From the NCBI GenBank assembly GCA_905479065.1, contig CAJQLB010000007.1:1-64000 (forward strand): DNA of 64,000 bases, in the 5' to 3' direction. Below are positions 1 through 64,000 of this stretch, one piece after another (position 1 is the stretch's first letter; each line of letters starts with the position of its first letter). Made by a program: the position numbers and the translations under genes. This stretch comes from an uncultured Flavobacteriaceae bacterium (GTDB taxonomy: Bacteria > Bacteroidota > Bacteroidia > Flavobacteriales > Flavobacteriaceae). The notes under the pieces are model-generated. The model worked only from the letters and a program-made list of their open reading frames with translations. It was not told the origin of the DNA and ran no database searches.

Positions 1-12
1 AAACACGTTATC

Positions 13-1440
13 TTATTCATTTGATTTTTTTGACACTAAATGATACTCCCAAGGGGCTAATTTAATATTGTCTTGATCAAAAGTTATCATTGTATCTTTT
101 AGTAAGTCACGATAAGTTCCTTCTAAGTTCATCGAATATGTTTGGTTGACGTTAGATAAATTTCCAATAAAATAAATCTCAGCATCATCTTTGGTTCTTC
201 TAAAAGCCATTACTTGGTCATTTGCAGTTGGTAACCGTTCATAGTTTGCCGAACTTTTTCCCCCGTGAAAAGCAGGATTGGTGTTTTTTAGTGCTCCTAG
301 TTTAGTGAGTAAGTCCCATGTATTTCCTTTGGTTTTTGGAATACTGTCTTTTTCAAAAAACTTTAATCGATGGTTTAAGTCGTATTCTTGACCGCTGTAA
401 ATCAAGGGCATTCCAGGAATGGAATAAACTAAAGTAGTAATCATATCGCTCGCGTCTCCTAGACGTTCTTTAACGGTCCCGTTCCAAGAATTTTCATCAT
501 GATTGGTTACAAAATTCATTTTAAAATCAGTGGCTTCTAACAGGTTATTTTGTTGGTTGATATACACATCAAAATCTTTTGTGTTAGAAGTTCCCTTTAC
601 TATACTATTTAGTATATGATGACCTTCCCATGCGTATTGCATATCAAAGCCATTTCTAAAGAGATCTTGTTGTTCTGCTTCAGCTAACATGAATAAAGGT
701 TTTATTTTCCTTAACTCTAAAATTGCTCTATTAAAAAATTTTGGAGGAACTTTATGAGCCACATCCATGCGATATCCATCAATATTAAAATTTTCAACCC
801 AATATATTAAATCATTAATCATTTCATTTTGCATATCTGTGTTATCATAATTAAGATCTGCTGTATCTGTCCACCCCCAAGATTTCCCAGTATCAGGATT
901 TATTGGGTCAATAATGTCACCTTGTTCATTTTGGGTATACCATTCTGGATGTGCGTAAATCCATGGATGGTCCCATCCGGTATGGTTAGGGACCCAATCA
1001 ATGATTACATAAATGTCATTTTGATGTGCTGTTTCTATTAAGTTTTTGAGATCATCTTTGGAGCCAAATTCAGGATTTACAGCCTTGTAATCTGAAACTG
1101 AATAATAGCTTCCTAAATATTTTTTTCGCTCTACGTCATCCGCTATATCACTTGTAAACGAGCCATCTGTTGCTTTCCTTTTTATTTTTGAAATAGGATT
1201 TATTGGCATTAGCCATATTATTTTCACTCCTAGATCTTTTAACGACGGAATGTCTTTAGTAAAAGCCTCAAAAGTTCCTTGTTTCGAGTATTGTCTGATG
1301 TTGACTTCATAAATTACCGCCGATTCCAAGACACTGTCGTTAATGGGTGTTGTCATATTAGCTTCTGAAGAAACTACCGTGTTTGATTGACAGGAAATAA
1401 ATGAGATTGATATAAATACTGCTAAAATTGATGTTTTCAT
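13..1440 (-). CDS. GH13 alpha-amylase-family lipoprotein
   Basis: A 475-residue glycoside hydrolase of family 13, expected to cleave alpha-glucosidic bonds of maltodextrin-like substrates outside the cytoplasm. A lipoprotein signal ends at Cys17. The four conserved GH13 regions are visible: DWVPNH (148-153), GYRMDVAH with the nucleophile Asp226, LAEAEQ with the probable acid/base Glu254, and FVTNHDEN with the transition-state Asp315. Length is normal for a single (beta/alpha)8 barrel with a short C-terminal beta domain. It is the last gene of the long minus-strand locus seen here, 10 bp behind the trehalase, so co-transcription is likely; the operon may run on past the window start. The exact substrate (starch oligomers, maltose or another alpha-glucoside) cannot be read from the sequence. 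Confidence 0.9.
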   Translation of the reverse strand: MKTSILAVFISISFISCQSNTVVSSEANMTTPINDSVLESAVIYEVNIRQYSKQGTFEAFTKDIPSLKDLGVKIIWLMPINPISKIKRKATDGSFTSDIADDVERKKYLGSYYSVSDYKAVNPEFGSKDDLKNLIETAHQNDIYVIIDWVPNHTGWDHPWIYAHPEWYTQNEQGDIIDPINPDTGKSWGWTDTADLNYDNTDMQNEMINDLIYWVENFNIDGYRMDVAHKVPPKFFNRAILELRKIKPLFMLAEAEQQDLFRNGFDMQYAWEGHHILNSIVKGTSNTKDFDVYINQQNNLLEATDFKMNFVTNHDENSWNGTVKERLGDASDMITTLVYSIPGMPLIYSGQEYDLNHRLKFFEKDSIPKTKGNTWDLLTKLGALKNTNPAFHGGKSSANYERLPTANDQVMAFRRTKDDAEIYFIGNLSNVNQTYSMNLEGTYRDLLKDTMITFDQDNIKLAPWEYHLVSKKSNE

Positions 1441-1450
1441 TATAATATAT

Positions 1451-3313
1451 TTAATTAAATAGTTTTTCTGGTGATGTAAGATTGTTTAAAGATATTCTAA
1501 AATTGTTTTGTAACAAGGAAAGACCATATTGATAAGATGCATTCATCCAACCAAAACCCTCTTGTGTAATGTATTCAAAATCTGTTCCTACATTACCATA
1601 TTCTGAAAATACTTTATGAGAGCCTGTAACAACATTATACTTTTCCGGAATTGTACCATTGTAATCAACGGCATTTTTAGTAATCATGAAAAGCCACCTA
1701 TAGATTAATTCTTGTAATTCTTTATTAAATCCATAATTTAATAAACCTTTCCAAATCATCATTTGATGTGGGGCCCATCCGTTTGGATAATCCCATTGCC
1801 TTTCTGGTCTCAATGCTGAAATTTCTCCGCGGCTTCGTTTTGAACTTCCAACAACACCTCCTTTTACTTTTAGTTCTTGCATCAATGTTTTTAACATAGT
1901 TTGAGCAGTTTCTAAATTTACGATACCAGCCCAAAGAGGGGAGTAATTTGATGCACTTTCAAAATAGGATTGCTCTTTCGTTATATAATTAAAATCAAAA
2001 TATTGTTTTCTATCTTCATTCCACATGTATTTATGCATGCGTTTCGCTCTTTTATTTGCAGCTGAATACCAAAAAGAAGATTCAAAGCTTTCAAATGAAT
2101 TATTGAGATAGGTCTCCGTGAGGTATCCAAAATCCATTTCGTATTTGTATAACAGAGCATTTAATTCAACAGGATTTAAATCAGCACATATACCTTCAAT
2201 TCTATAGGAGGTATCATGTCCAGATTCTCTCACACTTCGGTCATGAATAAAGTAAGCGTTGAGTTCTTTGTTTTCAATGTCACCAGAATTATATTTCAAA
2301 ATATAGTCCTCCAAAGATATATTGTGTTTATCCGCATAAGGTTTTATGATCGAATCAAAATGCCCTTTTTCACATTCAGGAGGCATTCCAATCCCCTCTG
2401 CAAAGTACCGATTTAGTCCATTTTGTGTCAATCGCTTTCCTGCAACCATCCAGACAGTTTGGTATTCTTTAATGGCTGTTTTTAAATGACTTTTTAGCCA
2501 ATCAATATCTCTTGTGAACTTAAAGACTTCTTGAATTAAACTAGTGTAAAATGGAGGCTGTGTCCTTGTAAGATAATAGGACCTGTTGGCATTTAATACT
2601 TTCCCATAATAATCTATTTCATATTGAAAATTATCTGCCATGGCTTTTGCTAAATCCTTTTTACCATCGATAATTAAACCGATGGATTCAAAATAACTAT
2701 CCCAACCATACATTTCATTAAATCTCCCACCTGGTACTACAAAGGGAACACCTGTGATTTCATTATTTTTAGACACTAGTTTTAAGGCTAAGATACCAGG
2801 ATAGTTATTCAGACCTTTCACAAATTTGGGCGTAATTTTCTGTGGCAGCGCTATGGCTTCAATTGGTAGAGAGTTTTCAAGATGCTGATAGTATTTAAAA
2901 GCAAAAACATCCTTGTATGGGATATAAATTCTTAACTTATCTGAATTTAAAGAATTATTTTTCGTGTCCAATAATAATTTTTGAATTCCTTGTTTATCCA
3001 TCGTTCTGGTCAGACCCAACCAATAATAATCTTTAATTAATCTTGAAATTCTAACGGTGGGTAATTCTTCTATACGCTCAAGAGGGACTTGAGCAAATTC
3101 ATTACCATTACGTTTTGAAAGCACTAATTCTTGCAATAAATTTGAAAGAAAATAGGTGCCTTTAACTTTATAATTTTGTCCTGAAATAGAAGTAATTGAG
3201 AAAACTTTGGGTCCAATGTCGTCAATTGTAATTTTTTTATCACTGTTTGTATCCTCTTGACGTAACAGCAGTGTTAAAGTTTGTGCTATGTTTAAATTAA
3301 AAATCATTCTCAA
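1451..3313 (-). CDS. GH37 alpha,alpha-trehalase with N-terminal EF-hand-like calcium loop
   Basis: Hydrolyses trehalose to two glucoses. Both trehalase signatures are present: PGGRFNEMYGWDSY at residues 194-207 and QWDYPNGWAPHQ further on. The ESGHD motif carries the likely catalytic acid, the EKYN motif the likely base, and QEGFGW closes the active site as in known GH37 enzymes. No signal peptide is seen, so it is probably cytoplasmic, fed by the two MFS transporters encoded just upstream. Residues 21-32 (DTNSDKKITIDD) form a perfect 12-residue EF-hand loop with ligands at positions 1, 3, 5, 9 and 12, followed by IGPK. This resembles the calcium-binding segment of fungal neutral trehalases rather than enterobacterial TreA or TreF. 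The start overlaps the preceding transporter stop by 4 bp, indicating translational coupling. A start two codons later is also possible. Confidence 0.92.
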   Translation of the reverse strand: MRMIFNLNIAQTLTLLLRQEDTNSDKKITIDDIGPKVFSITSISGQNYKVKGTYFLSNLLQELVLSKRNGNEFAQVPLERIEELPTVRISRLIKDYYWLGLTRTMDKQGIQKLLLDTKNNSLNSDKLRIYIPYKDVFAFKYYQHLENSLPIEAIALPQKITPKFVKGLNNYPGILALKLVSKNNEITGVPFVVPGGRFNEMYGWDSYFESIGLIIDGKKDLAKAMADNFQYEIDYYGKVLNANRSYYLTRTQPPFYTSLIQEVFKFTRDIDWLKSHLKTAIKEYQTVWMVAGKRLTQNGLNRYFAEGIGMPPECEKGHFDSIIKPYADKHNISLEDYILKYNSGDIENKELNAYFIHDRSVRESGHDTSYRIEGICADLNPVELNALLYKYEMDFGYLTETYLNNSFESFESSFWYSAANKRAKRMHKYMWNEDRKQYFDFNYITKEQSYFESASNYSPLWAGIVNLETAQTMLKTLMQELKVKGGVVGSSKRSRGEISALRPERQWDYPNGWAPHQMMIWKGLLNYGFNKELQELIYRWLFMITKNAVDYNGTIPEKYNVVTGSHKVFSEYGNVGTDFEYITQEGFGWMNASYQYGLSLLQNNFRISLNNLTSPEKLFN

Positions 3314-4542
3314 TTTATCTGTCTAGAACGCGTTAAATTGTAAAGAATCCAAATTGAAATAAGAATGCCTGCTAAGGGAATTAGTGATAAGTAAAATGCG
3401 GTGAATCCATCATATCTTTGAAAAACGTTTCCAGTTATTATGGATCCTGTTGTCCCTCCTAGTGCTGAAAAGACAACAATTAAACCTGACATCGAACTAT
3501 GCATATGCTTTGGTAAAGACGATAAAATGGTAGAGTTGATCGTTGGGTAAATTGGTGCTAAAAATAATCCTATAGCAGGCATCATGTAAACGACCAAAGG
3601 AGCTTGTGTCCACGAAATCACACCTTGGTTATCCATGTTATTAGCGAGAGGTAAAACAAGTAATATTATAATTCCTGCTGATATAATACAAGTGGTCAGG
3701 AGATAAATCCACTTTATTTTTTTTAAAATAAATCCTCCTAGAAAACGGCCTATCATAAAGGCTCCACCTAAAATTGCTCCTGCTTGTATGGCCATACTCG
3801 CTGGTGCGTTGATGATATCCGTATAAAATGTTGGGAACCATGTTTGAAAGCTTTGTTCAGTTAAAACATATAAAAAGATACTTAAAACAAAAACAACAGT
3901 CAATGGTTTTATGATGAGTAACATCATCTCTTTAAAGTCTTCTTTGAATTCGCGTTGTTTAATCCTTGCTTCAGTTTCGTCTAGTATTGAAAAATAAAGC
4001 ACTAAAAATGCTAGTAAAGAAAGTCCTCCCATTAGCCAATACATACTCAGCCAGTTGGTTGACTTTGGATTATTGTCATCAATAAAAAGACTAAAAATAA
4101 TATTCCCAAGAAGAACTCCTCCCATGAAAACACCCTCTATAATCCCCATAAAACTACCGTGCTCTTTTTGACTATTTGTAATGAGACCAATGGTAGCAAA
4201 AACACTAACTTTGATGAGGGCGAATGAAATCCCTATCATCAGAAATAAAAATTTGAAATACCAAAATTGATTTGTATACGGCGTAATAAAACAGCAAATA
4301 GCTACGAGTGCGAGACCCAATAACATGGATTTTTTCAAGCCAATTTTTGGTAAAAATGAGGCGAGTATAAAAGATGCAATTGCGATAGGAATATCTTTGA
4401 AGCCCTCTAAAATACTCGCGCTCGCTTTTGAAATTTCCATACTCCTTTGTACTTGTAAAATAACAGTACCAACACTGTTCAACAAAAATGCAAAAACAAA
4501 ATAGTTTAAAAAAAGTGCAATTTTAATACCGACATGTTTCAT
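3310..4542 (-). CDS. MFS transporter
   Basis: A 410-residue integral membrane protein with about 12 hydrophobic segments, of the major facilitator superfamily. It resembles the sugar-porter-like MFS proteins found in Bacteroidota sugar loci (FucP/NarK-like layout with a long middle loop around residues 195-210). It overlaps the trehalase start and the preceding transporter stop by 4 bp each, so the three are coupled. The context suggests inner-membrane uptake of a disaccharide or of glucose released in the periplasm. The substrate is inferred from neighbours only. Confidence 0.8.
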   Translation of the reverse strand: MKHVGIKIALFLNYFVFAFLLNSVGTVILQVQRSMEISKASASILEGFKDIPIAIASFILASFLPKIGLKKSMLLGLALVAICCFITPYTNQFWYFKFLFLMIGISFALIKVSVFATIGLITNSQKEHGSFMGIIEGVFMGGVLLGNIIFSLFIDDNNPKSTNWLSMYWLMGGLSLLAFLVLYFSILDETEARIKQREFKEDFKEMMLLIIKPLTVVFVLSIFLYVLTEQSFQTWFPTFYTDIINAPASMAIQAGAILGGAFMIGRFLGGFILKKIKWIYLLTTCIISAGIIILLVLPLANNMDNQGVISWTQAPLVVYMMPAIGLFLAPIYPTINSTILSSLPKHMHSSMSGLIVVFSALGGTTGSIITGNVFQRYDGFTAFYLSLIPLAGILISIWILYNLTRSRQIN

Positions 4543-5861
4543 TGTGTTGAAGTCTTTTTATTAAAGCGAGAAGTTTCATTTAAACGCATAGCTAATATGG
4601 CAGAAATAGCGAAAAACACTCCGGCAAATAACATGGCGTTAATTGCATTATCAGACAATAAATACTTGTAGATAGGCCCAAAAGTCACGGTTTCTATACC
4701 CATTGGAATGACAATCATCATGTTCAAAATCCCCATATATACACCTCTTCGTTCTTGAGGTACAATTTTGGAAACCATGGTGTAAGGAATTCCCATCATT
4801 GCTGCCCAACCAATCCCAAATAATATCATTGGAATCAAAACAAGTAAAGGATCAGATATAAAAGGAATACAAAATAATGCTACGGCGGTTCCAAATAAGC
4901 TCAGAGCATACATTTTTTTATTTCCAAATTTTAAAGTTAAAGGCACCAAAATCAGCGCAATTAGCATCGTCGTGGTATTATATGTAAGACTCATTGCTGC
5001 AGATTGAGAACCTGCTTCAGAAATTGAATATCCCATTGTTTTCATAAATAATGGCGTTGAAAATTGCCAATAAACAAATAAGGCATACCATTGAAATAAA
5101 TATACAGCTCCAATTTTCCACATAAACTTTGGCATTTCTTTGACTGCGATACTAATTTCTTGGAAAGGTTTAGCGATTCGTTTAATTAATGATAAAGCTT
5201 TTATCTTATTAATTTCTATAAACTCTTCTTTTGTGGGAGGAATTTCAGATGTTTTAAAAACAGACCATAAGATTGTTGTAAGGGAAAGTATCGCACCTAT
5301 GTAAAAAGAATAATAAACCCACTGTGGAATTGTGCCTGCAACGTCCGCCTCTTCACCAAATAAATATTGAAATAAGATAATTGATCCTGTGGCTAGTAAT
5401 GTTCCCAAGCCACAAAATAAACTCTGCATTTGATAGCCTAAACTCAATTGTTTCTCGGGTAGTTTGTCTCCTACAAAAGCTCGATATGGTTCCATAGCCA
5501 CGTTGTTACCAACATCCAAAATCCAAAGTAAACCAACAGCAAACCATAACACAGGACTATGTGGAAACACAAATAGACAGATACTGCCCAATAAAGCACC
5601 AATTAAAAAATATGGTTTGCGCCTTCCCCACTTTAAAGACCAAGTTTTATCTGACATGGCGCCAATAATTGGTTGAACAATTAAACCTGTAACTGGGCCT
5701 GCAATATTTAAAATGGGTAACATGTCTTCAGAGGCTCCCAAAAACAAGAATATCGGATTTATAGCTGTTTGTTGTAATCCAAAACTATATTGAATTCCCA
5801 AGAATCCGACATTCATATTAAAGATTTGCCAAAAAGATAAATTAGGTTTGGATATTTTCAT
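4539..5861 (-). CDS. MFS sugar transporter, SLC45/GPH-like (maltose or sucrose type)
   Basis: A 440-residue MFS permease with about 12 membrane segments. The loop after the second segment reads DKTWSLKWGRRKPY, the RWGRRxP signature typical of the SLC45/GPH-like sugar:cation symporters that include bacterial maltose and sucrose carriers. An adjacent periplasmic or surface GH13 step would supply disaccharide, and the cytoplasmic GH13 alpha-glucosidase and GH37 trehalase would split it after import. It lies 10 bp behind the alpha-glucosidase and overlaps the next transporter by 4 bp. Alpha-glucoside uptake is a context-based inference; the fold assignment is secure. Confidence 0.85.
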   Translation of the reverse strand: MKISKPNLSFWQIFNMNVGFLGIQYSFGLQQTAINPIFLFLGASEDMLPILNIAGPVTGLIVQPIIGAMSDKTWSLKWGRRKPYFLIGALLGSICLFVFPHSPVLWFAVGLLWILDVGNNVAMEPYRAFVGDKLPEKQLSLGYQMQSLFCGLGTLLATGSIILFQYLFGEEADVAGTIPQWVYYSFYIGAILSLTTILWSVFKTSEIPPTKEEFIEINKIKALSLIKRIAKPFQEISIAVKEMPKFMWKIGAVYLFQWYALFVYWQFSTPLFMKTMGYSISEAGSQSAAMSLTYNTTTMLIALILVPLTLKFGNKKMYALSLFGTAVALFCIPFISDPLLVLIPMILFGIGWAAMMGIPYTMVSKIVPQERRGVYMGILNMMIVIPMGIETVTFGPIYKYLLSDNAINAMLFAGVFFAISAILAMRLNETSRFNKKTSTQ

Positions 5862-5871
5862 ATTTTTTATT

Positions 5872-7545
5872 TTAAAACTTTAAAATGACAGCTTGATAAG
5901 GTTGTAATGTAGCGGTATTTTTCTCAATGGTTAAATGATCATAATTATTGATAAGAACTTCTTTACATTGAACCAAGTTAAGTAAATTTATACTTGAAAC
6001 TGTCTCAGAAAAATTTAATAGAATTATCATTTTTTGCTTGTCTAAAGTTCTGCTGTAGGCGTAGACTGTTGGGTGTTCTTTTTGAATAATTTTGTACTTG
6101 CCATACACAAAAACTAAATTGTCTTTTCTAAGTGCAACCATTTTTTTGAAGTGATGCAATACAGAATTTTGGTCAACTTCCTGATTGGCAACATTTACAG
6201 TTGTGTGATTTTCATGAACAGGGAGCCATGGAGTTTCCTTTGAAAACCCAGCATGATTAGAAGCATCCCACTGCATGGGTGTTCGACCGTTATCTCTAGA
6301 AAGTAAATTAAGTTTTTTTAGGTATTGATTTAAATTCTCACCATCGGAGGCTGCTTTTTTATAGCCGTTTATGGCAGCAATGTCTTTGTACTGCTCAATT
6401 TCTGTAAATCCAATATTTGTCATGCCTAATTCGTCTCCATAGTAGGCGTATGGGGTGCCTCTCATTGAAAGAATAAACGTATTTAGCATTTTCGCAGAAT
6501 AATCTTTAAACTTCGGATTATCGCTGCCAAAGCGATTAACGACTCTTGATTGGTCATGATTGGATAAGTACATAGAAATCCAACCTTTATTCTCAAAAGA
6601 TGTTTCCCATTTTGTGAATGACGCTTTAAAATCCTTCAAAGTACATTTATCTAAAGAACTCACTAAATCAGTACCTTCAAAATGATAAACCATTTGTAAC
6701 TCGTTACGATCTTCATCTACAATACTATGAGCATCATCCAGGGTGCTTCCAGCACCCTCTGAAACTGCAAAAACATCATATTTACTTAATACTTCATTAT
6801 ACATTTCTCGAAGATAATGATGTATATGAGGACCCATACCATGGTACTTTATCACACTTGGTATGTTGTCATCATAACCTTCAGGGAAGGGTGGGAATTC
6901 AATGTCTTTACTTACAAACTGAAATGCATCTAATCGAAATCCATCAACTCCTTTATCTGCCCAAAATTTCATAATATTATATACTTCTTGCCTAACCTTT
7001 GGGTTTTCCCAATTTAAATCTGGTTGTTTCTGAGAGAAATAATGTAAATAGTAAGCATTTGTTTGTGCATCGTATTTCCAAGCATCACTGTTTTCATCAA
7101 AGAAACTCCAACGATGATTTGGTTTCCCTTTTTCTGCTGGCCACCAGTGATAATAATCTCGATAAGGATTATCACGAGAACTTCTAGATTGTTTAAACCA
7201 CTCATGTTCGTCACTACTGTGATTTACAACAACATCCATAATGAATTTAATATTTCTTTCATGCAAGCCCTCTAGAAGTTCTGAAAAATCTTCCATAGTT
7301 CCAAACTCGCTCATGATAGCTCGATAATCACTTATATCGTATCCATTATCATCATTTGGAGATTCGTAAATTGGATTTAGCCAAACCATTGTCACACCAA
7401 GACTTGCGATGTAATCCAGTTTTTGAATAATTCCTTGAAGATCTCCAATGCCGTTTCCTGTTGTATCCTTGAAACTCCTGGGGTAAATTTGATAAATTAC
7501 ACCCTCCTTCCACCAAGCTCTGTTTAGTACATTAATATCTTTCAT
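5872..7545 (-). CDS. GH13 alpha-glucosidase (maltase/oligo-1,6-glucosidase type)
   Basis: A 557-residue exo-acting GH13 enzyme. It begins WWKEGVIYQIYPRSF and carries GIGDLQGI, hallmarks of the oligo-1,6-glucosidase/alpha-glucosidase subgroup. Catalytic residues are Asp206 (GFRLDAF), Glu263 (VSEGAG) and Asp331 (YLSNHDQSR); DVVVNH is at 104-109. In this subgroup the residue after the nucleophile tends to be Val in alpha-1,6 enzymes and Ala or Thr in alpha-1,4 enzymes; here it is Ala207, which weakly favours maltose-type substrates. No signal peptide, so cytoplasmic or lacking a recognisable export signal. The start overlaps the GyrI-like gene stop by 4 bp and the gene sits directly before two sugar permeases. 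Confidence 0.92.
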   Translation of the reverse strand: MKDINVLNRAWWKEGVIYQIYPRSFKDTTGNGIGDLQGIIQKLDYIASLGVTMVWLNPIYESPNDDNGYDISDYRAIMSEFGTMEDFSELLEGLHERNIKFIMDVVVNHSSDEHEWFKQSRSSRDNPYRDYYHWWPAEKGKPNHRWSFFDENSDAWKYDAQTNAYYLHYFSQKQPDLNWENPKVRQEVYNIMKFWADKGVDGFRLDAFQFVSKDIEFPPFPEGYDDNIPSVIKYHGMGPHIHHYLREMYNEVLSKYDVFAVSEGAGSTLDDAHSIVDEDRNELQMVYHFEGTDLVSSLDKCTLKDFKASFTKWETSFENKGWISMYLSNHDQSRVVNRFGSDNPKFKDYSAKMLNTFILSMRGTPYAYYGDELGMTNIGFTEIEQYKDIAAINGYKKAASDGENLNQYLKKLNLLSRDNGRTPMQWDASNHAGFSKETPWLPVHENHTTVNVANQEVDQNSVLHHFKKMVALRKDNLVFVYGKYKIIQKEHPTVYAYSRTLDKQKMIILLNFSETVSSINLLNLVQCKEVLINNYDHLTIEKNTATLQPYQAVILKF

Positions 7546-8441
7546 TCCTGGTCAATTAAAGGCATAAAAATTTCAGCATTCCATTGAAGTTCGTCGCCAC
7601 CAAAATTAGGGTTATTGTAAAAAACTTCAATAGGAGTTTCGGAGACTTTAATGGCATTGCGTTCTGCATGTTCTAATAATGCGTACCAAGCTCTGTCAGA
7701 GGTTATGTAGTTGCCATTATAGGTTGCTTTTAAAGCTTTGACACTTTCTTGTTGTTTATAGGAAATGAGATGATGTTTTGGAAGTGAGTCACTTTTTATA
7801 ATTGGAAAGCAAAAGTTGTAATTAATACTGTCTTTTTCCTTATTCCAGCGTGAAATTTCAATAAACGGAGTACCATTCATTTCTACATGTCCCTCATAAA
7901 GGAAATTACTTAGGAAGGTGTAGTTTTTCATCATGCCTCGTGCTTTTTCTATTTGTAGCCCGGTCATTGAAACATAGGCACAATATGTTTGAGGGGTAGA
8001 GGCGATACCTTGGACACGAACCTTGATTTTACTTAAATGTTCCGTGAGTTTGTTTGAAAAATCAATAACCGTCCGTGTGACTCTCTTTTCAAAATTGGTA
8101 TGCCCAAAGGGCATTGTGATTTTATTAAAAAAGCTGTTGTTTATATCTTTTATATACACGTTAATCACGGAGCTAGAATCATTTAAAGACTTGATATTCC
8201 AATCGTATAAATGTATAGAATCGTTTATTGTTATCTGTTGTGTTAAATTGTTTAAGGTGTTTTGTGTCAGTAATGTTGCACTGTCTAGATTACCATTCCA
8301 TAATTTTATGGATTGATTGACTGTGCCAACAGAGGTCTTTGCCTTAATGGTAATTAGGTAATCATATGATTTAACAAAGAAATAATAGGTTAAAAATCCT
8401 GTAATTAAGACACTTATAATAGCAACTACTTTTCTCACCAT
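7542..8441 (-). CDS. Membrane-anchored GyrI-like effector-binding domain protein
   Basis: A 299-residue protein with one N-terminal membrane segment (about residues 5-25), so most of the chain should lie outside the cytoplasm. The C-terminal half, about 155-297, resembles the GyrI/AraC-E small-molecule-binding fold: it ends with the characteristic PIEVFYNNPNFGGDELQWNAEIFMPL. The middle part (about 35-150) looks like a degenerate START/SRPBCC-type segment. GyrI-like domains usually bind hydrophobic or cationic small molecules; here there is no DNA-binding domain. It lies between the haloperoxidase-like lipoprotein (8 bp upstream) and the alpha-glucosidase (4-bp overlap), so it belongs to the operon. 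Its role there is unknown; a periplasmic ligand sensor or chaperone is speculation. Confidence 0.7.
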   Translation of the reverse strand: MVRKVVAIISVLITGFLTYYFFVKSYDYLITIKAKTSVGTVNQSIKLWNGNLDSATLLTQNTLNNLTQQITINDSIHLYDWNIKSLNDSSSVINVYIKDINNSFFNKITMPFGHTNFEKRVTRTVIDFSNKLTEHLSKIKVRVQGIASTPQTYCAYVSMTGLQIEKARGMMKNYTFLSNFLYEGHVEMNGTPFIEISRWNKEKDSINYNFCFPIIKSDSLPKHHLISYKQQESVKALKATYNGNYITSDRAWYALLEHAERNAIKVSETPIEVFYNNPNFGGDELQWNAEIFMPLIDQE

Positions 8442-8449
8442 TTTATAAT

Positions 8450-9787
8450 TTATTGTATCATGTTTAGTTGATTAACAACTAATTTCCCAATTTTTCTTCC
8501 TTGCTCCACACCAATTTCAACAGCAGAACGGTAGTGTATTCCACCATACATTCTACTTATAGCAGCTTCATCAGCAGCCTCACTAAAAGTGGAGTAGGAC
8601 CTTTCTTTTAAACCATACGGAACCTCTGAATTATCAATAAAATCAAAGTTTTCTCCAAAAATTGAGGTTAATACAACGGAGGCAGCTCCAGATACAACAG
8701 AGTGACCACTTGTGTATTCCGGGAAAGGAGGTGTTTGAAGAATGGGTTTCCATTCATCATTAAAATATGTATTAATTAGAGTTTCGGGTCTTACAAGATT
8801 ACTTCGATATTTTTCGTCCCAACAACTAATAAAGGCATCGGCAAGTGCGATGGAAGTTTTAGTATAAGCGAAGACAGTTTTACTATAATTAGCATTGTCT
8901 TTTTTTGATGCAATTTTTGTGATTCCAATCCAATGTGCTCCTGGTGTAATTTTTTTAACAGCAAACATTAAATGACCTCTTGTTATTGAAACGTAAGGAT
9001 TACAGTCCCAAAATTGAGCAATCGCAATTTCCTCTGACTCATCACCTTTTTTTGTAATTCGTTCGCTGATGTCATACACCTCTTGTAATTCCTTATAAAA
9101 TAAAGATGTTTTTTCCATCGAGAAAGAAGGTGGGGGAGTCGGTTTAAATTGTGCAGCTGAATCCAAAATGAAAGGTCGTATTTTGTTCCAATGAGGTTCA
9201 AGGCCGTCCATATAAGATGGTGGTGTAGGCTGCCATCTAGATTCATCTTCTGAATCTACTCTAAATTTTGGCATTGTTCTGGTTTGAGGATAGTTGTCAT
9301 TATTCATCCAATTCGCTATGAATTCTGAAACTTGAAGACCGTATTCTCGAGAATTTTCAAACTCAACAGGGTTTATGTTTTCCCATTTGGTGTAAAGACT
9401 GTCTCTGAAACCTTTAATTTTATCCTCAGAAAAAATGAGTTGTCGACTTAAATCTATATGAGCAATGAGCGCCGATAAAGAATGATTTATTGACTTATTT
9501 TTGCCTGCTTTTGGAATTGCGCCAAGATGTTCAATTTGTTTTTCTAATGATTGATACATACTATCATTTTGTGCTATAATTTCATAAGCAGCTATATTTG
9601 GATAGACAAAAACCCTACTTGCTACAGGTGGCGAAAATATGTCATGAACCATCGCGTCAATGACCCTGTCAACGGAAAGGTGAAAGTCCTCTGTAGAAAC
9701 TACTATAGGGTCGTAGTTTGGCTTGCATGAGTAAATCATTAAAATAAAGAAAAATCCTAGGGAAAATTTTTGTGTTAATTTCATCAT
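8450..9787 (-). CDS. Vanadium-dependent haloperoxidase/PAP2-like lipoprotein
   Basis: A 445-residue lipoprotein (lipobox Cys21) of the vanadium haloperoxidase/PAP2 phosphatase superfamily. The vanadate/phosphate pocket is complete: Lys326-x6-Arg333-Pro334, then TSGH with His362, then Ser411-Arg412-x5-His418. The Lys-Arg and Arg-His spacings (7 and 6) equal those of characterised vanadium chloroperoxidase. It could be a haloperoxidase or an acid phosphatase; the fold alone does not decide. Related proteins are common beside VCBS/UnbV lipoproteins in marine Bacteroidota (recalled, not searched). It overlaps the stop of the preceding repeat lipoprotein by one base, so the two are translationally linked. 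Confidence 0.85.
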   Translation of the reverse strand: MMKLTQKFSLGFFFILMIYSCKPNYDPIVVSTEDFHLSVDRVIDAMVHDIFSPPVASRVFVYPNIAAYEIIAQNDSMYQSLEKQIEHLGAIPKAGKNKSINHSLSALIAHIDLSRQLIFSEDKIKGFRDSLYTKWENINPVEFENSREYGLQVSEFIANWMNNDNYPQTRTMPKFRVDSEDESRWQPTPPSYMDGLEPHWNKIRPFILDSAAQFKPTPPPSFSMEKTSLFYKELQEVYDISERITKKGDESEEIAIAQFWDCNPYVSITRGHLMFAVKKITPGAHWIGITKIASKKDNANYSKTVFAYTKTSIALADAFISCWDEKYRSNLVRPETLINTYFNDEWKPILQTPPFPEYTSGHSVVSGAASVVLTSIFGENFDFIDNSEVPYGLKERSYSTFSEAADEAAISRMYGGIHYRSAVEIGVEQGRKIGKLVVNQLNMIQ

Positions 9788-12700
9788 TATTGGTTTGTTA
9801 GTTCATATACTTGCGCCTTGTCATTATTTACAGTAACCATTAAGAAGGGTTGTTGTTTAAATGATATGATATTTAGACTTTTTATGGCTTTGTTACTAAA
9901 ATTTAATCCAATTTTATTTCCGAGAATGACTGTGCTATCATTTTTAATTAGAGCTCCTGGAAATGAATCAAAGCGACCATGATATGGTGTTACCCCAAAA
10001 TAATTCCCTCCCACTAAAATTTCAAACGTTCCATCATCATCAAAATCATATTTTAAAAAAGAGGTGATAGGAGCGATTTGCAACTCACTTTTAAATGGGA
10101 CGAATGTGTATTGGTTATTGATGTTTTTTAAGTAGCCTGATGATAAGGTATGTACATTCAGTTCTTTAGCACTATCTAAATCAGATTTTTCTATAATCTC
10201 AGAAATTTGTTTACCAGCAAAGTTTTTGTACGAAGGATATTTTTTACGTAAACTAATGAGTTGACTGGCTAATTCATCTAAGCCCAATATTGGGTAATAC
10301 CCATCTTTATTATAATTACAAACAATGGTTTCGGTAGTCTCGTTATTATCAAAATCTGAGTAGTACATTTTAAGAGGGCGGTCCTTAGATGCTTTAAATT
10401 TTGAATTTTCTCCCCAGTTACCTAACAAATAATCAGTATCTCCGTCATTGTCAATATCGAAAGGAATTATTTGTTGCCATAATCCATTTAATTTTTGATT
10501 GACAGTTAATTCCTCAACGAAATTGCCCTTCTCGTTACGAAAGAATTTTGGAGACATCCATTCTCCTACTATGATAAGATCTGCAAAGCCGTCAGAGTTA
10601 AAGTCATCCCAAATAGCATCTGTTACCATCCCTATATTCTGAAATGGTTGATCCTTGAGAATTGAAAAATAACCATTATCATTGTTTAAGACATAAGAAT
10701 TTGGAATGTTACCAAAATCGTTAGACACGGCGTTGTTCCCAATAAATAGGTCTAAATCTCCGTCAAGATCATAGTCGAAAGCTTTAATGACGTTGGCATT
10801 CTCAAAATAAGCAGGAAAATCTTCCTTTAAATAATGCTTATTGTTTTGACTGTAATATTTATCTAATAATGGAGGCATATTGTTAAAAAAATCACCTCCT
10901 CCAGTTCCAATGATGATGTCATTTATAGAATCGCCATTGAAATCAGCAATGATTGCCTCAACATCTTCTGTAATAGAATCTTTGTAAATAGTTTTAATAA
11001 TTTGTTCATTAAATTGACTATCACCTTGGACATAAACTTTTGGTGTTTTAAATTTAGAACTACCAAAATAAACATCATCTTTTCCATCATTATTTAAATC
11101 TCCGATAGCAACACCTGGACCTCGATCTGAAATCTGATAAGGAATCAGCTTTTGTCTATTAAAGTCAATGTAGTTGTCTTCTTCATGAGTAAAATTCAAA
11201 CCGAGATTATTTTCAGTTTGTTTGAAAACTAGTGACTTATTTAATGTTGTTTTTTCTTTGGCTAAAACTTGTGTGTCCTCAGGGTTAATCGTCAGGGTTT
11301 GGTTGGTGGAAATATTTTTTAATGTTTGATAGGTATTGTTTGGCCAAACAACCCTTATTGAATCGACTGAATTTACAGATCCAAAACCAAAATGAATCAC
11401 AGGTTCTGAGGACGATTGAAATCCTCTTACGGTGTAGAGTTCTTTATATTGAAGTATTCCTGCTGAATAGGCGTATACTTTTGTTCCGATACCAAAGGAG
11501 TTTGGTTTAAAATAATTGAATTTTAATTTTAAAAAATGACGTTTTTCATTTGTTTGATTGATGTAAATAGAGGCCTCTTCATTGATATTATTAATCACCA
11601 AATCTAAATCTCCATCATTGTCTAAATCTCCAAAGGCCGTTGCTCCTGAAACATTTAAGTTGTCATCAATCCAAATACCTGATTTGTCTTGAAATTTTAA
11701 TTCTTTCGAGCCTTTAAAAATATAGTTGTGTGTTTCCCCTGAGGGCATCATATTTAGAGCCTCTTGATCAACTAATTTTGTGTTGTCAATTTTTTTTTGA
11801 ATCTGTTCATTTGAAACAAATTTTATAAAATCTAAATCATTAGGTCTCTTTGGAATACCATTTGAAATGAATAAATCTTGCTCACCATCTTGGTCGTAAT
11901 CAGCAAACAGCCCACTCCAACTCCAGTCTGTGGCTCCAATACCACTGAGAAGACCGGTTTCCAAAAACCTTGAATTTGCTTGATTAATGAACATCATATT
12001 TCGAGTAAACTGATAGTGGTATCCATATTTTTCAGTCCTTAGTTTTTGGATTTGGATATTATCATCACCTTCTGAAGATTTGAGAACGATTTCATCTTCT
12101 GCTAACATGTCCAAAGACAATAAATCTGGCCAACCATCATGGTTGATGTCAGCAGCATCATTTCCCATTGAAAATCTAGAGGTGTGTCCAAAATAATTTT
12201 TGAGTTGTTCAGAAAATGTTCCATCACCCTTGTTTATGTAATAATAATCATCTTCATGGAAGTCATTTCCAACGAAAATATCTGGATAACCATCTTTATT
12301 GAAATCGGCTATTGCTACACCTAAACCATAGCCGTTGACCCCTCCAAATATACCTGCTTCCTCACTGATGTCTGTAAATGAATCGCCATCATTTCTCAAT
12401 AACTTGTCCCCAGTTTGATAATTTCTCTTACTTCTTACTGTTACATTTCCAAATGATTCTTGTGTATGCGTAGCGTGATTTAAAAGATAAATATCTAAGT
12501 CTCCATCGAGATCAAAGTCTAAAAATGCGGCAGAGGAACTGTAAGAGTCAAAATCTAAATTATAGTATTTTGCACTTTCAGTAAAAGTTTCATTGCCATT
12601 ATTTATATACAATTCATTATGCCCATAAAAACCATTAACCCCGACAACTGCACAAACATAAATGTCAATTAAGCCATCACCATTGATGTCACCCATTATT

Positions 12701-13038
12701 GCTCCGGTATTCCAAGAGCTATTTCCCTCAATTAAGGCTTTTTTAGAGATGTCTTCAAAGGTGAGATTTCCCTTGTTTAAATATAATTTATTTGGCAACT
12801 GGTTAGCAGATAAAAAGACATCTAAAAGTCCGTCATTATTGATATCGCCTAAGGCAACACCACCTCCGTTATAGTAGTAAAGATAATCGAGAATATTGAC
12901 GTCATCTGATGCTGTTAAACTATTTTTAAAAACGATTCCTGTTTCTTTTGTGGGAGCTTTGATGAAGAGTCGCTCTTTTTGTTCGTGGCAACTAAACAAA
13001 AGAATAAAACCAACTAAAACAATGCTTTTACTCATCAT
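9787..13038 (-). CDS. VCBS/FG-GAP + ASPIC/UnbV repeat lipoprotein (copy 1 of 3)
   Basis: A 1,083-residue secreted lipoprotein (lipobox Cys17) built from FG-GAP/VCBS blades. Many DxNxDGxxD-type calcium loops recur from about residue 60 to 480, for example GDINNDGLLDVF and ADFNKDGYPDIF. An ASPIC/UnbV domain follows (about 520-600, containing RGFQSSSEP and VVWPN), then a second FG-GAP set (about 640-900). Near the C-terminus comes a helical DELASQLISLRKKYPSY segment shared with the two paralogues, then a last FG-GAP blade. Beta-propellers of this kind bind ligands or partner proteins; no catalytic motif is visible. It overlaps the preceding paralogue by 11 bp and the haloperoxidase-like gene by 1 bp. 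It probably sits on the outer membrane, but its ligand is unknown. Confidence 0.88.
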   Translation of the reverse strand: MMSKSIVLVGFILLFSCHEQKERLFIKAPTKETGIVFKNSLTASDDVNILDYLYYYNGGGVALGDINNDGLLDVFLSANQLPNKLYLNKGNLTFEDISKKALIEGNSSWNTGAIMGDINGDGLIDIYVCAVVGVNGFYGHNELYINNGNETFTESAKYYNLDFDSYSSSAAFLDFDLDGDLDIYLLNHATHTQESFGNVTVRSKRNYQTGDKLLRNDGDSFTDISEEAGIFGGVNGYGLGVAIADFNKDGYPDIFVGNDFHEDDYYYINKGDGTFSEQLKNYFGHTSRFSMGNDAADINHDGWPDLLSLDMLAEDEIVLKSSEGDDNIQIQKLRTEKYGYHYQFTRNMMFINQANSRFLETGLLSGIGATDWSWSGLFADYDQDGEQDLFISNGIPKRPNDLDFIKFVSNEQIQKKIDNTKLVDQEALNMMPSGETHNYIFKGSKELKFQDKSGIWIDDNLNVSGATAFGDLDNDGDLDLVINNINEEASIYINQTNEKRHFLKLKFNYFKPNSFGIGTKVYAYSAGILQYKELYTVRGFQSSSEPVIHFGFGSVNSVDSIRVVWPNNTYQTLKNISTNQTLTINPEDTQVLAKEKTTLNKSLVFKQTENNLGLNFTHEEDNYIDFNRQKLIPYQISDRGPGVAIGDLNNDGKDDVYFGSSKFKTPKVYVQGDSQFNEQIIKTIYKDSITEDVEAIIADFNGDSINDIIIGTGGGDFFNNMPPLLDKYYSQNNKHYLKEDFPAYFENANVIKAFDYDLDGDLDLFIGNNAVSNDFGNIPNSYVLNNDNGYFSILKDQPFQNIGMVTDAIWDDFNSDGFADLIIVGEWMSPKFFRNEKGNFVEELTVNQKLNGLWQQIIPFDIDNDGDTDYLLGNWGENSKFKASKDRPLKMYYSDFDNNETTETIVCNYNKDGYYPILGLDELASQLISLRKKYPSYKNFAGKQISEIIEKSDLDSAKELNVHTLSSGYLKNINNQYTFVPFKSELQIAPITSFLKYDFDDDGTFEILVGGNYFGVTPYHGRFDSFPGALIKNDSTVILGNKIGLNFSNKAIKSLNIISFKQQPFLMVTVNNDKAQVYELTNQ

Positions 13039-16000
13039 TAATCAAAAATATTTTTGGAAATTCATCATTAATAGAAGCTACAAGGTATGTTTCTCCATTT
13101 TTTGTTTTAATGGTTCTTAATTGTTTTGCTTCATTTTTTATAACAAAACCACTGTCGTTATAGTTTTGCCATGTAAAGTTAAGATTGCCATCTCCTAAGA
13201 GGACATTTCCGTAATTTGCATCTAATCGAGAGTATTGAGGCTTGAACTCAAAATTGTTTCCAGCCATGATAATATCGAGATTTCCATCATTATTTACGTC
13301 AGAGCAAACAATACCACAAACACAAGAAAATTGGACTCTGTTTGGTAGATAAATAATTTGAAATTGATTGTTACCAATGTTTTCTGCAATAATAGTCTCT
13401 GAAATAGTACTCTGTTTTATTATTGACCGGTCAAAAATATCTTTATTAAACAATTTATCAATCGACTTTTTGGCATATTCAGAAGCTTTGATATTTTGTT
13501 TTTTTAAGGAGACGAGTTGTGCTGTCAATTCCTTTTTCATATGGATTGGGAAATCGCTACCGTTCTCATTTTTTGTAATTATTTGTTCAATAGTTCCATT
13601 ATTGTCAAAATCATTTATCCACATTTTCATTGGATGTTCATTGGATGTTTTGTGAGCAGTGTTATTCCCTTGATTTCCAAAAATAAAATCTATGTCACCG
13701 TCACTATCTAAATCAGCAGTTTCGACGGTGTTCCACATCCCATGTAAATCATCTAAGGATGATGTTAATTTGATTAATCGTTTGCCATTATTTTTATAAA
13801 TTTTTGGAGTGTCCCATTCTGCAACAATGACTAAATCCTTTAGGTCATCATTGTCAATATCTACCCATTTTGCATTGGTAATCATTCCTGCATTTTTCAA
13901 ATCATAAGCGACTTTATCGGTAACATTCTCAAATACACCATGGCCATCATTTTGTAGAAACAAGTGTGCTGGATTAATACCATAAGTACCTACCACACTT
14001 CTTGACCCAACAAAAACATCAATATCTCCGTCGTTATCAAAGTCGTAAGGTGCGACTACAGCAATATTTGTGCGAGTTGACGGAATAGTTTGTTGTGATA
14101 ATTCAAATTTGCCATTACCATCACTAAAGTATAATCTTGTAGTGTATAAATGGCTATTCCCTCTCTCATTTCCTCCTGTGCCAACTATTAAATCTAGATT
14201 TCCGTCGTTATTTGCATCGAAAAAAGCAGCGGTTGTATCTTCTAAATATGCATCATTTGTAAATGCCTTTTGAATGGATTGTTTGATTATGCCATTGCCA
14301 TAATTCATATATAAAACACCAGGCTGCCCTTTCCCTCCACCGATGTAAAAATCTTCATTCCCGTCTTTATCAATGTCACCAACAGCAAGCGCTGGCCCTT
14401 CTTGTGAAAGCATTTTTGAAATTAATCCCTCAAAATCAAAATCAGAATAGTTGTTTTCTTGATGTTTAATGAGATCTTTAATCGTTATTTCAGAGAGAAG
14501 TGTATTGGTGGTATGAGCTTGAGATGGCTTTTGAATTTCAGAGGCTTCAGACTGTTTTAATGTTAATATTGTGTCTGTTTTTACAGTTGTAATTTTTTGT
14601 GTTTTGTCATTAGGCCAAATAACTCTTAATGAGTCTATGATTTCAGTTTCTCCAACGCCAATAGTCATTACATAATCCATCGAGGATTGAAACCCTCGTG
14701 AGGGAATTTGTTCTTGTACATAGGTTTTACCATCGTAATATAATTTTATTGTACTTCCTACACCAAAGGTGTTTGTATCATCACCTGTTAATTTTATTTT
14801 TATAAAATTATTATTTGTTAAAGTTTCGGTATTATTTTTATAAACAAATGGTGGCATATTAACATTGTTAATCACCAAATCTAAGTCTCCGTCATTGTCT
14901 AAATCACCATAGGCGACACCATTTGACAAACTTGGGATTTCAAACCCCCATTCTTTGTTGGCATTTTTAAATGTCAAATCTCCACGATTTTGGTAGGCAT
15001 AATTAGGCTGTGGCTTGATAGGCATTTTACTGATAATTGAATCAATAGCTTGTTTTCGACCTGTCAGTGCCATTTTTTGAATAATTTCGTTTGCGAAAAA
15101 ATCAACAAAATCTAAGTCTGTCAGATCGTGATTGACACCATTGGTCACAAAAATATCTCTATTTCCATCGTTGTCCATATCAAAAATAAGACCAGCCCAA
15201 CTCCAATCGGTTTTGGCAATACCACTGAAATAAGCTATTTCTGAAAAAGTGCCATTACCATTGTTGAGTTGAAGTGTGTTTTGAATATATTGTTGATAAA
15301 AATCCTTACTTTGTTTGAGTTTGAAAACATTATAGTTTTCAAATTCCATAACAGATTTCACTCGTTCGTCTGCTTCAGGTAACATATCAGTAATAAAAAT
15401 ATCAATGTTTCCGTCGTTGTTAATGTCCGCCATATCAACGCCCATTGCAGATAAACTTAGATGAGAAACCCAATTTTTAATATCCTCTGTAAAAGTTCCA
15501 TCTTGATTATTCAAGTACAAATAGTCTCTTTCATAAAAATCATTTGATATGTAAATATCCGGATATAAGTCACCATTAATATCACTAACCATAACGCCAA
15601 GACCAAAACCAATTAGACTTCCATAAATCCCTGCCTCTTCACTAACATCTACAAACTTACCGTCGTCATTTCGTAATAACATATCACCAACCCCTCTAAA
15701 TATTTCAGGCACATTCTCCCAATCTTGTGCGCGTTTATCTCGTTGTTCAGCATAGCCTAAACTACTTACAGGAATATTACTATTATTTAATATGTAAGCA
15801 TCAAGATCACCATCTTTATCATAGTCAAAAAAGGAAGCATGTGTTGAAAATCCTGTTTTGGCTAAATTATAGGTCTCGGCTTTTTCAGTGAAAGTTAAAT
15901 CACCATTATTGATATACAAATCATTATCATGGTTGTTACCCTCTAAATTTCCGGCATTACTTACATAAATATCTAACAAGCCATCTTGGTTTATATCGAC

Positions 16001-16387
16001 CATTACAACACCTGTTGACCAAGGTTTGTTCCCCTCAATACCTGCCTTTTCTGAGATATCTTCAAACTGAAAGTTGCCTTTGTTAAGATAAAGTTTATTA
16101 GCTACCATATTACCTGTGATATAGACGTCGGCAAGTCCGTCGTTGTTTATATCACCTAGTGCAACCCCACCGCCATTGTAGAAGTTACGATATTTAAAAA
16201 TATTAAAGTTTTTTTGATTTTTTACAGAATTCACAAAATCAATACCGATATCTTTTGCGTTAAGAAGAGAAAATAATTGTTGTGTGTTATCAGCTTTCTT
16301 ATCTTCATTCATTTCTTGATTACAGGCATGTAATAATATGACGCACAGCAATAAGGCAAATCGGTGTAACATTAATTGAGCTTTCAT
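13028..16387 (-). CDS. VCBS/FG-GAP + ASPIC/UnbV repeat lipoprotein (copy 2 of 3)
   Basis: A 1,119-residue paralogue of its two neighbours. Lipobox Cys22, N-terminal FG-GAP propeller with loops such as GDINNDGLADVY and VDINQDGLLDIY, an ASPIC/UnbV domain (RGFQSSMDY and VIWPND, about 540-600), a second FG-GAP series beginning QEGPALAVGDIDKDGNEDFY, the conserved KELTAQLVSLKKQN segment, and a C-terminal blade. It overlaps the upstream copy by 4 bp and the downstream copy by 11 bp. The three copies have diverged widely in sequence while keeping domain order, which suggests an old triplication with distinct roles rather than recent duplication. It may act as a surface ligand-binding or assembly partner of SusC/SusD; this is inference. 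Confidence 0.88.
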   Translation of the reverse strand: MKAQLMLHRFALLLCVILLHACNQEMNEDKKADNTQQLFSLLNAKDIGIDFVNSVKNQKNFNIFKYRNFYNGGGVALGDINNDGLADVYITGNMVANKLYLNKGNFQFEDISEKAGIEGNKPWSTGVVMVDINQDGLLDIYVSNAGNLEGNNHDNDLYINNGDLTFTEKAETYNLAKTGFSTHASFFDYDKDGDLDAYILNNSNIPVSSLGYAEQRDKRAQDWENVPEIFRGVGDMLLRNDDGKFVDVSEEAGIYGSLIGFGLGVMVSDINGDLYPDIYISNDFYERDYLYLNNQDGTFTEDIKNWVSHLSLSAMGVDMADINNDGNIDIFITDMLPEADERVKSVMEFENYNVFKLKQSKDFYQQYIQNTLQLNNGNGTFSEIAYFSGIAKTDWSWAGLIFDMDNDGNRDIFVTNGVNHDLTDLDFVDFFANEIIQKMALTGRKQAIDSIISKMPIKPQPNYAYQNRGDLTFKNANKEWGFEIPSLSNGVAYGDLDNDGDLDLVINNVNMPPFVYKNNTETLTNNNFIKIKLTGDDTNTFGVGSTIKLYYDGKTYVQEQIPSRGFQSSMDYVMTIGVGETEIIDSLRVIWPNDKTQKITTVKTDTILTLKQSEASEIQKPSQAHTTNTLLSEITIKDLIKHQENNYSDFDFEGLISKMLSQEGPALAVGDIDKDGNEDFYIGGGKGQPGVLYMNYGNGIIKQSIQKAFTNDAYLEDTTAAFFDANNDGNLDLIVGTGGNERGNSHLYTTRLYFSDGNGKFELSQQTIPSTRTNIAVVAPYDFDNDGDIDVFVGSRSVVGTYGINPAHLFLQNDGHGVFENVTDKVAYDLKNAGMITNAKWVDIDNDDLKDLVIVAEWDTPKIYKNNGKRLIKLTSSLDDLHGMWNTVETADLDSDGDIDFIFGNQGNNTAHKTSNEHPMKMWINDFDNNGTIEQIITKNENGSDFPIHMKKELTAQLVSLKKQNIKASEYAKKSIDKLFNKDIFDRSIIKQSTISETIIAENIGNNQFQIIYLPNRVQFSCVCGIVCSDVNNDGNLDIIMAGNNFEFKPQYSRLDANYGNVLLGDGNLNFTWQNYNDSGFVIKNEAKQLRTIKTKNGETYLVASINDEFPKIFLINDE

Positions 16388-19300
16388 TTATTTAATTTTA
16401 AAAAAATGGGGGAATTATTATTTCTTGTAATAATGTAATAAATGTCTTTATTAATCACGATCTCTTCAATCCCTCTTGTTTCACCAGAAGCACCTATATA
16501 TTCATGTGCTTTTTGATTAAAAAATCCTTTCTGGTCATTCATTAAGACCATGCCGTGAGAAGCGTCTAATTTACCTAATTGCGTGTTAATATGATAATTA
16601 TTTCCGATTAAAAAAACATCTTTAAAACCATCATTATTGAAATCTTTTATGAGCATGTCTTTTACTGAAGAAACTTGACTCATAAGTGGTAATTCGTGTT
16701 TTTTAAAGGTATTATTACCTATATTTTCAAAGTAACAACTTGCGAGTTCATTGATGTGTTTTTTAGCGATATTAGTTGTTTTATTTTTTGGAAATAATTC
16801 ATTGAAGGAGGCCTGCGCAAAATCTTGGTAAGACAAATAGGTCTTATTTAGATAAGGAAGCTGTTTTACCAATTCATCCTTTGATGCAAGTGTCGTTTCT
16901 TTGTGTTGTTGGTAATAGGTTACGATTGGATCGATTGTTCCATTACCATCAAAATCATTTCGATATAAGGTGATTGACGCTTCTTTTGAAGCCTTGAGTC
17001 TTGTGTTTAAACCCCAGTTACCTGCAATGATATCAATATCACCATCATTGTCAAAGTCAGCTGCTTTAACAGTATTCCACCACCCTTCAGTGTTGTTTAA
17101 TTTAGTGCTCTGAATCAAAAGTTTTTCTCCGTTATTAATAAATAGTGTTATCGGCATCCAATGTCCTACAACAATGACATCCTTAAAGTTGTCACCATTA
17201 ACATCAATCCAGTGTATATCATAAACATTACCAATATTTTCAAATTCAGTGCTTACTGATGTGGTGATGTTTTTAAATTCACCGAGTCCGTTATTTTCAA
17301 AAATATATTGTCTTGGTGTTTGTCCAAATTCCCATGGGATAAGATTTGAAATAATGGAAATATCCATATCTCCATCATTATCTAAATCAACAACGCTCAC
17401 TTTGGAAGCGTTTGTTTCAATTTCCATGAATTGCTGGGATTCATACCGAAATACTCCATTCTCGTTTATGTATAATCTAGGCTTTAGCGGAGATCCCTCT
17501 TTAAATTCGTTTCCGCCACTTACTACAATTAGGTCTTTATAAGCATCACCATTGGCATCAAAAAATAATGCATGCGTATCTTCATTAATGGCATGTTCCT
17601 CAAATATATTGTCTTGCACTGACACAAATTCACCATCCTTATTTTGTAGATACAAAGCGCTTTTTTGTGATTTTCCTCCAGTGATAAAGATATCTTCAAG
17701 ACCATCATTATTTACATCATCTACTGCCGTATATGGACCTGTATTTGTTGAGGCATAAGGAACAAGAGGGTCTCTATTAAATTCAATAGAAGGTGTGTCA
17801 TAATGCTGAAAATCAAGAATACTATCTGTTAACACTTCTAGATGATTAGGCTTACTTTCATTGTAATAGTTATATGACAAATGTGCGTTTTTGATGGAAG
17901 CTATAATCTGATGATTAGTTACAATCTTCTCTAATCTTTCATATTTTCCATTAGGCCAGATAATATGCATTGAATCTACAGTTTGTTCCGTTCCCAGTCC
18001 TATATGAATTGACGCATCACTGGATGACAAATAACCTTTATTTATATAGTTTTCTTGTGTGATTATTTGATCTTTAATAAAAGCTTTTATTTTCACACCA
18101 ATTCCCAATAAGTTATCTGCTTCACCCAAGAATTTTATTTTGAGATAATTATTACGGTTGTTTTCCGCATTATTTTTTAACACAAAAGCCTGTTCATTAA
18201 TATTGTTAATAACAAGATCTAAATCCCCGTCATTGTCTAAATCAACAGAAACACCGCCATTACTAAAAGACGTCTCGTTTGAAGTCCATTGATGCGTTAC
18301 ATTTTTAAATTTAGTATCACCTGTATTTTGATACATATAATTTTCTACCTTTTTTTCTGGGATAAGTTCAGATAATTCTAGGTTTCTTTCTGATTGTTCG
18401 GTAGCTAACTGTTTCTGAATAGTTTCATTTGATATAAAATTGATGAAATCCATGTCATTTGTTGCACCAACAATTCCATTTGTCACATACAAGTCTTTGA
18501 ATCCGTCGTTGTCGTAATCTCCTATTATTGGGCTCCATGACCATTCCGTTGCGGCAATACCACTTAAAAAAGCAATTTCACTGAAGGTGCCGTTACCGTT
18601 ATTATGATGTAATGTGTTTTGCATAAATTGAGGAGCGTAACCATTATTTAAATAAGATTCATATGTTTGGAAAGGTGCTTCAACACCTGAAGCCTTGTAA
18701 GTTTCTAAATCTTCAGGGAGCATGTCGAGAGATATGATGTCTTGAAGTCCGTTATTGTTTAAATCAGCGATTGCATTACCCATCGAATAATGCGACGTGT
18801 GGCCTAACGTTGAAATGTTACTTGTGATGACTTCTTTAAAGGTGTTGTTTTGTTGATTCATGTAGAGGTAGTCATTCTCAAAAAAATCATTACCAACATA
18901 GATGTCGGGATATCCATCATTGTTAATATCACTTATGGATAAGCCTAAGCCGTATCCGATTTTTCCTTGAAAAATTCCAGATTGTGATGTTATATCAATA
19001 AACTTACCATTAATATTTTCAAGAAGTTTATCGCCAGATATATCATCGATGCGGTTTCTATTATCTCCCTTACCATAATTACTGTTTGGGTGTAAGGAAT
19101 GATTGAGTACAAAAAGATCTAAATCTCCATCTTTATCCATGTCAAAAAATGCTGATTGAGTAGAGAAAGAACGAAGATCCAAACCATATCTTTCTGCTTC
19201 TTCTGTAAATATTGGAATTCCATCTTTGTCAATTCCGTTATTGACAAACAATAAATTATGCCCTGTTATAGTATTATAGTTACCTATTTTACAAACATAA

Positions 19301-19671
19301 ATATCTAATAATCCATCGTTATTAATATCTACAGTTGTAACTCCAGTGGTCCATGGTGACGTATTATCGATATTGGCAGCTGTGGTAATATCCTTAAATT
19401 TAAAACCTCCTATATTGAGATATAAGTGGTCTTTTGATTGATTGGCGGTAAAATACAAATCAACTAATCCATCATTGTTAAAGTCTCCTGCCGCCACTCC
19501 GGCACCATTGTAATAGTATAAATAATTTAAAATATTAAGACTTGTGGTCTCACTTAACTGATTTTGAAAATATAAATTAGTTTCTTTTGGGCTCAAACTC
19601 TCAAACAAAGGAGGTTCGTTTTTACAAGAAAAACATAAAACAATAAGTAAATAGGGCAACAAGCATTTCAT
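16384..19671 (-). CDS. VCBS/FG-GAP + ASPIC/UnbV repeat lipoprotein (copy 3 of 3)
   Basis: A 1,095-residue lipoprotein (lipobox Cys16), first of the three paralogues to be transcribed. FG-GAP loops include GDFNNDGLVDLY, VDINNDGLLDIY and SDINNDGYPDIY; the ASPIC/UnbV domain is recognised by KGYLSSSDASIHIGLG and IIWPNGKY (about 545-600); the second FG-GAP set starts NTGPYTAVDDVNNDGLEDIF. The helical KDELVKQLPYLNKTYLSY segment precedes the last blade. It follows susD with a 96-bp gap that contains a strong terminator hairpin, so its expression is likely lower than that of susCD or driven partly by a separate promoter. The gene overlaps the next copy by 4 bp. Confidence 0.88.
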   Translation of the reverse strand: MKCLLPYLLIVLCFSCKNEPPLFESLSPKETNLYFQNQLSETTSLNILNYLYYYNGAGVAAGDFNNDGLVDLYFTANQSKDHLYLNIGGFKFKDITTAANIDNTSPWTTGVTTVDINNDGLLDIYVCKIGNYNTITGHNLLFVNNGIDKDGIPIFTEEAERYGLDLRSFSTQSAFFDMDKDGDLDLFVLNHSLHPNSNYGKGDNRNRIDDISGDKLLENINGKFIDITSQSGIFQGKIGYGLGLSISDINNDGYPDIYVGNDFFENDYLYMNQQNNTFKEVITSNISTLGHTSHYSMGNAIADLNNNGLQDIISLDMLPEDLETYKASGVEAPFQTYESYLNNGYAPQFMQNTLHHNNGNGTFSEIAFLSGIAATEWSWSPIIGDYDNDGFKDLYVTNGIVGATNDMDFINFISNETIQKQLATEQSERNLELSELIPEKKVENYMYQNTGDTKFKNVTHQWTSNETSFSNGGVSVDLDNDGDLDLVINNINEQAFVLKNNAENNRNNYLKIKFLGEADNLLGIGVKIKAFIKDQIITQENYINKGYLSSSDASIHIGLGTEQTVDSMHIIWPNGKYERLEKIVTNHQIIASIKNAHLSYNYYNESKPNHLEVLTDSILDFQHYDTPSIEFNRDPLVPYASTNTGPYTAVDDVNNDGLEDIFITGGKSQKSALYLQNKDGEFVSVQDNIFEEHAINEDTHALFFDANGDAYKDLIVVSGGNEFKEGSPLKPRLYINENGVFRYESQQFMEIETNASKVSVVDLDNDGDMDISIISNLIPWEFGQTPRQYIFENNGLGEFKNITTSVSTEFENIGNVYDIHWIDVNGDNFKDVIVVGHWMPITLFINNGEKLLIQSTKLNNTEGWWNTVKAADFDNDGDIDIIAGNWGLNTRLKASKEASITLYRNDFDGNGTIDPIVTYYQQHKETTLASKDELVKQLPYLNKTYLSYQDFAQASFNELFPKNKTTNIAKKHINELASCYFENIGNNTFKKHELPLMSQVSSVKDMLIKDFNNDGFKDVFLIGNNYHINTQLGKLDASHGMVLMNDQKGFFNQKAHEYIGASGETRGIEEIVINKDIYYIITRNNNSPIFLKLNK

Positions 19672-19675
19672 GTTG

Positions 19676-19683
19676 CAAAATTA
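19676..19683 (-). promoter_or_regulatory. TAnnTTTG-type -7 box candidate just before the third UnbV lipoprotein
   Basis: Read on the minus strand this is TAATTTTG, an exact match to the Bacteroidota -7 element TAnnTTTG, ending 4 bases before the start codon. No TTG -33 element was found at the usual spacing, and the position would imply a leaderless message. It is weak evidence for an extra promoter after the susD terminator. Confidence 0.2.
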
Positions 19684-19714
19684 AGAAAATAGCAGATAAT
19701 CCATGTTCTAAAAC

Positions 19715-19746
19715 AAATAAAGAGGGTAAAAATACCCTCTTTATTT
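19715..19746 (-). terminator. Intrinsic terminator after susD (perfect 14-bp stem)
   Basis: Two perfectly complementary 14-base arms (19715-19728 and 19733-19746) flank a 4-base loop. The arms contain the GAGGGTA/TACCCTC core. Read in the direction of susD transcription the hairpin is followed by a T-rich stretch (TTTATTTGTTTT including the end of the arm). It lies 22 bp beyond the susD stop and 43 bp before the next gene, so it should end or attenuate most susCD transcripts, or protect their 3' end, while allowing some readthrough into the repeat-lipoprotein genes. Confidence 0.85.
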
Positions 19747-19767
19747 AAATGTTATGTATAAACCTAT

Positions 19768-21318
19768 TTAGTAACCAGGGTTTTGAACTAAATTTGGGTT
19801 TGATATTAATGCATCTAAAGGGATAGGAAATAAATTTCTCGTTGTATCACCAACTGAAGCAGGATCTTTAAATTCCCAATTTTTGGTGAATTGGTCAAAC
19901 CTAAGTAAGTCATTTCTTCTAAAGAATTCAACATATAATTCTCGACCTCTTTCATCAATCATGTCATCTAAGGATACTGATGATAATGGAGAGGCACCTC
20001 TAAGTGCTCTTAATTCATTAACTTCAGCTGTAGCACTACCACCACCACCTCTTAGCATGGCTTCAGCTCTCATTAAGTGAGCATCTGCAAATCGCAAGAT
20101 GATTTCATGAGCTCTAAAAGATGCTGAACCTGAACCATCATACGGATGATATTTAATGACTCTAATTGCTTGTGTCTCCGAACTATTTTGTAAATCAAAG
20201 TCTCTGGTGAAATTCAAAGGATTTCCAGCTCTATCGGATAGGGCATTTCCGTTGGCATCATATTGTTGACCAATTAGGAAACCGTAACCAATTCCGTAAT
20301 TTGTGTTTGGATCAGCATTTGAAGCATCTGGCACAAAACCTCTTCTTTCTTCCTGACCTGATCCCACATAGTTTTGGTTAGCATCACCTTCAAATAAGTC
20401 GTAAAATTCGGCGAGTGTTGAAAACCCATTCCAACCACCACCACCATTATCTGGCGATACGATGTTGTAATGCATTCCATTCCAAATTCTATTACCGATA
20501 CCAATTTCTCCGTATAACACTGTTTCTGTATCTACACTTGGTAAAAATAAATCAAAGTATCCAGCCTGTAATCCAAAACCTGCAGACTCAACAGCATCAA
20601 CAGCACTAATTACTTCATTGTAATTTGGCTCAGAGCCTGTATAGCGCTCACTGTTTAAGATTACTTTTGCTTTTAAGAAATTAGCGGCAGCTTTTGAAGC
20701 CCCTTTCGTTTCAGAACTTGGTCCTATGTTCGGAAGGCCCGCTATGGCATCATTTAAATCATTTATTATGAAATCATAAGCTTCAGAAGCAGAGAAAACA
20801 CTTGGTGTTACACTCGCTCCATCAGTTGCATTTCTAAAAGGTGCTTGACCCCACATGTCTAAAACAAAATACATATTGAAAGCACGTAAGAACTTCGCCT
20901 CTGCTACTTGTTGTGAAGAAGCATTACTTAAAGGATCTATAATTTCTGTTGCTTTTAATACTTTTTCATTTAATTGGTTCCATGTGGTTAATAAAAAACC
21001 ATGATCGATTTTCCAAGTGTGAGCGTGAAGTGATCTCCAAAGACCGTTATCTCCCCAGTCACTTCCTCTTGTTGGAATAACTTGTTCATCTGTAGTTACC
21101 TCATTAAGAGCAAAAAAGTTTGCTTGGTCTCCTAGCATTCCCCATGTTTGGCCATATAGACCACTCAAGGCTTCTGCAGGGTTGGCAACACCCTCAAATA
21201 TAAGAGCGCCCTTAATCACTGAGTCCGTTGCTTCGATTTCTAAATCTGAGCAAGAATTCATTGTAAATATCGCCATTAAGGATAATGCGATTAATTTAAT
21301 GTTCTTTAATTTTTTCAT
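19768..21318 (-). CDS. susD: SusD/RagB-family outer-membrane lipoprotein
   Basis: A 516-residue SusD-type glycan-capture lipoprotein that forms the lid over its SusC partner. Lipobox Cys23 follows a clear hydrophobic signal. The SusD-like N-domain (TPR helices) is followed by the RagB/SusD C-terminal part, with the conserved ADAHLMRAEAMLRGG and the family ending LFPIPLDALISNPNLVQNPGY. Length is typical. It lies 11 bp behind susC and ends 22 bp before a strong hairpin terminator. Context (alpha-glucosidases, trehalase) suggests an alpha-glucoside or oligosaccharide ligand, but SusD sequence does not reveal substrate. Confidence 0.95.
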   Translation of the reverse strand: MKKLKNIKLIALSLMAIFTMNSCSDLEIEATDSVIKGALIFEGVANPAEALSGLYGQTWGMLGDQANFFALNEVTTDEQVIPTRGSDWGDNGLWRSLHAHTWKIDHGFLLTTWNQLNEKVLKATEIIDPLSNASSQQVAEAKFLRAFNMYFVLDMWGQAPFRNATDGASVTPSVFSASEAYDFIINDLNDAIAGLPNIGPSSETKGASKAAANFLKAKVILNSERYTGSEPNYNEVISAVDAVESAGFGLQAGYFDLFLPSVDTETVLYGEIGIGNRIWNGMHYNIVSPDNGGGGWNGFSTLAEFYDLFEGDANQNYVGSGQEERRGFVPDASNADPNTNYGIGYGFLIGQQYDANGNALSDRAGNPLNFTRDFDLQNSSETQAIRVIKYHPYDGSGSASFRAHEIILRFADAHLMRAEAMLRGGGGSATAEVNELRALRGASPLSSVSLDDMIDERGRELYVEFFRRNDLLRFDQFTKNWEFKDPASVGDTTRNLFPIPLDALISNPNLVQNPGY

Positions 21319-21329
21319 TTTTCTTTTTT

Positions 21330-24300
21330 TTAAAATTTAGCATTTATTCCAAAAGTAATTGTCGTAGGATTAGGATAAGCACCGTAATCCATACCTATAG
21401 ATGGTAAACTACCTCCTGTACTCGAACTAACTTCAGGGTCTAAACCTGAGTAATTGGTAAACAACAGTAAGTTTTGACCTGTTAATGATAATACCATTGA
21501 TTTGAAAGTTCCCTTTCCTGATAATGGTAAATTATAGCTAAAAGATAAGTTCTGTAAGCGAACAAAATCTCCTTTTTCCAAAAATCTAGTTGAAGCCTCA
21601 GCAGATGCACCTAATCCTTCACCACTTGTCAGTGTTTCAGGAAGTACATTTCTAGAGGTATTGAAAGCACCCGCTGTAAAGAAAGCGTTTGCTGTATTGT
21701 TATATACATAGTGTCCAAACTGACCACTTAAGTAGGCAGACATGGTCCAACGCTTGTAGCTTAGATTTGTAGAAAAACCACCTGTTACGGTTGGTAAGGC
21801 ACTCTTTCCAACAAATTGAGGGTCTTCAGTAATAATTGGCGTTCCATCAGCATTATATCCATCAAATACTCTCACGAAGTAAGAAAATAAAGGATAACCT
21901 TCTTGTAGTTTTTGAGCAGTAGCCCCTGTTAAACCAGGACCATTAACATTCGCAGATAAATATTCACCAGTTAATGACTCCACCATGTTGTCATTATAGG
22001 CAACGTTAAATGAAGCTGACCAATTAAAGTCTTCTGATTGAACAAGATCATAGGCTAAGCCAAACTCAACACCTTTGTTTACAATTTTTGAATCTTCAAG
22101 ATTTTTAAATTGTGTTGGATTCACGGCAGGTTGTGCGGTGTTAATGAGAAATAATAAGTCTTGAGTTTCTTTACTATAAACATCGATGCTACCTGATAAT
22201 CGATCATCATTAAATCCAAAATCTAAACCAGCGCCGTATTGTACCGTTGACTCCCATTTTAGATTTGGTTCAGCAAATGCTACAGCTCCAACACCTGAAT
22301 TTAAAAAGATTTCACCTGAATCGCTGATACCTAAACCTCCCCAACGTTCTCGTCTAACATAATTTCCGTATCCAACACCTTCTTGGTTACCAGTTATACC
22401 AGCACTTACTCTAAGTTTTAACGTTGAAACATTGCTGTCACTCAAGAAATCTTCTTCACTTAATTTCCATGCAATAGCTCCAGAAGGGAAATAACCGTAA
22501 CGATTGTCTTTACTGAATGATGACGAACCATCTGCTCTTACAGTAGCAGTCAATAAATATTTATTCTTGTAAGAATAATTTACTCTTGCAAAATAAGACT
22601 GTAACTCAGTAGTGTTGTCATAAGAATCAACAGCTAATGATTTAATTGCACCAATGCTGCCACTCGGACTTATAAATTCTTGTGCAACATCAGGAAATAA
22701 TCTATTGACATACACCCCAGATAAGTTTGGAGCATAACCAAATTGCTGAAATGAACCTGGTATTTGGTTTGCAATATTGTTAACAATGGATTTCATATCA
22801 TCTCCCATTTGATCCATATCATCTGTCCCAAAACCCCATGCACTAGAATTGATTCCTGAGTTTCTAAAACTTTGATATGAAAATCCAACTAATGCTTCTA
22901 ATTTTGAGTCACCAAATGTTTTGTTGTAGTTCAAAGTCGCTTCTAAAAGTTCATTCTCAACTTCTAGGTTATTGTAACTTCCACGTCCATTTCCGGTAAC
23001 ACTACCTGTAGAGTTTAAATTTTTTGAACTAACCGAATAATTATCAGAATCTGATTGGTCAATACCAACGCTTACTTTACCTCTAAGATCATCAGAAATA
23101 TCATACTCTGCAGATAAACTCGCTAAATAGCGATTTGTGTTAGCACGACCACTAGAGTAAGCTAGTAAATTGGCAGGATTCAATAATCCGCCAGTCTCAT
23201 CAAAACCTGCTCGATTTGGCCAAGTTGGATTTGCAGAATATGCTGCACCGAGTAAATCACCTCTAAATCCTGCACTTCCCGCGATTGGTGCAAGCTGGTC
23301 ATTAATTCTTGAGTAAGTCCCCTGCAAGCTTATTTTTAATTTATCATCCAAGAAACGTTGATTAACGTTAAGTCTAGCAGAAATTCTTTCCATGTTAGAG
23401 TTTTCGACAACGCCTAACTGATTTCCAAAACCAACAGAGGCTAAATACGACCCTGTATCATGAGATTTTGAATAGCTAACATTTTGATTGTGAGAGGCAG
23501 CTGTTCTGAAGATAACGTCTTGCCAATCTGTTGATGAACCATAATCTGCAGAATTATCCAAACCTAATCGAGTTCTTTCAGATAAAAACTTTTTAGAACT
23601 CAATAAATTGTATGTTTCTCTTGGTTTTGAACTGCTCACGTTAAATTGATACGTGAACTCGCCATCTCGAGATCTTCCATTTTTTGTTGTAATGATAACG
23701 ACACCATTCGCACCTCTGGATCCATAGATGGCTGTTGCAGATGCATCTTTCAAAATACTAATGCTTTCAATATCATTTGGATTTAAAAAATTCAATGGGT
23801 TTTTGGCTGGATTACCTCCAACACCTGGAACATCTCCGCCAGCTACAGTTGACCCTCCTGATAATGGAATTCCATCTACAACAAATAGGGGGTTATTGTT
23901 TGATCTTACAGAGTTTGTACCTCTGATACGAATATTGATTCCTGCTCCCGGCTGACCACTTGTGTTTGAAATTTGAACACCAGCAGTTTTACCTTGTATG
24001 AGTTGCTCTGGTGACGATATAACACCTTGGTTGAAATCCTCTGACCTTACAGCGGCAACAGCTCCTGTTGCATCTTTAACTGTTGTTGATCCATAACCGA
24101 TAACAACTACTTCGTCAAGTGCAGTTAAGTCTTCGCTCATCGTTACATTGATCACCATTTCAGAACCAACAGTTCGTTCTTCCGTTTGATACCCAACATA
24201 ACTGAATACTAAAACATCTCCCTCGCTTGCCTCAATGACATAATTACCGTCAAAGTCAGACAGGGCGCCAGAAGTTGTTCCTGCAATGGTAATGTTTACG

Positions 24301-24416
24301 CCAGGTAAACCTCCATTTGCATCCGATACAGTACCTTTAATTGCTTGTCCAAAAGAAACACTACTTACAAGTAGAGCTATAAGGAATAAAGGATGTTTAA
24401 ATAAACTCTGTTTCAT
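21330..24416 (-). CDS. susC: SusC/RagA-family TonB-dependent transporter
   Basis: A 1,028-residue outer-membrane oligosaccharide importer driven by TonB. Signal peptide to about residue 24, a carboxypeptidase-regulatory-like domain (25-98, containing the GVNITIAGTTSGALSDFDGNY run), a TonB-box-like DEVVVIGYG at 101-109, the plug with IRIRGTNSV and PLFVVDGIPL, then a 22-strand barrel ending in FGINAKF. It heads the minus-strand sugar locus and is paired with susD 11 bp downstream. The 190-bp region in front carries a LacI-type palindrome, so regulation by a LacI-family protein encoded elsewhere is plausible; no hybrid two-component sensor or LacI gene is seen nearby. Confidence 0.95.
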   Translation of the reverse strand: MKQSLFKHPLFLIALLVSSVSFGQAIKGTVSDANGGLPGVNITIAGTTSGALSDFDGNYVIEASEGDVLVFSYVGYQTEERTVGSEMVINVTMSEDLTALDEVVVIGYGSTTVKDATGAVAAVRSEDFNQGVISSPEQLIQGKTAGVQISNTSGQPGAGINIRIRGTNSVRSNNNPLFVVDGIPLSGGSTVAGGDVPGVGGNPAKNPLNFLNPNDIESISILKDASATAIYGSRGANGVVIITTKNGRSRDGEFTYQFNVSSSKPRETYNLLSSKKFLSERTRLGLDNSADYGSSTDWQDVIFRTAASHNQNVSYSKSHDTGSYLASVGFGNQLGVVENSNMERISARLNVNQRFLDDKLKISLQGTYSRINDQLAPIAGSAGFRGDLLGAAYSANPTWPNRAGFDETGGLLNPANLLAYSSGRANTNRYLASLSAEYDISDDLRGKVSVGIDQSDSDNYSVSSKNLNSTGSVTGNGRGSYNNLEVENELLEATLNYNKTFGDSKLEALVGFSYQSFRNSGINSSAWGFGTDDMDQMGDDMKSIVNNIANQIPGSFQQFGYAPNLSGVYVNRLFPDVAQEFISPSGSIGAIKSLAVDSYDNTTELQSYFARVNYSYKNKYLLTATVRADGSSSFSKDNRYGYFPSGAIAWKLSEEDFLSDSNVSTLKLRVSAGITGNQEGVGYGNYVRRERWGGLGISDSGEIFLNSGVGAVAFAEPNLKWESTVQYGAGLDFGFNDDRLSGSIDVYSKETQDLLFLINTAQPAVNPTQFKNLEDSKIVNKGVEFGLAYDLVQSEDFNWSASFNVAYNDNMVESLTGEYLSANVNGPGLTGATAQKLQEGYPLFSYFVRVFDGYNADGTPIITEDPQFVGKSALPTVTGGFSTNLSYKRWTMSAYLSGQFGHYVYNNTANAFFTAGAFNTSRNVLPETLTSGEGLGASAEASTRFLEKGDFVRLQNLSFSYNLPLSGKGTFKSMVLSLTGQNLLLFTNYSGLDPEVSSSTGGSLPSIGMDYGAYPNPTTITFGINAKF

Positions 24417-24423
24417 ATAATTT

Positions 24424-24431
24424 CAAATTTA
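24424..24431 (-). promoter_or_regulatory. TAAATTTG box directly before susC
   Basis: On the minus strand TAAATTTG matches the Bacteroidota -7 consensus TAnnTTTG exactly and ends 7 bases before the susC start codon. No TTG element lies 19-21 bases further upstream. If used it would give a leaderless or nearly leaderless transcript, so the main promoter may be further upstream. Confidence 0.2.
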
Positions 24432-24493
24432 GTTAATGATAGATTATTATTTTGATTGTTTTAATTCGACAAATTAACATATTATTAGCATAA

Positions 24494-24510
24494 TATGAAA
24501 GAATTTCATA
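24494..24510. repeat. Inverted repeat TATGAAA-n3-TTTCATA upstream of susC
   Basis: Perfect 7-base arms separated by 3 bases, 78 bp in front of susC and 9 bp from the LacI-type palindrome. Its size suits a dimeric regulator site; the owner is unknown. Confidence 0.4.
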
Positions 24511-24519
24511 AAAAAATGC

Positions 24520-24537
24520 AACGAAATCGTTTTCGTT
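24520..24537. promoter_or_regulatory. Putative LacI-family operator upstream of susC
   Basis: An 18-bp palindrome, AACGAAATCGTTTTCGTT, with a central CG and only one mismatched pair (the T:T flanking the centre). A central CG with A/T-rich arms is the usual form of LacI/CcpA-type operators. It lies about 104 bp before the susC start, a distance compatible with activation or with repression of a distal promoter. The 190-bp gap is the only long non-coding space at the head of the locus. Confidence 0.55.
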
Positions 24538-24606
24538 ATATAAACTAACTTTAAGAACGATTTTGTATCAATACGGTATGTATTCGTGTTTGATAAAATT
24601 TACACT

Positions 24607-25353
24607 CTAAAGTTCCTTGATTTTTATATTTCTGAAGGCTACTCGATCACCATGATCTTGCAGACCAACATGTCCAGTTTGATATTTTCCAAATCCCTCC
24701 CAGCCATTAAATTTCGATTTTTGCACCATTGTATCCCATTTTTCTCCACTGAGTGGAAATGTCATGACTTCGTTATCATTCATAGTAACTTTTGCAATAT
24801 TTGCAGTTTGATTTACCTCAATAACACATAAATTCCATTCTCCTGCAGGGTTAATATATTGTTCGGGACAAGCTATGAGGTCATAAAGAGATCCTGCTTT
24901 GTGTGTTCCTTCTGCAACAAAAGAATCAGGGTGCTTTGCATTATCTAGTACCTGAATTTCAGGACCTGTCATGTAGGCTTCTCTATATTTTTTATCCTCA
25001 AAAACACTCCAAAAGATGCCACTATTGCCACCCTCTGAAATTTTCCATTCAAGGGATAATACAAAGTTAGTGTAGGTGTCTTTCGTGATAATATTTTTAC
25101 CGCCTGTATCACCAGGAGTAAAAACCATAGTGTTATCTTCAATAGACCACTCACTGGGCATACTGTCACTTAAATAGCCTCTCCAATGATTGAACGATGT
25201 TCCATCAAAAAGGATGGTCCAATCATTTTGAGAAGATAAATTACCAGGCGTTTTTATATTGTATGCAGTATTTTGAATTTCAAGTTTTTCCTGACTCCTT
25301 TTACAGGTAGTGAAAGAAATGAGTATGAACATAAGTAATGATAGCTGTTTCAT
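24607..25353 (-). CDS. DUF1080 3-keto-disaccharide hydrolase-like lipoprotein
   Basis: A 248-residue lipoprotein (lipobox Cys17) with the whole length after residue 40 covered by the DUF1080 domain, a concanavalin-like beta-sandwich now named 3-keto-disaccharide hydrolase. Family landmarks are ILFDGTSFNHWRG at the start, GGNSGIFWSV in the middle, EIQVLDNAKHPD with the likely active-site acids, and HVGLQDHGDRVAFRNIKI at the end. Family members in Bacteroides have been linked to cleavage of 3-keto-trehalose-like sugars (recalled knowledge). It is the last gene of the minus-strand keto-sugar operon, 10 bp after the TIM-barrel isomerase and 190 bp upstream of susC. Confidence 0.88.
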   Translation of the reverse strand: MKQLSLLMFILISFTTCKRSQEKLEIQNTAYNIKTPGNLSSQNDWTILFDGTSFNHWRGYLSDSMPSEWSIEDNTMVFTPGDTGGKNIITKDTYTNFVLSLEWKISEGGNSGIFWSVFEDKKYREAYMTGPEIQVLDNAKHPDSFVAEGTHKAGSLYDLIACPEQYINPAGEWNLCVIEVNQTANIAKVTMNDNEVMTFPLSGEKWDTMVQKSKFNGWEGFGKYQTGHVGLQDHGDRVAFRNIKIKEL

Positions 25354-25363
25354 GTCAAGCGTT

Positions 25364-26416
25364 TTAAAGTCCTAAAATTTGTTTTAGTTTGTTGTTGTCT
25401 GTTTTAGTATCTCCTGCAAAATCGTCAAATCGTTTGGTCGTTACCTCAATAATATGATCTTGAATAAATTTAGCGCCCTCTTTTGCACCTTGTTCGGAAT
25501 TTTTTATACAACACTCCCATTCCATGACAGCCCAAACATCACAGCCATATTCAGTGAGTTTTGAAAATATTGTTTTAAAATCAATTTGACCATCACCAAG
25601 CGATCGATATCTTCCTGCTCTATCTCTCCAATCAGAATACCCTCCAAACGCACCTTTTTTACCGGTAGGGTTAAACTCTGCATCTTTAACGTGAAAAGAC
25701 TTTATGTATTCGTGATAATGATCAATGTACGACAAGTAGTCTAATTGCTGAAGAACAAAATGTGAGGGGTCGTATAAAATATTTACTCGTTTATGGTTGT
25801 TTGTAGCTTTCAAAAAGCGTTCAAATGTAATACCATCATGAATATCTTCACCTGGATGAACCTCATAGCAGACGTCCACGCCTTCATCGTTAAAATGATT
25901 AAGAATTGGCACCCATCGTTTTGCTAATTCTTTAAATCCCATTTCAACTAAACCATCAGGTCTTTGAGGCCAGGGATGCATCGTATGCCACAGTAACGAT
26001 CCAGAAAAAGTTGCATGGGCTTTTAATCCTAATCTTCTACTAACGGTTGCCGCATTTTTTACTTGCTTTACAGCCCACTCTGTACGGGCTTTAGGATTGC
26101 CTTTACAGTGGTCTGGAGCAAAATTATCAAACATGATATCGTAGGCTGGATGCACAGCTACTAATTGCCCTTGAAGATGAGTAGATAATTCAGTAATTTC
26201 TAAACCATATGAATTTATCTTTTCTTTGAACTCATCACAATAGGTTTGGCTGGCAGCAGCCTTTTCCAAATCAATTAAACTCGGGTCTGTCGGTATTTGA
26301 ATGCCTTTATAACCTAAATTACTCGCCCATTTACATAAACCATCTAATGAATTAAAAGGTTCTTTGTCGTCCATGAATTGTGCTAGAAATACAGCAGGTC
26401 CTTTAATTGTTTTCAT
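25364..26416 (-). CDS. Sugar isomerase/epimerase, xylose-isomerase-like TIM barrel
   Basis: A 350-residue protein of the AP-endonuclease-2/xylose isomerase-like TIM-barrel superfamily. Metal-binding positions are recognisable: CYEVHPGED (Glu), ILYDPSHF (Asp and His), SFHVKDAEF (His) and VMEWE (Glu). No signal peptide, so cytoplasmic. One base separates it from the Gfo/Idh gene upstream and 10 bp from the DUF1080 gene downstream. In keto-sugar operons such enzymes are thought to epimerise or isomerise oxidised sugars before or after the dehydrogenase step; the exact substrate is not known. Confidence 0.85.
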   Translation of the reverse strand: MKTIKGPAVFLAQFMDDKEPFNSLDGLCKWASNLGYKGIQIPTDPSLIDLEKAAASQTYCDEFKEKINSYGLEITELSTHLQGQLVAVHPAYDIMFDNFAPDHCKGNPKARTEWAVKQVKNAATVSRRLGLKAHATFSGSLLWHTMHPWPQRPDGLVEMGFKELAKRWVPILNHFNDEGVDVCYEVHPGEDIHDGITFERFLKATNNHKRVNILYDPSHFVLQQLDYLSYIDHYHEYIKSFHVKDAEFNPTGKKGAFGGYSDWRDRAGRYRSLGDGQIDFKTIFSKLTEYGCDVWAVMEWECCIKNSEQGAKEGAKFIQDHIIEVTTKRFDDFAGDTKTDNNKLKQILGL

Positions 26417-26417
26417 T

Positions 26418-27560
26418 TCAATTGTTTATCAATTTAATCCAAATATTACCCTTGTCGTGGGATTCTATGACTTTTTCAATAAAATTCATGCCTCTAACAC
26501 CGTCGGTCATTTCTGGAAACTCACCCTCTAAATAATTGAGACCACGGATGGCTTTTGCCACTCCTCTGTAGATGTTACCCATTGCGTCAAAAATACCTTC
26601 AGGATGTCCAGGAGGAAGCTTAGTGCCATCCAATGATAAAGCTGAATTATAGGCATGGCCTGGTTTTAGAGTTTGCATTGGTTTACCTTCTTCTAATAAA
26701 TACAGATAATTTGGATTTTCTTGTTCCCATTTTAAAGCACATTTGGTTCCATAAACAGCTACACTGAAATTGTTTTCTTCTCCGGTTGCGATTTGACTCA
26801 CCCTTAATACACCTTTAGAGAAGGCTCCGAAACGTAAAAGTACGGTTCCATCAATATCCATTTGATTATCGTTATAGAGATGATTTAAATCTGCTAATAT
26901 GGAAGAGATCTCCATTCCCGTAACATATTCAATCATTTGATACGCATGTACTCCAATGTCTCCCATACAGCAACTAATTCCAGATTTTTCTGGATCTAAT
27001 CTCCATGTGGTTTTTCTCATGTTTACATCATGAATAATAGGATTAATCCAACCTTGATAATATTGCGCATCTATTTTTTGGATGTCACCGAGCTCTCCCT
27101 GAGCGATCATGGATTTCATTTGACGTACCATGGGATATCCCGTGTATGTATGTGTTAATGCAAAAATAGCACCAGTACTTTTTTGAATCACTTGTAATTC
27201 GAGAGCCTCTGCATACGACATAGTCATTGGTTTTTCGCAGATTACATGAAATCCAGATTCTAACAACTTTTTGGCCATCGGAAAATGCAAAAAGTTAGGT
27301 GTTAGTATTGAAAAAACTTGAATACGTTCTTGTTGGGGCAATGCCAATTCAGCCATTATCATGGTCTCAAAATTAGGATGGATTCGGTCTGTTTTAATAC
27401 CAAGCTCTTTTGCATATTCCATGCTTTTCTCGATATCTGGGTTAAAAACAGCCCCCAAAAGTTCATAGGCATCAAACATACTTGCAGCCACACGATGTAA
27501 AACTCCAATCAGTGAGTCACCACCTCCTCCTAGAACACCCCATTTTATTTTTTGAGCCAT
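26418..27560 (-). CDS. Gfo/Idh/MocA-family oxidoreductase (cytoplasmic)
   Basis: A 380-residue NAD(P)-dependent sugar dehydrogenase of the Gfo/Idh/MocA family. Rossmann start KIKWGVLGGGGDSLIG, the catalytic EKP motif in HVICEKPMTM, and the GDIGVHAYQMIEYVTG segment with the active-site His. No export signal. In the inferred 3-keto-glycoside pathway this enzyme would interconvert glucose and 3-keto-glucose or the matching glycosides. It sits between the nucleoside-symporter-like transporter (6 bp) and the TIM-barrel isomerase (1 bp) in one operon. Confidence 0.88.
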   Translation of the reverse strand: MAQKIKWGVLGGGGDSLIGVLHRVAASMFDAYELLGAVFNPDIEKSMEYAKELGIKTDRIHPNFETMIMAELALPQQERIQVFSILTPNFLHFPMAKKLLESGFHVICEKPMTMSYAEALELQVIQKSTGAIFALTHTYTGYPMVRQMKSMIAQGELGDIQKIDAQYYQGWINPIIHDVNMRKTTWRLDPEKSGISCCMGDIGVHAYQMIEYVTGMEISSILADLNHLYNDNQMDIDGTVLLRFGAFSKGVLRVSQIATGEENNFSVAVYGTKCALKWEQENPNYLYLLEEGKPMQTLKPGHAYNSALSLDGTKLPPGHPEGIFDAMGNIYRGVAKAIRGLNYLEGEFPEMTDGVRGMNFIEKVIESHDKGNIWIKLINN

Positions 27561-27566
27561 AACTAC

Positions 27567-28790
27567 CTAATTTTTATATTCTATTTCTTCATTTTTAAAA
27601 AAAACAGCAAATAACACAAAAACAACCGTGGCGAAAATTGCTGGATAAACCCATATTTTATTCCATAAATGCTCAGTTTCTGTTATTGCAAAACTATCTG
27701 TAATTCTCCCTGCAATCCAGAACCCCACAAGCATGCCGATACCATAAGTGGCTAGTGTTATCAGGCCTTGGGCCGAACTTTTATATTTCTCTCCAGCCTT
27801 CGAATCCGTGTAGATTTGCCCTGAAACAAAGAAAAAATCGTAGCATATACCATGAAGAGCAATTCCGACTAATAGCATAAAATAAAGATCTCCTGAATTA
27901 CCCCATGCAAATAATAAATAGCGCAATAACCAAGCTAACATGCCTATTAATAAGGTCTTTTTAAAACCGTATCGCTTGAAGAAAAATGGTAATAAGAGCA
28001 TAAAAACAACTTCAGACATCTGGCCAATTGCCATTTTTTCTGCAGGTTTATCAACCCCTATTTCTCCCAAAAATTGCCCGGCGTGCTGATAATAAAAAGC
28101 TAATGGTATGCAAATTAAAACAGAGGCAAAAAAGAAGACCAAAAAGTTTCGGTCTTTTAATAGTTTTAGTGCGTCCAGCCCAATAATATCTGATACAGTT
28201 ACTCGTTCCTCTTTATTAGGAGGAGTTTTAGGTAGTGTAAAGCTAAATAAGCCTAAAACAGCTGAAGCAATTCCACACATTAAAAAAGTATTTCTTAGCA
28301 TGCCATCCGCGATACCAGATTCACTATCCCAAAGAAACACTCGACTTATGACTAAGCCAGCAACTATCCAACCGACTGTTCCCCAAACTCGAATAAATGA
28401 AAATTGCTTTGATGGATCAGTGAGCTGATTGAAACTGACAGAGTTCACTAAAGCTAGTGTTGGCATGTAAGCAATCATATATCCTAAAACGTAAGGATAA
28501 AATTCAGTAAAACTAGTAGCATTGGCCAATTGATACATTAAAATGGCTCCTATTAAATGAAGAACTCCTAAAATACGCTCAGCATTAAAAAAACGATCAG
28601 CAATTAATCCAATAAAAAAAGGAGCTACAATAGCACCCAATGATTGGGTAGAATATGCCATAGCTGTTTCTGTACCGTCGGTACTCAGGGTGTTCGTAAG
28701 AAAAATACCCATCGTTACAAACCAACCTCCCCAAATAAAGAACTCGAGAAACATCATGAATGATAATTGAAATTGTATTGATTTTTTCAT
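27567..28790 (-). CDS. MFS transporter, nucleoside:H+ symporter (NupG/XapB)-like
   Basis: A 407-residue, 12-segment permease of the nucleoside:H+ symporter branch of the MFS, recognised by the N-terminal LSFMMFLEFFIWGGWFVTMG, the IADRFFNAER loop and the FSFIRVWGTVGWI segment. In Bacteroidota, members of this branch are often found with Gfo/Idh and TIM-barrel isomerase genes and likely move modified sugars rather than nucleosides; that is inference from context. The upstream 54-bp gap carries a weak hairpin; the downstream Gfo/Idh gene starts after 6 bp. Confidence 0.82.
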   Translation of the reverse strand: MKKSIQFQLSFMMFLEFFIWGGWFVTMGIFLTNTLSTDGTETAMAYSTQSLGAIVAPFFIGLIADRFFNAERILGVLHLIGAILMYQLANATSFTEFYPYVLGYMIAYMPTLALVNSVSFNQLTDPSKQFSFIRVWGTVGWIVAGLVISRVFLWDSESGIADGMLRNTFLMCGIASAVLGLFSFTLPKTPPNKEERVTVSDIIGLDALKLLKDRNFLVFFFASVLICIPLAFYYQHAGQFLGEIGVDKPAEKMAIGQMSEVVFMLLLPFFFKRYGFKKTLLIGMLAWLLRYLLFAWGNSGDLYFMLLVGIALHGICYDFFFVSGQIYTDSKAGEKYKSSAQGLITLATYGIGMLVGFWIAGRITDSFAITETEHLWNKIWVYPAIFATVVFVLFAVFFKNEEIEYKN

Positions 28791-28818
28791 TATAATAATT
28801 TAAGTGATTGTAATTTTT

Positions 28819-28846
28819 AAAAGCATTGAAAGTACAGCAATGTTTT
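28819..28846 (-). terminator. Weak hairpin between isomerase lipoprotein and MFS gene
   Basis: AAAACATTG and CAATGCTTTT (minus strand) pair with one bulged G around a 9-base loop and are followed by an A/T-rich run. It overlaps the stop codon of the upstream gene. It could attenuate transcription into the transporter gene; stability is modest. Confidence 0.3.
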
Positions 28847-29816
28847 AATTCGTTAAGTTATAAACTTTAATTAATAAATCTCTTGTGGCTGTAATTCCAG
28901 TCATTTCATCCATTGTGTCTCCTTCGTATTCAACACCAATATAACCTTGGTATCCTGCTTCACGAACAATACGCATCATTTTGGTGTAATTAATAGATGT
29001 TTCGTTCCCAACCTCGTCAAAATCATAAGATTTAGCACTGATGGCTTTTGCTGCAGGCATCATTAATTTAACTCCTTGATATTTGTCCGGGTATTCTTTT
29101 GCACAGTCTCCCCAAATGTCATCTTTATTGATCCTTTCGAGACACCAATTTCCAAAGTCAGGTAAGGTCCCACAATTAGGCAAATTAACTGTATTAATAG
29201 CTAACATTAGTTGTTCAGGATTTGATGAAAGCCAACCGTGATTTTCACATAGAATATTAATATTTTTTGTCATTGCATACTCAGATAATTTACGCAGTCC
29301 ATCAACGACTGATGTTTGCCAAATTTTAGGGTCATTTGTTCCAAATGTATTGACCCTTATGGCATGGCAACCTAGTTTTTGTGCAGCATCTACCCAACGT
29401 TTATGATTTTCAACAGCTTGGTTTCTTTTTGCTTCGTCAGGATTTGCCAAGTCTCCTTCCTCATCAACCATGATTAGAACATTTTGCATTCCAATGTCCT
29501 TACTTATCAAAAATAATGAGTCAATTACAGCGTCAAAACCAAGCTTTTCTATTTCATGTTTGTACAACTGACTCACGTATTCTAAACCTTCAAATCCTAA
29601 CTTTTTTGCTTGAGAGGCAAAATCAAATGGAGATTTTTGTTCATTTTCTACATACCGATGTAGTGACCACTGTGCTAGAGACAATTTTAATGAGGATTCA
29701 TTGACATTTTTCATCTTGGAAATTTCTGTTGTTTCTGTTTTACAATTCATAAACATTAAGCATGTCAATGTAAAACTAATTAAAATCGTGTTGTTAAAAA
29801 TTAATTTTGGTGTCAT
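28845..29816 (-). CDS. Sugar isomerase/epimerase TIM-barrel lipoprotein
   Basis: A 323-residue TIM-barrel protein of the xylose-isomerase-like superfamily (hydroxypyruvate-isomerase-like), here with a lipoprotein signal ending at Cys25, so it acts in the periplasm or at a membrane surface. Likely metal ligands lie in LCENHG (Glu), LPDFGNW (Asp) and YIGVEYEG (Glu). It is the first gene of the minus-strand keto-sugar operon and faces the GMC operon across a 147-bp divergent promoter region. It is only distantly similar to the cytoplasmic TIM-barrel protein of the same operon. An extracytoplasmic isomerase/epimerase acting on oxidised sugars is the natural reading; it is not demonstrated. Confidence 0.85.
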   Translation of the reverse strand: MTPKLIFNNTILISFTLTCLMFMNCKTETTEISKMKNVNESSLKLSLAQWSLHRYVENEQKSPFDFASQAKKLGFEGLEYVSQLYKHEIEKLGFDAVIDSLFLISKDIGMQNVLIMVDEEGDLANPDEAKRNQAVENHKRWVDAAQKLGCHAIRVNTFGTNDPKIWQTSVVDGLRKLSEYAMTKNINILCENHGWLSSNPEQLMLAINTVNLPNCGTLPDFGNWCLERINKDDIWGDCAKEYPDKYQGVKLMMPAAKAISAKSYDFDEVGNETSINYTKMMRIVREAGYQGYIGVEYEGDTMDEMTGITATRDLLIKVYNLTN

Positions 29817-29963
29817 TTTTTATTTTAAAATGTTAAAACTATCGAATGTATTTTGTGGAAAGTACAAATTAATTAAATTGAACCCCAATAACATAATTTT
29901 TTCAATAAAAAAGTTAGAATTCATTAATAAAAATCACAAAATAATAATAATAATTAACTACAA
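29817..29963. promoter_or_regulatory. Divergent promoter region between the two keto-sugar operons
   Basis: 147 bp between two head-to-head operons, very A/T-rich, with a short AAT microsatellite just before the GMC start. It must hold both promoters, but no convincing TTG-n19-21-TAnnTTTG pair or operator palindrome was found. Confidence 0.4.
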
Positions 29964-31673
29964 ATGAATTTAGAAGACACACAATACGATGCCATTGTCG
30001 TGGGTACGGGTATTTCAGGAGGATGGGCTGCAAAAGAACTTTGTGAGAATGGTTTGAAAACATTGGTACTTGAACGAGGTAGAATGATCAAGCATGTTGA
30101 GGATTATACGACTGCCTATATGGATCCTTGGGATTTCCCTAATGGAGATGTTGTTAGCCAAGAAACTAAAAGTCGAATGTCAAAACAAAATAGAACTGGA
30201 TATGTCACCAAAGAATCTAGGAAACATTTTTTTGTTGATGATTTGAAGCATCCTTACAACGAAGAAAAACGATTTGATTGGATTAGGGGATATCATGTTG
30301 GAGGTCGGTCATTAATGTGGGGAAGGCAAAGTTACCGATTGAGTGATATTGATTTTGAGGCAAATAAAAAAGAAGGTGTTGCAGTTGATTGGCCAATTCG
30401 ATATAAAGAAATTGAACCATGGTATGATAAAGTGGAAGAGTTTATTGGAGTAAGTGGAGAAAACTTAGGAATTAAGGTGCTTCCTGATCAAAAACTTTTA
30501 AAGCCAATGAATTTAAATTGTGTTGAAAAGGATTTGCAATCAAAAATTGCTGAAAATTTTGATGATGGTAGATTACTTACCGTTGGAAGAACAGCGCATA
30601 TCACCGAAGGAACAAAACCAGGTTTAGGTAGAAGCACCTGTCAGTATAGAAATCGATGCATGAGGGGGTGTCCTTTTGGCGCCTACTTTAGTAGTAACTC
30701 TTCGACTCTTCCAGCAGCTGAGGCTACAGGAAACATGACATTGAGACCAAATTCTATTGTTCATGAAGTTATTTATGACAACGCAACTCAAAAAGCGTCA
30801 GGTGTTAAGGTAATTGATGCTGAAACAAAACAGGTATTTATCTTTAAAGCAAAGGTTATATTTCTTTGTGCTTCTGCAATTGCTTCAGCTTCTATCTTAT
30901 TACAATCCAAATCAGAACGCTTTCCAAACGGTTTAGGTAACGACAGTGGTGAGCTAGGACATAATATTATGGATCATCACTTCCATGTAGGGGCTAGAGC
31001 CAAAGTAACAGGTTTTGAAGATAAAACAACAAAAGGAAGAAGACCGAATGGAATTTACATACCACGTTTTAGGAATCTTGGTGGTGAAACCAATACTGAT
31101 AAATTTAAAAGAGGATATGGGTACCAAGGAGGAGCTTCCCGAACAAGCTTGTCTGAATTAGTAGCTGAAGTGAAATATGGCCCTGAATTAAAAGAAGCAA
31201 TTCTAAAGCCGGGAGAATGGTATGTTGGTTTAACAGCATTTGGTGAAACATTACCAGATCATAACAACAAAATGTCTTTAGATTATGAAAAATTGGATGA
31301 GTGGGGCTTGCCCACGGTGACTTTTGATGCAGATTTTGGAGAAAATGAATTAGCTATGAGAAAAGACATGCAAGAACAGGCAGTTAGAATGCTTACTGCT
31401 GCAGGTTATGAAGACGTACGAGGATATGACAACACGCAAGGCCGAGCGATGGGTTTAGGAATTCATGAGATGGGTACTGCGCGTATGGGTCGCGATCCAA
31501 AAACGTCAGTATTAAACAAACACAATCAAATACATTCGTGCACCAATGTGTATGTTACCGATGGCGCATTTATGACCTCAGCAGCCTGCCATAATCCTTC
31601 TTTAGGCTATATGGCATTTACTGCTCGTGCCGCAAATCATGCTGCAGAACAATTAAAAAAAACCAAAGCATAA
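29964..31673 (+). CDS. GMC-family flavoprotein oxidoreductase (sugar dehydrogenase large subunit)
   Basis: A 569-residue glucose-methanol-choline oxidoreductase. The FAD-binding start is AIVVGTGISGGWAAKELC; YHVGGRSLMWGRQSYR covers the second FAD contact; the C-terminal active site reads HEMGTARMGRDP and ACHNPSLGYMAF with the catalytic His and Asn. The cysteine-bearing CQYRNRCMRGCPFGAY insert is typical of the gluconate/sorbitol dehydrogenase branch. It has no signal peptide of its own; the next gene, 13 bp downstream, encodes a small subunit with a Tat signal, so the folded complex is probably exported together. The likely reaction is oxidation of a sugar hydroxyl (C3 in the inferred pathway). 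Confidence 0.9.
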   Translation: MNLEDTQYDAIVVGTGISGGWAAKELCENGLKTLVLERGRMIKHVEDYTTAYMDPWDFPNGDVVSQETKSRMSKQNRTGYVTKESRKHFFVDDLKHPYNEEKRFDWIRGYHVGGRSLMWGRQSYRLSDIDFEANKKEGVAVDWPIRYKEIEPWYDKVEEFIGVSGENLGIKVLPDQKLLKPMNLNCVEKDLQSKIAENFDDGRLLTVGRTAHITEGTKPGLGRSTCQYRNRCMRGCPFGAYFSSNSSTLPAAEATGNMTLRPNSIVHEVIYDNATQKASGVKVIDAETKQVFIFKAKVIFLCASAIASASILLQSKSERFPNGLGNDSGELGHNIMDHHFHVGARAKVTGFEDKTTKGRRPNGIYIPRFRNLGGETNTDKFKRGYGYQGGASRTSLSELVAEVKYGPELKEAILKPGEWYVGLTAFGETLPDHNNKMSLDYEKLDEWGLPTVTFDADFGENELAMRKDMQEQAVRMLTAAGYEDVRGYDNTQGRAMGLGIHEMGTARMGRDPKTSVLNKHNQIHSCTNVYVTDGAFMTSAACHNPSLGYMAFTARAANHAAEQLKKTKA

Positions 31674-31686
31674 ATATTTTAAAGAG

Positions 31687-32304
31687 ATGAAAAGAAGAGC
31701 CGCATTAAAAAATTTAGGACTAGCAACAGGTTTTTTTGCAATAACACCGTCCGTGGTTAGCTTGCTTCAGAGTTGTACGTCTAAAGCTGAAGCATGGGTC
31801 CCGGAATTATTTACCCCAGAGCAAGGTCGTGTTTTAACCAAACTTGTAGATATTATTCTCCCCAAAACAGAATCGTTACCCTCCGCAGCTGAACTTAATG
31901 TTCCTCAGTTTATTGATAAGTACTATCAACAAGTTTTGGATAATGAAAATAAAAATAAAATAACGTCAGCCTTTCAAAATATCATAGAGGTTTTAAAAGT
32001 AAATCCTGAAGATAAGATTGATGATCTTTCCAAAGACAGTTTTATCAGGTTATTAGATAATTATATGCTATTAAAAACAGAAATTGACGAAGAAAGAGAG
32101 GCTAGTCCAAAGTCGTTAGGTTACACGAAGTCTGAGTTTTTGAATGAATTAAAATTCATTACAATTAGAGCTTATCTGACTACAGAACAAATAGGTGAAA
32201 ATGTATTGGTATATGACCCTGTACCTTCACAATATTATTGTGGTGATTTAAATGAATTGACAGGAGGCAAAACATGGTCTCTTGGAAACTCATTGATGAT
32301 TTAA
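31687..32304 (+). CDS. Gluconate 2-dehydrogenase subunit 3-like protein with Tat lipoprotein signal
   Basis: A 205-residue small subunit of GMC-type membrane dehydrogenases. The N-terminus has a twin-arginine signal (KRRAALKNLG) that ends in a lipobox-like LLQSC with Cys30. The body matches the gluconate 2-dehydrogenase subunit 3 family: it opens with LFTPEQGRVLTKLVDIILP and continues with FIDKYY. It should carry the GMC partner across the inner membrane and hold it on the periplasmic side. No c-type cytochrome subunit (CxxCH) accompanies the pair, so the electron acceptor must be another protein. Confidence 0.88.
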   Translation: MKRRAALKNLGLATGFFAITPSVVSLLQSCTSKAEAWVPELFTPEQGRVLTKLVDIILPKTESLPSAAELNVPQFIDKYYQQVLDNENKNKITSAFQNIIEVLKVNPEDKIDDLSKDSFIRLLDNYMLLKTEIDEEREASPKSLGYTKSEFLNELKFITIRAYLTTEQIGENVLVYDPVPSQYYCGDLNELTGGKTWSLGNSLMI

Positions 32305-32310
32305 TTCATT

Positions 32311-33108
32311 ATGCATACAAAATTTTCTACCGTAGTATTTGTCATATCATTAAATCTATGTTTGATGCTAGTGAGCTGTAAAAAACCTGTAGTTACGGAA
32401 GCTGATAATTGGGAAATACTGTTTAATGGTCAAGATTTAACCGATTGGATTGTAAAGATAAATGGTTATGATCTTAATGATAATTACAATAATACATTTA
32501 GAGTAGAAAATGGTTCATTGGTTGTGTCATATGATCATTACGATAATTTTACCAACGAATATGGACATATTTTTTATAAAAAACCATTTAAGAATTACAG
32601 ACTAAAATTAGAATATCGTTTTATTGGAAACCAGGTTAAAGGAGGAGAAGATTGGGCAAAAAAAAATAGTGGTATTATGTTGCACTCACAGTCTCCGGAG
32701 AGCATGTTGTTAAATCAAGGTTTCCCCCTGTCTCTTGAATTTCAACTTTTGGGAGGAATTGATGAAAACGAACCTCGTCCTTCGGGAAACCTTTGTACGC
32801 CGGCAACGAATGTTGTCATGGATGGGAAACTAATCACAGACCACTGTATCACTGCAAATTGTGAAACTTTTTATGGTGAAGAGTGGATTAATGCTGAGGT
32901 TTTGGTCCTTAATGACTCAATAACTCATTATATTAATGGTAAAGCAGTAATCTCCTACTCAAGACCAACCGTTGGAGGAGGCTTTTTGGAAACAACATCT
33001 AGTGCTATTCAACTTAAATCTGGGGAAGGCTTGACAAGTGGGTATATTTCTCTTCAAAGTGAAAGCCATCCAATCGAATTTAAGAATATTAAAATTTTAG
33101 AATTATAA
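32311..33108 (+). CDS. DUF1080 3-keto-disaccharide hydrolase-like lipoprotein (second copy)
   Basis: A 265-residue lipoprotein (lipobox Cys23) with one DUF1080 domain from ILFNGQDLTDWIVK to the C-terminal EFKNIKILEL. It has the extra NEYGHIFYKKPFKNYRLKLEYRF and Cys-containing TPATN...HCITANC segments of the larger subfamily, so it is not a recent copy of the DUF1080 protein at 24.6-25.4 kb. It lies 6 bp behind the subunit 3 gene and 20 bp before the Tat-signal Gfo/Idh gene. It probably cleaves 3-keto-glycosides made by the GMC complex on the periplasmic side. Confidence 0.87.
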   Translation: MHTKFSTVVFVISLNLCLMLVSCKKPVVTEADNWEILFNGQDLTDWIVKINGYDLNDNYNNTFRVENGSLVVSYDHYDNFTNEYGHIFYKKPFKNYRLKLEYRFIGNQVKGGEDWAKKNSGIMLHSQSPESMLLNQGFPLSLEFQLLGGIDENEPRPSGNLCTPATNVVMDGKLITDHCITANCETFYGEEWINAEVLVLNDSITHYINGKAVISYSRPTVGGGFLETTSSAIQLKSGEGLTSGYISLQSESHPIEFKNIKILEL

Positions 33109-33128
33109 ATTGTTAACATCAAAATAAT

Positions 33129-34580
33129 ATGGGTCATAAATTTTCAAATACAAGACGATCATTTATTAGAAAAGCAGCCTTAACTTCCTTGGGGATTACT
33201 ATTATTCCTAGACATGTGATGGGTAGGGGTTATATTCCTCCAAGTGATAAATTAAATGTGGCGGTTGTAGGTGCAGGAGGTAAAGGTTATTCTGACATGA
33301 TAAATGTATGGAATAATGGAGCTTCTAATATCGCTGCTATATGTGATGTGGATTGGAATAGGGCTTCTCCTGCCTTCAAAGATTTTCCCAAAGCTCGGCG
33401 TTTTAAAGATTATCGAAACATGTTAGATGAGATGTCAGATATTGATGCAATTACAGTATCTACTCCAGATCATACCCATGCCGTTATTACTTATGCTGCC
33501 ATGCAATTAGGAAAACATGTGTATGTCCAAAAGCCGTTAACACATAATATTTATGAAGCAAGAGTACTCACTGAAGCGGCTGTCAACAATAAAATTGTTA
33601 CACAGATGGGGAACCAAGGAGCATCTGGAAAAGGCGTTCAAACCATGATTAATTGGTACGATAGTGGCCTTATTGGTAATGTCCATAAAGTAGATGTTTG
33701 GACCAATAGGCCGGTTTGGCCTCAAGGAATGAAATCACCAACTGATAAGCCAGCTATTTTGAGTAATTTAGACTGGGATTCTTGGATAGGTCCTGCTAAA
33801 TGGGTTGACTATCATCCATTGTATCATCCTTTTAAATGGAGGGGTTGGTGGAATTTTGGCACAGGGGCTTTAGGAGATATGGGATGTCATTTAATGGATC
33901 CTCCATACAGAGTACTAGGGTTGGGATATCCTACTGAAGTAGAGAGTAGTGTTGGAGCTGTTTTTACAAAAGATTGGATTCCTGATTATTATCCAGAATC
34001 ATGTCCTCCTTCGTCTCGGACACAATTAAAATTTAAGGGTTCTGATAAAAATCCGATAGAAGTTAAACTAGATTGGACCGATGGAGGATTGCGTCCATTT
34101 CATCCAGATTTAATTCCTGCTGACCACTCGATAGGAGATGATAACAGTGCAAATGGTGTAATGATGATGGGAGAAAAGGGAATTATGACCTGTGGTACTT
34201 ACGGAGCAACACCAAAAGTTTATCTTAATTCAGGAGACATTATATTACCAGATATGATAGGTAATATAGAAGAGACAAATAAGTTGCCTGAATCGGGACA
34301 TCAAGCAAAATGGGTTGATGCATGCAAGGCTGGTTACGGTAGTGAGGAGCATGAAAAACTCACTTCTTCATTTGATTATGCTGGACCACTAACAGAATCA
34401 ATCTTGATGGGTAATTTAGCAATAAGAAGTTATAATTTGAGAGAGCAAAAAAATAATAAGATGGTTTATCCCGGTCGGAAAAAATTACTTTGGGATGGCA
34501 TTCATATGCGAGTAACTAATTTTGAACCAGCAAATCAATTTGTAAAAAGAGACTACAGAGAAGGATGGAAGTTAGATTAA
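33129..34580 (+). CDS. Tat-exported Gfo/Idh/MocA-family oxidoreductase
   Basis: A 483-residue oxidoreductase with a twin-arginine signal (TRRSFIRKAAL) followed by the Rossmann motif LNVAVVGAGGKGY. The usual EKP is QKP here (VYVQKPLTH). GALGDMGCHLMDPPYRVLGL is the family's active-site helix. Periplasmic members of this family keep NAD(H) tightly bound through export, so it could act as a non-dissociable sugar oxidoreductase or epimerase. It ends the plus-strand keto-sugar operon and converges on the azurin gene with 5 bp between stop codons. Confidence 0.88.
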   Translation: MGHKFSNTRRSFIRKAALTSLGITIIPRHVMGRGYIPPSDKLNVAVVGAGGKGYSDMINVWNNGASNIAAICDVDWNRASPAFKDFPKARRFKDYRNMLDEMSDIDAITVSTPDHTHAVITYAAMQLGKHVYVQKPLTHNIYEARVLTEAAVNNKIVTQMGNQGASGKGVQTMINWYDSGLIGNVHKVDVWTNRPVWPQGMKSPTDKPAILSNLDWDSWIGPAKWVDYHPLYHPFKWRGWWNFGTGALGDMGCHLMDPPYRVLGLGYPTEVESSVGAVFTKDWIPDYYPESCPPSSRTQLKFKGSDKNPIEVKLDWTDGGLRPFHPDLIPADHSIGDDNSANGVMMMGEKGIMTCGTYGATPKVYLNSGDIILPDMIGNIEETNKLPESGHQAKWVDACKAGYGSEEHEKLTSSFDYAGPLTESILMGNLAIRSYNLREQKNNKMVYPGRKKLLWDGIHMRVTNFEPANQFVKRDYREGWKLD

Positions 34581-34601
34581 TCATTTTATTTTACGATTAA
34601 T
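34576..34601. terminator. Short inverted repeat across the convergent stop codons
   Basis: ATTAATC (34576-34582) and GATTAAT (34595-34601) flank a 12-base A/T-rich loop. It spans the stop codons of both converging genes and could act as a weak bidirectional terminator. Confidence 0.3.
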
Positions 34602-35122
34602 TTACCTCTCATCATAGCATAATGACCCGGAAAACTGCAAATGTAATCGTAGACACCTGGTTCTGGAGCAACAAACTCGATTTCAGTTGTTTCTCCACCG
34701 CCAATCATCGCTGTATGTGCTATAATTTCTGAGGATTTTGCTGGAATGTAATCATTTTTTGAAGCACTGCCAGCTTTAGCTGCAAATGTTGACAAAACTA
34801 CACCTTTCTTCAAAATGACAACATTATGACCCATAACACGTTTGTCTAATTGTCCAACATGTTTAAGAGTTAATCGAATTTTTTGCCCTGATGCCACATT
34901 TATTTTATTGATATCAAACTTCATTGCATCATTAGTAGTGATTACTACATTAGCAACACCATTGTCATCTATTACAAGTGTATTCTTTTGTTTTGACAAG
35001 GTCTTTTTAGTTGATTTCTCAGTCTGAGATTTTAATTTTATAACATCCTTGTTTTTAGAATCATTACCATTGCAACCTATTAAAAGGAAAACACTTAATA
35101 AAGTGATTAATCTAACTTTCAT
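34586..35122 (-). CDS. Azurin-type blue copper lipoprotein
   Basis: A 178-residue periplasmic electron carrier when started at the ATG at 35122, which places a clean lipoprotein signal (MKVRLITLLSVFLLIGC) at the N-terminus; an in-frame extension to 35197 lacks sense as a signal. Type 1 copper ligands are His99 (MGHNVV), Cys162, His167 and Met171 in CSFPGHYAMM, with the exact azurin spacing. A 40-residue Lys/Ser-rich linker separates the lipid anchor from the cupredoxin domain. It lies between the keto-sugar operon and the PQQ-type sugar dehydrogenase, and could accept electrons from either. Confidence 0.92.
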   Translation of the reverse strand: MKVRLITLLSVFLLIGCNGNDSKNKDVIKLKSQTEKSTKKTLSKQKNTLVIDDNGVANVVITTNDAMKFDINKINVASGQKIRLTLKHVGQLDKRVMGHNVVILKKGVVLSTFAAKAGSASKNDYIPAKSSEIIAHTAMIGGGETTEIEFVAPEPGVYDYICSFPGHYAMMRGKLIVK

Positions 35123-35294
35123 AACGTCTGTATTTAAAATTCGAAAATAATATTTTATTCTAATTAAATCAATAAAATAGTTGACAATTGACTTCAATAA
35201 TTTAATTTTTAAAATCGATCGTATAATAACTATTTTTCTTTTTTTAGTCTCTTAAAAATAAAGGATATTTGTATTTATAAAAATAAAATAAATA

Positions 35295-36698
35295 ATGGTT
35301 AGAACATTAATTTATTTAATGACCATCGGTTTAATTATGGGATGTGATAGTTCTCAAACACCTCTTGTGTTAGAACCTGATTTCGATAATGGAGGATTAT
35401 TTTTGCCAGATGGATTTGGCGCCATAACGGTCGTAGATAGTGTTGGTGAGAGCAGACACTTGGCTGTCAATGACAATGGAGATATTTATATCAAGTTACG
35501 TATCACTACGGGGGATAAAGGGAACGTAGCATTAAGGGATACAAATAAAGATGGTAAGGCAGATATTATACAACGCTTTGGAGACTATCCGAATGATGGG
35601 CGTTTTGCTAATGAGATGCGAATTCATAAAGGCTACTTGTACTTTAGCTCCGAATTGGTTATTTATCGACAAAAGTTAAATAAAGGGGAGTTAATTCCGA
35701 AGGGAAAACCAGAAATACTGTTAACCGATCCTTATCCAATTAGGTGGCATAACGCGAAAACATTGGCATTTGACAATAAAGGAGGCATGTATGTTACGTT
35801 TAGTGCGCCAACTAATGCATGTGAGTTAGCAACACAACAAAGTGGTGACTCCAGTGTGGTAATTAAGGGAGAGTATCCGTGTTCACAGCTTGATATTTTA
35901 GGAGGTATTTGGAGGTATGATGACAGTAAGATGAATCAAAAAAAGTCTGATGGAAGACGCTACGCTACTGGATTAAGAAGTGTTGTTGCGATGACCTGGA
36001 ATGAAGATGATAATAGTTTGTATGCATTAAATCATGGTCGTGATTATTTAAATACAAGAGCTCCAAATTATTTTAGTGAATGGGATAATACCGTGCTTCC
36101 GGCTGAGGAATTCATGAAAATAAATCGAGGAGATGATTTTGGTTGGCCATACACGTACTATGATCATTTTAAAGGAAAAAGAATGTTAGCTCCTGAATAT
36201 GGTGGAGATGGTATGAAAGAAGCTTCAGGCTACACAGAACCTCTTATGGGAATGCCTGCTCATTGGGCTCCAAATGATATGTTATTTTATAAAGGAGGGC
36301 AATTTCCGTCAAGGTATAGAAAAGGAGCTTTTGTAGCCTTTCATGGTTCTGTAAATAGAAATCCATATCCTCAAGCTGGCTACGTAGTTGCTTTTATTCC
36401 ATTTAAAGATGGTAAACCAACAAAAGAATGGGAGATTTTTGCAGATGGCTTTACCGGATCAGATACACTTGCGGTCATGCAGGATGCGCGTTACCGCCCT
36501 ATGGGATTAGCAGAGGGCCCAGATGGATCCTTGTATATTTCTGAATCAAAAAAAGGAAAAGTTTGGCGTGTCATTTTTCAAGGTGATACTGCGACGTTTG
36601 ACAAATCAAATCTTACAAAAATGGAAGCAAGGAAATTAAAAAGCTACATAAAGGAACCCGATCAGTATACAGATAGAACTGGGGATAAAAGTCAATAA
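35295..36698 (+). CDS. PQQ-dependent sugar (glucose/sorbosone) dehydrogenase-like lipoprotein
   Basis: A 467-residue lipoprotein (lipobox Cys17) with a six-bladed beta-propeller of the soluble glucose/L-sorbosone dehydrogenase family. Recognisable parts are WHNAKTLAFDNKGGMYVTF, the GIWRY blade, LNHGRDYL, INRGDDFGWPYTYYD and the last blade RPMGLAEGPDGSLYISES. Relatives oxidise aldoses with PQQ in the periplasm. No PQQ biosynthesis gene is in the window. It is transcribed divergently from the azurin (172 bp apart when the azurin start at 35122 is used) and converges on the TonB-dependent receptor with 6 bp between stops. Confidence 0.85.
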   Translation: MVRTLIYLMTIGLIMGCDSSQTPLVLEPDFDNGGLFLPDGFGAITVVDSVGESRHLAVNDNGDIYIKLRITTGDKGNVALRDTNKDGKADIIQRFGDYPNDGRFANEMRIHKGYLYFSSELVIYRQKLNKGELIPKGKPEILLTDPYPIRWHNAKTLAFDNKGGMYVTFSAPTNACELATQQSGDSSVVIKGEYPCSQLDILGGIWRYDDSKMNQKKSDGRRYATGLRSVVAMTWNEDDNSLYALNHGRDYLNTRAPNYFSEWDNTVLPAEEFMKINRGDDFGWPYTYYDHFKGKRMLAPEYGGDGMKEASGYTEPLMGMPAHWAPNDMLFYKGGQFPSRYRKGAFVAFHGSVNRNPYPQAGYVVAFIPFKDGKPTKEWEIFADGFTGSDTLAVMQDARYRPMGLAEGPDGSLYISESKKGKVWRVIFQGDTATFDKSNLTKMEARKLKSYIKEPDQYTDRTGDKSQ

Positions 36699-36704
36699 TC
36701 TTGA

Positions 36705-38987
36705 TTATTTGAGATTATATCTTAATCGAATGCCAGAATAAAAATTTATGGGCTCACCTGGGTAGTAATACCTCGGAGAATTACCACCAAAACTACTTGC
36801 ATTAATCAACAACATTGAGGCGTACTTTTCATTCAATAAGTTATTCACGCCCGCGTAAATATCAAAGACTATTTGTTTTGATTCTTTTGATGTAAATCCA
36901 ATTTTAAAATTCATGACATCATAGCTGTTTGAATAGAGGGTGTTGTCATCTCGAATAGGGATTTTTCCAGTATGAGAAAAACTGATAATACCATACAGCC
37001 CATTGTTATTGTCAATATTTAAACTAGAGTTAAAGGTTACATTTGGAACTCCTGTTAGATCATTACCAGAATAATCATCAGTATCATCAATAAATGTGTC
37101 AAAGCGAAAATCATTTATTGTTAAAGCGTTGGTGAAATATACCTTAAAAGTATCATTATCTAAAAATTTATAGTTTAGACTTAATTCAAGACCATTATAA
37201 ATGGTTTTTCCTGCATTTACACCTGTAAATTGATCATCAGATGTTCGTCTTGCGACAAGTAAATCTTTTACGGTCATTTTGTAAATAGCAATATTGTAAT
37301 AAAGTCTGTGATTAAAAAGTTCACCACGGCTTCCAATCTCGTAGTTCCATCCTGTCTCTGGCTTGATACTCTGGTTTACAGAGCCATCTGGGAGTAATGT
37401 TTCTTCAAGAGTAGGTGGTGAAAACCCTTGACTGATAGTCATATAAAGCATGGCGTGCTTAGAAAGTTTTTGAGTCAAGCCTAATTTTGGAGATATGACA
37501 GTGCTAAATGAATAGTCATCAGAGAAATCGTTGTTGTCTAATTTGAAATTATCAGTTAAGGTATAGGAAGTTGTATTAATGTTAAAACCGAAATTTAGTA
37601 GAAGATTACTAGAGATATTGTAAGTTGAATCAAAAAATAAATTCATATAATTTCGTCGCTCCTTAAAATCAGACAGCAAAGCGCCTTTGACAGAACCAAT
37701 TTCTGCGGGAAAGTCGTTGTAAAGATTTTGAAATGTTTGATAGGAGTTGGCATCGCTAAAAAGTTCACCACCAAACGTCCATTTTATGTTCTTGTCAAAT
37801 AATGTAGTTTTTGACATCACTCTTGTTCTAACTCCAATTCCGAAAATGCTTTCTTTAAGAATATTGAATGGGCGAGGTTCATAAGCATCCAAAAAAGAAC
37901 CAAAAACACTTGTTTTTTGGAGTGTTTTATCGGTGTAATTGTGGTTCCAAGATAAACCAAAAAGGGCTCTTTTGTAACTTTCAAAACCTTGAGCTCTTCC
38001 CCATGTGTATGCCGCTGAGGTTGGGTTGTTCGTATAGTTATCTAGATTGAGTGAGCTTGGGATATATGCTTTTAAATCTGTAAAGGTCCCTACGAACGTC
38101 AGTTTATTTGAACTATTAATGAAATGGTTTGACGCTACAGATATTGACTGTCGCTTGGTGTCATTATTTTTTCTATAGCCTTCACGTTGAAGGTTTGAAT
38201 AAGTGATTTTAGCGTTGTTGTTGGAGTTTCCAATATCAGATTGAAAAAGGTATTTCTGAAGGCCAAATGACCCCAAGGAGTAGCTTGTACTAAAATAGTT
38301 TGTTGTAAACAACCCTTTGTCGGGAATTAACTGAATGGTGCCACCTAACCCTGAACCGTAGACACTGGATGAGGGCCCTTTTAGTACTTCAATACTACCG
38401 AGAGTATTTAAATCAATGTCTTCAATGGTTGATATTCCAGAACCATCAGTAAGTGGGATGTCTTCGTAATAAGCTCTAATTTTAGCAGTTCCAAATAAAT
38501 TTCTTGAACCAATGCCACGTATCGTAATTCTGTTAGTTGTTATGGTGCCATTATGCATATAGATTCCAGAAATACTATTTAAAATTGGAGCAATGTTTAT
38601 GTTATTCTGTTGGTTAATGACTCTAGAATCCAAGACAGAAACTGCCGAGGATAATGAAAATAGATTACTTTGAAAGTTGTTAGATAGTATTAAAACTTCA
38701 TTTAAATTTTCAGTTTTTGATGACATTTCAACAATATTAAATATCTCACCATCTATGTGGACTGTTTTCGTCTTGTAGCCTACACGACTGAATGTATACG
38801 TATCAGGTTTTGGAACAATGAATTTTCCAAAATCACGTGTTACTTCATAATAGCTGCTATCTGAATTAGAAACAACAACCTCATTTAAATTATTTTTATT
38901 ACGAATATCAATAACTTTCCCTTCTATATGCTGTGCATATAATTGGCTAATGGTCGCAGTCAAAATATAAAAAAGAATGAATCTCAT
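36705..38987 (-). CDS. TonB-dependent outer-membrane receptor
   Basis: A 760-residue receptor with a signal peptide (to about residue 18), a carboxypeptidase-regulatory-like domain (about 19-95), a plug containing TTNRITIRGIGSRN and VLKGPSSSVYGSGLGGTIQL, and a barrel ending GIRLRYNLK. Size and plug are of the siderophore/cofactor receptor type, not SusC; there is no SusD. It stands alone, converging on the PQQ-type sugar dehydrogenase gene. The ligand is not evident: an iron chelate is the default guess, import of PQQ is a context-based alternative. Confidence 0.9.
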   Translation of the reverse strand: MRFILFYILTATISQLYAQHIEGKVIDIRNKNNLNEVVVSNSDSSYYEVTRDFGKFIVPKPDTYTFSRVGYKTKTVHIDGEIFNIVEMSSKTENLNEVLILSNNFQSNLFSLSSAVSVLDSRVINQQNNINIAPILNSISGIYMHNGTITTNRITIRGIGSRNLFGTAKIRAYYEDIPLTDGSGISTIEDIDLNTLGSIEVLKGPSSSVYGSGLGGTIQLIPDKGLFTTNYFSTSYSLGSFGLQKYLFQSDIGNSNNNAKITYSNLQREGYRKNNDTKRQSISVASNHFINSSNKLTFVGTFTDLKAYIPSSLNLDNYTNNPTSAAYTWGRAQGFESYKRALFGLSWNHNYTDKTLQKTSVFGSFLDAYEPRPFNILKESIFGIGVRTRVMSKTTLFDKNIKWTFGGELFSDANSYQTFQNLYNDFPAEIGSVKGALLSDFKERRNYMNLFFDSTYNISSNLLLNFGFNINTTSYTLTDNFKLDNNDFSDDYSFSTVISPKLGLTQKLSKHAMLYMTISQGFSPPTLEETLLPDGSVNQSIKPETGWNYEIGSRGELFNHRLYYNIAIYKMTVKDLLVARRTSDDQFTGVNAGKTIYNGLELSLNYKFLDNDTFKVYFTNALTINDFRFDTFIDDTDDYSGNDLTGVPNVTFNSSLNIDNNNGLYGIISFSHTGKIPIRDDNTLYSNSYDVMNFKIGFTSKESKQIVFDIYAGVNNLLNEKYASMLLINASSFGGNSPRYYYPGEPINFYSGIRLRYNLK

Positions 38988-39080
38988 TCAGACAAATTTA
39001 GTAATGTTTTCTGTCTCATGAAATTTTTAATTTTTAAATCAAAAATAATCTTCTGTTATTGGTTAGCGTTGTAATTCTAA

Positions 39081-39097
39081 ATTTTTCACCGAAAAAT
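39081..39097. repeat. Perfect inverted repeat upstream of the TonB receptor
   Basis: ATTTTTC and GAAAAAT separated by ACC, 94 bp in front of the receptor start on the minus strand. The dimensions fit a regulator-binding site; no known consensus is matched. Confidence 0.3.
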
Positions 39098-39353
39098 CTT
39101 AATAATAGGTATGAGGTTATCATCTGTAATGAATGAAGGAGGTTATATTAACTACTTAGTAGTCACAATTATAGTGAGAAAATACTGTCAAAAATGTATT
39201 TTACCTATAATATTTGCATTTCATCGTATTTTTTATATTTTTGTATATGTTAAATATATTTTTGGATTTCTTGTGTACCCCTCAATAATCCCTCCATTAC
39301 ACAAGGTATTTAAAAATCCATTTAATTATTAGAGGCGTTATCCTCATTTATTG

Positions 39354-39370
39354 AACACATTTGATGTGTT
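39354..39370. repeat. Perfect inverted repeat upstream of the small secreted peptide
   Basis: AACACAT and ATGTGTT separated by TTG, 100 bp before the peptide start. It may be an operator or a small hairpin in the leader. Confidence 0.35.
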
Positions 39371-39470
39371 ATTACTTTAATCCGTTGTGCTCCCTCACAA
39401 TAACTTTAAGCTAAATTTCTGTGCTTTTAAATTAACGATAGTTATAAATAATAACTTTAAACGAATAATT

Positions 39471-39647
39471 ATGAAAGCTTTAAAAATCACATTAATGTTA
39501 GCCGTTTTTTGTTTAACTGTTTCAGGATCTAGTTATGAAACGTCAAAAGACACATCGAGTAATGCAATTCAAAAGATGAATAACGAAGAGTTTAAAATGG
39601 TTGGTCCGATTTCTAAAAAGAATAAGTTACCAGGACAACGTATCTAA
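39471..39647 (+). CDS. Small secreted peptide, 58 residues
   Basis: An ATG at 39471 gives a 58-residue product with a convincing signal peptide (basic MKALK, hydrophobic core, cleavage near residue 18-20) and a short hydrophilic mature part ending in a basic ISKKNKLPGQRI tail. The reading frame extends further upstream without a signal, so the internal ATG was chosen; it is preceded by the A/T-rich context usual here. No family is recognised. It lies 143 bp before a TPR-containing histidine kinase whose sensor faces the periplasm, raising the possibility of a signalling or regulatory link, which is untested. Confidence 0.6.
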   Translation: MKALKITLMLAVFCLTVSGSSYETSKDTSSNAIQKMNNEEFKMVGPISKKNKLPGQRI

Positions 39648-39790
39648 AATGGTAATTGCATTTGTTCTAATTTCCTTTATGATTTAAATCGTAGGGGTTT
39701 TGTTGTTGGGCTAAAGCATGTCGATAAGATTCTCTGATTTTGTAATGAGATATTATAATTTATTTTAAATTTGAATAAATCTAAATTTAT

Positions 39791-41818
39791 TTGAATTTGT
39801 TAAAACATGTTTTTGTTTTTCTTCTAGTTCCGTTATGCCTTCTTGGACAAACTAATAACAAGCTTATAGACAGTATTTTAATTCTTAGAAATTTATCCAC
39901 TGACGTTTCTATTTCTGAAAAAGAAAGATTTGATTATGCCCTAAAATCTTACAGCCTGTCAAATCAGACTAATATTGATAGCACCATGGCAAGGAGTACT
40001 CTTAATCTTGCTTACACTTACCTGTTGACGGGAGACTATGAAAATTATCGTAAGTACAGTCATAAAACCTTAAAGCTTTCGGAGACAACAAAAGATACTT
40101 TAATGATTGTTAAGGCCAATCACTATTTAGGTTACTATTATCATAATAATACTCAAAATGACAGTGCTTATTATTACTATTATCGCGCGCAAAATTTATA
40201 CAGATATCTAAATAAGCCTGTTGACGAAGCTTATGTTTTACAAAACATGGCTAATATTCAAGAGTCAGAGAAGGATTATGTTGGATGTGAAAAAAATGCA
40301 ATTACAGCGATAAAACTTCTTCAAAAAGCAGAACAAAATGATGAAAATTATAAATCACTTTGGGCTTTAAATAATATTCTTGCGGTTATTTCTGAACGTC
40401 TTGAAAGACGTGACGAAGCAATAAGTTATTACAATAAGTCTATTGAAATTTCGAAAAAAATTAATAATGGTAAAATATACTATCTCAATACCATTAATAA
40501 CTTAGCCTATACAATCGAAGGTCAAGGGAATTTAAAAAGAGCACTTGAGTTTTATGAAGAATTAGCGAATGACAAACAGTTATATGAAATTGACACAAAA
40601 CTGTATGTAATTGCTATTGGTAATGTGGCACGATTAAAATTTGTGTTAAACCCTGAGCATGCACAAGAATCAAAAAAGATATTATTTAATGCTATAAGAA
40701 TTAGTGATAGTTTAGATGACACCATCAATGAAATGGGTAATTATGGTTTTTTGGCTGATATTTACAACAAAACGTCACTGCGAGATTCGGCCATTTTCTA
40801 TTCTAAAAAGTTATTAGAATTTGCAACAATCACAAATTCAAATAGTGAACGATTACAAGCATTAAAATTACTTGGTGAACTAGAATTAGGGAAGACAGCT
40901 ACACAGTATTTAAGTAACCATATTAGGCTCAGTGATAGTCTCTTAAAAAACGAAAGAAAAGCAAGGGATAAATTTACTCGAATCGAATTTGAAACAGATC
41001 AAATAATTGCAGAAAAGGAACAAATTTCTAAAGAACGCCTTATTTTTCTTCTATCATCAATCGGTCTATTTGTAGCAGTACTTTTAATTATTATCATTAT
41101 AAATCAGAGATCTAAAAACAAACAATTACGTTTTAATCAGATTCAGCAAGAGGCGAATGAAAATATTTATAATTTAATGATTGATCAACAAAATAAATTA
41201 GAAGAAGGTAGGACTCAAGAAAAAAAACGTATTTCTAAAGAACTTCATGATGGTGTTTTAGGAAAGCTTTTTGGGACACGATTAAATTTAGACAGCCTCA
41301 ATACAAAGACCACTACAGAGGCAATGGAAACAAGAGATAAGTATTTAAAAGGATTAAAAGATGTTGAAGAAGAAATTAGAAAAATATCCCATGATTTAAG
41401 TAATGATTTTGTTTCTGAATCAAATTTTGTGGATATCATGGAAACGCTCATTGAAACCCAAGCTCAGGCCTATGGTCTTAATTTTTCATTTGACAATAAT
41501 ACCTCAATTAATTGGGAGTTATTTCCAAATAAAACAAAAATTCATATCTACAGAATTGTCCAAGAAAGTTTGCAAAATATTTATAAACATGCAAATGCCA
41601 CAACCACAAAAATTAGTTTTAAATTAAAAAATAACGTAATTTTCATTGCTATAGAAGATGATGGAAATGGCTTTAATGTTTCAAAAGCTAGGAAGGGAAT
41701 TGGTTTGAAGAATATTCAATCTCGAGTAAAAGATATGAAAGGCGAACTCAAAATATCTTCTCAAATCAATTCAGGCTCATCTTTTGAAATAATGATACCA
41801 CAAGAAAAAACTGTATGA
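39791..41818 (+). CDS. TPR-sensor histidine kinase, DesK/NarX type
   Basis: A 675-residue sensor kinase. The only sensible start is TTG at 39791 (a stop lies three codons upstream; no in-frame ATG precedes the signal peptide), giving a signal sequence to about residue 20. Periplasmic tetratricopeptide repeats occupy about 30-380, a coiled linker and a single membrane helix about 415-437 follow. The HisKA_3 motif KKRISKELHDG holds the phospho-acceptor His486, and the HATPase_c domain has the N-box IVQESLQNIYKHAN and G-box DDGNGF with GIGLKNI. The response regulator gene overlaps its end by 4 bp. Target genes are unknown. Confidence 0.92.
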   Translation: MNLLKHVFVFLLVPLCLLGQTNNKLIDSILILRNLSTDVSISEKERFDYALKSYSLSNQTNIDSTMARSTLNLAYTYLLTGDYENYRKYSHKTLKLSETTKDTLMIVKANHYLGYYYHNNTQNDSAYYYYYRAQNLYRYLNKPVDEAYVLQNMANIQESEKDYVGCEKNAITAIKLLQKAEQNDENYKSLWALNNILAVISERLERRDEAISYYNKSIEISKKINNGKIYYLNTINNLAYTIEGQGNLKRALEFYEELANDKQLYEIDTKLYVIAIGNVARLKFVLNPEHAQESKKILFNAIRISDSLDDTINEMGNYGFLADIYNKTSLRDSAIFYSKKLLEFATITNSNSERLQALKLLGELELGKTATQYLSNHIRLSDSLLKNERKARDKFTRIEFETDQIIAEKEQISKERLIFLLSSIGLFVAVLLIIIIINQRSKNKQLRFNQIQQEANENIYNLMIDQQNKLEEGRTQEKKRISKELHDGVLGKLFGTRLNLDSLNTKTTTEAMETRDKYLKGLKDVEEEIRKISHDLSNDFVSESNFVDIMETLIETQAQAYGLNFSFDNNTSINWELFPNKTKIHIYRIVQESLQNIYKHANATTTKISFKLKNNVIFIAIEDDGNGFNVSKARKGIGLKNIQSRVKDMKGELKISSQINSGSSFEIMIPQEKTV

Positions 41819-42486
41819 CTCAAGAATTGAAAATATTAATGGTTGACGATCATCCAATGATAATTGAGGGGTACCAAAACACATTGATTGCCTCGAAAAA
41901 GGTACATCAAGAAATAGTTATTGATATCGCTCACGACTGTGATCGAGCCAATGAACTCATAAAAAATGCAGCTAATACAGAACATTATGATGTTTTATTT
42001 TTTGATATCAGCTTACCGTCCTCGAAAGATGGTTTGATTACTTCAGGAGAAGATTTGGCAAAAATTGCGAGGACCTATTTGCCTGATGCTAAAATTATCA
42101 TACTAACAATGTTTAATGAGTCGTTTAGAATTTTAAATATCATAAATGAGATTAATCCTGAAGGATTATTGATAAAAAGTGATTTGACATCAAGTGAACT
42201 AGCTGAAGCATTTCAGCATATTTTGTTAGACCCGCCCTACTATAGTAGTACCGTTAGTAATTTTTTAAAAACTACTGTGAGTCATGATCTTTATCTCGAT
42301 AATATCAATCGTAAAATATTACATCTTTTGTCTCAAGGTGTAAAAACTAAAAGTCTTAGAGATTATATCGATTTATCGATGAGCGCCATTGAGAAGCGTA
42401 AAAAACATCTAAAAGATTTGTTCTTAATTGAAGACGGTAAAGATGAGACGTTATTAAGCGAGGCGCGAAAAAAAGGATTTTTGTAG
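41815..42486 (+). CDS. LuxR/NarL-type response regulator
   Basis: A 223-residue regulator with a receiver domain (acidic pair Asp11-Asp12, phospho-acceptor Asp64 in FFDISLP, Lys in LLIKSD) and a diverged C-terminal helix-turn-helix domain (about 160-215). It overlaps the kinase gene by 4 bp (ATGA) and is its cognate partner. The transcript probably ends at the strong hairpin at 42.66-42.71 kb. Confidence 0.9.
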   Translation: MTQELKILMVDDHPMIIEGYQNTLIASKKVHQEIVIDIAHDCDRANELIKNAANTEHYDVLFFDISLPSSKDGLITSGEDLAKIARTYLPDAKIIILTMFNESFRILNIINEINPEGLLIKSDLTSSELAEAFQHILLDPPYYSSTVSNFLKTTVSHDLYLDNINRKILHLLSQGVKTKSLRDYIDLSMSAIEKRKKHLKDLFLIEDGKDETLLSEARKKGFL

Positions 42487-42657
42487 GAGTACGTTTTCAG
42501 TGAACTTCTTTTAACTAAACATTCTAGTCACATGATGTTACGGGTTTTCCATACTTTTTTTGTGGTTTTACCGCACCTGTACCTATTTAATTACAAGTAT
42601 ATTTGTTTATCAATTTGATTATTCTAATCCCTCTGATTAATCGATTGAACAATTAAG

Positions 42658-42706
42658 TAAAAAGCCTTATTTCATGCAATCCCTAACACCGAAATAAGGC
42701 TTTTTA
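42658..42706. terminator. Bidirectional intrinsic terminator
   Basis: A perfect stem (AAAGCCTTATTTC at 42661-42673 with GAAATAAGGCTTT at 42691-42703, extended by three A:T pairs) with a 17-base loop, flanked by A-run and T-run so that it works in both directions. It lies between the converging response regulator and DUF456 genes and touches the DUF456 stop codon. Confidence 0.88.
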
Positions 42707-43201
42707 AAATAAAGTATCTTTTACTTCCCATACTTTATGTATAAATAATCCAAAGTAAATAAAGGCCACAATAATTTTTAAAAAAGTTGATGTCAGAAAG
42801 CCAATGAATGAGCCAAAAGCTGCTTTTAGGGCACCTCTTGAGTTCGTGTTATTCAGGTATTCACCGATGAATGCTCCCAGAAAAGGACCAATGATGATGC
42901 CAAAGGGGACGGGAGAAATTACTCCTAAAATGAAACCAATTGAGGTTCCAATAACGCCATATTTACTACCACCGAAATGTTTTGTTCCAATTGCAGGAAA
43001 AATATAATCCAAAAACCAAATAAAAATGGCGACAAATAATGTAAAAATTAAAAACATCCAATTAAAAGGAATTGCCTCAGTAAAATGAATAATAAGAAGC
43101 CCAATCCAACTAGTGATTGGACCGGGTAAAATAGGTAATACACTTCCAATTAGACCCAAAAGAACAAATAATGTGGCAATAAGAATTAAAATTAAATCCA
43201 T
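42704..43201 (-). CDS. DUF456 membrane protein
   Basis: A 165-residue integral membrane protein of the DUF456 family when started at 43201. That start gives the usual family N-terminus MDLILILIATLFVLLGLIG followed by SVLPILPGP; an in-frame extension to 43360 adds a basic, non-conserved stretch and is unlikely. Four to five membrane segments with glycine-rich PFGIIIGPFLGAFIGEYL. Function of the family is not known. Its stop codon lies in the edge of the bidirectional terminator. Confidence 0.82.
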   Translation of the reverse strand: MDLILILIATLFVLLGLIGSVLPILPGPITSWIGLLIIHFTEAIPFNWMFLIFTLFVAIFIWFLDYIFPAIGTKHFGGSKYGVIGTSIGFILGVISPVPFGIIIGPFLGAFIGEYLNNTNSRGALKAAFGSFIGFLTSTFLKIIVAFIYFGLFIHKVWEVKDTLF

Positions 43202-43350
43202 GGGAATTTTCTTATTTGACGATTCTCTTACTATTTCGTTACGTTCTTTCACAAAAAAGAGAAATTTAGACTTCAATAAAGGATTTTTTAGAGTTGATAA
43301 TTTAATGTTATGTTGAAAAGATAGCATGTGATAACATAAATATTTAATGA

Positions 43351-43381
43351 TTGAATTCATCTAAAAAAAATCGTACTTTTC
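43351..43381 (+). promoter_or_regulatory. Promoter candidate for the TonB-C-like lipoprotein
   Basis: TTG at 43351-43353, a 20-base spacer, then TACTTTTC at 43374-43381, close to the Bacteroidota consensus TTG-n19-21-TAnnTTTG with one mismatch in the last base. The start codon follows 17 bases after the box, consistent with a short leader. Confidence 0.35.
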
Positions 43382-43398
43382 TGACCTAGTTTAGAAAT

Positions 43399-43875
43399 AT
43401 GAAAAATCTAACGATTTTTATTTTTATACTTTGCATATTTTCTTGTGAATACTTTAATAAGCAAAGGTTGAATTCTCACGATATTGTCACGGAGGAATTT
43501 AAAACTTTTAATTGGAATGATATTGATACGTATCCGAGCTTTACGATTTGTGATTCTTTGAATTCACGAAAAGATCTTGAGCAATGTTTTGAAAATACAT
43601 TAATAACTCACATTTCGAAACGTTTGAGTGAGTCTCTTATTATTGTCACTGAAACTGTTGATGACACAGTGATGATAAATATTCATATTTCAAAGACTGG
43701 TAAGCCTCGTCTTACTGGAATAAAACAAAAAGACATTACTAAATTTCAAATTCCAGAGTTAGATTCCTTAGTGTCGAATAGCTTATTATTGCTACCAAAA
43801 ATATTTCCCGCAATTAAAAGAGGCCAACAGGTAAATACGGAATTTGTATTACCCATGTTAATTCAAGTTAACTAA
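43399..43875 (+). CDS. Lipoprotein with TonB C-terminal-like domain
   Basis: A 158-residue lipoprotein (lipobox Cys16). Residues about 90-155 resemble the TonB C-terminal fold: an ISKTGKPRLTGI beta-hairpin, an IPELDSLVSNSLLLLP helix and a closing VNTEFVLPMLIQV strand. It has no membrane helix of the TonB type, so it would be a lipid-anchored stand-alone TonB-C-like protein. Such proteins are frequent in Bacteroidota and mostly uncharacterised. It stands alone between DUF456 (divergent) and the glycosyltransferase gene (convergent). Confidence 0.6.
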   Translation: MKNLTIFIFILCIFSCEYFNKQRLNSHDIVTEEFKTFNWNDIDTYPSFTICDSLNSRKDLEQCFENTLITHISKRLSESLIIVTETVDDTVMINIHISKTGKPRLTGIKQKDITKFQIPELDSLVSNSLLLLPKIFPAIKRGQQVNTEFVLPMLIQVN

Positions 43876-43925
43876 GATATTGTTATTAGGAATTGATATG
43901 TAAATAATTTTAAAGGCAAGAGCTA

Positions 43926-45047
43926 TTATTTTTTAAAAGTCCTTCCCTTCCAACGATATTTGAAAAAGAAAGATGCAAAAACAACAATCAATGTAAAAAA
44001 CGGATAGAGTATACTATTAATGGGATAATAATAACAACTTTTTTTTTGCTTAAAAAACCCCATTGATTTCTTTATTAACAAAAAGTCAAAACTGATCTTA
44101 ATTAAAAATATTAGCATAAGAATATGCCATCGCAAATCATTTAAAAAAGCAAAAATTAAATATAAAATAAGAGAGATATTCATAAGAAGCACAATAAGTG
44201 CAATGGCCTTACTAAAAAAGCCTGAAAAAGCTGAAGTTTTTCCTGCCCAGCGCATTCGTTGATGCAATAACGACTTTATGGACGATAGCGGTTTGGTGTA
44301 AACAATAGCTTCAAGTGATTTTAAATAAAAAATATCATTAGGATATTTTTGAATAACTTTCTCCATAAAAAAAACATCATCCCCACTTGCCATGTTAAGA
44401 TTACCTTCAAATCCATTTACTTCTAAAAATACAGACTTCGTATAACATAAATTAGCCCCGTTACACATAAATGGTTTCTTTAAGCCAAAGGCACCAATGG
44501 TGACAGCTTGTAAGCTCAGAAAGTCGTGTAATTGAAAGACTGCAAGAAGTTTGTTTGAGTCCTCATATGTTACCGGAGCAGCAATAAATTTGGGATGTTT
44601 ATCGATGATTATGCTATTGTAAGCATGAAGCCATGATTTAGGAACAATACAATCGGCATCAGTAGTAATTATATAATTAAACTGTGAATTTAGAATAGCA
44701 GTTTGAATAGCATCTTTTTTAGGGGAGTTACTCATTCGTTTGCTATTAATTACCACAGTGTTTGTAAGCATATTATGATCATTAATAATACTAGTTGAAC
44801 TGTCGGTAGAGTTGTCATTCACAAAAACAACTTCAAACAGCTCTTTTGGATAGTCTATAATATTTAATGACTTGATCAGTTCTTTCAGATTTTTAGCTTC
44901 ATTTCGAAATGGAATAATGATAGAGAATGTTGATGTTGGAGTCTCTGAAGGTTTTGTTTTGACAGATTTCACATTGTTGTAACCTACATAAATCATAATA
45001 ATGGTACATATGTAAATAAGGGTAATTAATGAAAACACTACAATCAT
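43926..45047 (-). CDS. Membrane-bound family 2 glycosyltransferase
   Basis: A 373-residue glycosyltransferase with one N-terminal membrane helix, a GT-A catalytic domain (FSIIIPFRNEAKN, VFVNDNSTD, TDADC as the metal-binding DxD-type motif), GDDVFFME as the acceptor-site acids, and HQRMRW as the QxxRW motif of processive enzymes; two or three C-terminal membrane helices follow. It probably builds a lipid-linked or cell-surface glycan. It overlaps the preceding flippase-like gene by 4 bp. Confidence 0.88.
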   Translation of the reverse strand: MIVVFSLITLIYICTIIMIYVGYNNVKSVKTKPSETPTSTFSIIIPFRNEAKNLKELIKSLNIIDYPKELFEVVFVNDNSTDSSTSIINDHNMLTNTVVINSKRMSNSPKKDAIQTAILNSQFNYIITTDADCIVPKSWLHAYNSIIIDKHPKFIAAPVTYEDSNKLLAVFQLHDFLSLQAVTIGAFGLKKPFMCNGANLCYTKSVFLEVNGFEGNLNMASGDDVFFMEKVIQKYPNDIFYLKSLEAIVYTKPLSSIKSLLHQRMRWAGKTSAFSGFFSKAIALIVLLMNISLILYLIFAFLNDLRWHILMLIFLIKISFDFLLIKKSMGFFKQKKSCYYYPINSILYPFFTLIVVFASFFFKYRWKGRTFKK

Positions 45048-46051
45048 TTAACCGTCACTTTTTTTGTAAGGTTCACTGAGTGTGTAAAATTGAAACGTAA
45101 AACAAAAAAACTTCCAATTAATGTTGGAACAACAACATTTAAAAGCCACATGAGCGTGACAGTACTTATGATTGTTATTTCTTTGACTCCCACAATTTCA
45201 AAAATATACAAGGCAATACTCCCTTTTACAGCAAAATCAAATAAAACAATTGTTGGTATAATTGAGGATAATAAATACATTGATGTAATGGGAATCATTG
45301 CGTCAAAATAGGATAAATTAACATTTAGTAAAACTAAAAGCACATAAAATTGAAATGAGAAAACTAAATAACGAAGTAGAGATAAAAAGATATTTTTTTT
45401 CTGTATTGTCGCAGATACGTAGTTTAACAAAGACACAATCTTTTTTAATGGTTTAGAAATAAGATGAGGTCTAAAGTATTTATAACTAAAGAGCATTAAG
45501 AGAATAATAAAAATACCAATAGAGAGTATTTGATACAAATTTTGATGTGAAACATTGATACGATATTTTACTATGTAAAGTGTCAAGCCAACAATTCCGA
45601 AGAGACACGTTGCAAATAATTGCCCCATATTATTTAAAAAATTTAAAAATATTATATGATATTTTTTAGAGGCTGAAAAATAGACAGTTTTGGCGGCATA
45701 ATCGCCTATTTTATTTGGGGTGAATATGGAAAAAGTTAATGCAACTAGCGACTGTTTTAAGGCCTGCATTATGGTAATTTTTTTTATACTTTTTACTAAA
45801 TTTTGCCATTTTAAAATTTCAATAAACCAGTTAAAAATGGACAAAATGAACAAAAAAATGATTGTTTTTAACAAAAAAAGGTCATTTTTTGCTAAAAATT
45901 TTAAAAAACTAGAAAAACTTAAATGCTCATTTGTAGTTAATTTTTTTAAGATGTAATGCAATGCAATAATCACAACACTTATTTTAAAAAGCATAAAAAA
46001 CATTTCCTTAATTTTGTTTGAAAGTGTCATGATGTTACGTAAACAATTCAC
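45044..46051 (-). CDS. Flippase-like (LPG synthase TM/UPF0104) membrane protein
   Basis: A polytopic protein of the lysylphosphatidylglycerol-synthase transmembrane family with about eight segments. Up to 335 residues if a GTG at 46051 is used; the ATG at 46030 (MTLSNKIKEMFF) is an equally good or better start. Such proteins without the catalytic LPG domain usually accompany glycosyltransferases, as here with the GT2 gene overlapping by 4 bp, and may move or modify a lipid-linked glycan. Confidence 0.78.
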   Translation of the reverse strand: MNCLRNIMTLSNKIKEMFFMLFKISVVIIALHYILKKLTTNEHLSFSSFLKFLAKNDLFLLKTIIFLFILSIFNWFIEILKWQNLVKSIKKITIMQALKQSLVALTFSIFTPNKIGDYAAKTVYFSASKKYHIIFLNFLNNMGQLFATCLFGIVGLTLYIVKYRINVSHQNLYQILSIGIFIILLMLFSYKYFRPHLISKPLKKIVSLLNYVSATIQKKNIFLSLLRYLVFSFQFYVLLVLLNVNLSYFDAMIPITSMYLLSSIIPTIVLFDFAVKGSIALYIFEIVGVKEITIISTVTLMWLLNVVVPTLIGSFFVLRFNFTHSVNLTKKVTVK

Positions 46052-46072
46052 AAATTAAAACTTTTATTATTA

Positions 46073-46714
46073 ATGCTTGTGATTATTAAAAAATATAACA
46101 TATTCATTATTAGTTTTATCTTTTTGTGCGGACTATTGACCACCTTTGCTCAAAATGATACAGATACATTTAGAATGAAACTGGCGCTTGGTTTACATAA
46201 TCCAATAGATGATGGTGAAAATGACGGATATTACAGTAAAAGATTTAATTTTCCAACCGTTGATTTTGGTTTTCAATATCTTTTTAGTAGAACGACGGGA
46301 GCCAAATTAGATTTTGGGTTCAATAGAGCTGTAAGTGCCACAACCTCGTCAATCTTTAAGTTAAACTATTCACGAATTAATATGCAAATTGTTTATGATT
46401 TCACAAACTTTTTAGATATTTTCCCTAAGAATCTTTATGGACAGGTTCATTTTGGACCTGGAATTAGTTTCACGAAACCTTTGGCAAATGATTCAGATAA
46501 TACCTATACTTTTTTAAATATTTTGATTGGGACAGAAATTTCATACACAATAACAAAAAGATTTGCTTTGATTTGCGATTTAAGTTTTGCAAAATCAATG
46601 GTAGGAAAAGACAAGTATAGCAATGAAGTTGATGGCTATTCCTTTAAAGGAGATCTAATATATACAACCTTTGGGTTTACAGTTGCACTAAGTGGTTGCC
46701 AATATTGCAAGTAA
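46073..46714 (+). CDS. Outer-membrane beta-barrel protein, OmpA/OmpW-like N-domain
   Basis: A 213-residue protein with a signal peptide (cleavage after TTFAQ, about residue 27) and alternating hydrophobic strands typical of an 8-stranded barrel (for example [17 protein letters not shown] and [13 protein letters not shown]), ending in [12 protein letters not shown]. The Cys pair at the very C-terminus is unusual for a barrel, which normally ends in an aromatic residue. Its stop codon overlaps the ruvC start by one base. Function unknown. Confidence 0.65.
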
Positions 46715-47268
46715 TGAAAAAAAAAGAACGTATTATTTTAGGGATTGATCCAGGAACCACTATTATGGGTTTTGGGCTTATACAAGTTGTTGGTAAACAA
46801 ATGAAGTTTATTCAACTCAACGAATTAAACTTAAAGAAATATGATGATCATTATCTTAAATTGAAGCTTATTTTTGAGCGAACCATTGAGCTTATTGAGA
46901 GCCATCATCCAGATGAAATTGCTATTGAAGCTCCCTTCTTTGGGAAAAATGTGCAAAGTATGCTCAAACTGGGAAGAGCACAAGGAGTGGCTATGGCAGC
47001 TGGACTATCTAGGCAAATACCAATCACAGAGTATTTACCAAAAAAGATAAAGATGGCAATTACAGGTAACGGTAACGCGAGTAAAGAGCAAGTTGCTAAA
47101 ATGCTTCAAAGTCTTCTCAATTTAAAAACATTACCAAAAAATTTAGACGCTACTGATGGTTTGGCTGCTGCTGTTTGTCACTTTTATAACTCTGGTAAGA
47201 TTACAGTGGGTAAAAATTATTCTGGATGGGAAAGTTTTGTTAAACAGAATAAAGATAAAATCGATTGA
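46714..47268 (+). CDS. ruvC: Holliday junction resolvase RuvC
   Basis: A 184-residue endonuclease that cleaves Holliday junctions with RuvAB. The ATG at 46714 gives the normal start [15 protein letters not shown] with the first catalytic Asp; the Glu in [11 protein letters not shown] and the Asp pair in [16 protein letters not shown] complete the active site. [10 protein letters not shown] and [11 protein letters not shown] are family motifs. It overlaps the outer-membrane protein stop by one base; hemW follows after a 52-bp gap. Confidence 0.95.
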
Positions 47269-47269
47269 T

Positions 47270-47317
47270 ATGAATAACAAGGTCATGATGTCAGAGTTAC
47301 TATATTTAAATCATTAA
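47270..47317 (+). other. 15-codon open frame in front of, and in frame with, hemW
   Basis: ATG at 47270 starts MNNKVMMSELLYLNH and stops at TAA 47315-47317, one codon before the ATC that opens hemW, in the same frame. It may be a chance frame, a leader peptide allowing reinitiation, or the remnant of an altered hemW 5' end. Confidence 0.3.
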
Positions 47318-47320
47318 GTT

Positions 47321-48445
47321 ATCGCAGGAATTTATATCCATATACCATTTTGTAAACAATCATGTTACTATTGTGATTTTCATTTTTCAACGTCATTAAA
47401 AAAAAAGAATGAGTTGCTTTTTGCGATTCGAAAAGAATTAGTATTGAGAGCAACTGATTTTGAAGGGCAATCGGTAGAAACTATTTATTTTGGGGGGGGA
47501 ACCCCTAGCTTGCTATCTAATGAAGAGTTGCAAGTAATGATAGATACTATTTATAAATGTTATCATGTTATAAAAAACCCAGAGATTACTTTAGAGGCTA
47601 ATCCTGATGATTTAACAAAAGATCGCATTATTGAGTTATCTCAAAGTTCAATAAACAGATTGAGTATTGGTATTCAATCGTTTATCAACGATCATTTAAT
47701 AATGATGAATCGTGCACATAATTCAGAGGAGGCAACAAAATGTTTGAAACACGCTACAAAATATTTTGATAATATTTCCATTGATTTAATTTATGGAATC
47801 CCTGGTATGAACTTAACGACATGGCATGATAATTTGCATACTGCATTTAATTTTGGCGTAAATCATATTTCTAGTTACGCACTGACTGTTGAGCCTAAAA
47901 CAGCATTACATAATTTTATTGATAAAGGGCTTTATCCGCCTCTAGATGAGGAAGTAGCTCGACAACATTTTGAGCATTTAATAATTGAAGCAGAAAAATG
48001 CGGGTTTGTGCACTATGAGACCTCTAATTTTGGTAAGCCAGAGTATTTTTCTATTCATAATTCGCGATATTGGGAAGGAAAATCTTATTTGGGTATTGGG
48101 CCTTCGGCACATTCATTTCATCATGGCAAACGCAGTTGGAATATTCGCAATAATATAAAATATATACTCTCCCTTGAAAAAGACACATTACCTTGCGAGG
48201 TAGAAATTTTATCCGATAAAGATCGCTACAATGAGTATATAATGCTGAGATTAAGAACTATCTGGGGGATTTCATTATCAACGGTTGAAAAGAATTTTTC
48301 ACCTGAATTTGTTCGCTATCTTATAAATGCAACCCAATCACACCTCAAAAATGGGGTTTTAGAAATGTCAGAGGGGAATATTAAGGCTACGCGCAAGGGC
48401 ATGTTTTTAATTGATGGGATAGCCTCCGATTTATTTATGATTTAA
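47321..48445 (+). CDS. hemW: Radical SAM heme chaperone HemW with non-standard ATC start
   Basis: A 374-residue HemW (formerly oxygen-independent coproporphyrinogen oxidase-like) that inserts heme into proteins. The radical SAM cluster motif CKQSCYYC and the conserved AGIYIHIPF start are encoded from 47324 on, in frame with the rest of the protein; FGGGTPSLL, EANPDDLT and IGIQSF follow. There is no ATG, GTG or TTG between the upstream in-frame stop (47315) and this motif: the codon where Met is expected is ATC. The first standard start downstream (TTG at 47414) would remove the whole iron-sulfur motif and yield a dead enzyme. So either ATC is used, or one base (ATG to ATC) was mutated or mis-sequenced. 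Confidence 0.88.
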   Translation: MAGIYIHIPFCKQSCYYCDFHFSTSLKKKNELLFAIRKELVLRATDFEGQSVETIYFGGGTPSLLSNEELQVMIDTIYKCYHVIKNPEITLEANPDDLTKDRIIELSQSSINRLSIGIQSFINDHLIMMNRAHNSEEATKCLKHATKYFDNISIDLIYGIPGMNLTTWHDNLHTAFNFGVNHISSYALTVEPKTALHNFIDKGLYPPLDEEVARQHFEHLIIEAEKCGFVHYETSNFGKPEYFSIHNSRYWEGKSYLGIGPSAHSFHHGKRSWNIRNNIKYILSLEKDTLPCEVEILSDKDRYNEYIMLRLRTIWGISLSTVEKNFSPEFVRYLINATQSHLKNGVLEMSEGNIKATRKGMFLIDGIASDLFMI

Positions 48446-48457
48446 TTATATTTGACA

Positions 48458-49204
48458 ATGCTCACACATGTACATTATAGGTCTCAGAAATTTATAATTG
48501 ATCTATCAAAACCTTTAGATATTTCAATACCAATGAAGGCTTCAATAAACAATGTAAATGCATGGTATTTGAAAGAACCCATCATAGAACCAGTTGTAAT
48601 AGATAATAAGACCTACACAGTAGCTGACGGAGCTTCTATCAATTTCAATAATATTAAATTTAATCCTCATGCGCATGGGACACATACTGAATGTGTTGGA
48701 CATATTACCAAAGAAAAATATAGTATTAATAACCACTTAAAGCAATTTTTCTTTTTGGCAGAGGTGATCACTGTAGCTCCTGAGAATTACATGCAAGATT
48801 TTATTATCTCAAAAAAGCAGCTTCAATTTGCTCTAGGTAATAAAAAGAGAGAGGCATTAATTGTAAGAACAATCCCAAACACTCGGGACAAGTTATCCAA
48901 GCAGTACTCAGACACCAATTGGCCTTATTTTGACAGGGAAGCCATGACCTATCTTGTAAAGAAAGGAATAAAACATCTGCTTATTGACTTGCCTAGTGTT
49001 GATAAAGAGAATGATGGTGGGGAGCTCGTCGGACATCATGTTTTTTGGAATACTAATGGTGTATTGAGGTTAGATGCTACCATCACGGAGTTTATTTATG
49101 TCTACAATCATATACAAGATGGTAAATACATGTTAAATCTACAAATAGCACCTTTTGAAAATGATGCAACCCCAAGTAAGCCAATTTTATATAAAATTGA
49201 ATAA
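48458..49204 (+). CDS. Cyclase-family metal-dependent hydrolase
   Basis: A 248-residue member of the cyclase/kynurenine-formamidase-like family. The metal-binding motif HAHGTHTECVGH is present (family HxGTHxDxPxH with Glu in place of Asp), as is the C-terminal LLIDLPSVDKENDGGELVGHHVFW. The ATG at 48458 is preferred over the TTG at 48452. It follows hemW by 12 bp and precedes the MmcQ/YjbR gene by 3 bp. Substrate unknown. Confidence 0.85.
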   Translation: MLTHVHYRSQKFIIDLSKPLDISIPMKASINNVNAWYLKEPIIEPVVIDNKTYTVADGASINFNNIKFNPHAHGTHTECVGHITKEKYSINNHLKQFFFLAEVITVAPENYMQDFIISKKQLQFALGNKKREALIVRTIPNTRDKLSKQYSDTNWPYFDREAMTYLVKKGIKHLLIDLPSVDKENDGGELVGHHVFWNTNGVLRLDATITEFIYVYNHIQDGKYMLNLQIAPFENDATPSKPILYKIE

Positions 49205-49207
49205 ATT

Positions 49208-49576
49208 ATGTATATAGATGACATAAGACATTATTGCATATCTAAAAAAGCTGTCACAGAAAGTTTTCCTTTTAACAATACCACGCTAGTTTTTAAAGTA
49301 ATGAATAAAATATTTTTGATGGCTCCACTTGATAAATGGGAAGCTGGAAAAGCATCAATAACGGTTAAATGTGACCCAGTTTATACTGATGAACTTAGAG
49401 AAACATTTGAAAGTATTTATGCGGGTCCGTATGTGTCAAATAAACATTGGAATACTCTAGCATTACACACATATGAATTGTCTCCAAAATTAGTAATTAA
49501 ACTTATTAACCATAGTTACGAGATGGTGGTAAAGGGGATGACTAAAAAATTACGTGAAACACTAAACAGCTTGTAA
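49208..49576 (+). CDS. MmcQ/YjbR-family protein
   Basis: A 122-residue CyaY-like-fold protein of the MmcQ/YjbR family (ESFPFNNTTLVFKVMNKIF, WNTLALHTYELSPKLV, the C-terminal YEMVVKGMTKK). Some members bind DNA; the cellular role is unclear. It belongs to the hemW-cyclase run with a 3-bp spacing. Confidence 0.85.
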   Translation: MYIDDIRHYCISKKAVTESFPFNNTTLVFKVMNKIFLMAPLDKWEAGKASITVKCDPVYTDELRETFESIYAGPYVSNKHWNTLALHTYELSPKLVIKLINHSYEMVVKGMTKKLRETLNSL

Positions 49577-49619
49577 TTGCATTGGGATAAGTGTATCATT
49601 GCAAACAATAAATCTACAC

Positions 49620-50198
49620 ATGAGTTTAGAAAATGAGTTACGAGAACGCAGCAAATCAAGCTGCGAATTATGTTCAGGGAGTGATGACCTCCAAGTTTAT
49701 ATTATTCCACCTTCAACAAACGAACATTTAGATAATTCAGTCATAGTTTGTCGTACTTGTTTTGATCAAATAAAGAGTCCTGAAATCACAAATATAAATC
49801 ATTGGCGTTGCTTAAATGATAGTATGTGGAGTGAACACATACCGGTTCAAGTAGTTGTTTGGAGGCTGCTTTTTAAATTAAAAAAGGAGGGTTGGCCTCA
49901 AGATTTATTAAATATGATGTATATAGAGGATGCGACACTAGAAATCGCAAAATCTCTCATGGATATTGAGGATGAAAAACAGGAAGCTATACACCGCGAT
50001 GTGAATGGTGTAGTTTTAAGTTCGGGTGATTCGGTAATCTTGATTAAGGATTTAAAAGTTAAGGGGTCAAGTTTGATAGCAAAGCAGGGGACACCTGTTA
50101 GAAATATTCGTCTCGATCGAGATAACAAAAATTATATTGAGGGTAAAGTTGGTCCAACACAAATTGTAATAATTACAGATTTTGTAAAAAAAATATAG
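49620..50198 (+). CDS. PhnA/YjdM-like zinc-ribbon protein
   Basis: A 192-residue protein started at ATG 49620. An N-terminal zinc ribbon (CELC near residue 16 and CRTC near 48) is followed by a C-terminal SH3-like PhnA domain (RDVNGVVLSSGDSVILIKDLKVKGSS to KVGPTQIVIITDFVKK). Despite the name the family is not required for phosphonate use and its role is unknown. The middle region (55-125) is longer than in E. coli YjdM. It converges on the AraC regulator gene with 1 bp between stops. Confidence 0.85.
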   Translation: MSLENELRERSKSSCELCSGSDDLQVYIIPPSTNEHLDNSVIVCRTCFDQIKSPEITNINHWRCLNDSMWSEHIPVQVVVWRLLFKLKKEGWPQDLLNMMYIEDATLEIAKSLMDIEDEKQEAIHRDVNGVVLSSGDSVILIKDLKVKGSSLIAKQGTPVRNIRLDRDNKNYIEGKVGPTQIVIITDFVKKI

Positions 50199-50199
50199 A

Positions 50200-51048
50200 T
50201 TATAAATTTTTCTTTTTTCGATATGAGGAGGGAGTCATTTTTTTGATGTTTTTAAACTGTCGATTAAAATTTGATATGTTATTAAACCCTGCTTTTTCAG
50301 AAACATCTGCAATGGTGAAAACTTCTTCCATTAAAAGATATTTAGATGCTTTCTCAATTCTTAATTCATTCAAAAATTGAAAATAAGTTTTATTTGTGTG
50401 TTTTTTGAAGTATTTACAAAATGCATTTTTAGTCATGGCAGAAATTGCTGCGATATCGCGTAAGCTTATTTGATTGTGATAATGCCGCATTGTATAGTCC
50501 AGCACATCTCTCATGCGCTTTCCTTCGCTATCAGTATATTTTTTATCCTGTATGTAGGAAGAAAGAGGTTGTGTTTTTAATTTCGATAGGATTTTTAGGA
50601 TTTCCAATAAAATTAAAAATCGTTGTAATTTACTTTTTGAATGTAATTGTATGAATAGATGTTTTAGTTCATCTGATTTTGACGAATATTTAAAGCCATA
50701 ACTCACTTTTTTAAAAAAGGGTTTTAATTCTCTAAAGTCCTCTAAATTAAAAAAGCTTTCTCCAAAGGCGTCTCTTGAAAAAAACAGTGTAATCATTTCT
50801 GAATTCTTGTAGGCAAAACGATCACTTTTAAAAACGTGAGGTAAATTACTGCCAATAGAAAGTAGATCACCTTTCTTATAATAATTAATGGTATCCCCAA
50901 CGACAAGTGTTCCTTCTCCTTCAGCAATATAACTCACCTGAATTTCATCATGCTGATGAAATTTATCATAAAAAATCAAGGCTTTATCTTCCTGATAAAA
51001 GAGTGCGTGATTTTCTGGTTTTGGAATTTGAAAAGGAAGCACTTTCAT
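50200..51048 (-). CDS. AraC-family transcriptional regulator of the hydroxyproline cluster
   Basis: A 282-residue regulator with an N-terminal cupin ligand-binding domain (about 1-140) and a C-terminal double helix-turn-helix AraC domain (about 180-280; ISLRDIAAISAMTKNAFCKYFKKHT and FNNISNFNRQFKN). It is divergent from the hydroxyproline genes with 138 bp between, so it most likely controls them. Which pathway compound it senses is not known. Confidence 0.87.
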   Translation of the reverse strand: MKVLPFQIPKPENHALFYQEDKALIFYDKFHQHDEIQVSYIAEGEGTLVVGDTINYYKKGDLLSIGSNLPHVFKSDRFAYKNSEMITLFFSRDAFGESFFNLEDFRELKPFFKKVSYGFKYSSKSDELKHLFIQLHSKSKLQRFLILLEILKILSKLKTQPLSSYIQDKKYTDSEGKRMRDVLDYTMRHYHNQISLRDIAAISAMTKNAFCKYFKKHTNKTYFQFLNELRIEKASKYLLMEEVFTIADVSEKAGFNNISNFNRQFKNIKKMTPSSYRKKKNL

Positions 51049-51186
51049 ACATTAAAAATACGCAAATAATATTCAAATAATAATATAATTAAATTATTTA
51101 GGATAATATTGTATTATTATTGGATAAGTAACTACTGATTTATTTTTCAAATCTACGCTAATTTTAATCAAATAAAATTAATTAAT
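51049..51186. promoter_or_regulatory. Divergent control region of the hydroxyproline cluster
   Basis: 138 bp, extremely A/T-rich. It contains arms AATAATAATA (51076-51085) and TATTATTATT (51112-51121), and two copies of ATAATATT. A promoter candidate for the plus-strand genes is TTG at 51120-51122, 18-base spacer, TATTTTTC at 51141-51148. The low complexity makes chance matches likely. Confidence 0.35.
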
Positions 51187-52092
51187 ATGGGTTTAAAATG
51201 GGAGGGTGTAATGCCCGCAGTCACAACAAAATTTACAGATAAGGATACGTTAGATATTGACATGTTTGAAGTCAATATTCAAGCACAATTAGATGCCGGA
51301 GTCCACGGGATTGTTCTTGGAGGAACACTTGGCGAGGCAAGTACTCTTTTGGAAAAAGAAAAAAGTGTTTTAATTCAAGAAACAGTAAATATTGTAAATG
51401 GAAAAGTTCCTGTGCTGATGAATGTGGCAGAGCAATCTACAAAAGGGGCTATTGCTGCTGCTCAAAAGGCAGAAAAAGACGGAGCTAGTGGTTTAATGAT
51501 GTTGCCTCCAATGCGTTATAAGGCAGGAGATAGAGAAACTGTTGCATATTTCAAAGCTGTAGCTAACAACACCTCTTTGCCAATAATGGTTTATAATAAT
51601 CCTGTAGATTACAAGATTGAAGTGACCCTTGATATGTTTGAAGAACTAGTTGTCTGTCCAAATATTAAAGCAGTAAAAGAATCGACTAGAGATATTTCAA
51701 ATGTTACAAGAATAAAAAATAGGTTTGGAGATAGGCTAAAAATAATGACCGGTGTTGATACGGTTGCCTTAGAGAGCATGCTAATGGGTGCAGATGGCTG
51801 GATAGCTGGTTTGGTTTGTGCTTTTCCAAAAGAAACAGTTGCCATTTATGAATTACAAAAAGTAGGTCGTATTCAAGAGGCGATAGAAATTTATAGATGG
51901 TTTTTACCATTGTTAGAGTTAGATATAAATCCTAAATTAGTGCAAAATATAAAGTTAGCGGAGGTTGCTACTGGGATAGGGACTGAAAATGTGCGGGCAC
52001 CACGTTTGCCACTATTTGGTAAAGAACGAGAAAAAGTTCTTGGTATTATTGAAAGAGGGTTACAAACAAGACCAACATTGCCACTATATTAA
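51187..52092 (+). CDS. DapA-family 1-pyrroline-4-hydroxy-2-carboxylate deaminase
   Basis: A 301-residue Schiff-base lyase of the dihydrodipicolinate synthase/N-acetylneuraminate lyase family, with Tyr136 (MVYNNP) and the Schiff-base Lys164 (KAVKES). GTLGEASTL is the family's substrate-carboxylate motif. The neighbours (epimerase, D-amino-acid oxidase, dioxovalerate dehydrogenase) identify the likely reaction: deamination of 1-pyrroline-4-hydroxy-2-carboxylate to 2,5-dioxovalerate in hydroxyproline breakdown, equivalent to LhpC. It is the first gene of the operon. Confidence 0.87.
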   Translation: MGLKWEGVMPAVTTKFTDKDTLDIDMFEVNIQAQLDAGVHGIVLGGTLGEASTLLEKEKSVLIQETVNIVNGKVPVLMNVAEQSTKGAIAAAQKAEKDGASGLMMLPPMRYKAGDRETVAYFKAVANNTSLPIMVYNNPVDYKIEVTLDMFEELVVCPNIKAVKESTRDISNVTRIKNRFGDRLKIMTGVDTVALESMLMGADGWIAGLVCAFPKETVAIYELQKVGRIQEAIEIYRWFLPLLELDINPKLVQNIKLAEVATGIGTENVRAPRLPLFGKEREKVLGIIERGLQTRPTLPLY

Positions 52093-52123
52093 AACGTGTA
52101 GGTGCCATTATAATAATATCTTT

Positions 52124-52195
52124 ATGTTAGAAAAAGGATTAACATGTGAGCATTGTAATAAATTATTAGAAAAAAATCAGTTTCAACTTAAATAA
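52124..52195 (+). CDS. Possible 23-residue peptide with CxxC
   Basis: An ATG at 52124 opens a 23-residue frame (MLEKGLTCEHCNKLLEKNQ...) containing a CEHC pair, in the 152-bp gap between the deaminase and aldehyde dehydrogenase genes. A small hairpin follows its stop codon. No family recognised; it may be a chance frame. Confidence 0.2.
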   Translation: MLEKGLTCEHCNKLLEKNQFQLK

Positions 52196-52212
52196 TTCAC
52201 AAACCCGTGAAT
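52195..52212 (+). repeat. Small hairpin before the aldehyde dehydrogenase gene
   Basis: ATTCAC and GTGAAT separated by AAACCC, 32 bp before the start codon of the dehydrogenase. Too short for a clear terminator; it may modulate expression within the operon. Confidence 0.25.
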
Positions 52213-52244
52213 GTAAAAGCGCATTTAAAAAGAATAAATCAAGA

Positions 52245-53831
52245 ATGATTACAGGAAAAAATTATATTGGAAATCAATTATCAGCTCAAGGGAACATTAC
52301 GTTTAAAACGTTCAATCCTTTATTAAATATAGAAAATCAGTGGTACATTACCGAAGCATCTCAAAATGAGGTGAATAAAGCTGCTGAATTAGCTGCCGAA
52401 GCTTTTAAAACTTATGCTACAATTTCTGGAGTAAAAAAAGCACAATTTTTAAGAGCAATAGCTGATGAAATTGAAGCTCTAGGTGATGAACTGTTAGAGG
52501 TGTATTCATCTGAAAGTGGACTTCCAAATGGTAGAGCTATGGGAGAGCGAGGTAGAACCCTCGGACAATTACGTGCGTTCGCATCTCATGTGGAAGAAGG
52601 TAATTGGGTTGATGCATCTATTGATACGTCTCAGCCAGAAAGAACGCCATTTCCAAAAGTTGATTTACGTAAAATCAATGTACCATTGGGCCCAGTTGTA
52701 GTCTTTGGAGCATCTAATTTTCCATTTGCATTCTCAACAGCTGGAGGTGATACGGCTGCAGCGTTAGCGGCAGGATGTCCAGTCTTAGTAAAATCACATC
52801 CAATGCATGCAGCTACGGGAGAAATGGTGAGTAGTGCTGTCATTAAAGCTGCTGAAAAAACAGGGATGCCTAATGGCGTCTTTTCAAATCTAAATTCGAG
52901 TGGAATTGAGGTTGGAAAACAATTGGTACGACATCCAATGGTCAAAGGAGTTGGATTTACAGGGAGTATTCGTGGTGGTCGTGCGTTGTATGATTTAGCA
53001 GCAAAACGAGAAGAGCCTATTCCAGTATTTGCTGAAATGGGAAGTGTAAATCCAGTTATTTTATTGCCTAAAGCCTTAAATAATAGAGCAGAATCTATTG
53101 CACAAACTTATGCGGGTTCTATTACGTTGGGGACAGGTCAATTTTGCACAAATCCAGGATTGATTCTTGCTATAAAATCTCAAGGGCTTACGAATTTTGT
53201 GAATATGTTAGCAGATGAGATTATAAAGTTTGATCCTTCATGCATGTTGCATCCAAATATCGAAGGAGCCTATGAGTCAAATAAATCAAAAATGCTGTCA
53301 CAGCATGGATTGAAAGTACTAGCTGTCTATGAAAATGATGTCAAAGCTAATCATGCTCGGCAAGCAGTGGCCACTGTAGAAGGTGCTACATTTTTAAATA
53401 ATCCAACACTTCATCACGAAGTCTTTGGACCATTTTCATTAGTGGTGCAATGTGAAAGTGAGCAACAATTAGAAGATATTATTTCTAATTTAGATGGACA
53501 ACTTACAGGAACAATGATTTCAGATGATAATGAAATAGTAAATTATTCTAATCTTGTATCAGCACTTCAAAATAGAGTTGGACGAATTATTTTTAACGGT
53601 GTACCCACCGGGGTTGAGGTATGTCCTTCGATGCTTCATGGTGGGCCGTACCCTGCCTCAACTGATAGTCGATTTACGGCAGTTGGTGTGAATTCAATAA
53701 AACGATTTGTTCGACCATTTAGTTTTCAGGATTGGCCAAATGATTTACTTCCAGAGGAGCTGAAAAATGATAATCCTTTAAATATTGTAAGAAATGTTAA
53801 TGGAAATTTAACTACGAAAAAAATAGTGTAA
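52245..53831 (+). CDS. 2,5-dioxovalerate (alpha-ketoglutarate semialdehyde) dehydrogenase
   Basis: A 528-residue NAD(P)-dependent aldehyde dehydrogenase of the long ketoglutarate-semialdehyde type. The cofactor motif is VVVFGASNFPFAFS, with the general base Glu264 (VFAEMGS) and the nucleophile Cys301 (GTGQFCTNPG). The C-terminal FNGVPTGVEVCPSMLHGGPYPASTD is diagnostic for this subgroup. It would oxidise 2,5-dioxovalerate to 2-oxoglutarate, the last step of hydroxyproline breakdown (LhpG/araE-type activity). It lies 152 bp behind the deaminase and 12 bp before the DUF885 gene. Confidence 0.92.
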   Translation: MITGKNYIGNQLSAQGNITFKTFNPLLNIENQWYITEASQNEVNKAAELAAEAFKTYATISGVKKAQFLRAIADEIEALGDELLEVYSSESGLPNGRAMGERGRTLGQLRAFASHVEEGNWVDASIDTSQPERTPFPKVDLRKINVPLGPVVVFGASNFPFAFSTAGGDTAAALAAGCPVLVKSHPMHAATGEMVSSAVIKAAEKTGMPNGVFSNLNSSGIEVGKQLVRHPMVKGVGFTGSIRGGRALYDLAAKREEPIPVFAEMGSVNPVILLPKALNNRAESIAQTYAGSITLGTGQFCTNPGLILAIKSQGLTNFVNMLADEIIKFDPSCMLHPNIEGAYESNKSKMLSQHGLKVLAVYENDVKANHARQAVATVEGATFLNNPTLHHEVFGPFSLVVQCESEQQLEDIISNLDGQLTGTMISDDNEIVNYSNLVSALQNRVGRIIFNGVPTGVEVCPSMLHGGPYPASTDSRFTAVGVNSIKRFVRPFSFQDWPNDLLPEELKNDNPLNIVRNVNGNLTTKKIV

Positions 53832-53843
53832 TTCTTTTGCCTT

Positions 53844-55565
53844 ATGAATCAATTTAAAATTTTATTTGCCCTAATAGTAACAGGAACACTATCGTTTACC
53901 TATGGTTCTAATTCAGATAAATTAACTGCGATAATTGCGAAGTACGAGGCAGCTAGAAGTTATAAATTTGATAAATATGAGACTGTTGAAAACACCATTA
54001 AATACTATCAAAAAGAAGCAGATTTTGCAAAAAAATTAAAAAATGAATTGGTAAATGTTTCTGAAGAAGGTTTAACAAAAAGTGAAAAAATATCGAAAGA
54101 ATTATTATTGTTTGTATTACAAGATAAAATGGATCAAAATACTTACAAGACTTACTTAAATACCATTACCAATGAATCTGCTTTTCATTTAAATTTAAGT
54201 AGAATGGGAAAAACTGTATTCCAAAACAAGGAAGATGTCGCTAATTATTTAAAACGACTCAGCAAATTACCCCAGGAAATTGCATATAATTTTGACTTAT
54301 TGAGAGCGTCGATCACAGCAAACATGTCACAACCTATGGCAGTTTTTAATAATTATGATATAACCTATGAAAAGCATATTGTTGCCAATATCTATGACAG
54401 TGAATTTTATAAGCCATTTAAAAATTTGCCTAAATCCTTTAAGAAAAGTTATAAAGATTCAATTACCAGTGTTGCCAAAATTAGTATTAAAGAAAATGTT
54501 ATTAATCAATACAAAAAGATTAAGATTTTTTTTAAAGACGAGTACTTCCCAAATACAAGGAAGGAATTAGGGATTTCTTCTATTCCAAACGGCAAAGAGT
54601 TTTATCAAAATAGGATTAATTATTTTACAACAAGTACTCAATACACTGCAGAAGATATCCATCAAATCGGATTGAAAGAGGTTGCAAGGATTAAATCAGA
54701 AATGCAAAAAATAATTGTGGATTTAGATTTTGACGGATCCTTTGAAGATTTTATAGAATTTCTTAGAACAGATGAACAATTCTATCCAAAAACAGCTGAG
54801 GAGCTTCTCATGTTTGCCCGTGATATTTCTAAAAGGATAGATGCTGAGTTACCCAAATTCTTTATGACTTTACCCCGTAAACCTTATGGTGTTGTTCCGG
54901 TTCCAGCAGATCTTGCTCCCAATTATACAGGAGGAAGATATTCGGGGTCATACGATAGTAGGACTGCTGGGTTTTATTGGGTAAATACTTACAATTTGTC
55001 AAGTAGAACCCTCTACACAATTCCTGCTTTGACAGCACATGAAGCTGTTCCAGGACATCATCTGCAAATATCTTTAAATAATGAATTACCCAAAACAATT
55101 CCTTCTTTTCGAAGACAATTATATTTGTCAGCCTATGGAGAGGGTTGGGGCTTATATTCTGAATACTTGGCTGAAGAAATGGGGATATACACAACACCCT
55201 ATGAAAAGTTTGGACAGTTAACTTACGAGATGTGGCGGGCCTGCAGATTGGTTGTTGATACAGGGGTTCATGCAAAAGGCTGGACAAGGCAGCAAATGCT
55301 GAATTATATGGCAGCTAATACCGCTTTATCAATGCATGAAGTAACAACAGAGACCGATCGTTACATATCGTGGCCAGGCCAGGCATTATCTTACAAAATA
55401 GGCGAAATTAAAATAAGAGAACTCCGCCAAAAGGCAGAAAAAGCCTTAGGAAGTAAATTTGATATCCGTGAATTTCATGAAGTGATTTTAGAGGAAGGTA
55501 CGGTGACACTTTCTATCATGGAAAATCGAATGGATAATTACATACAGTATAAATTAAATGAGTAG
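53844..55565 (+). CDS. DUF885-family metallopeptidase, secreted
   Basis: A 573-residue protein with an N-terminal signal peptide (to about residue 21) and a DUF885 domain over most of its length. The zinc site is AHEAVPGHHLQ near residue 400 with GEGWGLYSEYLAEEMG providing the third ligand, as in other DUF885 proteins. Family members are carboxypeptidase- or dipeptidase-like. Within this cluster it probably releases hydroxyproline- or proline-containing peptides in the periplasm. Its end overlaps the epimerase start by 8 bp. Confidence 0.87.
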   Translation: MNQFKILFALIVTGTLSFTYGSNSDKLTAIIAKYEAARSYKFDKYETVENTIKYYQKEADFAKKLKNELVNVSEEGLTKSEKISKELLLFVLQDKMDQNTYKTYLNTITNESAFHLNLSRMGKTVFQNKEDVANYLKRLSKLPQEIAYNFDLLRASITANMSQPMAVFNNYDITYEKHIVANIYDSEFYKPFKNLPKSFKKSYKDSITSVAKISIKENVINQYKKIKIFFKDEYFPNTRKELGISSIPNGKEFYQNRINYFTTSTQYTAEDIHQIGLKEVARIKSEMQKIIVDLDFDGSFEDFIEFLRTDEQFYPKTAEELLMFARDISKRIDAELPKFFMTLPRKPYGVVPVPADLAPNYTGGRYSGSYDSRTAGFYWVNTYNLSSRTLYTIPALTAHEAVPGHHLQISLNNELPKTIPSFRRQLYLSAYGEGWGLYSEYLAEEMGIYTTPYEKFGQLTYEMWRACRLVVDTGVHAKGWTRQQMLNYMAANTALSMHEVTTETDRYISWPGQALSYKIGEIKIRELRQKAEKALGSKFDIREFHEVILEEGTVTLSIMENRMDNYIQYKLNE

Positions 55566-56565
55566 GACAAAATTTGTTTGTATAGATGGACACACTTGTG
55601 GTAATCCTGTTCGTGTTGTGACTGAGGGGCATCCCAACCTTGTTGGTGTATCAATGAGTGAAAAGCGTCAGGATTTTCTTGAAAATTTTGATTGGATACG
55701 TAAAGGACTGATGTTTGAGCCACGGGGTCATGACATGATGAGTGGTAGTTTTCTGTTTCCACCTCATAATCCAGAAAATGACATTGCTATTTTGTTTATT
55801 GAAACTTCAGGTTGTCTCCCGATGTGTGGTCACGGAACAATCGGTACAATAACGATCGCCATTGAAGAAGAGTTAATACAACCAAAAGTTCCTGGAAAAA
55901 TTAGAATGGAAGCCCCTGCTGGAGTAGTTGAAATTGAGTACCACGAAACAAATGGAAAAGTTGAGTGGGTAAAATTGAGAAATGTTAAAAGTTTTTTAGC
56001 AGCAGAGAATTTAACAATAGATTGTCCTGAATTAGGTGAAATCACCTTTGATGTGGCTTATGGAGGGAATTATTATGCAATTGTAGATCCTCAATCAAAC
56101 TTTACAGGAATACAAGATTTTACAGCAAGTACCATTATTCAATATTCCCAAGTGATAAGAGAACGAATTAATTTGAAGTACCCAAATGCATTTATTCATC
56201 CTGAAAATGACACCATTCGAGATGTGACACATTTGTTATGGACTGGAGATCCTTTAGATCCGACATCGTCGGGTAGAAATGCCGTATTTTATGGTGACAA
56301 AGCTATTGATCGGTCACCTTGTGGAACAGGAACATCTGCACGATTAGCTCAATTATTTTCAAAAGGAAAGATAAAAATAGGTGAGTCATTTACGCATGAA
56401 AGTTTTATAGGGAGTAAATTTATTGGCCGTGTAGAACAAGACGCTATAGTTGGTGATAAAAACGCCATTATTCCAAGCATTCAGGGATGGGCAAAAGTAT
56501 ATGGATACAATACTATTTACATTGATGATAATGACCCATATGCGCATGGATTTCAGGTGATTTAG
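55558..56565 (+). CDS. 4-hydroxyproline 2-epimerase (proline racemase family)
   Basis: A 335-residue enzyme converting trans-4-hydroxy-L-proline to cis-4-hydroxy-D-proline. Both catalytic cysteines are present: Cys90 in MCGHGTIG and Cys255 in SPCGTGTSA, which separates epimerases/racemases from the dehydratases of the family, where the second is Thr. The N-terminal CIDGHTCGNPVRVV is typical for hydroxyproline epimerases. It overlaps the DUF885 gene by 8 bp and precedes the oxidase by 28 bp. Confidence 0.92.
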   Translation: MSRTKFVCIDGHTCGNPVRVVTEGHPNLVGVSMSEKRQDFLENFDWIRKGLMFEPRGHDMMSGSFLFPPHNPENDIAILFIETSGCLPMCGHGTIGTITIAIEEELIQPKVPGKIRMEAPAGVVEIEYHETNGKVEWVKLRNVKSFLAAENLTIDCPELGEITFDVAYGGNYYAIVDPQSNFTGIQDFTASTIIQYSQVIRERINLKYPNAFIHPENDTIRDVTHLLWTGDPLDPTSSGRNAVFYGDKAIDRSPCGTGTSARLAQLFSKGKIKIGESFTHESFIGSKFIGRVEQDAIVGDKNAIIPSIQGWAKVYGYNTIYIDDNDPYAHGFQVI

Positions 56566-56593
56566 AGTTTTATGATAGTGTAAAAATAGAGTC

Positions 56594-57841
56594 ATGAGTA
56601 AAAGTGTATTAGTTGTTGGAGGTGGAATTATTGGATTAAGTTCTGCCTATTATCTCAATAAAGCGGGTCACCATGTGACAGTCGTAGATCAATCAAATCT
56701 TGATGCAGGAGCATCTTATGTGAATGCCGGCTATTTGTCCCCGAGCCATTTGATTCCCTTGTCAGCCCCGGGAGTTATGAAAAAAGGTTTAAAATGGATG
56801 TTCAATCCTGCCAGCCCGTTATATATAAAACCACGCTTTGATTTAGACTTTTTGCGCTGGTCTTGGGCATTTAATAAGTCTTGCAATCTGAAGCATGTGC
56901 AAAAAGCAGCCCCAGTAATTCGTGATATTTCTCTCCTGAGTCAGGAGCTTATGACTGATATAAAAAAAGATCCAAGCTTTACATTTCATTATCAAAAAAA
57001 AGGACTTTTCATGTTATGTCAAACAGAAAAAATGTTGGAGGAAGAACTAGAAGTTGCTAAATATGCTGTTGAATTAGGTCTGGCAGCAAAAGAGGTTAGT
57101 CGACTCGAAATTCAGCAAATGGAACCGGATGTAAATATAAATGCTATTGGAGCGGCTTATTTTGAGTGTGACCATCATTCTACGCCTCAAGAATTTATGA
57201 CAGAACTCAAAGCATATTTAACAAATGCTGGTGTTAACATATATGCAAATGAAAAAGTTTTGGATATTGTATTGAAGAATCATGGTGTAGAATCTATTAT
57301 AACGAGTAATCGTGCATTTAAGCCTGATGAAATAGTTATGGCCGCGGGATCTTGGAGTGCCTTATTGGCAAAAAAATTAGGTGTCAAATTATTGCTTCAA
57401 GCAGGGAAGGGATATCGTATTAATACAGAAAGAGAAACAGGAATTAAGATTCCAGCTATTTTAGCAGAGGCAAAGGCAGCCGTAACACCAATGAATGGTT
57501 TTACCCGATTTGCAGGGACTATGGAAATTGCAGGAATCAATCATGACATTAATAAAGTTCGTGTTGAAGCAATCGCTAAAGCTGCCACTCAATATTATCC
57601 TGATGTAAAACTAACTGTTGAAGAAATTGGTGATGCAGCATGTGGTTTACGCCCTGTGACTCCAGACGGTTTGCCGTATATTGGAAAATCAAAAAAGTGT
57701 AATAACTTGACTATTGCCGCAGGTCATGCAATGATGGGGTGGAGCATGAGCACAGCTACTGGGAAATTAGTATCGGAGATTATTTCAACTAAAAAGCCAT
57801 CTTTGAATTTAGAGTTTTTTAACCCTGACAGAAAATTTTAA
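56594..57841 (+). CDS. FAD-dependent D-amino-acid (cis-4-hydroxy-D-proline) oxidase/dehydrogenase
   Basis: A 415-residue DadA-like flavoprotein. FAD binding is shown by VLVVGGGIIGLSSAYYLNKAG; GLRPVTPDGLPYIG and AAGHAMMGWSMSTATG are the conserved C-terminal FAD contacts. In this context it should oxidise cis-4-hydroxy-D-proline to 1-pyrroline-4-hydroxy-2-carboxylate, the substrate of the DapA-family deaminase. It precedes the first M24 peptidase gene by 2 bp. Confidence 0.9.
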   Translation: MSKSVLVVGGGIIGLSSAYYLNKAGHHVTVVDQSNLDAGASYVNAGYLSPSHLIPLSAPGVMKKGLKWMFNPASPLYIKPRFDLDFLRWSWAFNKSCNLKHVQKAAPVIRDISLLSQELMTDIKKDPSFTFHYQKKGLFMLCQTEKMLEEELEVAKYAVELGLAAKEVSRLEIQQMEPDVNINAIGAAYFECDHHSTPQEFMTELKAYLTNAGVNIYANEKVLDIVLKNHGVESIITSNRAFKPDEIVMAAGSWSALLAKKLGVKLLLQAGKGYRINTERETGIKIPAILAEAKAAVTPMNGFTRFAGTMEIAGINHDINKVRVEAIAKAATQYYPDVKLTVEEIGDAACGLRPVTPDGLPYIGKSKKCNNLTIAAGHAMMGWSMSTATGKLVSEIISTKKPSLNLEFFNPDRKF

Positions 57842-57843
57842 CC

Positions 57844-59142
57844 ATGAGATATCATAAAATTCCAAACTCACTGTTCAAAGAAAACAGGATTAGGTTTGTT
57901 TCTAAAATGTTACCAAACACAATTGCAATTTTAACATCCAATGATGTTAAACACAACAACGCTGATGATGTTATGGGTTTTACTCAAAATAATGATTTGT
58001 TTTATTTAAGTGGAATTGATCAAGAAGATACTCTTTTGGTGTTGTACCCAGACGCGATAAAGGAAGAAAATAAGGTTATTTTATTTGTTTCAGAGACTAA
58101 CGAACATACAAAAATTTGGGATGGTGAGAGACTTTCTAAAGAGCAATCAATCCATATTTCAGGAATAACACGTATTGAATGGAGGCATGATTTTGAAAAG
58201 CTATTGCAGTATATGGCTTTTGAGGCTGATGGTTTTTATTTGGGTCACAATGAACACATTAAGAGAGTTACCAAACATCAAGAAACTCAACAGGACAGGA
58301 TGATTAAATGGTGCAAACAAAAATATCCTTTGCATGAATATTATCGCGCTGCTAAAATCACACGAGAGCTGCGTCCATATAAGTCGAAAGAAGAAATTAA
58401 TCTAATTCAAAAAGCTATAGCGATTAGTGTACAAGGTTTTATACGTATTTTAAAAACAACACAACCACATATTAAGGAATATGAGTTAGAAGCAGAGCTT
58501 ACACATAATCTTATTAAATCTGGAGCATCGAGGCATGCTTTTAAGCCAATAGTTGCCTCGGGTAAAAATGCTTGTATTTTGCATTACAATACCAACCATG
58601 ATACTTGTCAAGATGATGACATGATATTATTGGATTTTGGTGTTTGTTATGCAAATTATAATAGTGATACCACTCGTTGTGTTCCAGTAAACGGAAAGTT
58701 TTCTAAGCGTCAAAGAGAAGTGTATAACGCGGTCTTGTATTGTTTGAAAGAAGGGAGTAAAATGCTAAAACCTAGAGTTGCTCATGCTGATTATGAGAAG
58801 AACATGGTGAATTTAGTTGAATCACAACTGGTTAAATTAGGTTTATTTACGCACGAAGATATTGCAAATCAAAACCCAAAAAAACCTTTGTACAAGAAAT
58901 ATTTTATGCACGGGACAGCACATTTTATCGGTTTAGACGTTCATGATGTTGGGCTATATAAGACCATAGAGGAAGGCATGGTATTTACATGTGAACCAGG
59001 AATTTACATTATTGAAGAAGGTATTGGATGTCGGTTAGAAAATAATTATTTGATAACAAGCAACGGCAATATTAATTTGACAGAAACAATGCCTATTGAG
59101 GCCAGTGATATAGAGGATTTAATGACAAATAAAGTAACCTAA
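57844..59142 (+). CDS. Xaa-Pro aminopeptidase P-type M24 peptidase
   Basis: A 432-residue cytoplasmic metallopeptidase with the aminopeptidase P N-terminal domain (about 1-150) and the creatinase/pita-bread catalytic domain. The five metal ligands are visible: Asp in LLDFGV and in NSDTTR, His in GTAHFIGLDVHDVG, Glu in CEPGIYI and Glu in CRLENNYL. It removes N-terminal residues before proline or hydroxyproline, so it fits supply of imino acid to the pathway. It overlaps the next M24 gene by one base. Confidence 0.92.
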   Translation: MRYHKIPNSLFKENRIRFVSKMLPNTIAILTSNDVKHNNADDVMGFTQNNDLFYLSGIDQEDTLLVLYPDAIKEENKVILFVSETNEHTKIWDGERLSKEQSIHISGITRIEWRHDFEKLLQYMAFEADGFYLGHNEHIKRVTKHQETQQDRMIKWCKQKYPLHEYYRAAKITRELRPYKSKEEINLIQKAIAISVQGFIRILKTTQPHIKEYELEAELTHNLIKSGASRHAFKPIVASGKNACILHYNTNHDTCQDDDMILLDFGVCYANYNSDTTRCVPVNGKFSKRQREVYNAVLYCLKEGSKMLKPRVAHADYEKNMVNLVESQLVKLGLFTHEDIANQNPKKPLYKKYFMHGTAHFIGLDVHDVGLYKTIEEGMVFTCEPGIYIIEEGIGCRLENNYLITSNGNINLTETMPIEASDIEDLMTNKVT

Positions 59143-60350
59143 TGAAGGGAATAGGAGGGTCAACTATAGAAAAAGAATTGGATGCAATTGAACCAATTGC
59201 TCATTTAATAAAACCAATAAAAAAAGAAGAGTTTCAGAAACGAATTGATAAGGCTTGTGGCCTAATGAAAGAGCAAAATGCTTCAGCGATGTACCTGCAT
59301 GCTGGAACAAATTTATACTACTTTACTGGGATGCGGTGGTCTGCAAGTGAGCGGATGGTTGGAGCTGTTTTATTTAGTAATGGTCGTTTAGTTTATATCG
59401 CTCCTAAATTTGAAAAAGGAACAATCCTTGATTTTATGCTCATTCATGGCGATGTAGAATGCTGGGAAGAACACGAAAGCCCATTTTCCTTGCTTGGAAG
59501 TATATTGGGCGTCAATAATAATAATGAAATAGATGTTTATATTGATGAAATAACACCATTTTTTATTTCTGATGGTATTATAAAAGCAAATTCTAATTTA
59601 AATTTAAAAAATGCCACATCTATTATTGCCTCGTGCAGAATGATAAAATCTCTCAAAGAGATTTCAATCATGCAGTACGCCATGAACATCACACTTGAAG
59701 TACAAAAAGCTGTTGCACGAATAATGAGAGTTGGAATAAGTGCCGCCGAAGTGGTTGATTTTATCAATGAGGCACACAAACGTTACGGCATCGAATCTGG
59801 ATCCTATTTTTGTATCGTTTTATTTGGGGTAGATTCATCATTTCCACACGGTGTAAGAATGCCAAAAAAACTAGAAATGAATGATGTGGTTTTAGTCGAT
59901 ACAGGATGTGTACTTCATGATTATATTTCAGATATTACTAGAACCTATGTTTTTGGAGAAGTAAATGATGAACAACGACGAATTTGGAATATTGAAAAAG
60001 AAGCACAGATAGCTGCCTTCAATGCTTCTCAAATTGGAAGATCTTGTGCGTCAGTGGACGATGCTTCAAGACAGATTCTTGAGGAACACGGTTTGGGACC
60101 AGATTATACACTGCCTGGATTACCACATAGAACGGGTCACGGTATTGGTTTGGATATTCATGAGTACCCTTACATAGTTCGCGGAAATAAGACCATATTA
60201 AAAGCAGGTATGTGTTTTAGTAATGAACCTATGATATGTGTTCCAAATAAATTTGGAATAAGACTAGAAGACCATATTTATATGACAAAAAACGGTCCAA
60301 AGTGGTTTACTGAACCAGCACACTCTATCGAAAATCCGTTTGGTAATTAG
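59142..60350 (+). CDS. Second M24 Xaa-Pro peptidase (prolidase-like)
   Basis: A 402-residue M24 peptidase with a creatinase-type N-domain (about 1-165) and a complete metal site: Asp in LVDTGC, Asp in ISDITR, His in GHGIGLDIHEYP, Glu in SNEPMIC and Glu in IRLEDHIY. Probably a Xaa-Pro dipeptidase that splits X-Hyp or X-Pro dipeptides. It ends the plus-strand operon and converges on the GNAT gene. Confidence 0.9.
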   Translation: MKGIGGSTIEKELDAIEPIAHLIKPIKKEEFQKRIDKACGLMKEQNASAMYLHAGTNLYYFTGMRWSASERMVGAVLFSNGRLVYIAPKFEKGTILDFMLIHGDVECWEEHESPFSLLGSILGVNNNNEIDVYIDEITPFFISDGIIKANSNLNLKNATSIIASCRMIKSLKEISIMQYAMNITLEVQKAVARIMRVGISAAEVVDFINEAHKRYGIESGSYFCIVLFGVDSSFPHGVRMPKKLEMNDVVLVDTGCVLHDYISDITRTYVFGEVNDEQRRIWNIEKEAQIAAFNASQIGRSCASVDDASRQILEEHGLGPDYTLPGLPHRTGHGIGLDIHEYPYIVRGNKTILKAGMCFSNEPMICVPNKFGIRLEDHIYMTKNGPKWFTEPAHSIENPFGN

Positions 60351-60359
60351 ACTTAGCAA

Positions 60360-60833
60360 TTAAATATTCAAATCTTTTATATTCATGCGCATGTTAATAA
60401 GATGCTTTAACATGCCAGCCTTTTCATAGGCTCTTATGGCAGATGTATTTTGATCATACACGTCCAATCTAATTTCAAAGACACCTTTTGTTTTACACCA
60501 TTTTAAGAGTGCGTCCATAATTAATTTATTATATCCGTTTCCTCTGTGGTTTTCAGGAACATACATGAACCCTAAATAGCCTTGTTTGGCGTATTTTATA
60601 TAATGTTTATTTTTTTTAATTTTTGCGTATCCAGAGGCAACTAATTCATTATTTAGTTCAACGACAAATAAAATTGAATTCTTATTTTTTATTATTTCAG
60701 ATAAATCATAGTAGACGACCCTTCCCTCGTTGATGGTAGAATCCATAGGTCTTTCAGCATTAACAAGACCTTCCATAAAAACCATTAAGTTCGGAAGATC
60801 TTTATTCGTTGCTTTTCTTACAAGTGTTTTCAT
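60360..60833 (-). CDS. GNAT-family N-acetyltransferase
   Basis: A 157-residue GNAT acetyltransferase. The acetyl-CoA loop is VPENHRGNGYNKLIMDALL and the following YDQNTSAIRAYEKAGM helix is the family's motif B. Substrate unknown. Three base pairs separate it from the NTF2-like gene, so it is probably co-transcribed with it and the GH2 enzyme. Confidence 0.88.
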   Translation of the reverse strand: MKTLVRKATNKDLPNLMVFMEGLVNAERPMDSTINEGRVVYYDLSEIIKNKNSILFVVELNNELVASGYAKIKKNKHYIKYAKQGYLGFMYVPENHRGNGYNKLIMDALLKWCKTKGVFEIRLDVYDQNTSAIRAYEKAGMLKHLINMRMNIKDLNI

Positions 60834-60836
60834 AGA

Positions 60837-64000
<3,164 letters not shown>

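Follow-up and report, generated by a model that had tools for sequence, protein, structure and literature searches.

The window, by which we mean the whole 64,000-nucleotide stretch analysed here, from an uncultured Flavobacteriaceae bacterium, contains a long run of genes on the minus strand (Table 1). From 24416 to 8450 this run encodes SusC, SusD, three UnbV lipoproteins of about 1,100 residues each and a lipoprotein with the PAP2 fold, a set that we will call the cassette. Open reading frames, domain matches and lipid cysteines all agree with the preliminary description of this DNA, which had recognized three consecutive FG-GAP/ASPIC-UnbV lipoproteins of 1,083-1,119 residues and a PAP2-fold lipoprotein after susC and susD. 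The same description ended the set at 8450; the genes that it listed are there, but six more (hyp299, a GH13 enzyme, two MFS transporters, a GH37 trehalase and another GH13 enzyme) continue the run on the minus strand as far as the end of the contig, with gaps of at most 10 bp from hyp299 through the last GH13 gene. Start/stop overlaps, said to run throughout, are present at the last three junctions of the cassette (UnbV-1/UnbV-2, 4 bp; UnbV-2/UnbV-3, 11 bp; UnbV-3/peroxidase, 1 bp) but not between SusC and SusD (+11 bp) or between SusD and UnbV-1 (+96 bp). SusD, UnbV-1, UnbV-2, UnbV-3 and the peroxidase each have a cysteine after a hydrophobic stretch, in a lipobox pattern.

Table 1. Features of the minus-strand gene run, in the order of transcription.
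Feature	Coordinates	Strand	Evidence
SusC, TonB-dependent outer-membrane transporter, 1028 aa	21330..24416	-	TIGR04056 683 bits (cut-off 368), OMP_RagA_SusC; Plug and barrel
SusD lipoprotein, 516 aa	19768..21318	-	SusD_RagB PF07980 1.3e-20, 74.7 bits (cut-off 23.1); lipid Cys 23
15-bp RNA hairpin in the SusD-UnbV-1 gap	19714..19747	-	MFE z -3.1
UnbV-1, FG-GAP / ASPIC-UnbV / FG-GAP lipoprotein, 1095 aa, 12 DxDxDG-type loops	16384..19671	-	Pfam, lipid Cys, own clade
UnbV-2, 1119 aa, 12 loops, ASPIC/UnbV domain between two beta-propellers	13028..16387	-	Pfam, AlphaFold
UnbV-3, 1083 aa, 12 loops, paralogue adjoining the peroxidase	9787..13038	-	Pfam, lipid Cys, own clade
Vanadium iodoperoxidase (4cit) orthologue, predicted lipoprotein, 445 aa	8450..9787	-	4cit match, pocket residues
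hyp299: N-terminal membrane helix, middle alpha/beta part, GyrI-like small-molecule-binding domain	7542..8441	-	AlphaFold, Foldseek
GH13 alpha-glucosidase-type enzyme, TreC-like subfamily	5872..7545	-	Profile match
MFS transporter, distantly GPH sucrose/proton-like	4539..5861	-	PF07690; TIGR01301 93 bits, far under cut-off 511
MFS transporter	3310..4542	-	Profile match
GH37 trehalase	1451..3313	-	PF01204 9e-131
Second GH13 enzyme	13..1440	-	Profile match

The locus has the marks of a Sus-like SusCD system, with a SusC above the curated cut-off, an adjoining SusD lipoprotein and carbohydrate-active enzymes in the same run, and the pair would be expected to transport a glycan. A PDB search places SusD closest to 3jys (3.1e-31) and to SusD 3ck7 (2.6e-30). 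As the preliminary description had stated, no SusE/SusF-like protein was found: the seven proteins of the run that were scanned gave no match to the SusE or SusF models of Pfam and NCBIfam at E ≤ 0.01, and at that threshold the UnbV lipoproteins fall outside the SusE/F sequence families as well. The hairpin between SusD and UnbV-1 recurs in other cassettes, where 60 of 62 SusD-UnbV gaps have z ≤ -2 against dinucleotide shuffles (these replaced single-base shuffles, which had given 61 of 65 gaps). It is possible that it acts as an attenuator or as a 3'-end stabiliser. Equal production of the proteins had been deduced from the gene overlaps, but overlaps are no proof of this, and given so strong a hairpin the output of the SusCD pair may differ from that of the UnbV/peroxidase block.

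All three UnbV proteins score above the cut-offs for UnbV_ASPIC (PF07593) and FG-GAP_3 (PF13517). For UnbV-2 the AlphaFold model has a mean pLDDT of 87.9, and its best structural match is CRTAC1 (9etn; Foldseek 5.8e-25, Z 38.4). A likeness to aldos-2-ulose dehydratase (Z 30.6) was left out of account, since other propellers score equally well (LGI1, Z 30.9). In a tree of homologues UnbV-1, UnbV-2 and UnbV-3 form three separate old clades, which rules out recent tandem duplication. The label "noVHPO" in that tree denotes the lack of a VIPO1-type peroxidase above 150 bits; some rows so labelled are contigs that end before the peroxidase, and the label should be read with the finding that 6 of the 20 loci chosen for giant UnbV proteins contain a distant peroxidase homologue of about 490-502 aa. 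Apparent fusions of UnbV-3 to the peroxidase were discarded as evidence, as L121 retains an internal signal peptide where the two parts meet, and the L088 reading, from a metagenome-assembled genome, is shortened. The VCBS supercluster of propellers includes lectins (PMC8023676).

The PAP2-fold protein is, judged by its sequence, an orthologue of vanadium iodoperoxidase. In the PDB search it matched 4cit at E 9.3e-209, with residues 15-444 aligned and 66% identity over 427 aa, and all seven pocket residues (K/R/S/G/H/R of the vanadate pocket plus the metal-binding H) are present. The pocket is intact in 126 of 126 full-length homologues, a count in which some loci appear twice. The cassette peroxidase of Zobellia uliginosa DSM 2061 (L120/L037) and 4cit share 98.6% identity, which places the solved enzyme itself among the cassette peroxidases. 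The match to PAP2 (PF01569, 44.3 bits against a cut-off of 27.2) is not decisive, as haloperoxidases share this domain. Eight of the ten PDB matches at E ≤ 1 bear the name haloperoxidase or bromoperoxidase, and the other two are the vanadium chloroperoxidases NapH1/NapH3; none is named phosphatase. Vanadate and phosphate pockets have residues in common. The full-length orthology to 4cit, together with the intact vanadate pocket, disfavours the earlier suggestion that this enzyme removes a phosphate, and the phosphatase reading was set aside. The protein may oxidise iodide, although according to PMC13198595 the residues that determine the halide are largely unknown and halide specificity is not readable from sequence. 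Association with UnbV proteins, as neighbours or as fusions, extends to two haloperoxidase groups that are more distantly related. In L227 a distant DUF6851/VCPO haloperoxidase (motifs K-x6-RP, SGH and SR-x5-H) is fused to FG-GAP/UnbV, and 4 of the 7 genomes examined for this haloperoxidase have an UnbV gene about 3.3 kb away.

The gene order is not unique to this genome, a point on which the preliminary description had made its case depend: the cassette recurs in Zobellia, Flagellimonas/Muricauda, Maribacter, Christiangramia/Gramella, Dokdonia, Tenacibaculum and other genera. The loci covered were 60 family loci and 40 phylum loci, hand-picked from match lists, and the 80 named loci most similar to UnbV-1 out of 296, a choice that tilts counts from the named set towards the window; six duplicate loci were dropped. 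Adjacency was counted for peroxidases of at least 350 aa, taking the best-scoring copy per locus, in 61 of 61 family, 59 of 74 named and 40 of 40 phylum loci. The 15 named loci omitted are the fused L088 and L121, three whose peroxidase is truncated at the stretch edge (L106, L143 and L155), nine that end before the point where a peroxidase would lie, and L139, with no peroxidase between UnbV-3 and hyp299. The peroxidase directly follows an UnbV gene in 45 of 61 family loci, 59 of 59 named loci (which were selected with UnbV-1) and 21 of 40 phylum loci, and Sus genes accompany the peroxidase in 43 of 61, 51 of 59 and 24 of 40, respectively. Among 20 control SusCD loci, hand-picked from the high-scoring SusD_RagB matches listed, none has a VIPO1-type peroxidase and three have UnbV.

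The arrangement is not invariant. The peroxidase has no UnbV gene in the stretch in 6 of 61 family loci; it lies further on, with other genes between, in L046, L143 and L155; hyp299 sits between UnbV-3 and the peroxidase in L068; and L139 has hyp299 after UnbV-3 and lacks a peroxidase throughout its 14.8-kb stretch. The one same-genus genome sampled (G197) gave no match to the peroxidase. Some UnbV-peroxidase pairs have no Sus gene in the roughly 20 kb examined (L062, L063, L194, L196 and L198), which suggests that the peroxidase is the steadier partner of the UnbV proteins.

Next to the peroxidase, hyp299 has no Pfam family in our scan. Its AlphaFold model (pLDDT 93.1) has a C-terminal part that resembles GyrI-like proteins (Foldseek 7zhe, CtaZ, E 3.3e-9, TM 0.73 of target; CTR107, 0.78-0.81; StfQ matches weakly, TM 0.23), and the middle alpha/beta part may tentatively be called SRPBCC-like. 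The genes further along point to sugars. Among the 51 cassette loci that include SusC together with 2.5 kb or more of upstream sequence, alpha-glucoside genes are found in 31, compared with 1 of the 20 controls (p 1.2e-5), a comparison that leans towards the cassette, its seeds having come from the window and cassette loci, the loci being related and the controls numbering only 20; a looser threshold and one extra GH13 seed gave 35 of 51 and 1 of 20. A LacI gene is present in 33 of 51 cassette loci and 2 of 20 controls, and GH65-type, beta-phosphoglucomutase and GH32 genes are also found near cassettes. Across 135 family loci, 20 have xylA/xylB, 45 have alpha-glucoside genes and the rest neither, and the two never occur in one stretch; thus the sugar class is not uniform, and sugar-class labels are mixed in the SusD tree. 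The count of 0 of 51 for xylA/xylB in the filtered set is an artefact and no case against xylose, because xylA/xylB between SusD and UnbV-1 push SusC to the stretch edge, where it fails the 2.5-kb filter. Judging from these neighbours, the cassettes would most often serve small alpha-glucosides, with xylose genes in some loci. No H2O2-producing oxidase was identified; the GMC protein nearby, which is accompanied by a gluconate-2-dehydrogenase-3 partner, resembles a dehydrogenase. Taken together, the adjacency counts, the lipid cysteines and the alpha-glucoside counts bear out a set that is real, conserved, built of predicted lipoproteins and often neighboured by sugar genes.

We tentatively favour, at slightly less than an even chance, a reading in which the cassette is a SusCD sugar importer joined to a calcium-propeller scaffold that holds an iodoperoxidase at the cell surface. 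SusC and SusD would carry a sugar across the outer membrane, in this organism most likely a small alpha-glucoside of the trehalose, maltose or sucrose class, and the MFS proteins and GH13/GH37 enzymes of the same run would complete uptake and hydrolysis. Three different calcium-stabilised double-propeller lipoproteins, presumably on the outer side of the membrane, would stand in for SusE/F-type proteins; UnbV-3 would probably partner the peroxidase directly, with UnbV-1 and UnbV-2 linking it to SusCD. The surface peroxidase would use H2O2 to oxidise iodide to HOI, which may both clear peroxide at the feeding site and yield reactive iodine species nearby, and hyp299 may be a membrane-tethered binder of a hydrophobic small molecule.

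Alternatively, the peroxidase and propellers might form a device for defence or competition, removing peroxide on algal surfaces or directing HOI against competitors, and be merely co-transcribed with the sugar genes since a cell that feeds near algae benefits from both. The UnbV-peroxidase pairs that lack Sus neighbours fit this explanation, as does the rise of Zobellia vIPO3 on Ascophyllum relative to alginate reported in PMC9296495, although vIPO3 may not be a cassette gene; the repeated linkage to Sus genes in all three sets of loci, and that to sugar catabolism genes, speaks against it, and we regard it as rather unlikely. The cassette might instead take up iodine, with the peroxidase making HOI, the propellers receiving or relaying it, SusCD or the envelope importing an iodinated species and the sugar giving peroxide or reducing power. 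Iodine uptake by Arenibacter sp. C-21, another member of the Flavobacteriaceae, requires glucose, oxygen and calcium, has been modelled with a membrane-bound glucose oxidase and a haloperoxidase, and occurs in a strain whose genome encodes five or more 4USZ homologues (PMC5064120); the cassette unites sugar import, calcium-loop propellers and a 4USZ-type enzyme. However, C-21 uptake becomes independent of glucose when a system that generates peroxide or oxidises iodide is provided (PMC5064120), so that sugar import as such is unneeded, and no cassette part is known to bind or transport iodine, which makes this reading quite improbable in our estimation. The preliminary model, in which the propellers bind glycans and present a glycoconjugate to SusCD while the PAP2-fold enzyme removes a phosphate, can appeal to the PAP2 match, the residues common to the two kinds of pocket and the lectins of the propeller supercluster, but is very unlikely given the orthology to haloperoxidase and the catabolic genes that were recognised next to SusCD, which point to sugars without phosphate.

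A solved vanadium iodoperoxidase here gains a genetic setting common to many marine Flavobacteriaceae, and three matters are joined: the role of the giant UnbV/FG-GAP proteins, the purpose of bacterial iodoperoxidases, and the peroxide- and calcium-dependent uptake of iodine in marine Flavobacteriaceae. For each, removal of a single short block of genes from a cultured strain would be a test, and the cassette could help explain how marine bacteria deal with sugars, peroxide and iodine at their surface. A bolder form of the idea, that UnbV double propellers are dedicated partners of vanadium haloperoxidases across the Bacteroidota and that the cassette is the system that, given sugar, oxygen and calcium, captures iodine in marine Flavobacteriaceae, with sugar import and surface iodide oxidation as one machine, is a speculation that we would call a long shot.

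The literature searched, a scope that lies outside Fournier 2014, Amachi 2007 and Barbeyron 2016, yielded no description of the SusCD-UnbV-peroxidase set and no pairing of UnbV, VCBS repeat-containing, FG-GAP or haloperoxidase proteins with SusD, and excerpts of work on haloperoxidases and polysaccharide utilization do not describe the set. Haloperoxidase and VCBS are mentioned together in one Rhizobium genome paper.

Among known systems, iodine uptake in Arenibacter sp. C-21 resembles the cassette in its need for sugar (or supplied peroxide), oxygen and calcium, in the haloperoxidase proposed for it and in the bacterial family concerned; PMC5064120 does not name the responsible genes. Murine CRTAC1 (9etn) shares an FG-GAP propeller and an ASPIC/UnbV domain with the cassette proteins, which, unlike it, have two propellers and are predicted to carry a bacterial lipid anchor. 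The vanadium iodoperoxidase of Zobellia galactanivorans (4cit, 4usz) is a full-length orthologue with the same vanadate pocket; excerpts of the literature treat it as a single enzyme, and the 98.6% identical protein of Z. uliginosa is part of such a cassette. With the Sus-like systems (PULs) of the Bacteroidota the cassette has in common the SusC-SusD pair, lipoproteins after SusD and, often nearby, LacI and alpha-glucoside enzymes, but in place of any SusE/SusF-type match it has three UnbV propeller lipoproteins and a peroxidase.

The set of genes in the window (SusC, SusD, the lipoproteins UnbV-1, -2 and -3 and a PAP2-fold peroxidase, often with the gene hyp299; here the cassette) recurs in many genomes in a neighbourhood search of the Bacteroidota, and its gene order is thus not specific to the window. 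Peroxidase matches were found in 95 of 199 family genomes (E <=1e-10, the window's own included), of which 84 match at 1e-100 or better by a manual count of the match list; a phylum-wide sample of 395 genomes has 77 with a match (1e-25). We compared 60 family neighbourhoods, 40 from the phylum and 80 "named" ones, the best 80 of 296 found via UnbV-1. A UnbV gene is the immediate same-strand upstream neighbour of the peroxidase in 45 of the 61 family loci (counting the window), in 21 of 40 phylum loci and in all 59 of the 74 named loci with a full peroxidase, a set biased towards the window by its selection through UnbV-1. Sus genes are present in 43/61, 24/40 and 51/59 of these peroxidase loci, respectively. 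Twenty control SusCD loci contain no peroxidase of the 4cit-like group (VIPO1-type) and UnbV in three cases. The association has exceptions: UnbV is absent from the compared stretch in 6 of the 61 family loci, no peroxidase lies between UnbV-3 and hyp299 in L139, and a genome of the same genus (G197) has no peroxidase match. A symporter stands before the peroxidase in L036, L040, L043, L046 and L049, with xylA/xylB as well in the last four.

Within the window, the preliminary description had listed a SusC, a SusD, three giant UnbV/FG-GAP lipoproteins and a PAP2-fold lipoprotein, and all are present as described. UnbV-1, -2 and -3 have 1095, 1119 and 1083 aa, in agreement with the stated range, and the PAP2-fold protein has 445 aa. 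The start/stop overlaps, said to run throughout, hold for the last three junctions (4, 11 and 1 bp) but not for SusC-SusD (+11) or SusD-UnbV-1 (+96). The run extends past the PAP2-fold gene through hyp299, GH13, two MFS genes, a GH37 trehalase and a second GH13, with gaps of at most 10 bp between all genes of this extension, and ends at the contig end. Upstream of SusC on the same strand are a 3-keto-disaccharide hydrolase, two sugar-isomerase-type TIM barrels, a GFO/IDH/MocA oxidoreductase and a Nuc_H symporter; a GMC oxidoreductase, a gluconate-2-dehydrogenase-3 protein and a second 3-keto-disaccharide hydrolase lie nearby on the opposite strand. A GMC gene and a gene of ~214-229 aa immediately precede SusC in L125, L137, L140, L141, L144 and L157, from Salegentibacter, Christiangramia/Gramella and Gillisia. 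No peroxide-making oxidase was identified within the window. Across the genome, 2.4 Mb in 48 contigs, there are two SusD_RagB and eight UnbV matches.

Coordinates of the features discussed, in the window unless a locus (L) or genome (G) is named
Feature	Location	Strand	Remark
SusC, SusD, three UnbV/FG-GAP lipoproteins, PAP2-fold lipoprotein	24416 to 8450	minus	
PAP2-fold peroxidase	8450-9787	minus	
hyp299	7542-8441	minus	
15-bp hairpin, SusD-UnbV-1 gap	19714-19747	minus	z -3.1
3-keto-disaccharide pathway genes flanking the cassette	24607-34580	both	
~200-aa protein, type B	L067:7797-8399		
Single open frame, UnbV-3 and peroxidase	L121:16644-21308		
UnbV-peroxidase fusion	L227:13511-17497		1328 aa
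L227-type relative, window's genome	G000:C12:97115-99241		

The suspected haloperoxidase fold of the last lipoprotein was borne out by a phmmer search of the PDB, in which residues 15-444 match 4cit/4usz with E 9.3e-209; nine further matches (E <=1) carry the names haloperoxidase or bromoperoxidase (seven) and NapH1/NapH3 (two). The entry 4USZ is the vanadium iodoperoxidase of Zobellia galactanivorans (PMC5064120), and by these matches the window gene is an iodoperoxidase orthologue. Among cassette peroxidases, that of Z. uliginosa DSM 2061 (L120, also listed as L037) shares 98.6% identity with the 4cit chain; three other Zobellia loci reach 86-87%, and the window enzyme 66%. The seven positions that we assign to the vanadate pocket (K, R, S, G, H, R and the metal-binding H) are conserved in all 126 full-length homologues, a set in which some loci are counted twice. 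For the window enzyme we only infer iodide specificity, because the residues setting halide preference are reported to be largely unknown (PMC13198595).

In a FastTree tree of 129 UnbV proteins, type-A UnbV-1, -2 and -3 form separate clades of 22, 16 and 14 rows (support 100 each), which makes the three old and distinct parts. A clade of 33 (100) unites UnbV-2 with copies 1 and 2 of type B. Twenty UnbV whose loci have no VIPO1-type peroxidase, meaning none over 150 bits and including contigs that end before the peroxidase position, form one clade (99), while four further such rows (two of L217, L218, L219) are placed among the peroxidase-adjacent UnbV. The window's UnbV proteins carry 12 D-x-[DN]-x-[DN]-G loops apiece, and the predicted model of UnbV-2 (mean pLDDT 87.9) best matches murine CRTAC1 (Foldseek 5.8e-25; Z 38.4, rmsd 2.5, 459 aligned).

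Type A has the order SusC-SusD-UnbV-UnbV-UnbV-peroxidase-hyp299, and type B a distant SusCD, UnbV, a ~200-aa protein, two UnbV and the peroxidase. The ~200-aa protein is conserved in L067 and 13 other family loci and has no Pfam match in the L067 scan. Outside the family, L176, L182, L183 and L189 carry SusC, a SusD-like gene, a redoxin-like gene, a ~440-aa protein with a weak copper-monooxygenase match (domain scan of L176 only), one UnbV and the peroxidase; here the module takes another redox form. UnbV-peroxidase pairs with no Sus gene within the ~20 kb compared occur in L062, L063, L194, L196 and L198. The insertion point of xylB, xylA and a sodium/solute symporter varies, being in the SusD-UnbV-1 gap or ahead of the peroxidase (L040, L043, L046, L049, L095, L097 and others). 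The joint frame of L121, with the peroxidase signal peptide internal, is probably a lost stop codon or a sequencing error.

A lipid-anchor cysteine is found in 113/116 peroxidases, 76/76 SusD, 85/90 UnbV-1, 89/92 UnbV-2 and 93/93 UnbV-3, with an acidic residue at most 5 positions later in 101, 76, 67, 81 and 80, respectively. Acidic residues soon after the lipid cysteine are typical of surface export signals in Bacteroidota, so this pattern fits surface export, and surface exposure is predicted. The SusD-UnbV-1 hairpin argues against a single uniform level along the operon. Values of z <=-2 are found for 60 of the 62 SusD-UnbV gaps in cassette loci and for 19 of 24 gaps that follow SusD in the phylum and other sets; control gaps give 2 of 6 and UnbV-to-next gaps 1 of 9. 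Because comparable stability is common in the SusD gaps of other loci, the hairpin is probably a general post-SusD feature rather than a cassette-specific one, perhaps an attenuator or stabiliser.

As to the sugar, the enzymes of the window's run are GH13, GH37 and GH13. Fifty-one cassette loci include SusC together with 2.5 kb or more of upstream sequence, a filter that excludes xylose loci by construction. GH13/GH37/GH65/GH97 or a SUT-like MFS occurs in 31 of them, compared with 1 of the 20 controls (Fisher p 1.2e-5), and LacI in 33, compared with 2 of 20 (p 4e-5). These p values flatter the cassette, since the loci are related and the seed proteins were drawn from the window and from cassette loci. 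Setting the threshold to 1e-5 and adding a second GH13 seed, with enzymes alone counted, gives 35/51 and 1/20. NCBIfam/Pfam names a GH65-domain enzyme and beta-phosphoglucomutase in cassette loci, GH32 in L119 and L152 and PfkB in L119; as annotated, these are disaccharide routes (maltose, trehalose, sucrose). Among 135 family loci, 45 have alpha-glucoside genes, 20 xylA/xylB, none both, and the rest neither; sulfonate-type genes occur in eight with neither sugar set and in one with xylose genes. Given this split and the filter bias, a small alpha-glucoside is likely for the window, and the cassette-wide class is not uniform. UnbV-peroxidase-hyp299 blocks beside LLM monooxygenase-, molybdopterin oxidoreductase- and small c-type cytochrome-like genes, read by eye (L101, L110, L112, L117/L031, L122, L129), suggest sulfonate metabolism there.

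The gene hyp299 directly follows the peroxidase in 28/61 family and 56/59 named loci. In its predicted model (pLDDT 93.1), a membrane helix is followed by a middle and a GyrI-like part, with CtaZ 7zhe the best Foldseek match (3.3e-9) and CTR107 rhodamine-binding proteins also matching. The middle part may be SRPBCC-like, as the weak StfQ aromatase/cyclase match (TM 0.23) suggests, and we infer that hyp299 binds a small hydrophobic molecule.

UnbV and haloperoxidases are also linked elsewhere. One of the three UnbV-bearing controls, L227, a SusCD locus with GH97, encodes a protein with FG-GAP, UnbV_ASPIC, DUF6851 and VCPO_2nd domains, intact vanadate motifs (K-x6-RP, SGH, SR-x5-H) and a sorting tail slightly below its cut-off. 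Strong relatives of the peroxidase half turn up in 17 of 198 genomes of the class. In the six examined, picked for a relative within an open frame of roughly 1,300 aa, UnbV lies ~3.3 kb away in G856, G827, G741 and G843, not in G906 or G241, and never inside the matched peroxidase stretch, so the fusion was found in L227 only. The genome of the window itself carries one such relative, on contig 12, where there is no UnbV match. UnbV is thus near in 4 of 7 genomes examined, against a rough, uncomputed chance expectation of about one in a hundred per genome, given roughly four UnbV genes per genome. A distant homologue of 489-502 aa (108-113 bits) occurs in 6 of 20 giant-UnbV loci without a VIPO1-type enzyme (L203, L206, L207, L211, L212, L213), directly adjoining UnbV in L206 and L207, and represents a third, distant peroxidase group.

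The individual parts of the cassette are of known kinds, and the combination is undescribed in the literature searched; the original papers on the Zobellia enzyme and on iodine uptake by Arenibacter sp. C-21 may already mention the neighbourhood. In one report, vIPO3, which may differ from the cassette gene, is up in Zobellia on Ascophyllum versus alginate (PMC9296495). As we envisage it, SusCD would import a small sugar, the UnbV propellers would build a calcium-stabilised platform, and the peroxidase docked on it would convert H2O2 and iodide to HOI. What makes this mechanism interesting is that iodine uptake by Arenibacter sp. C-21 needed glucose, oxygen and calcium, and was glucose-independent once peroxide or an iodide-oxidising system was supplied (PMC5064120).
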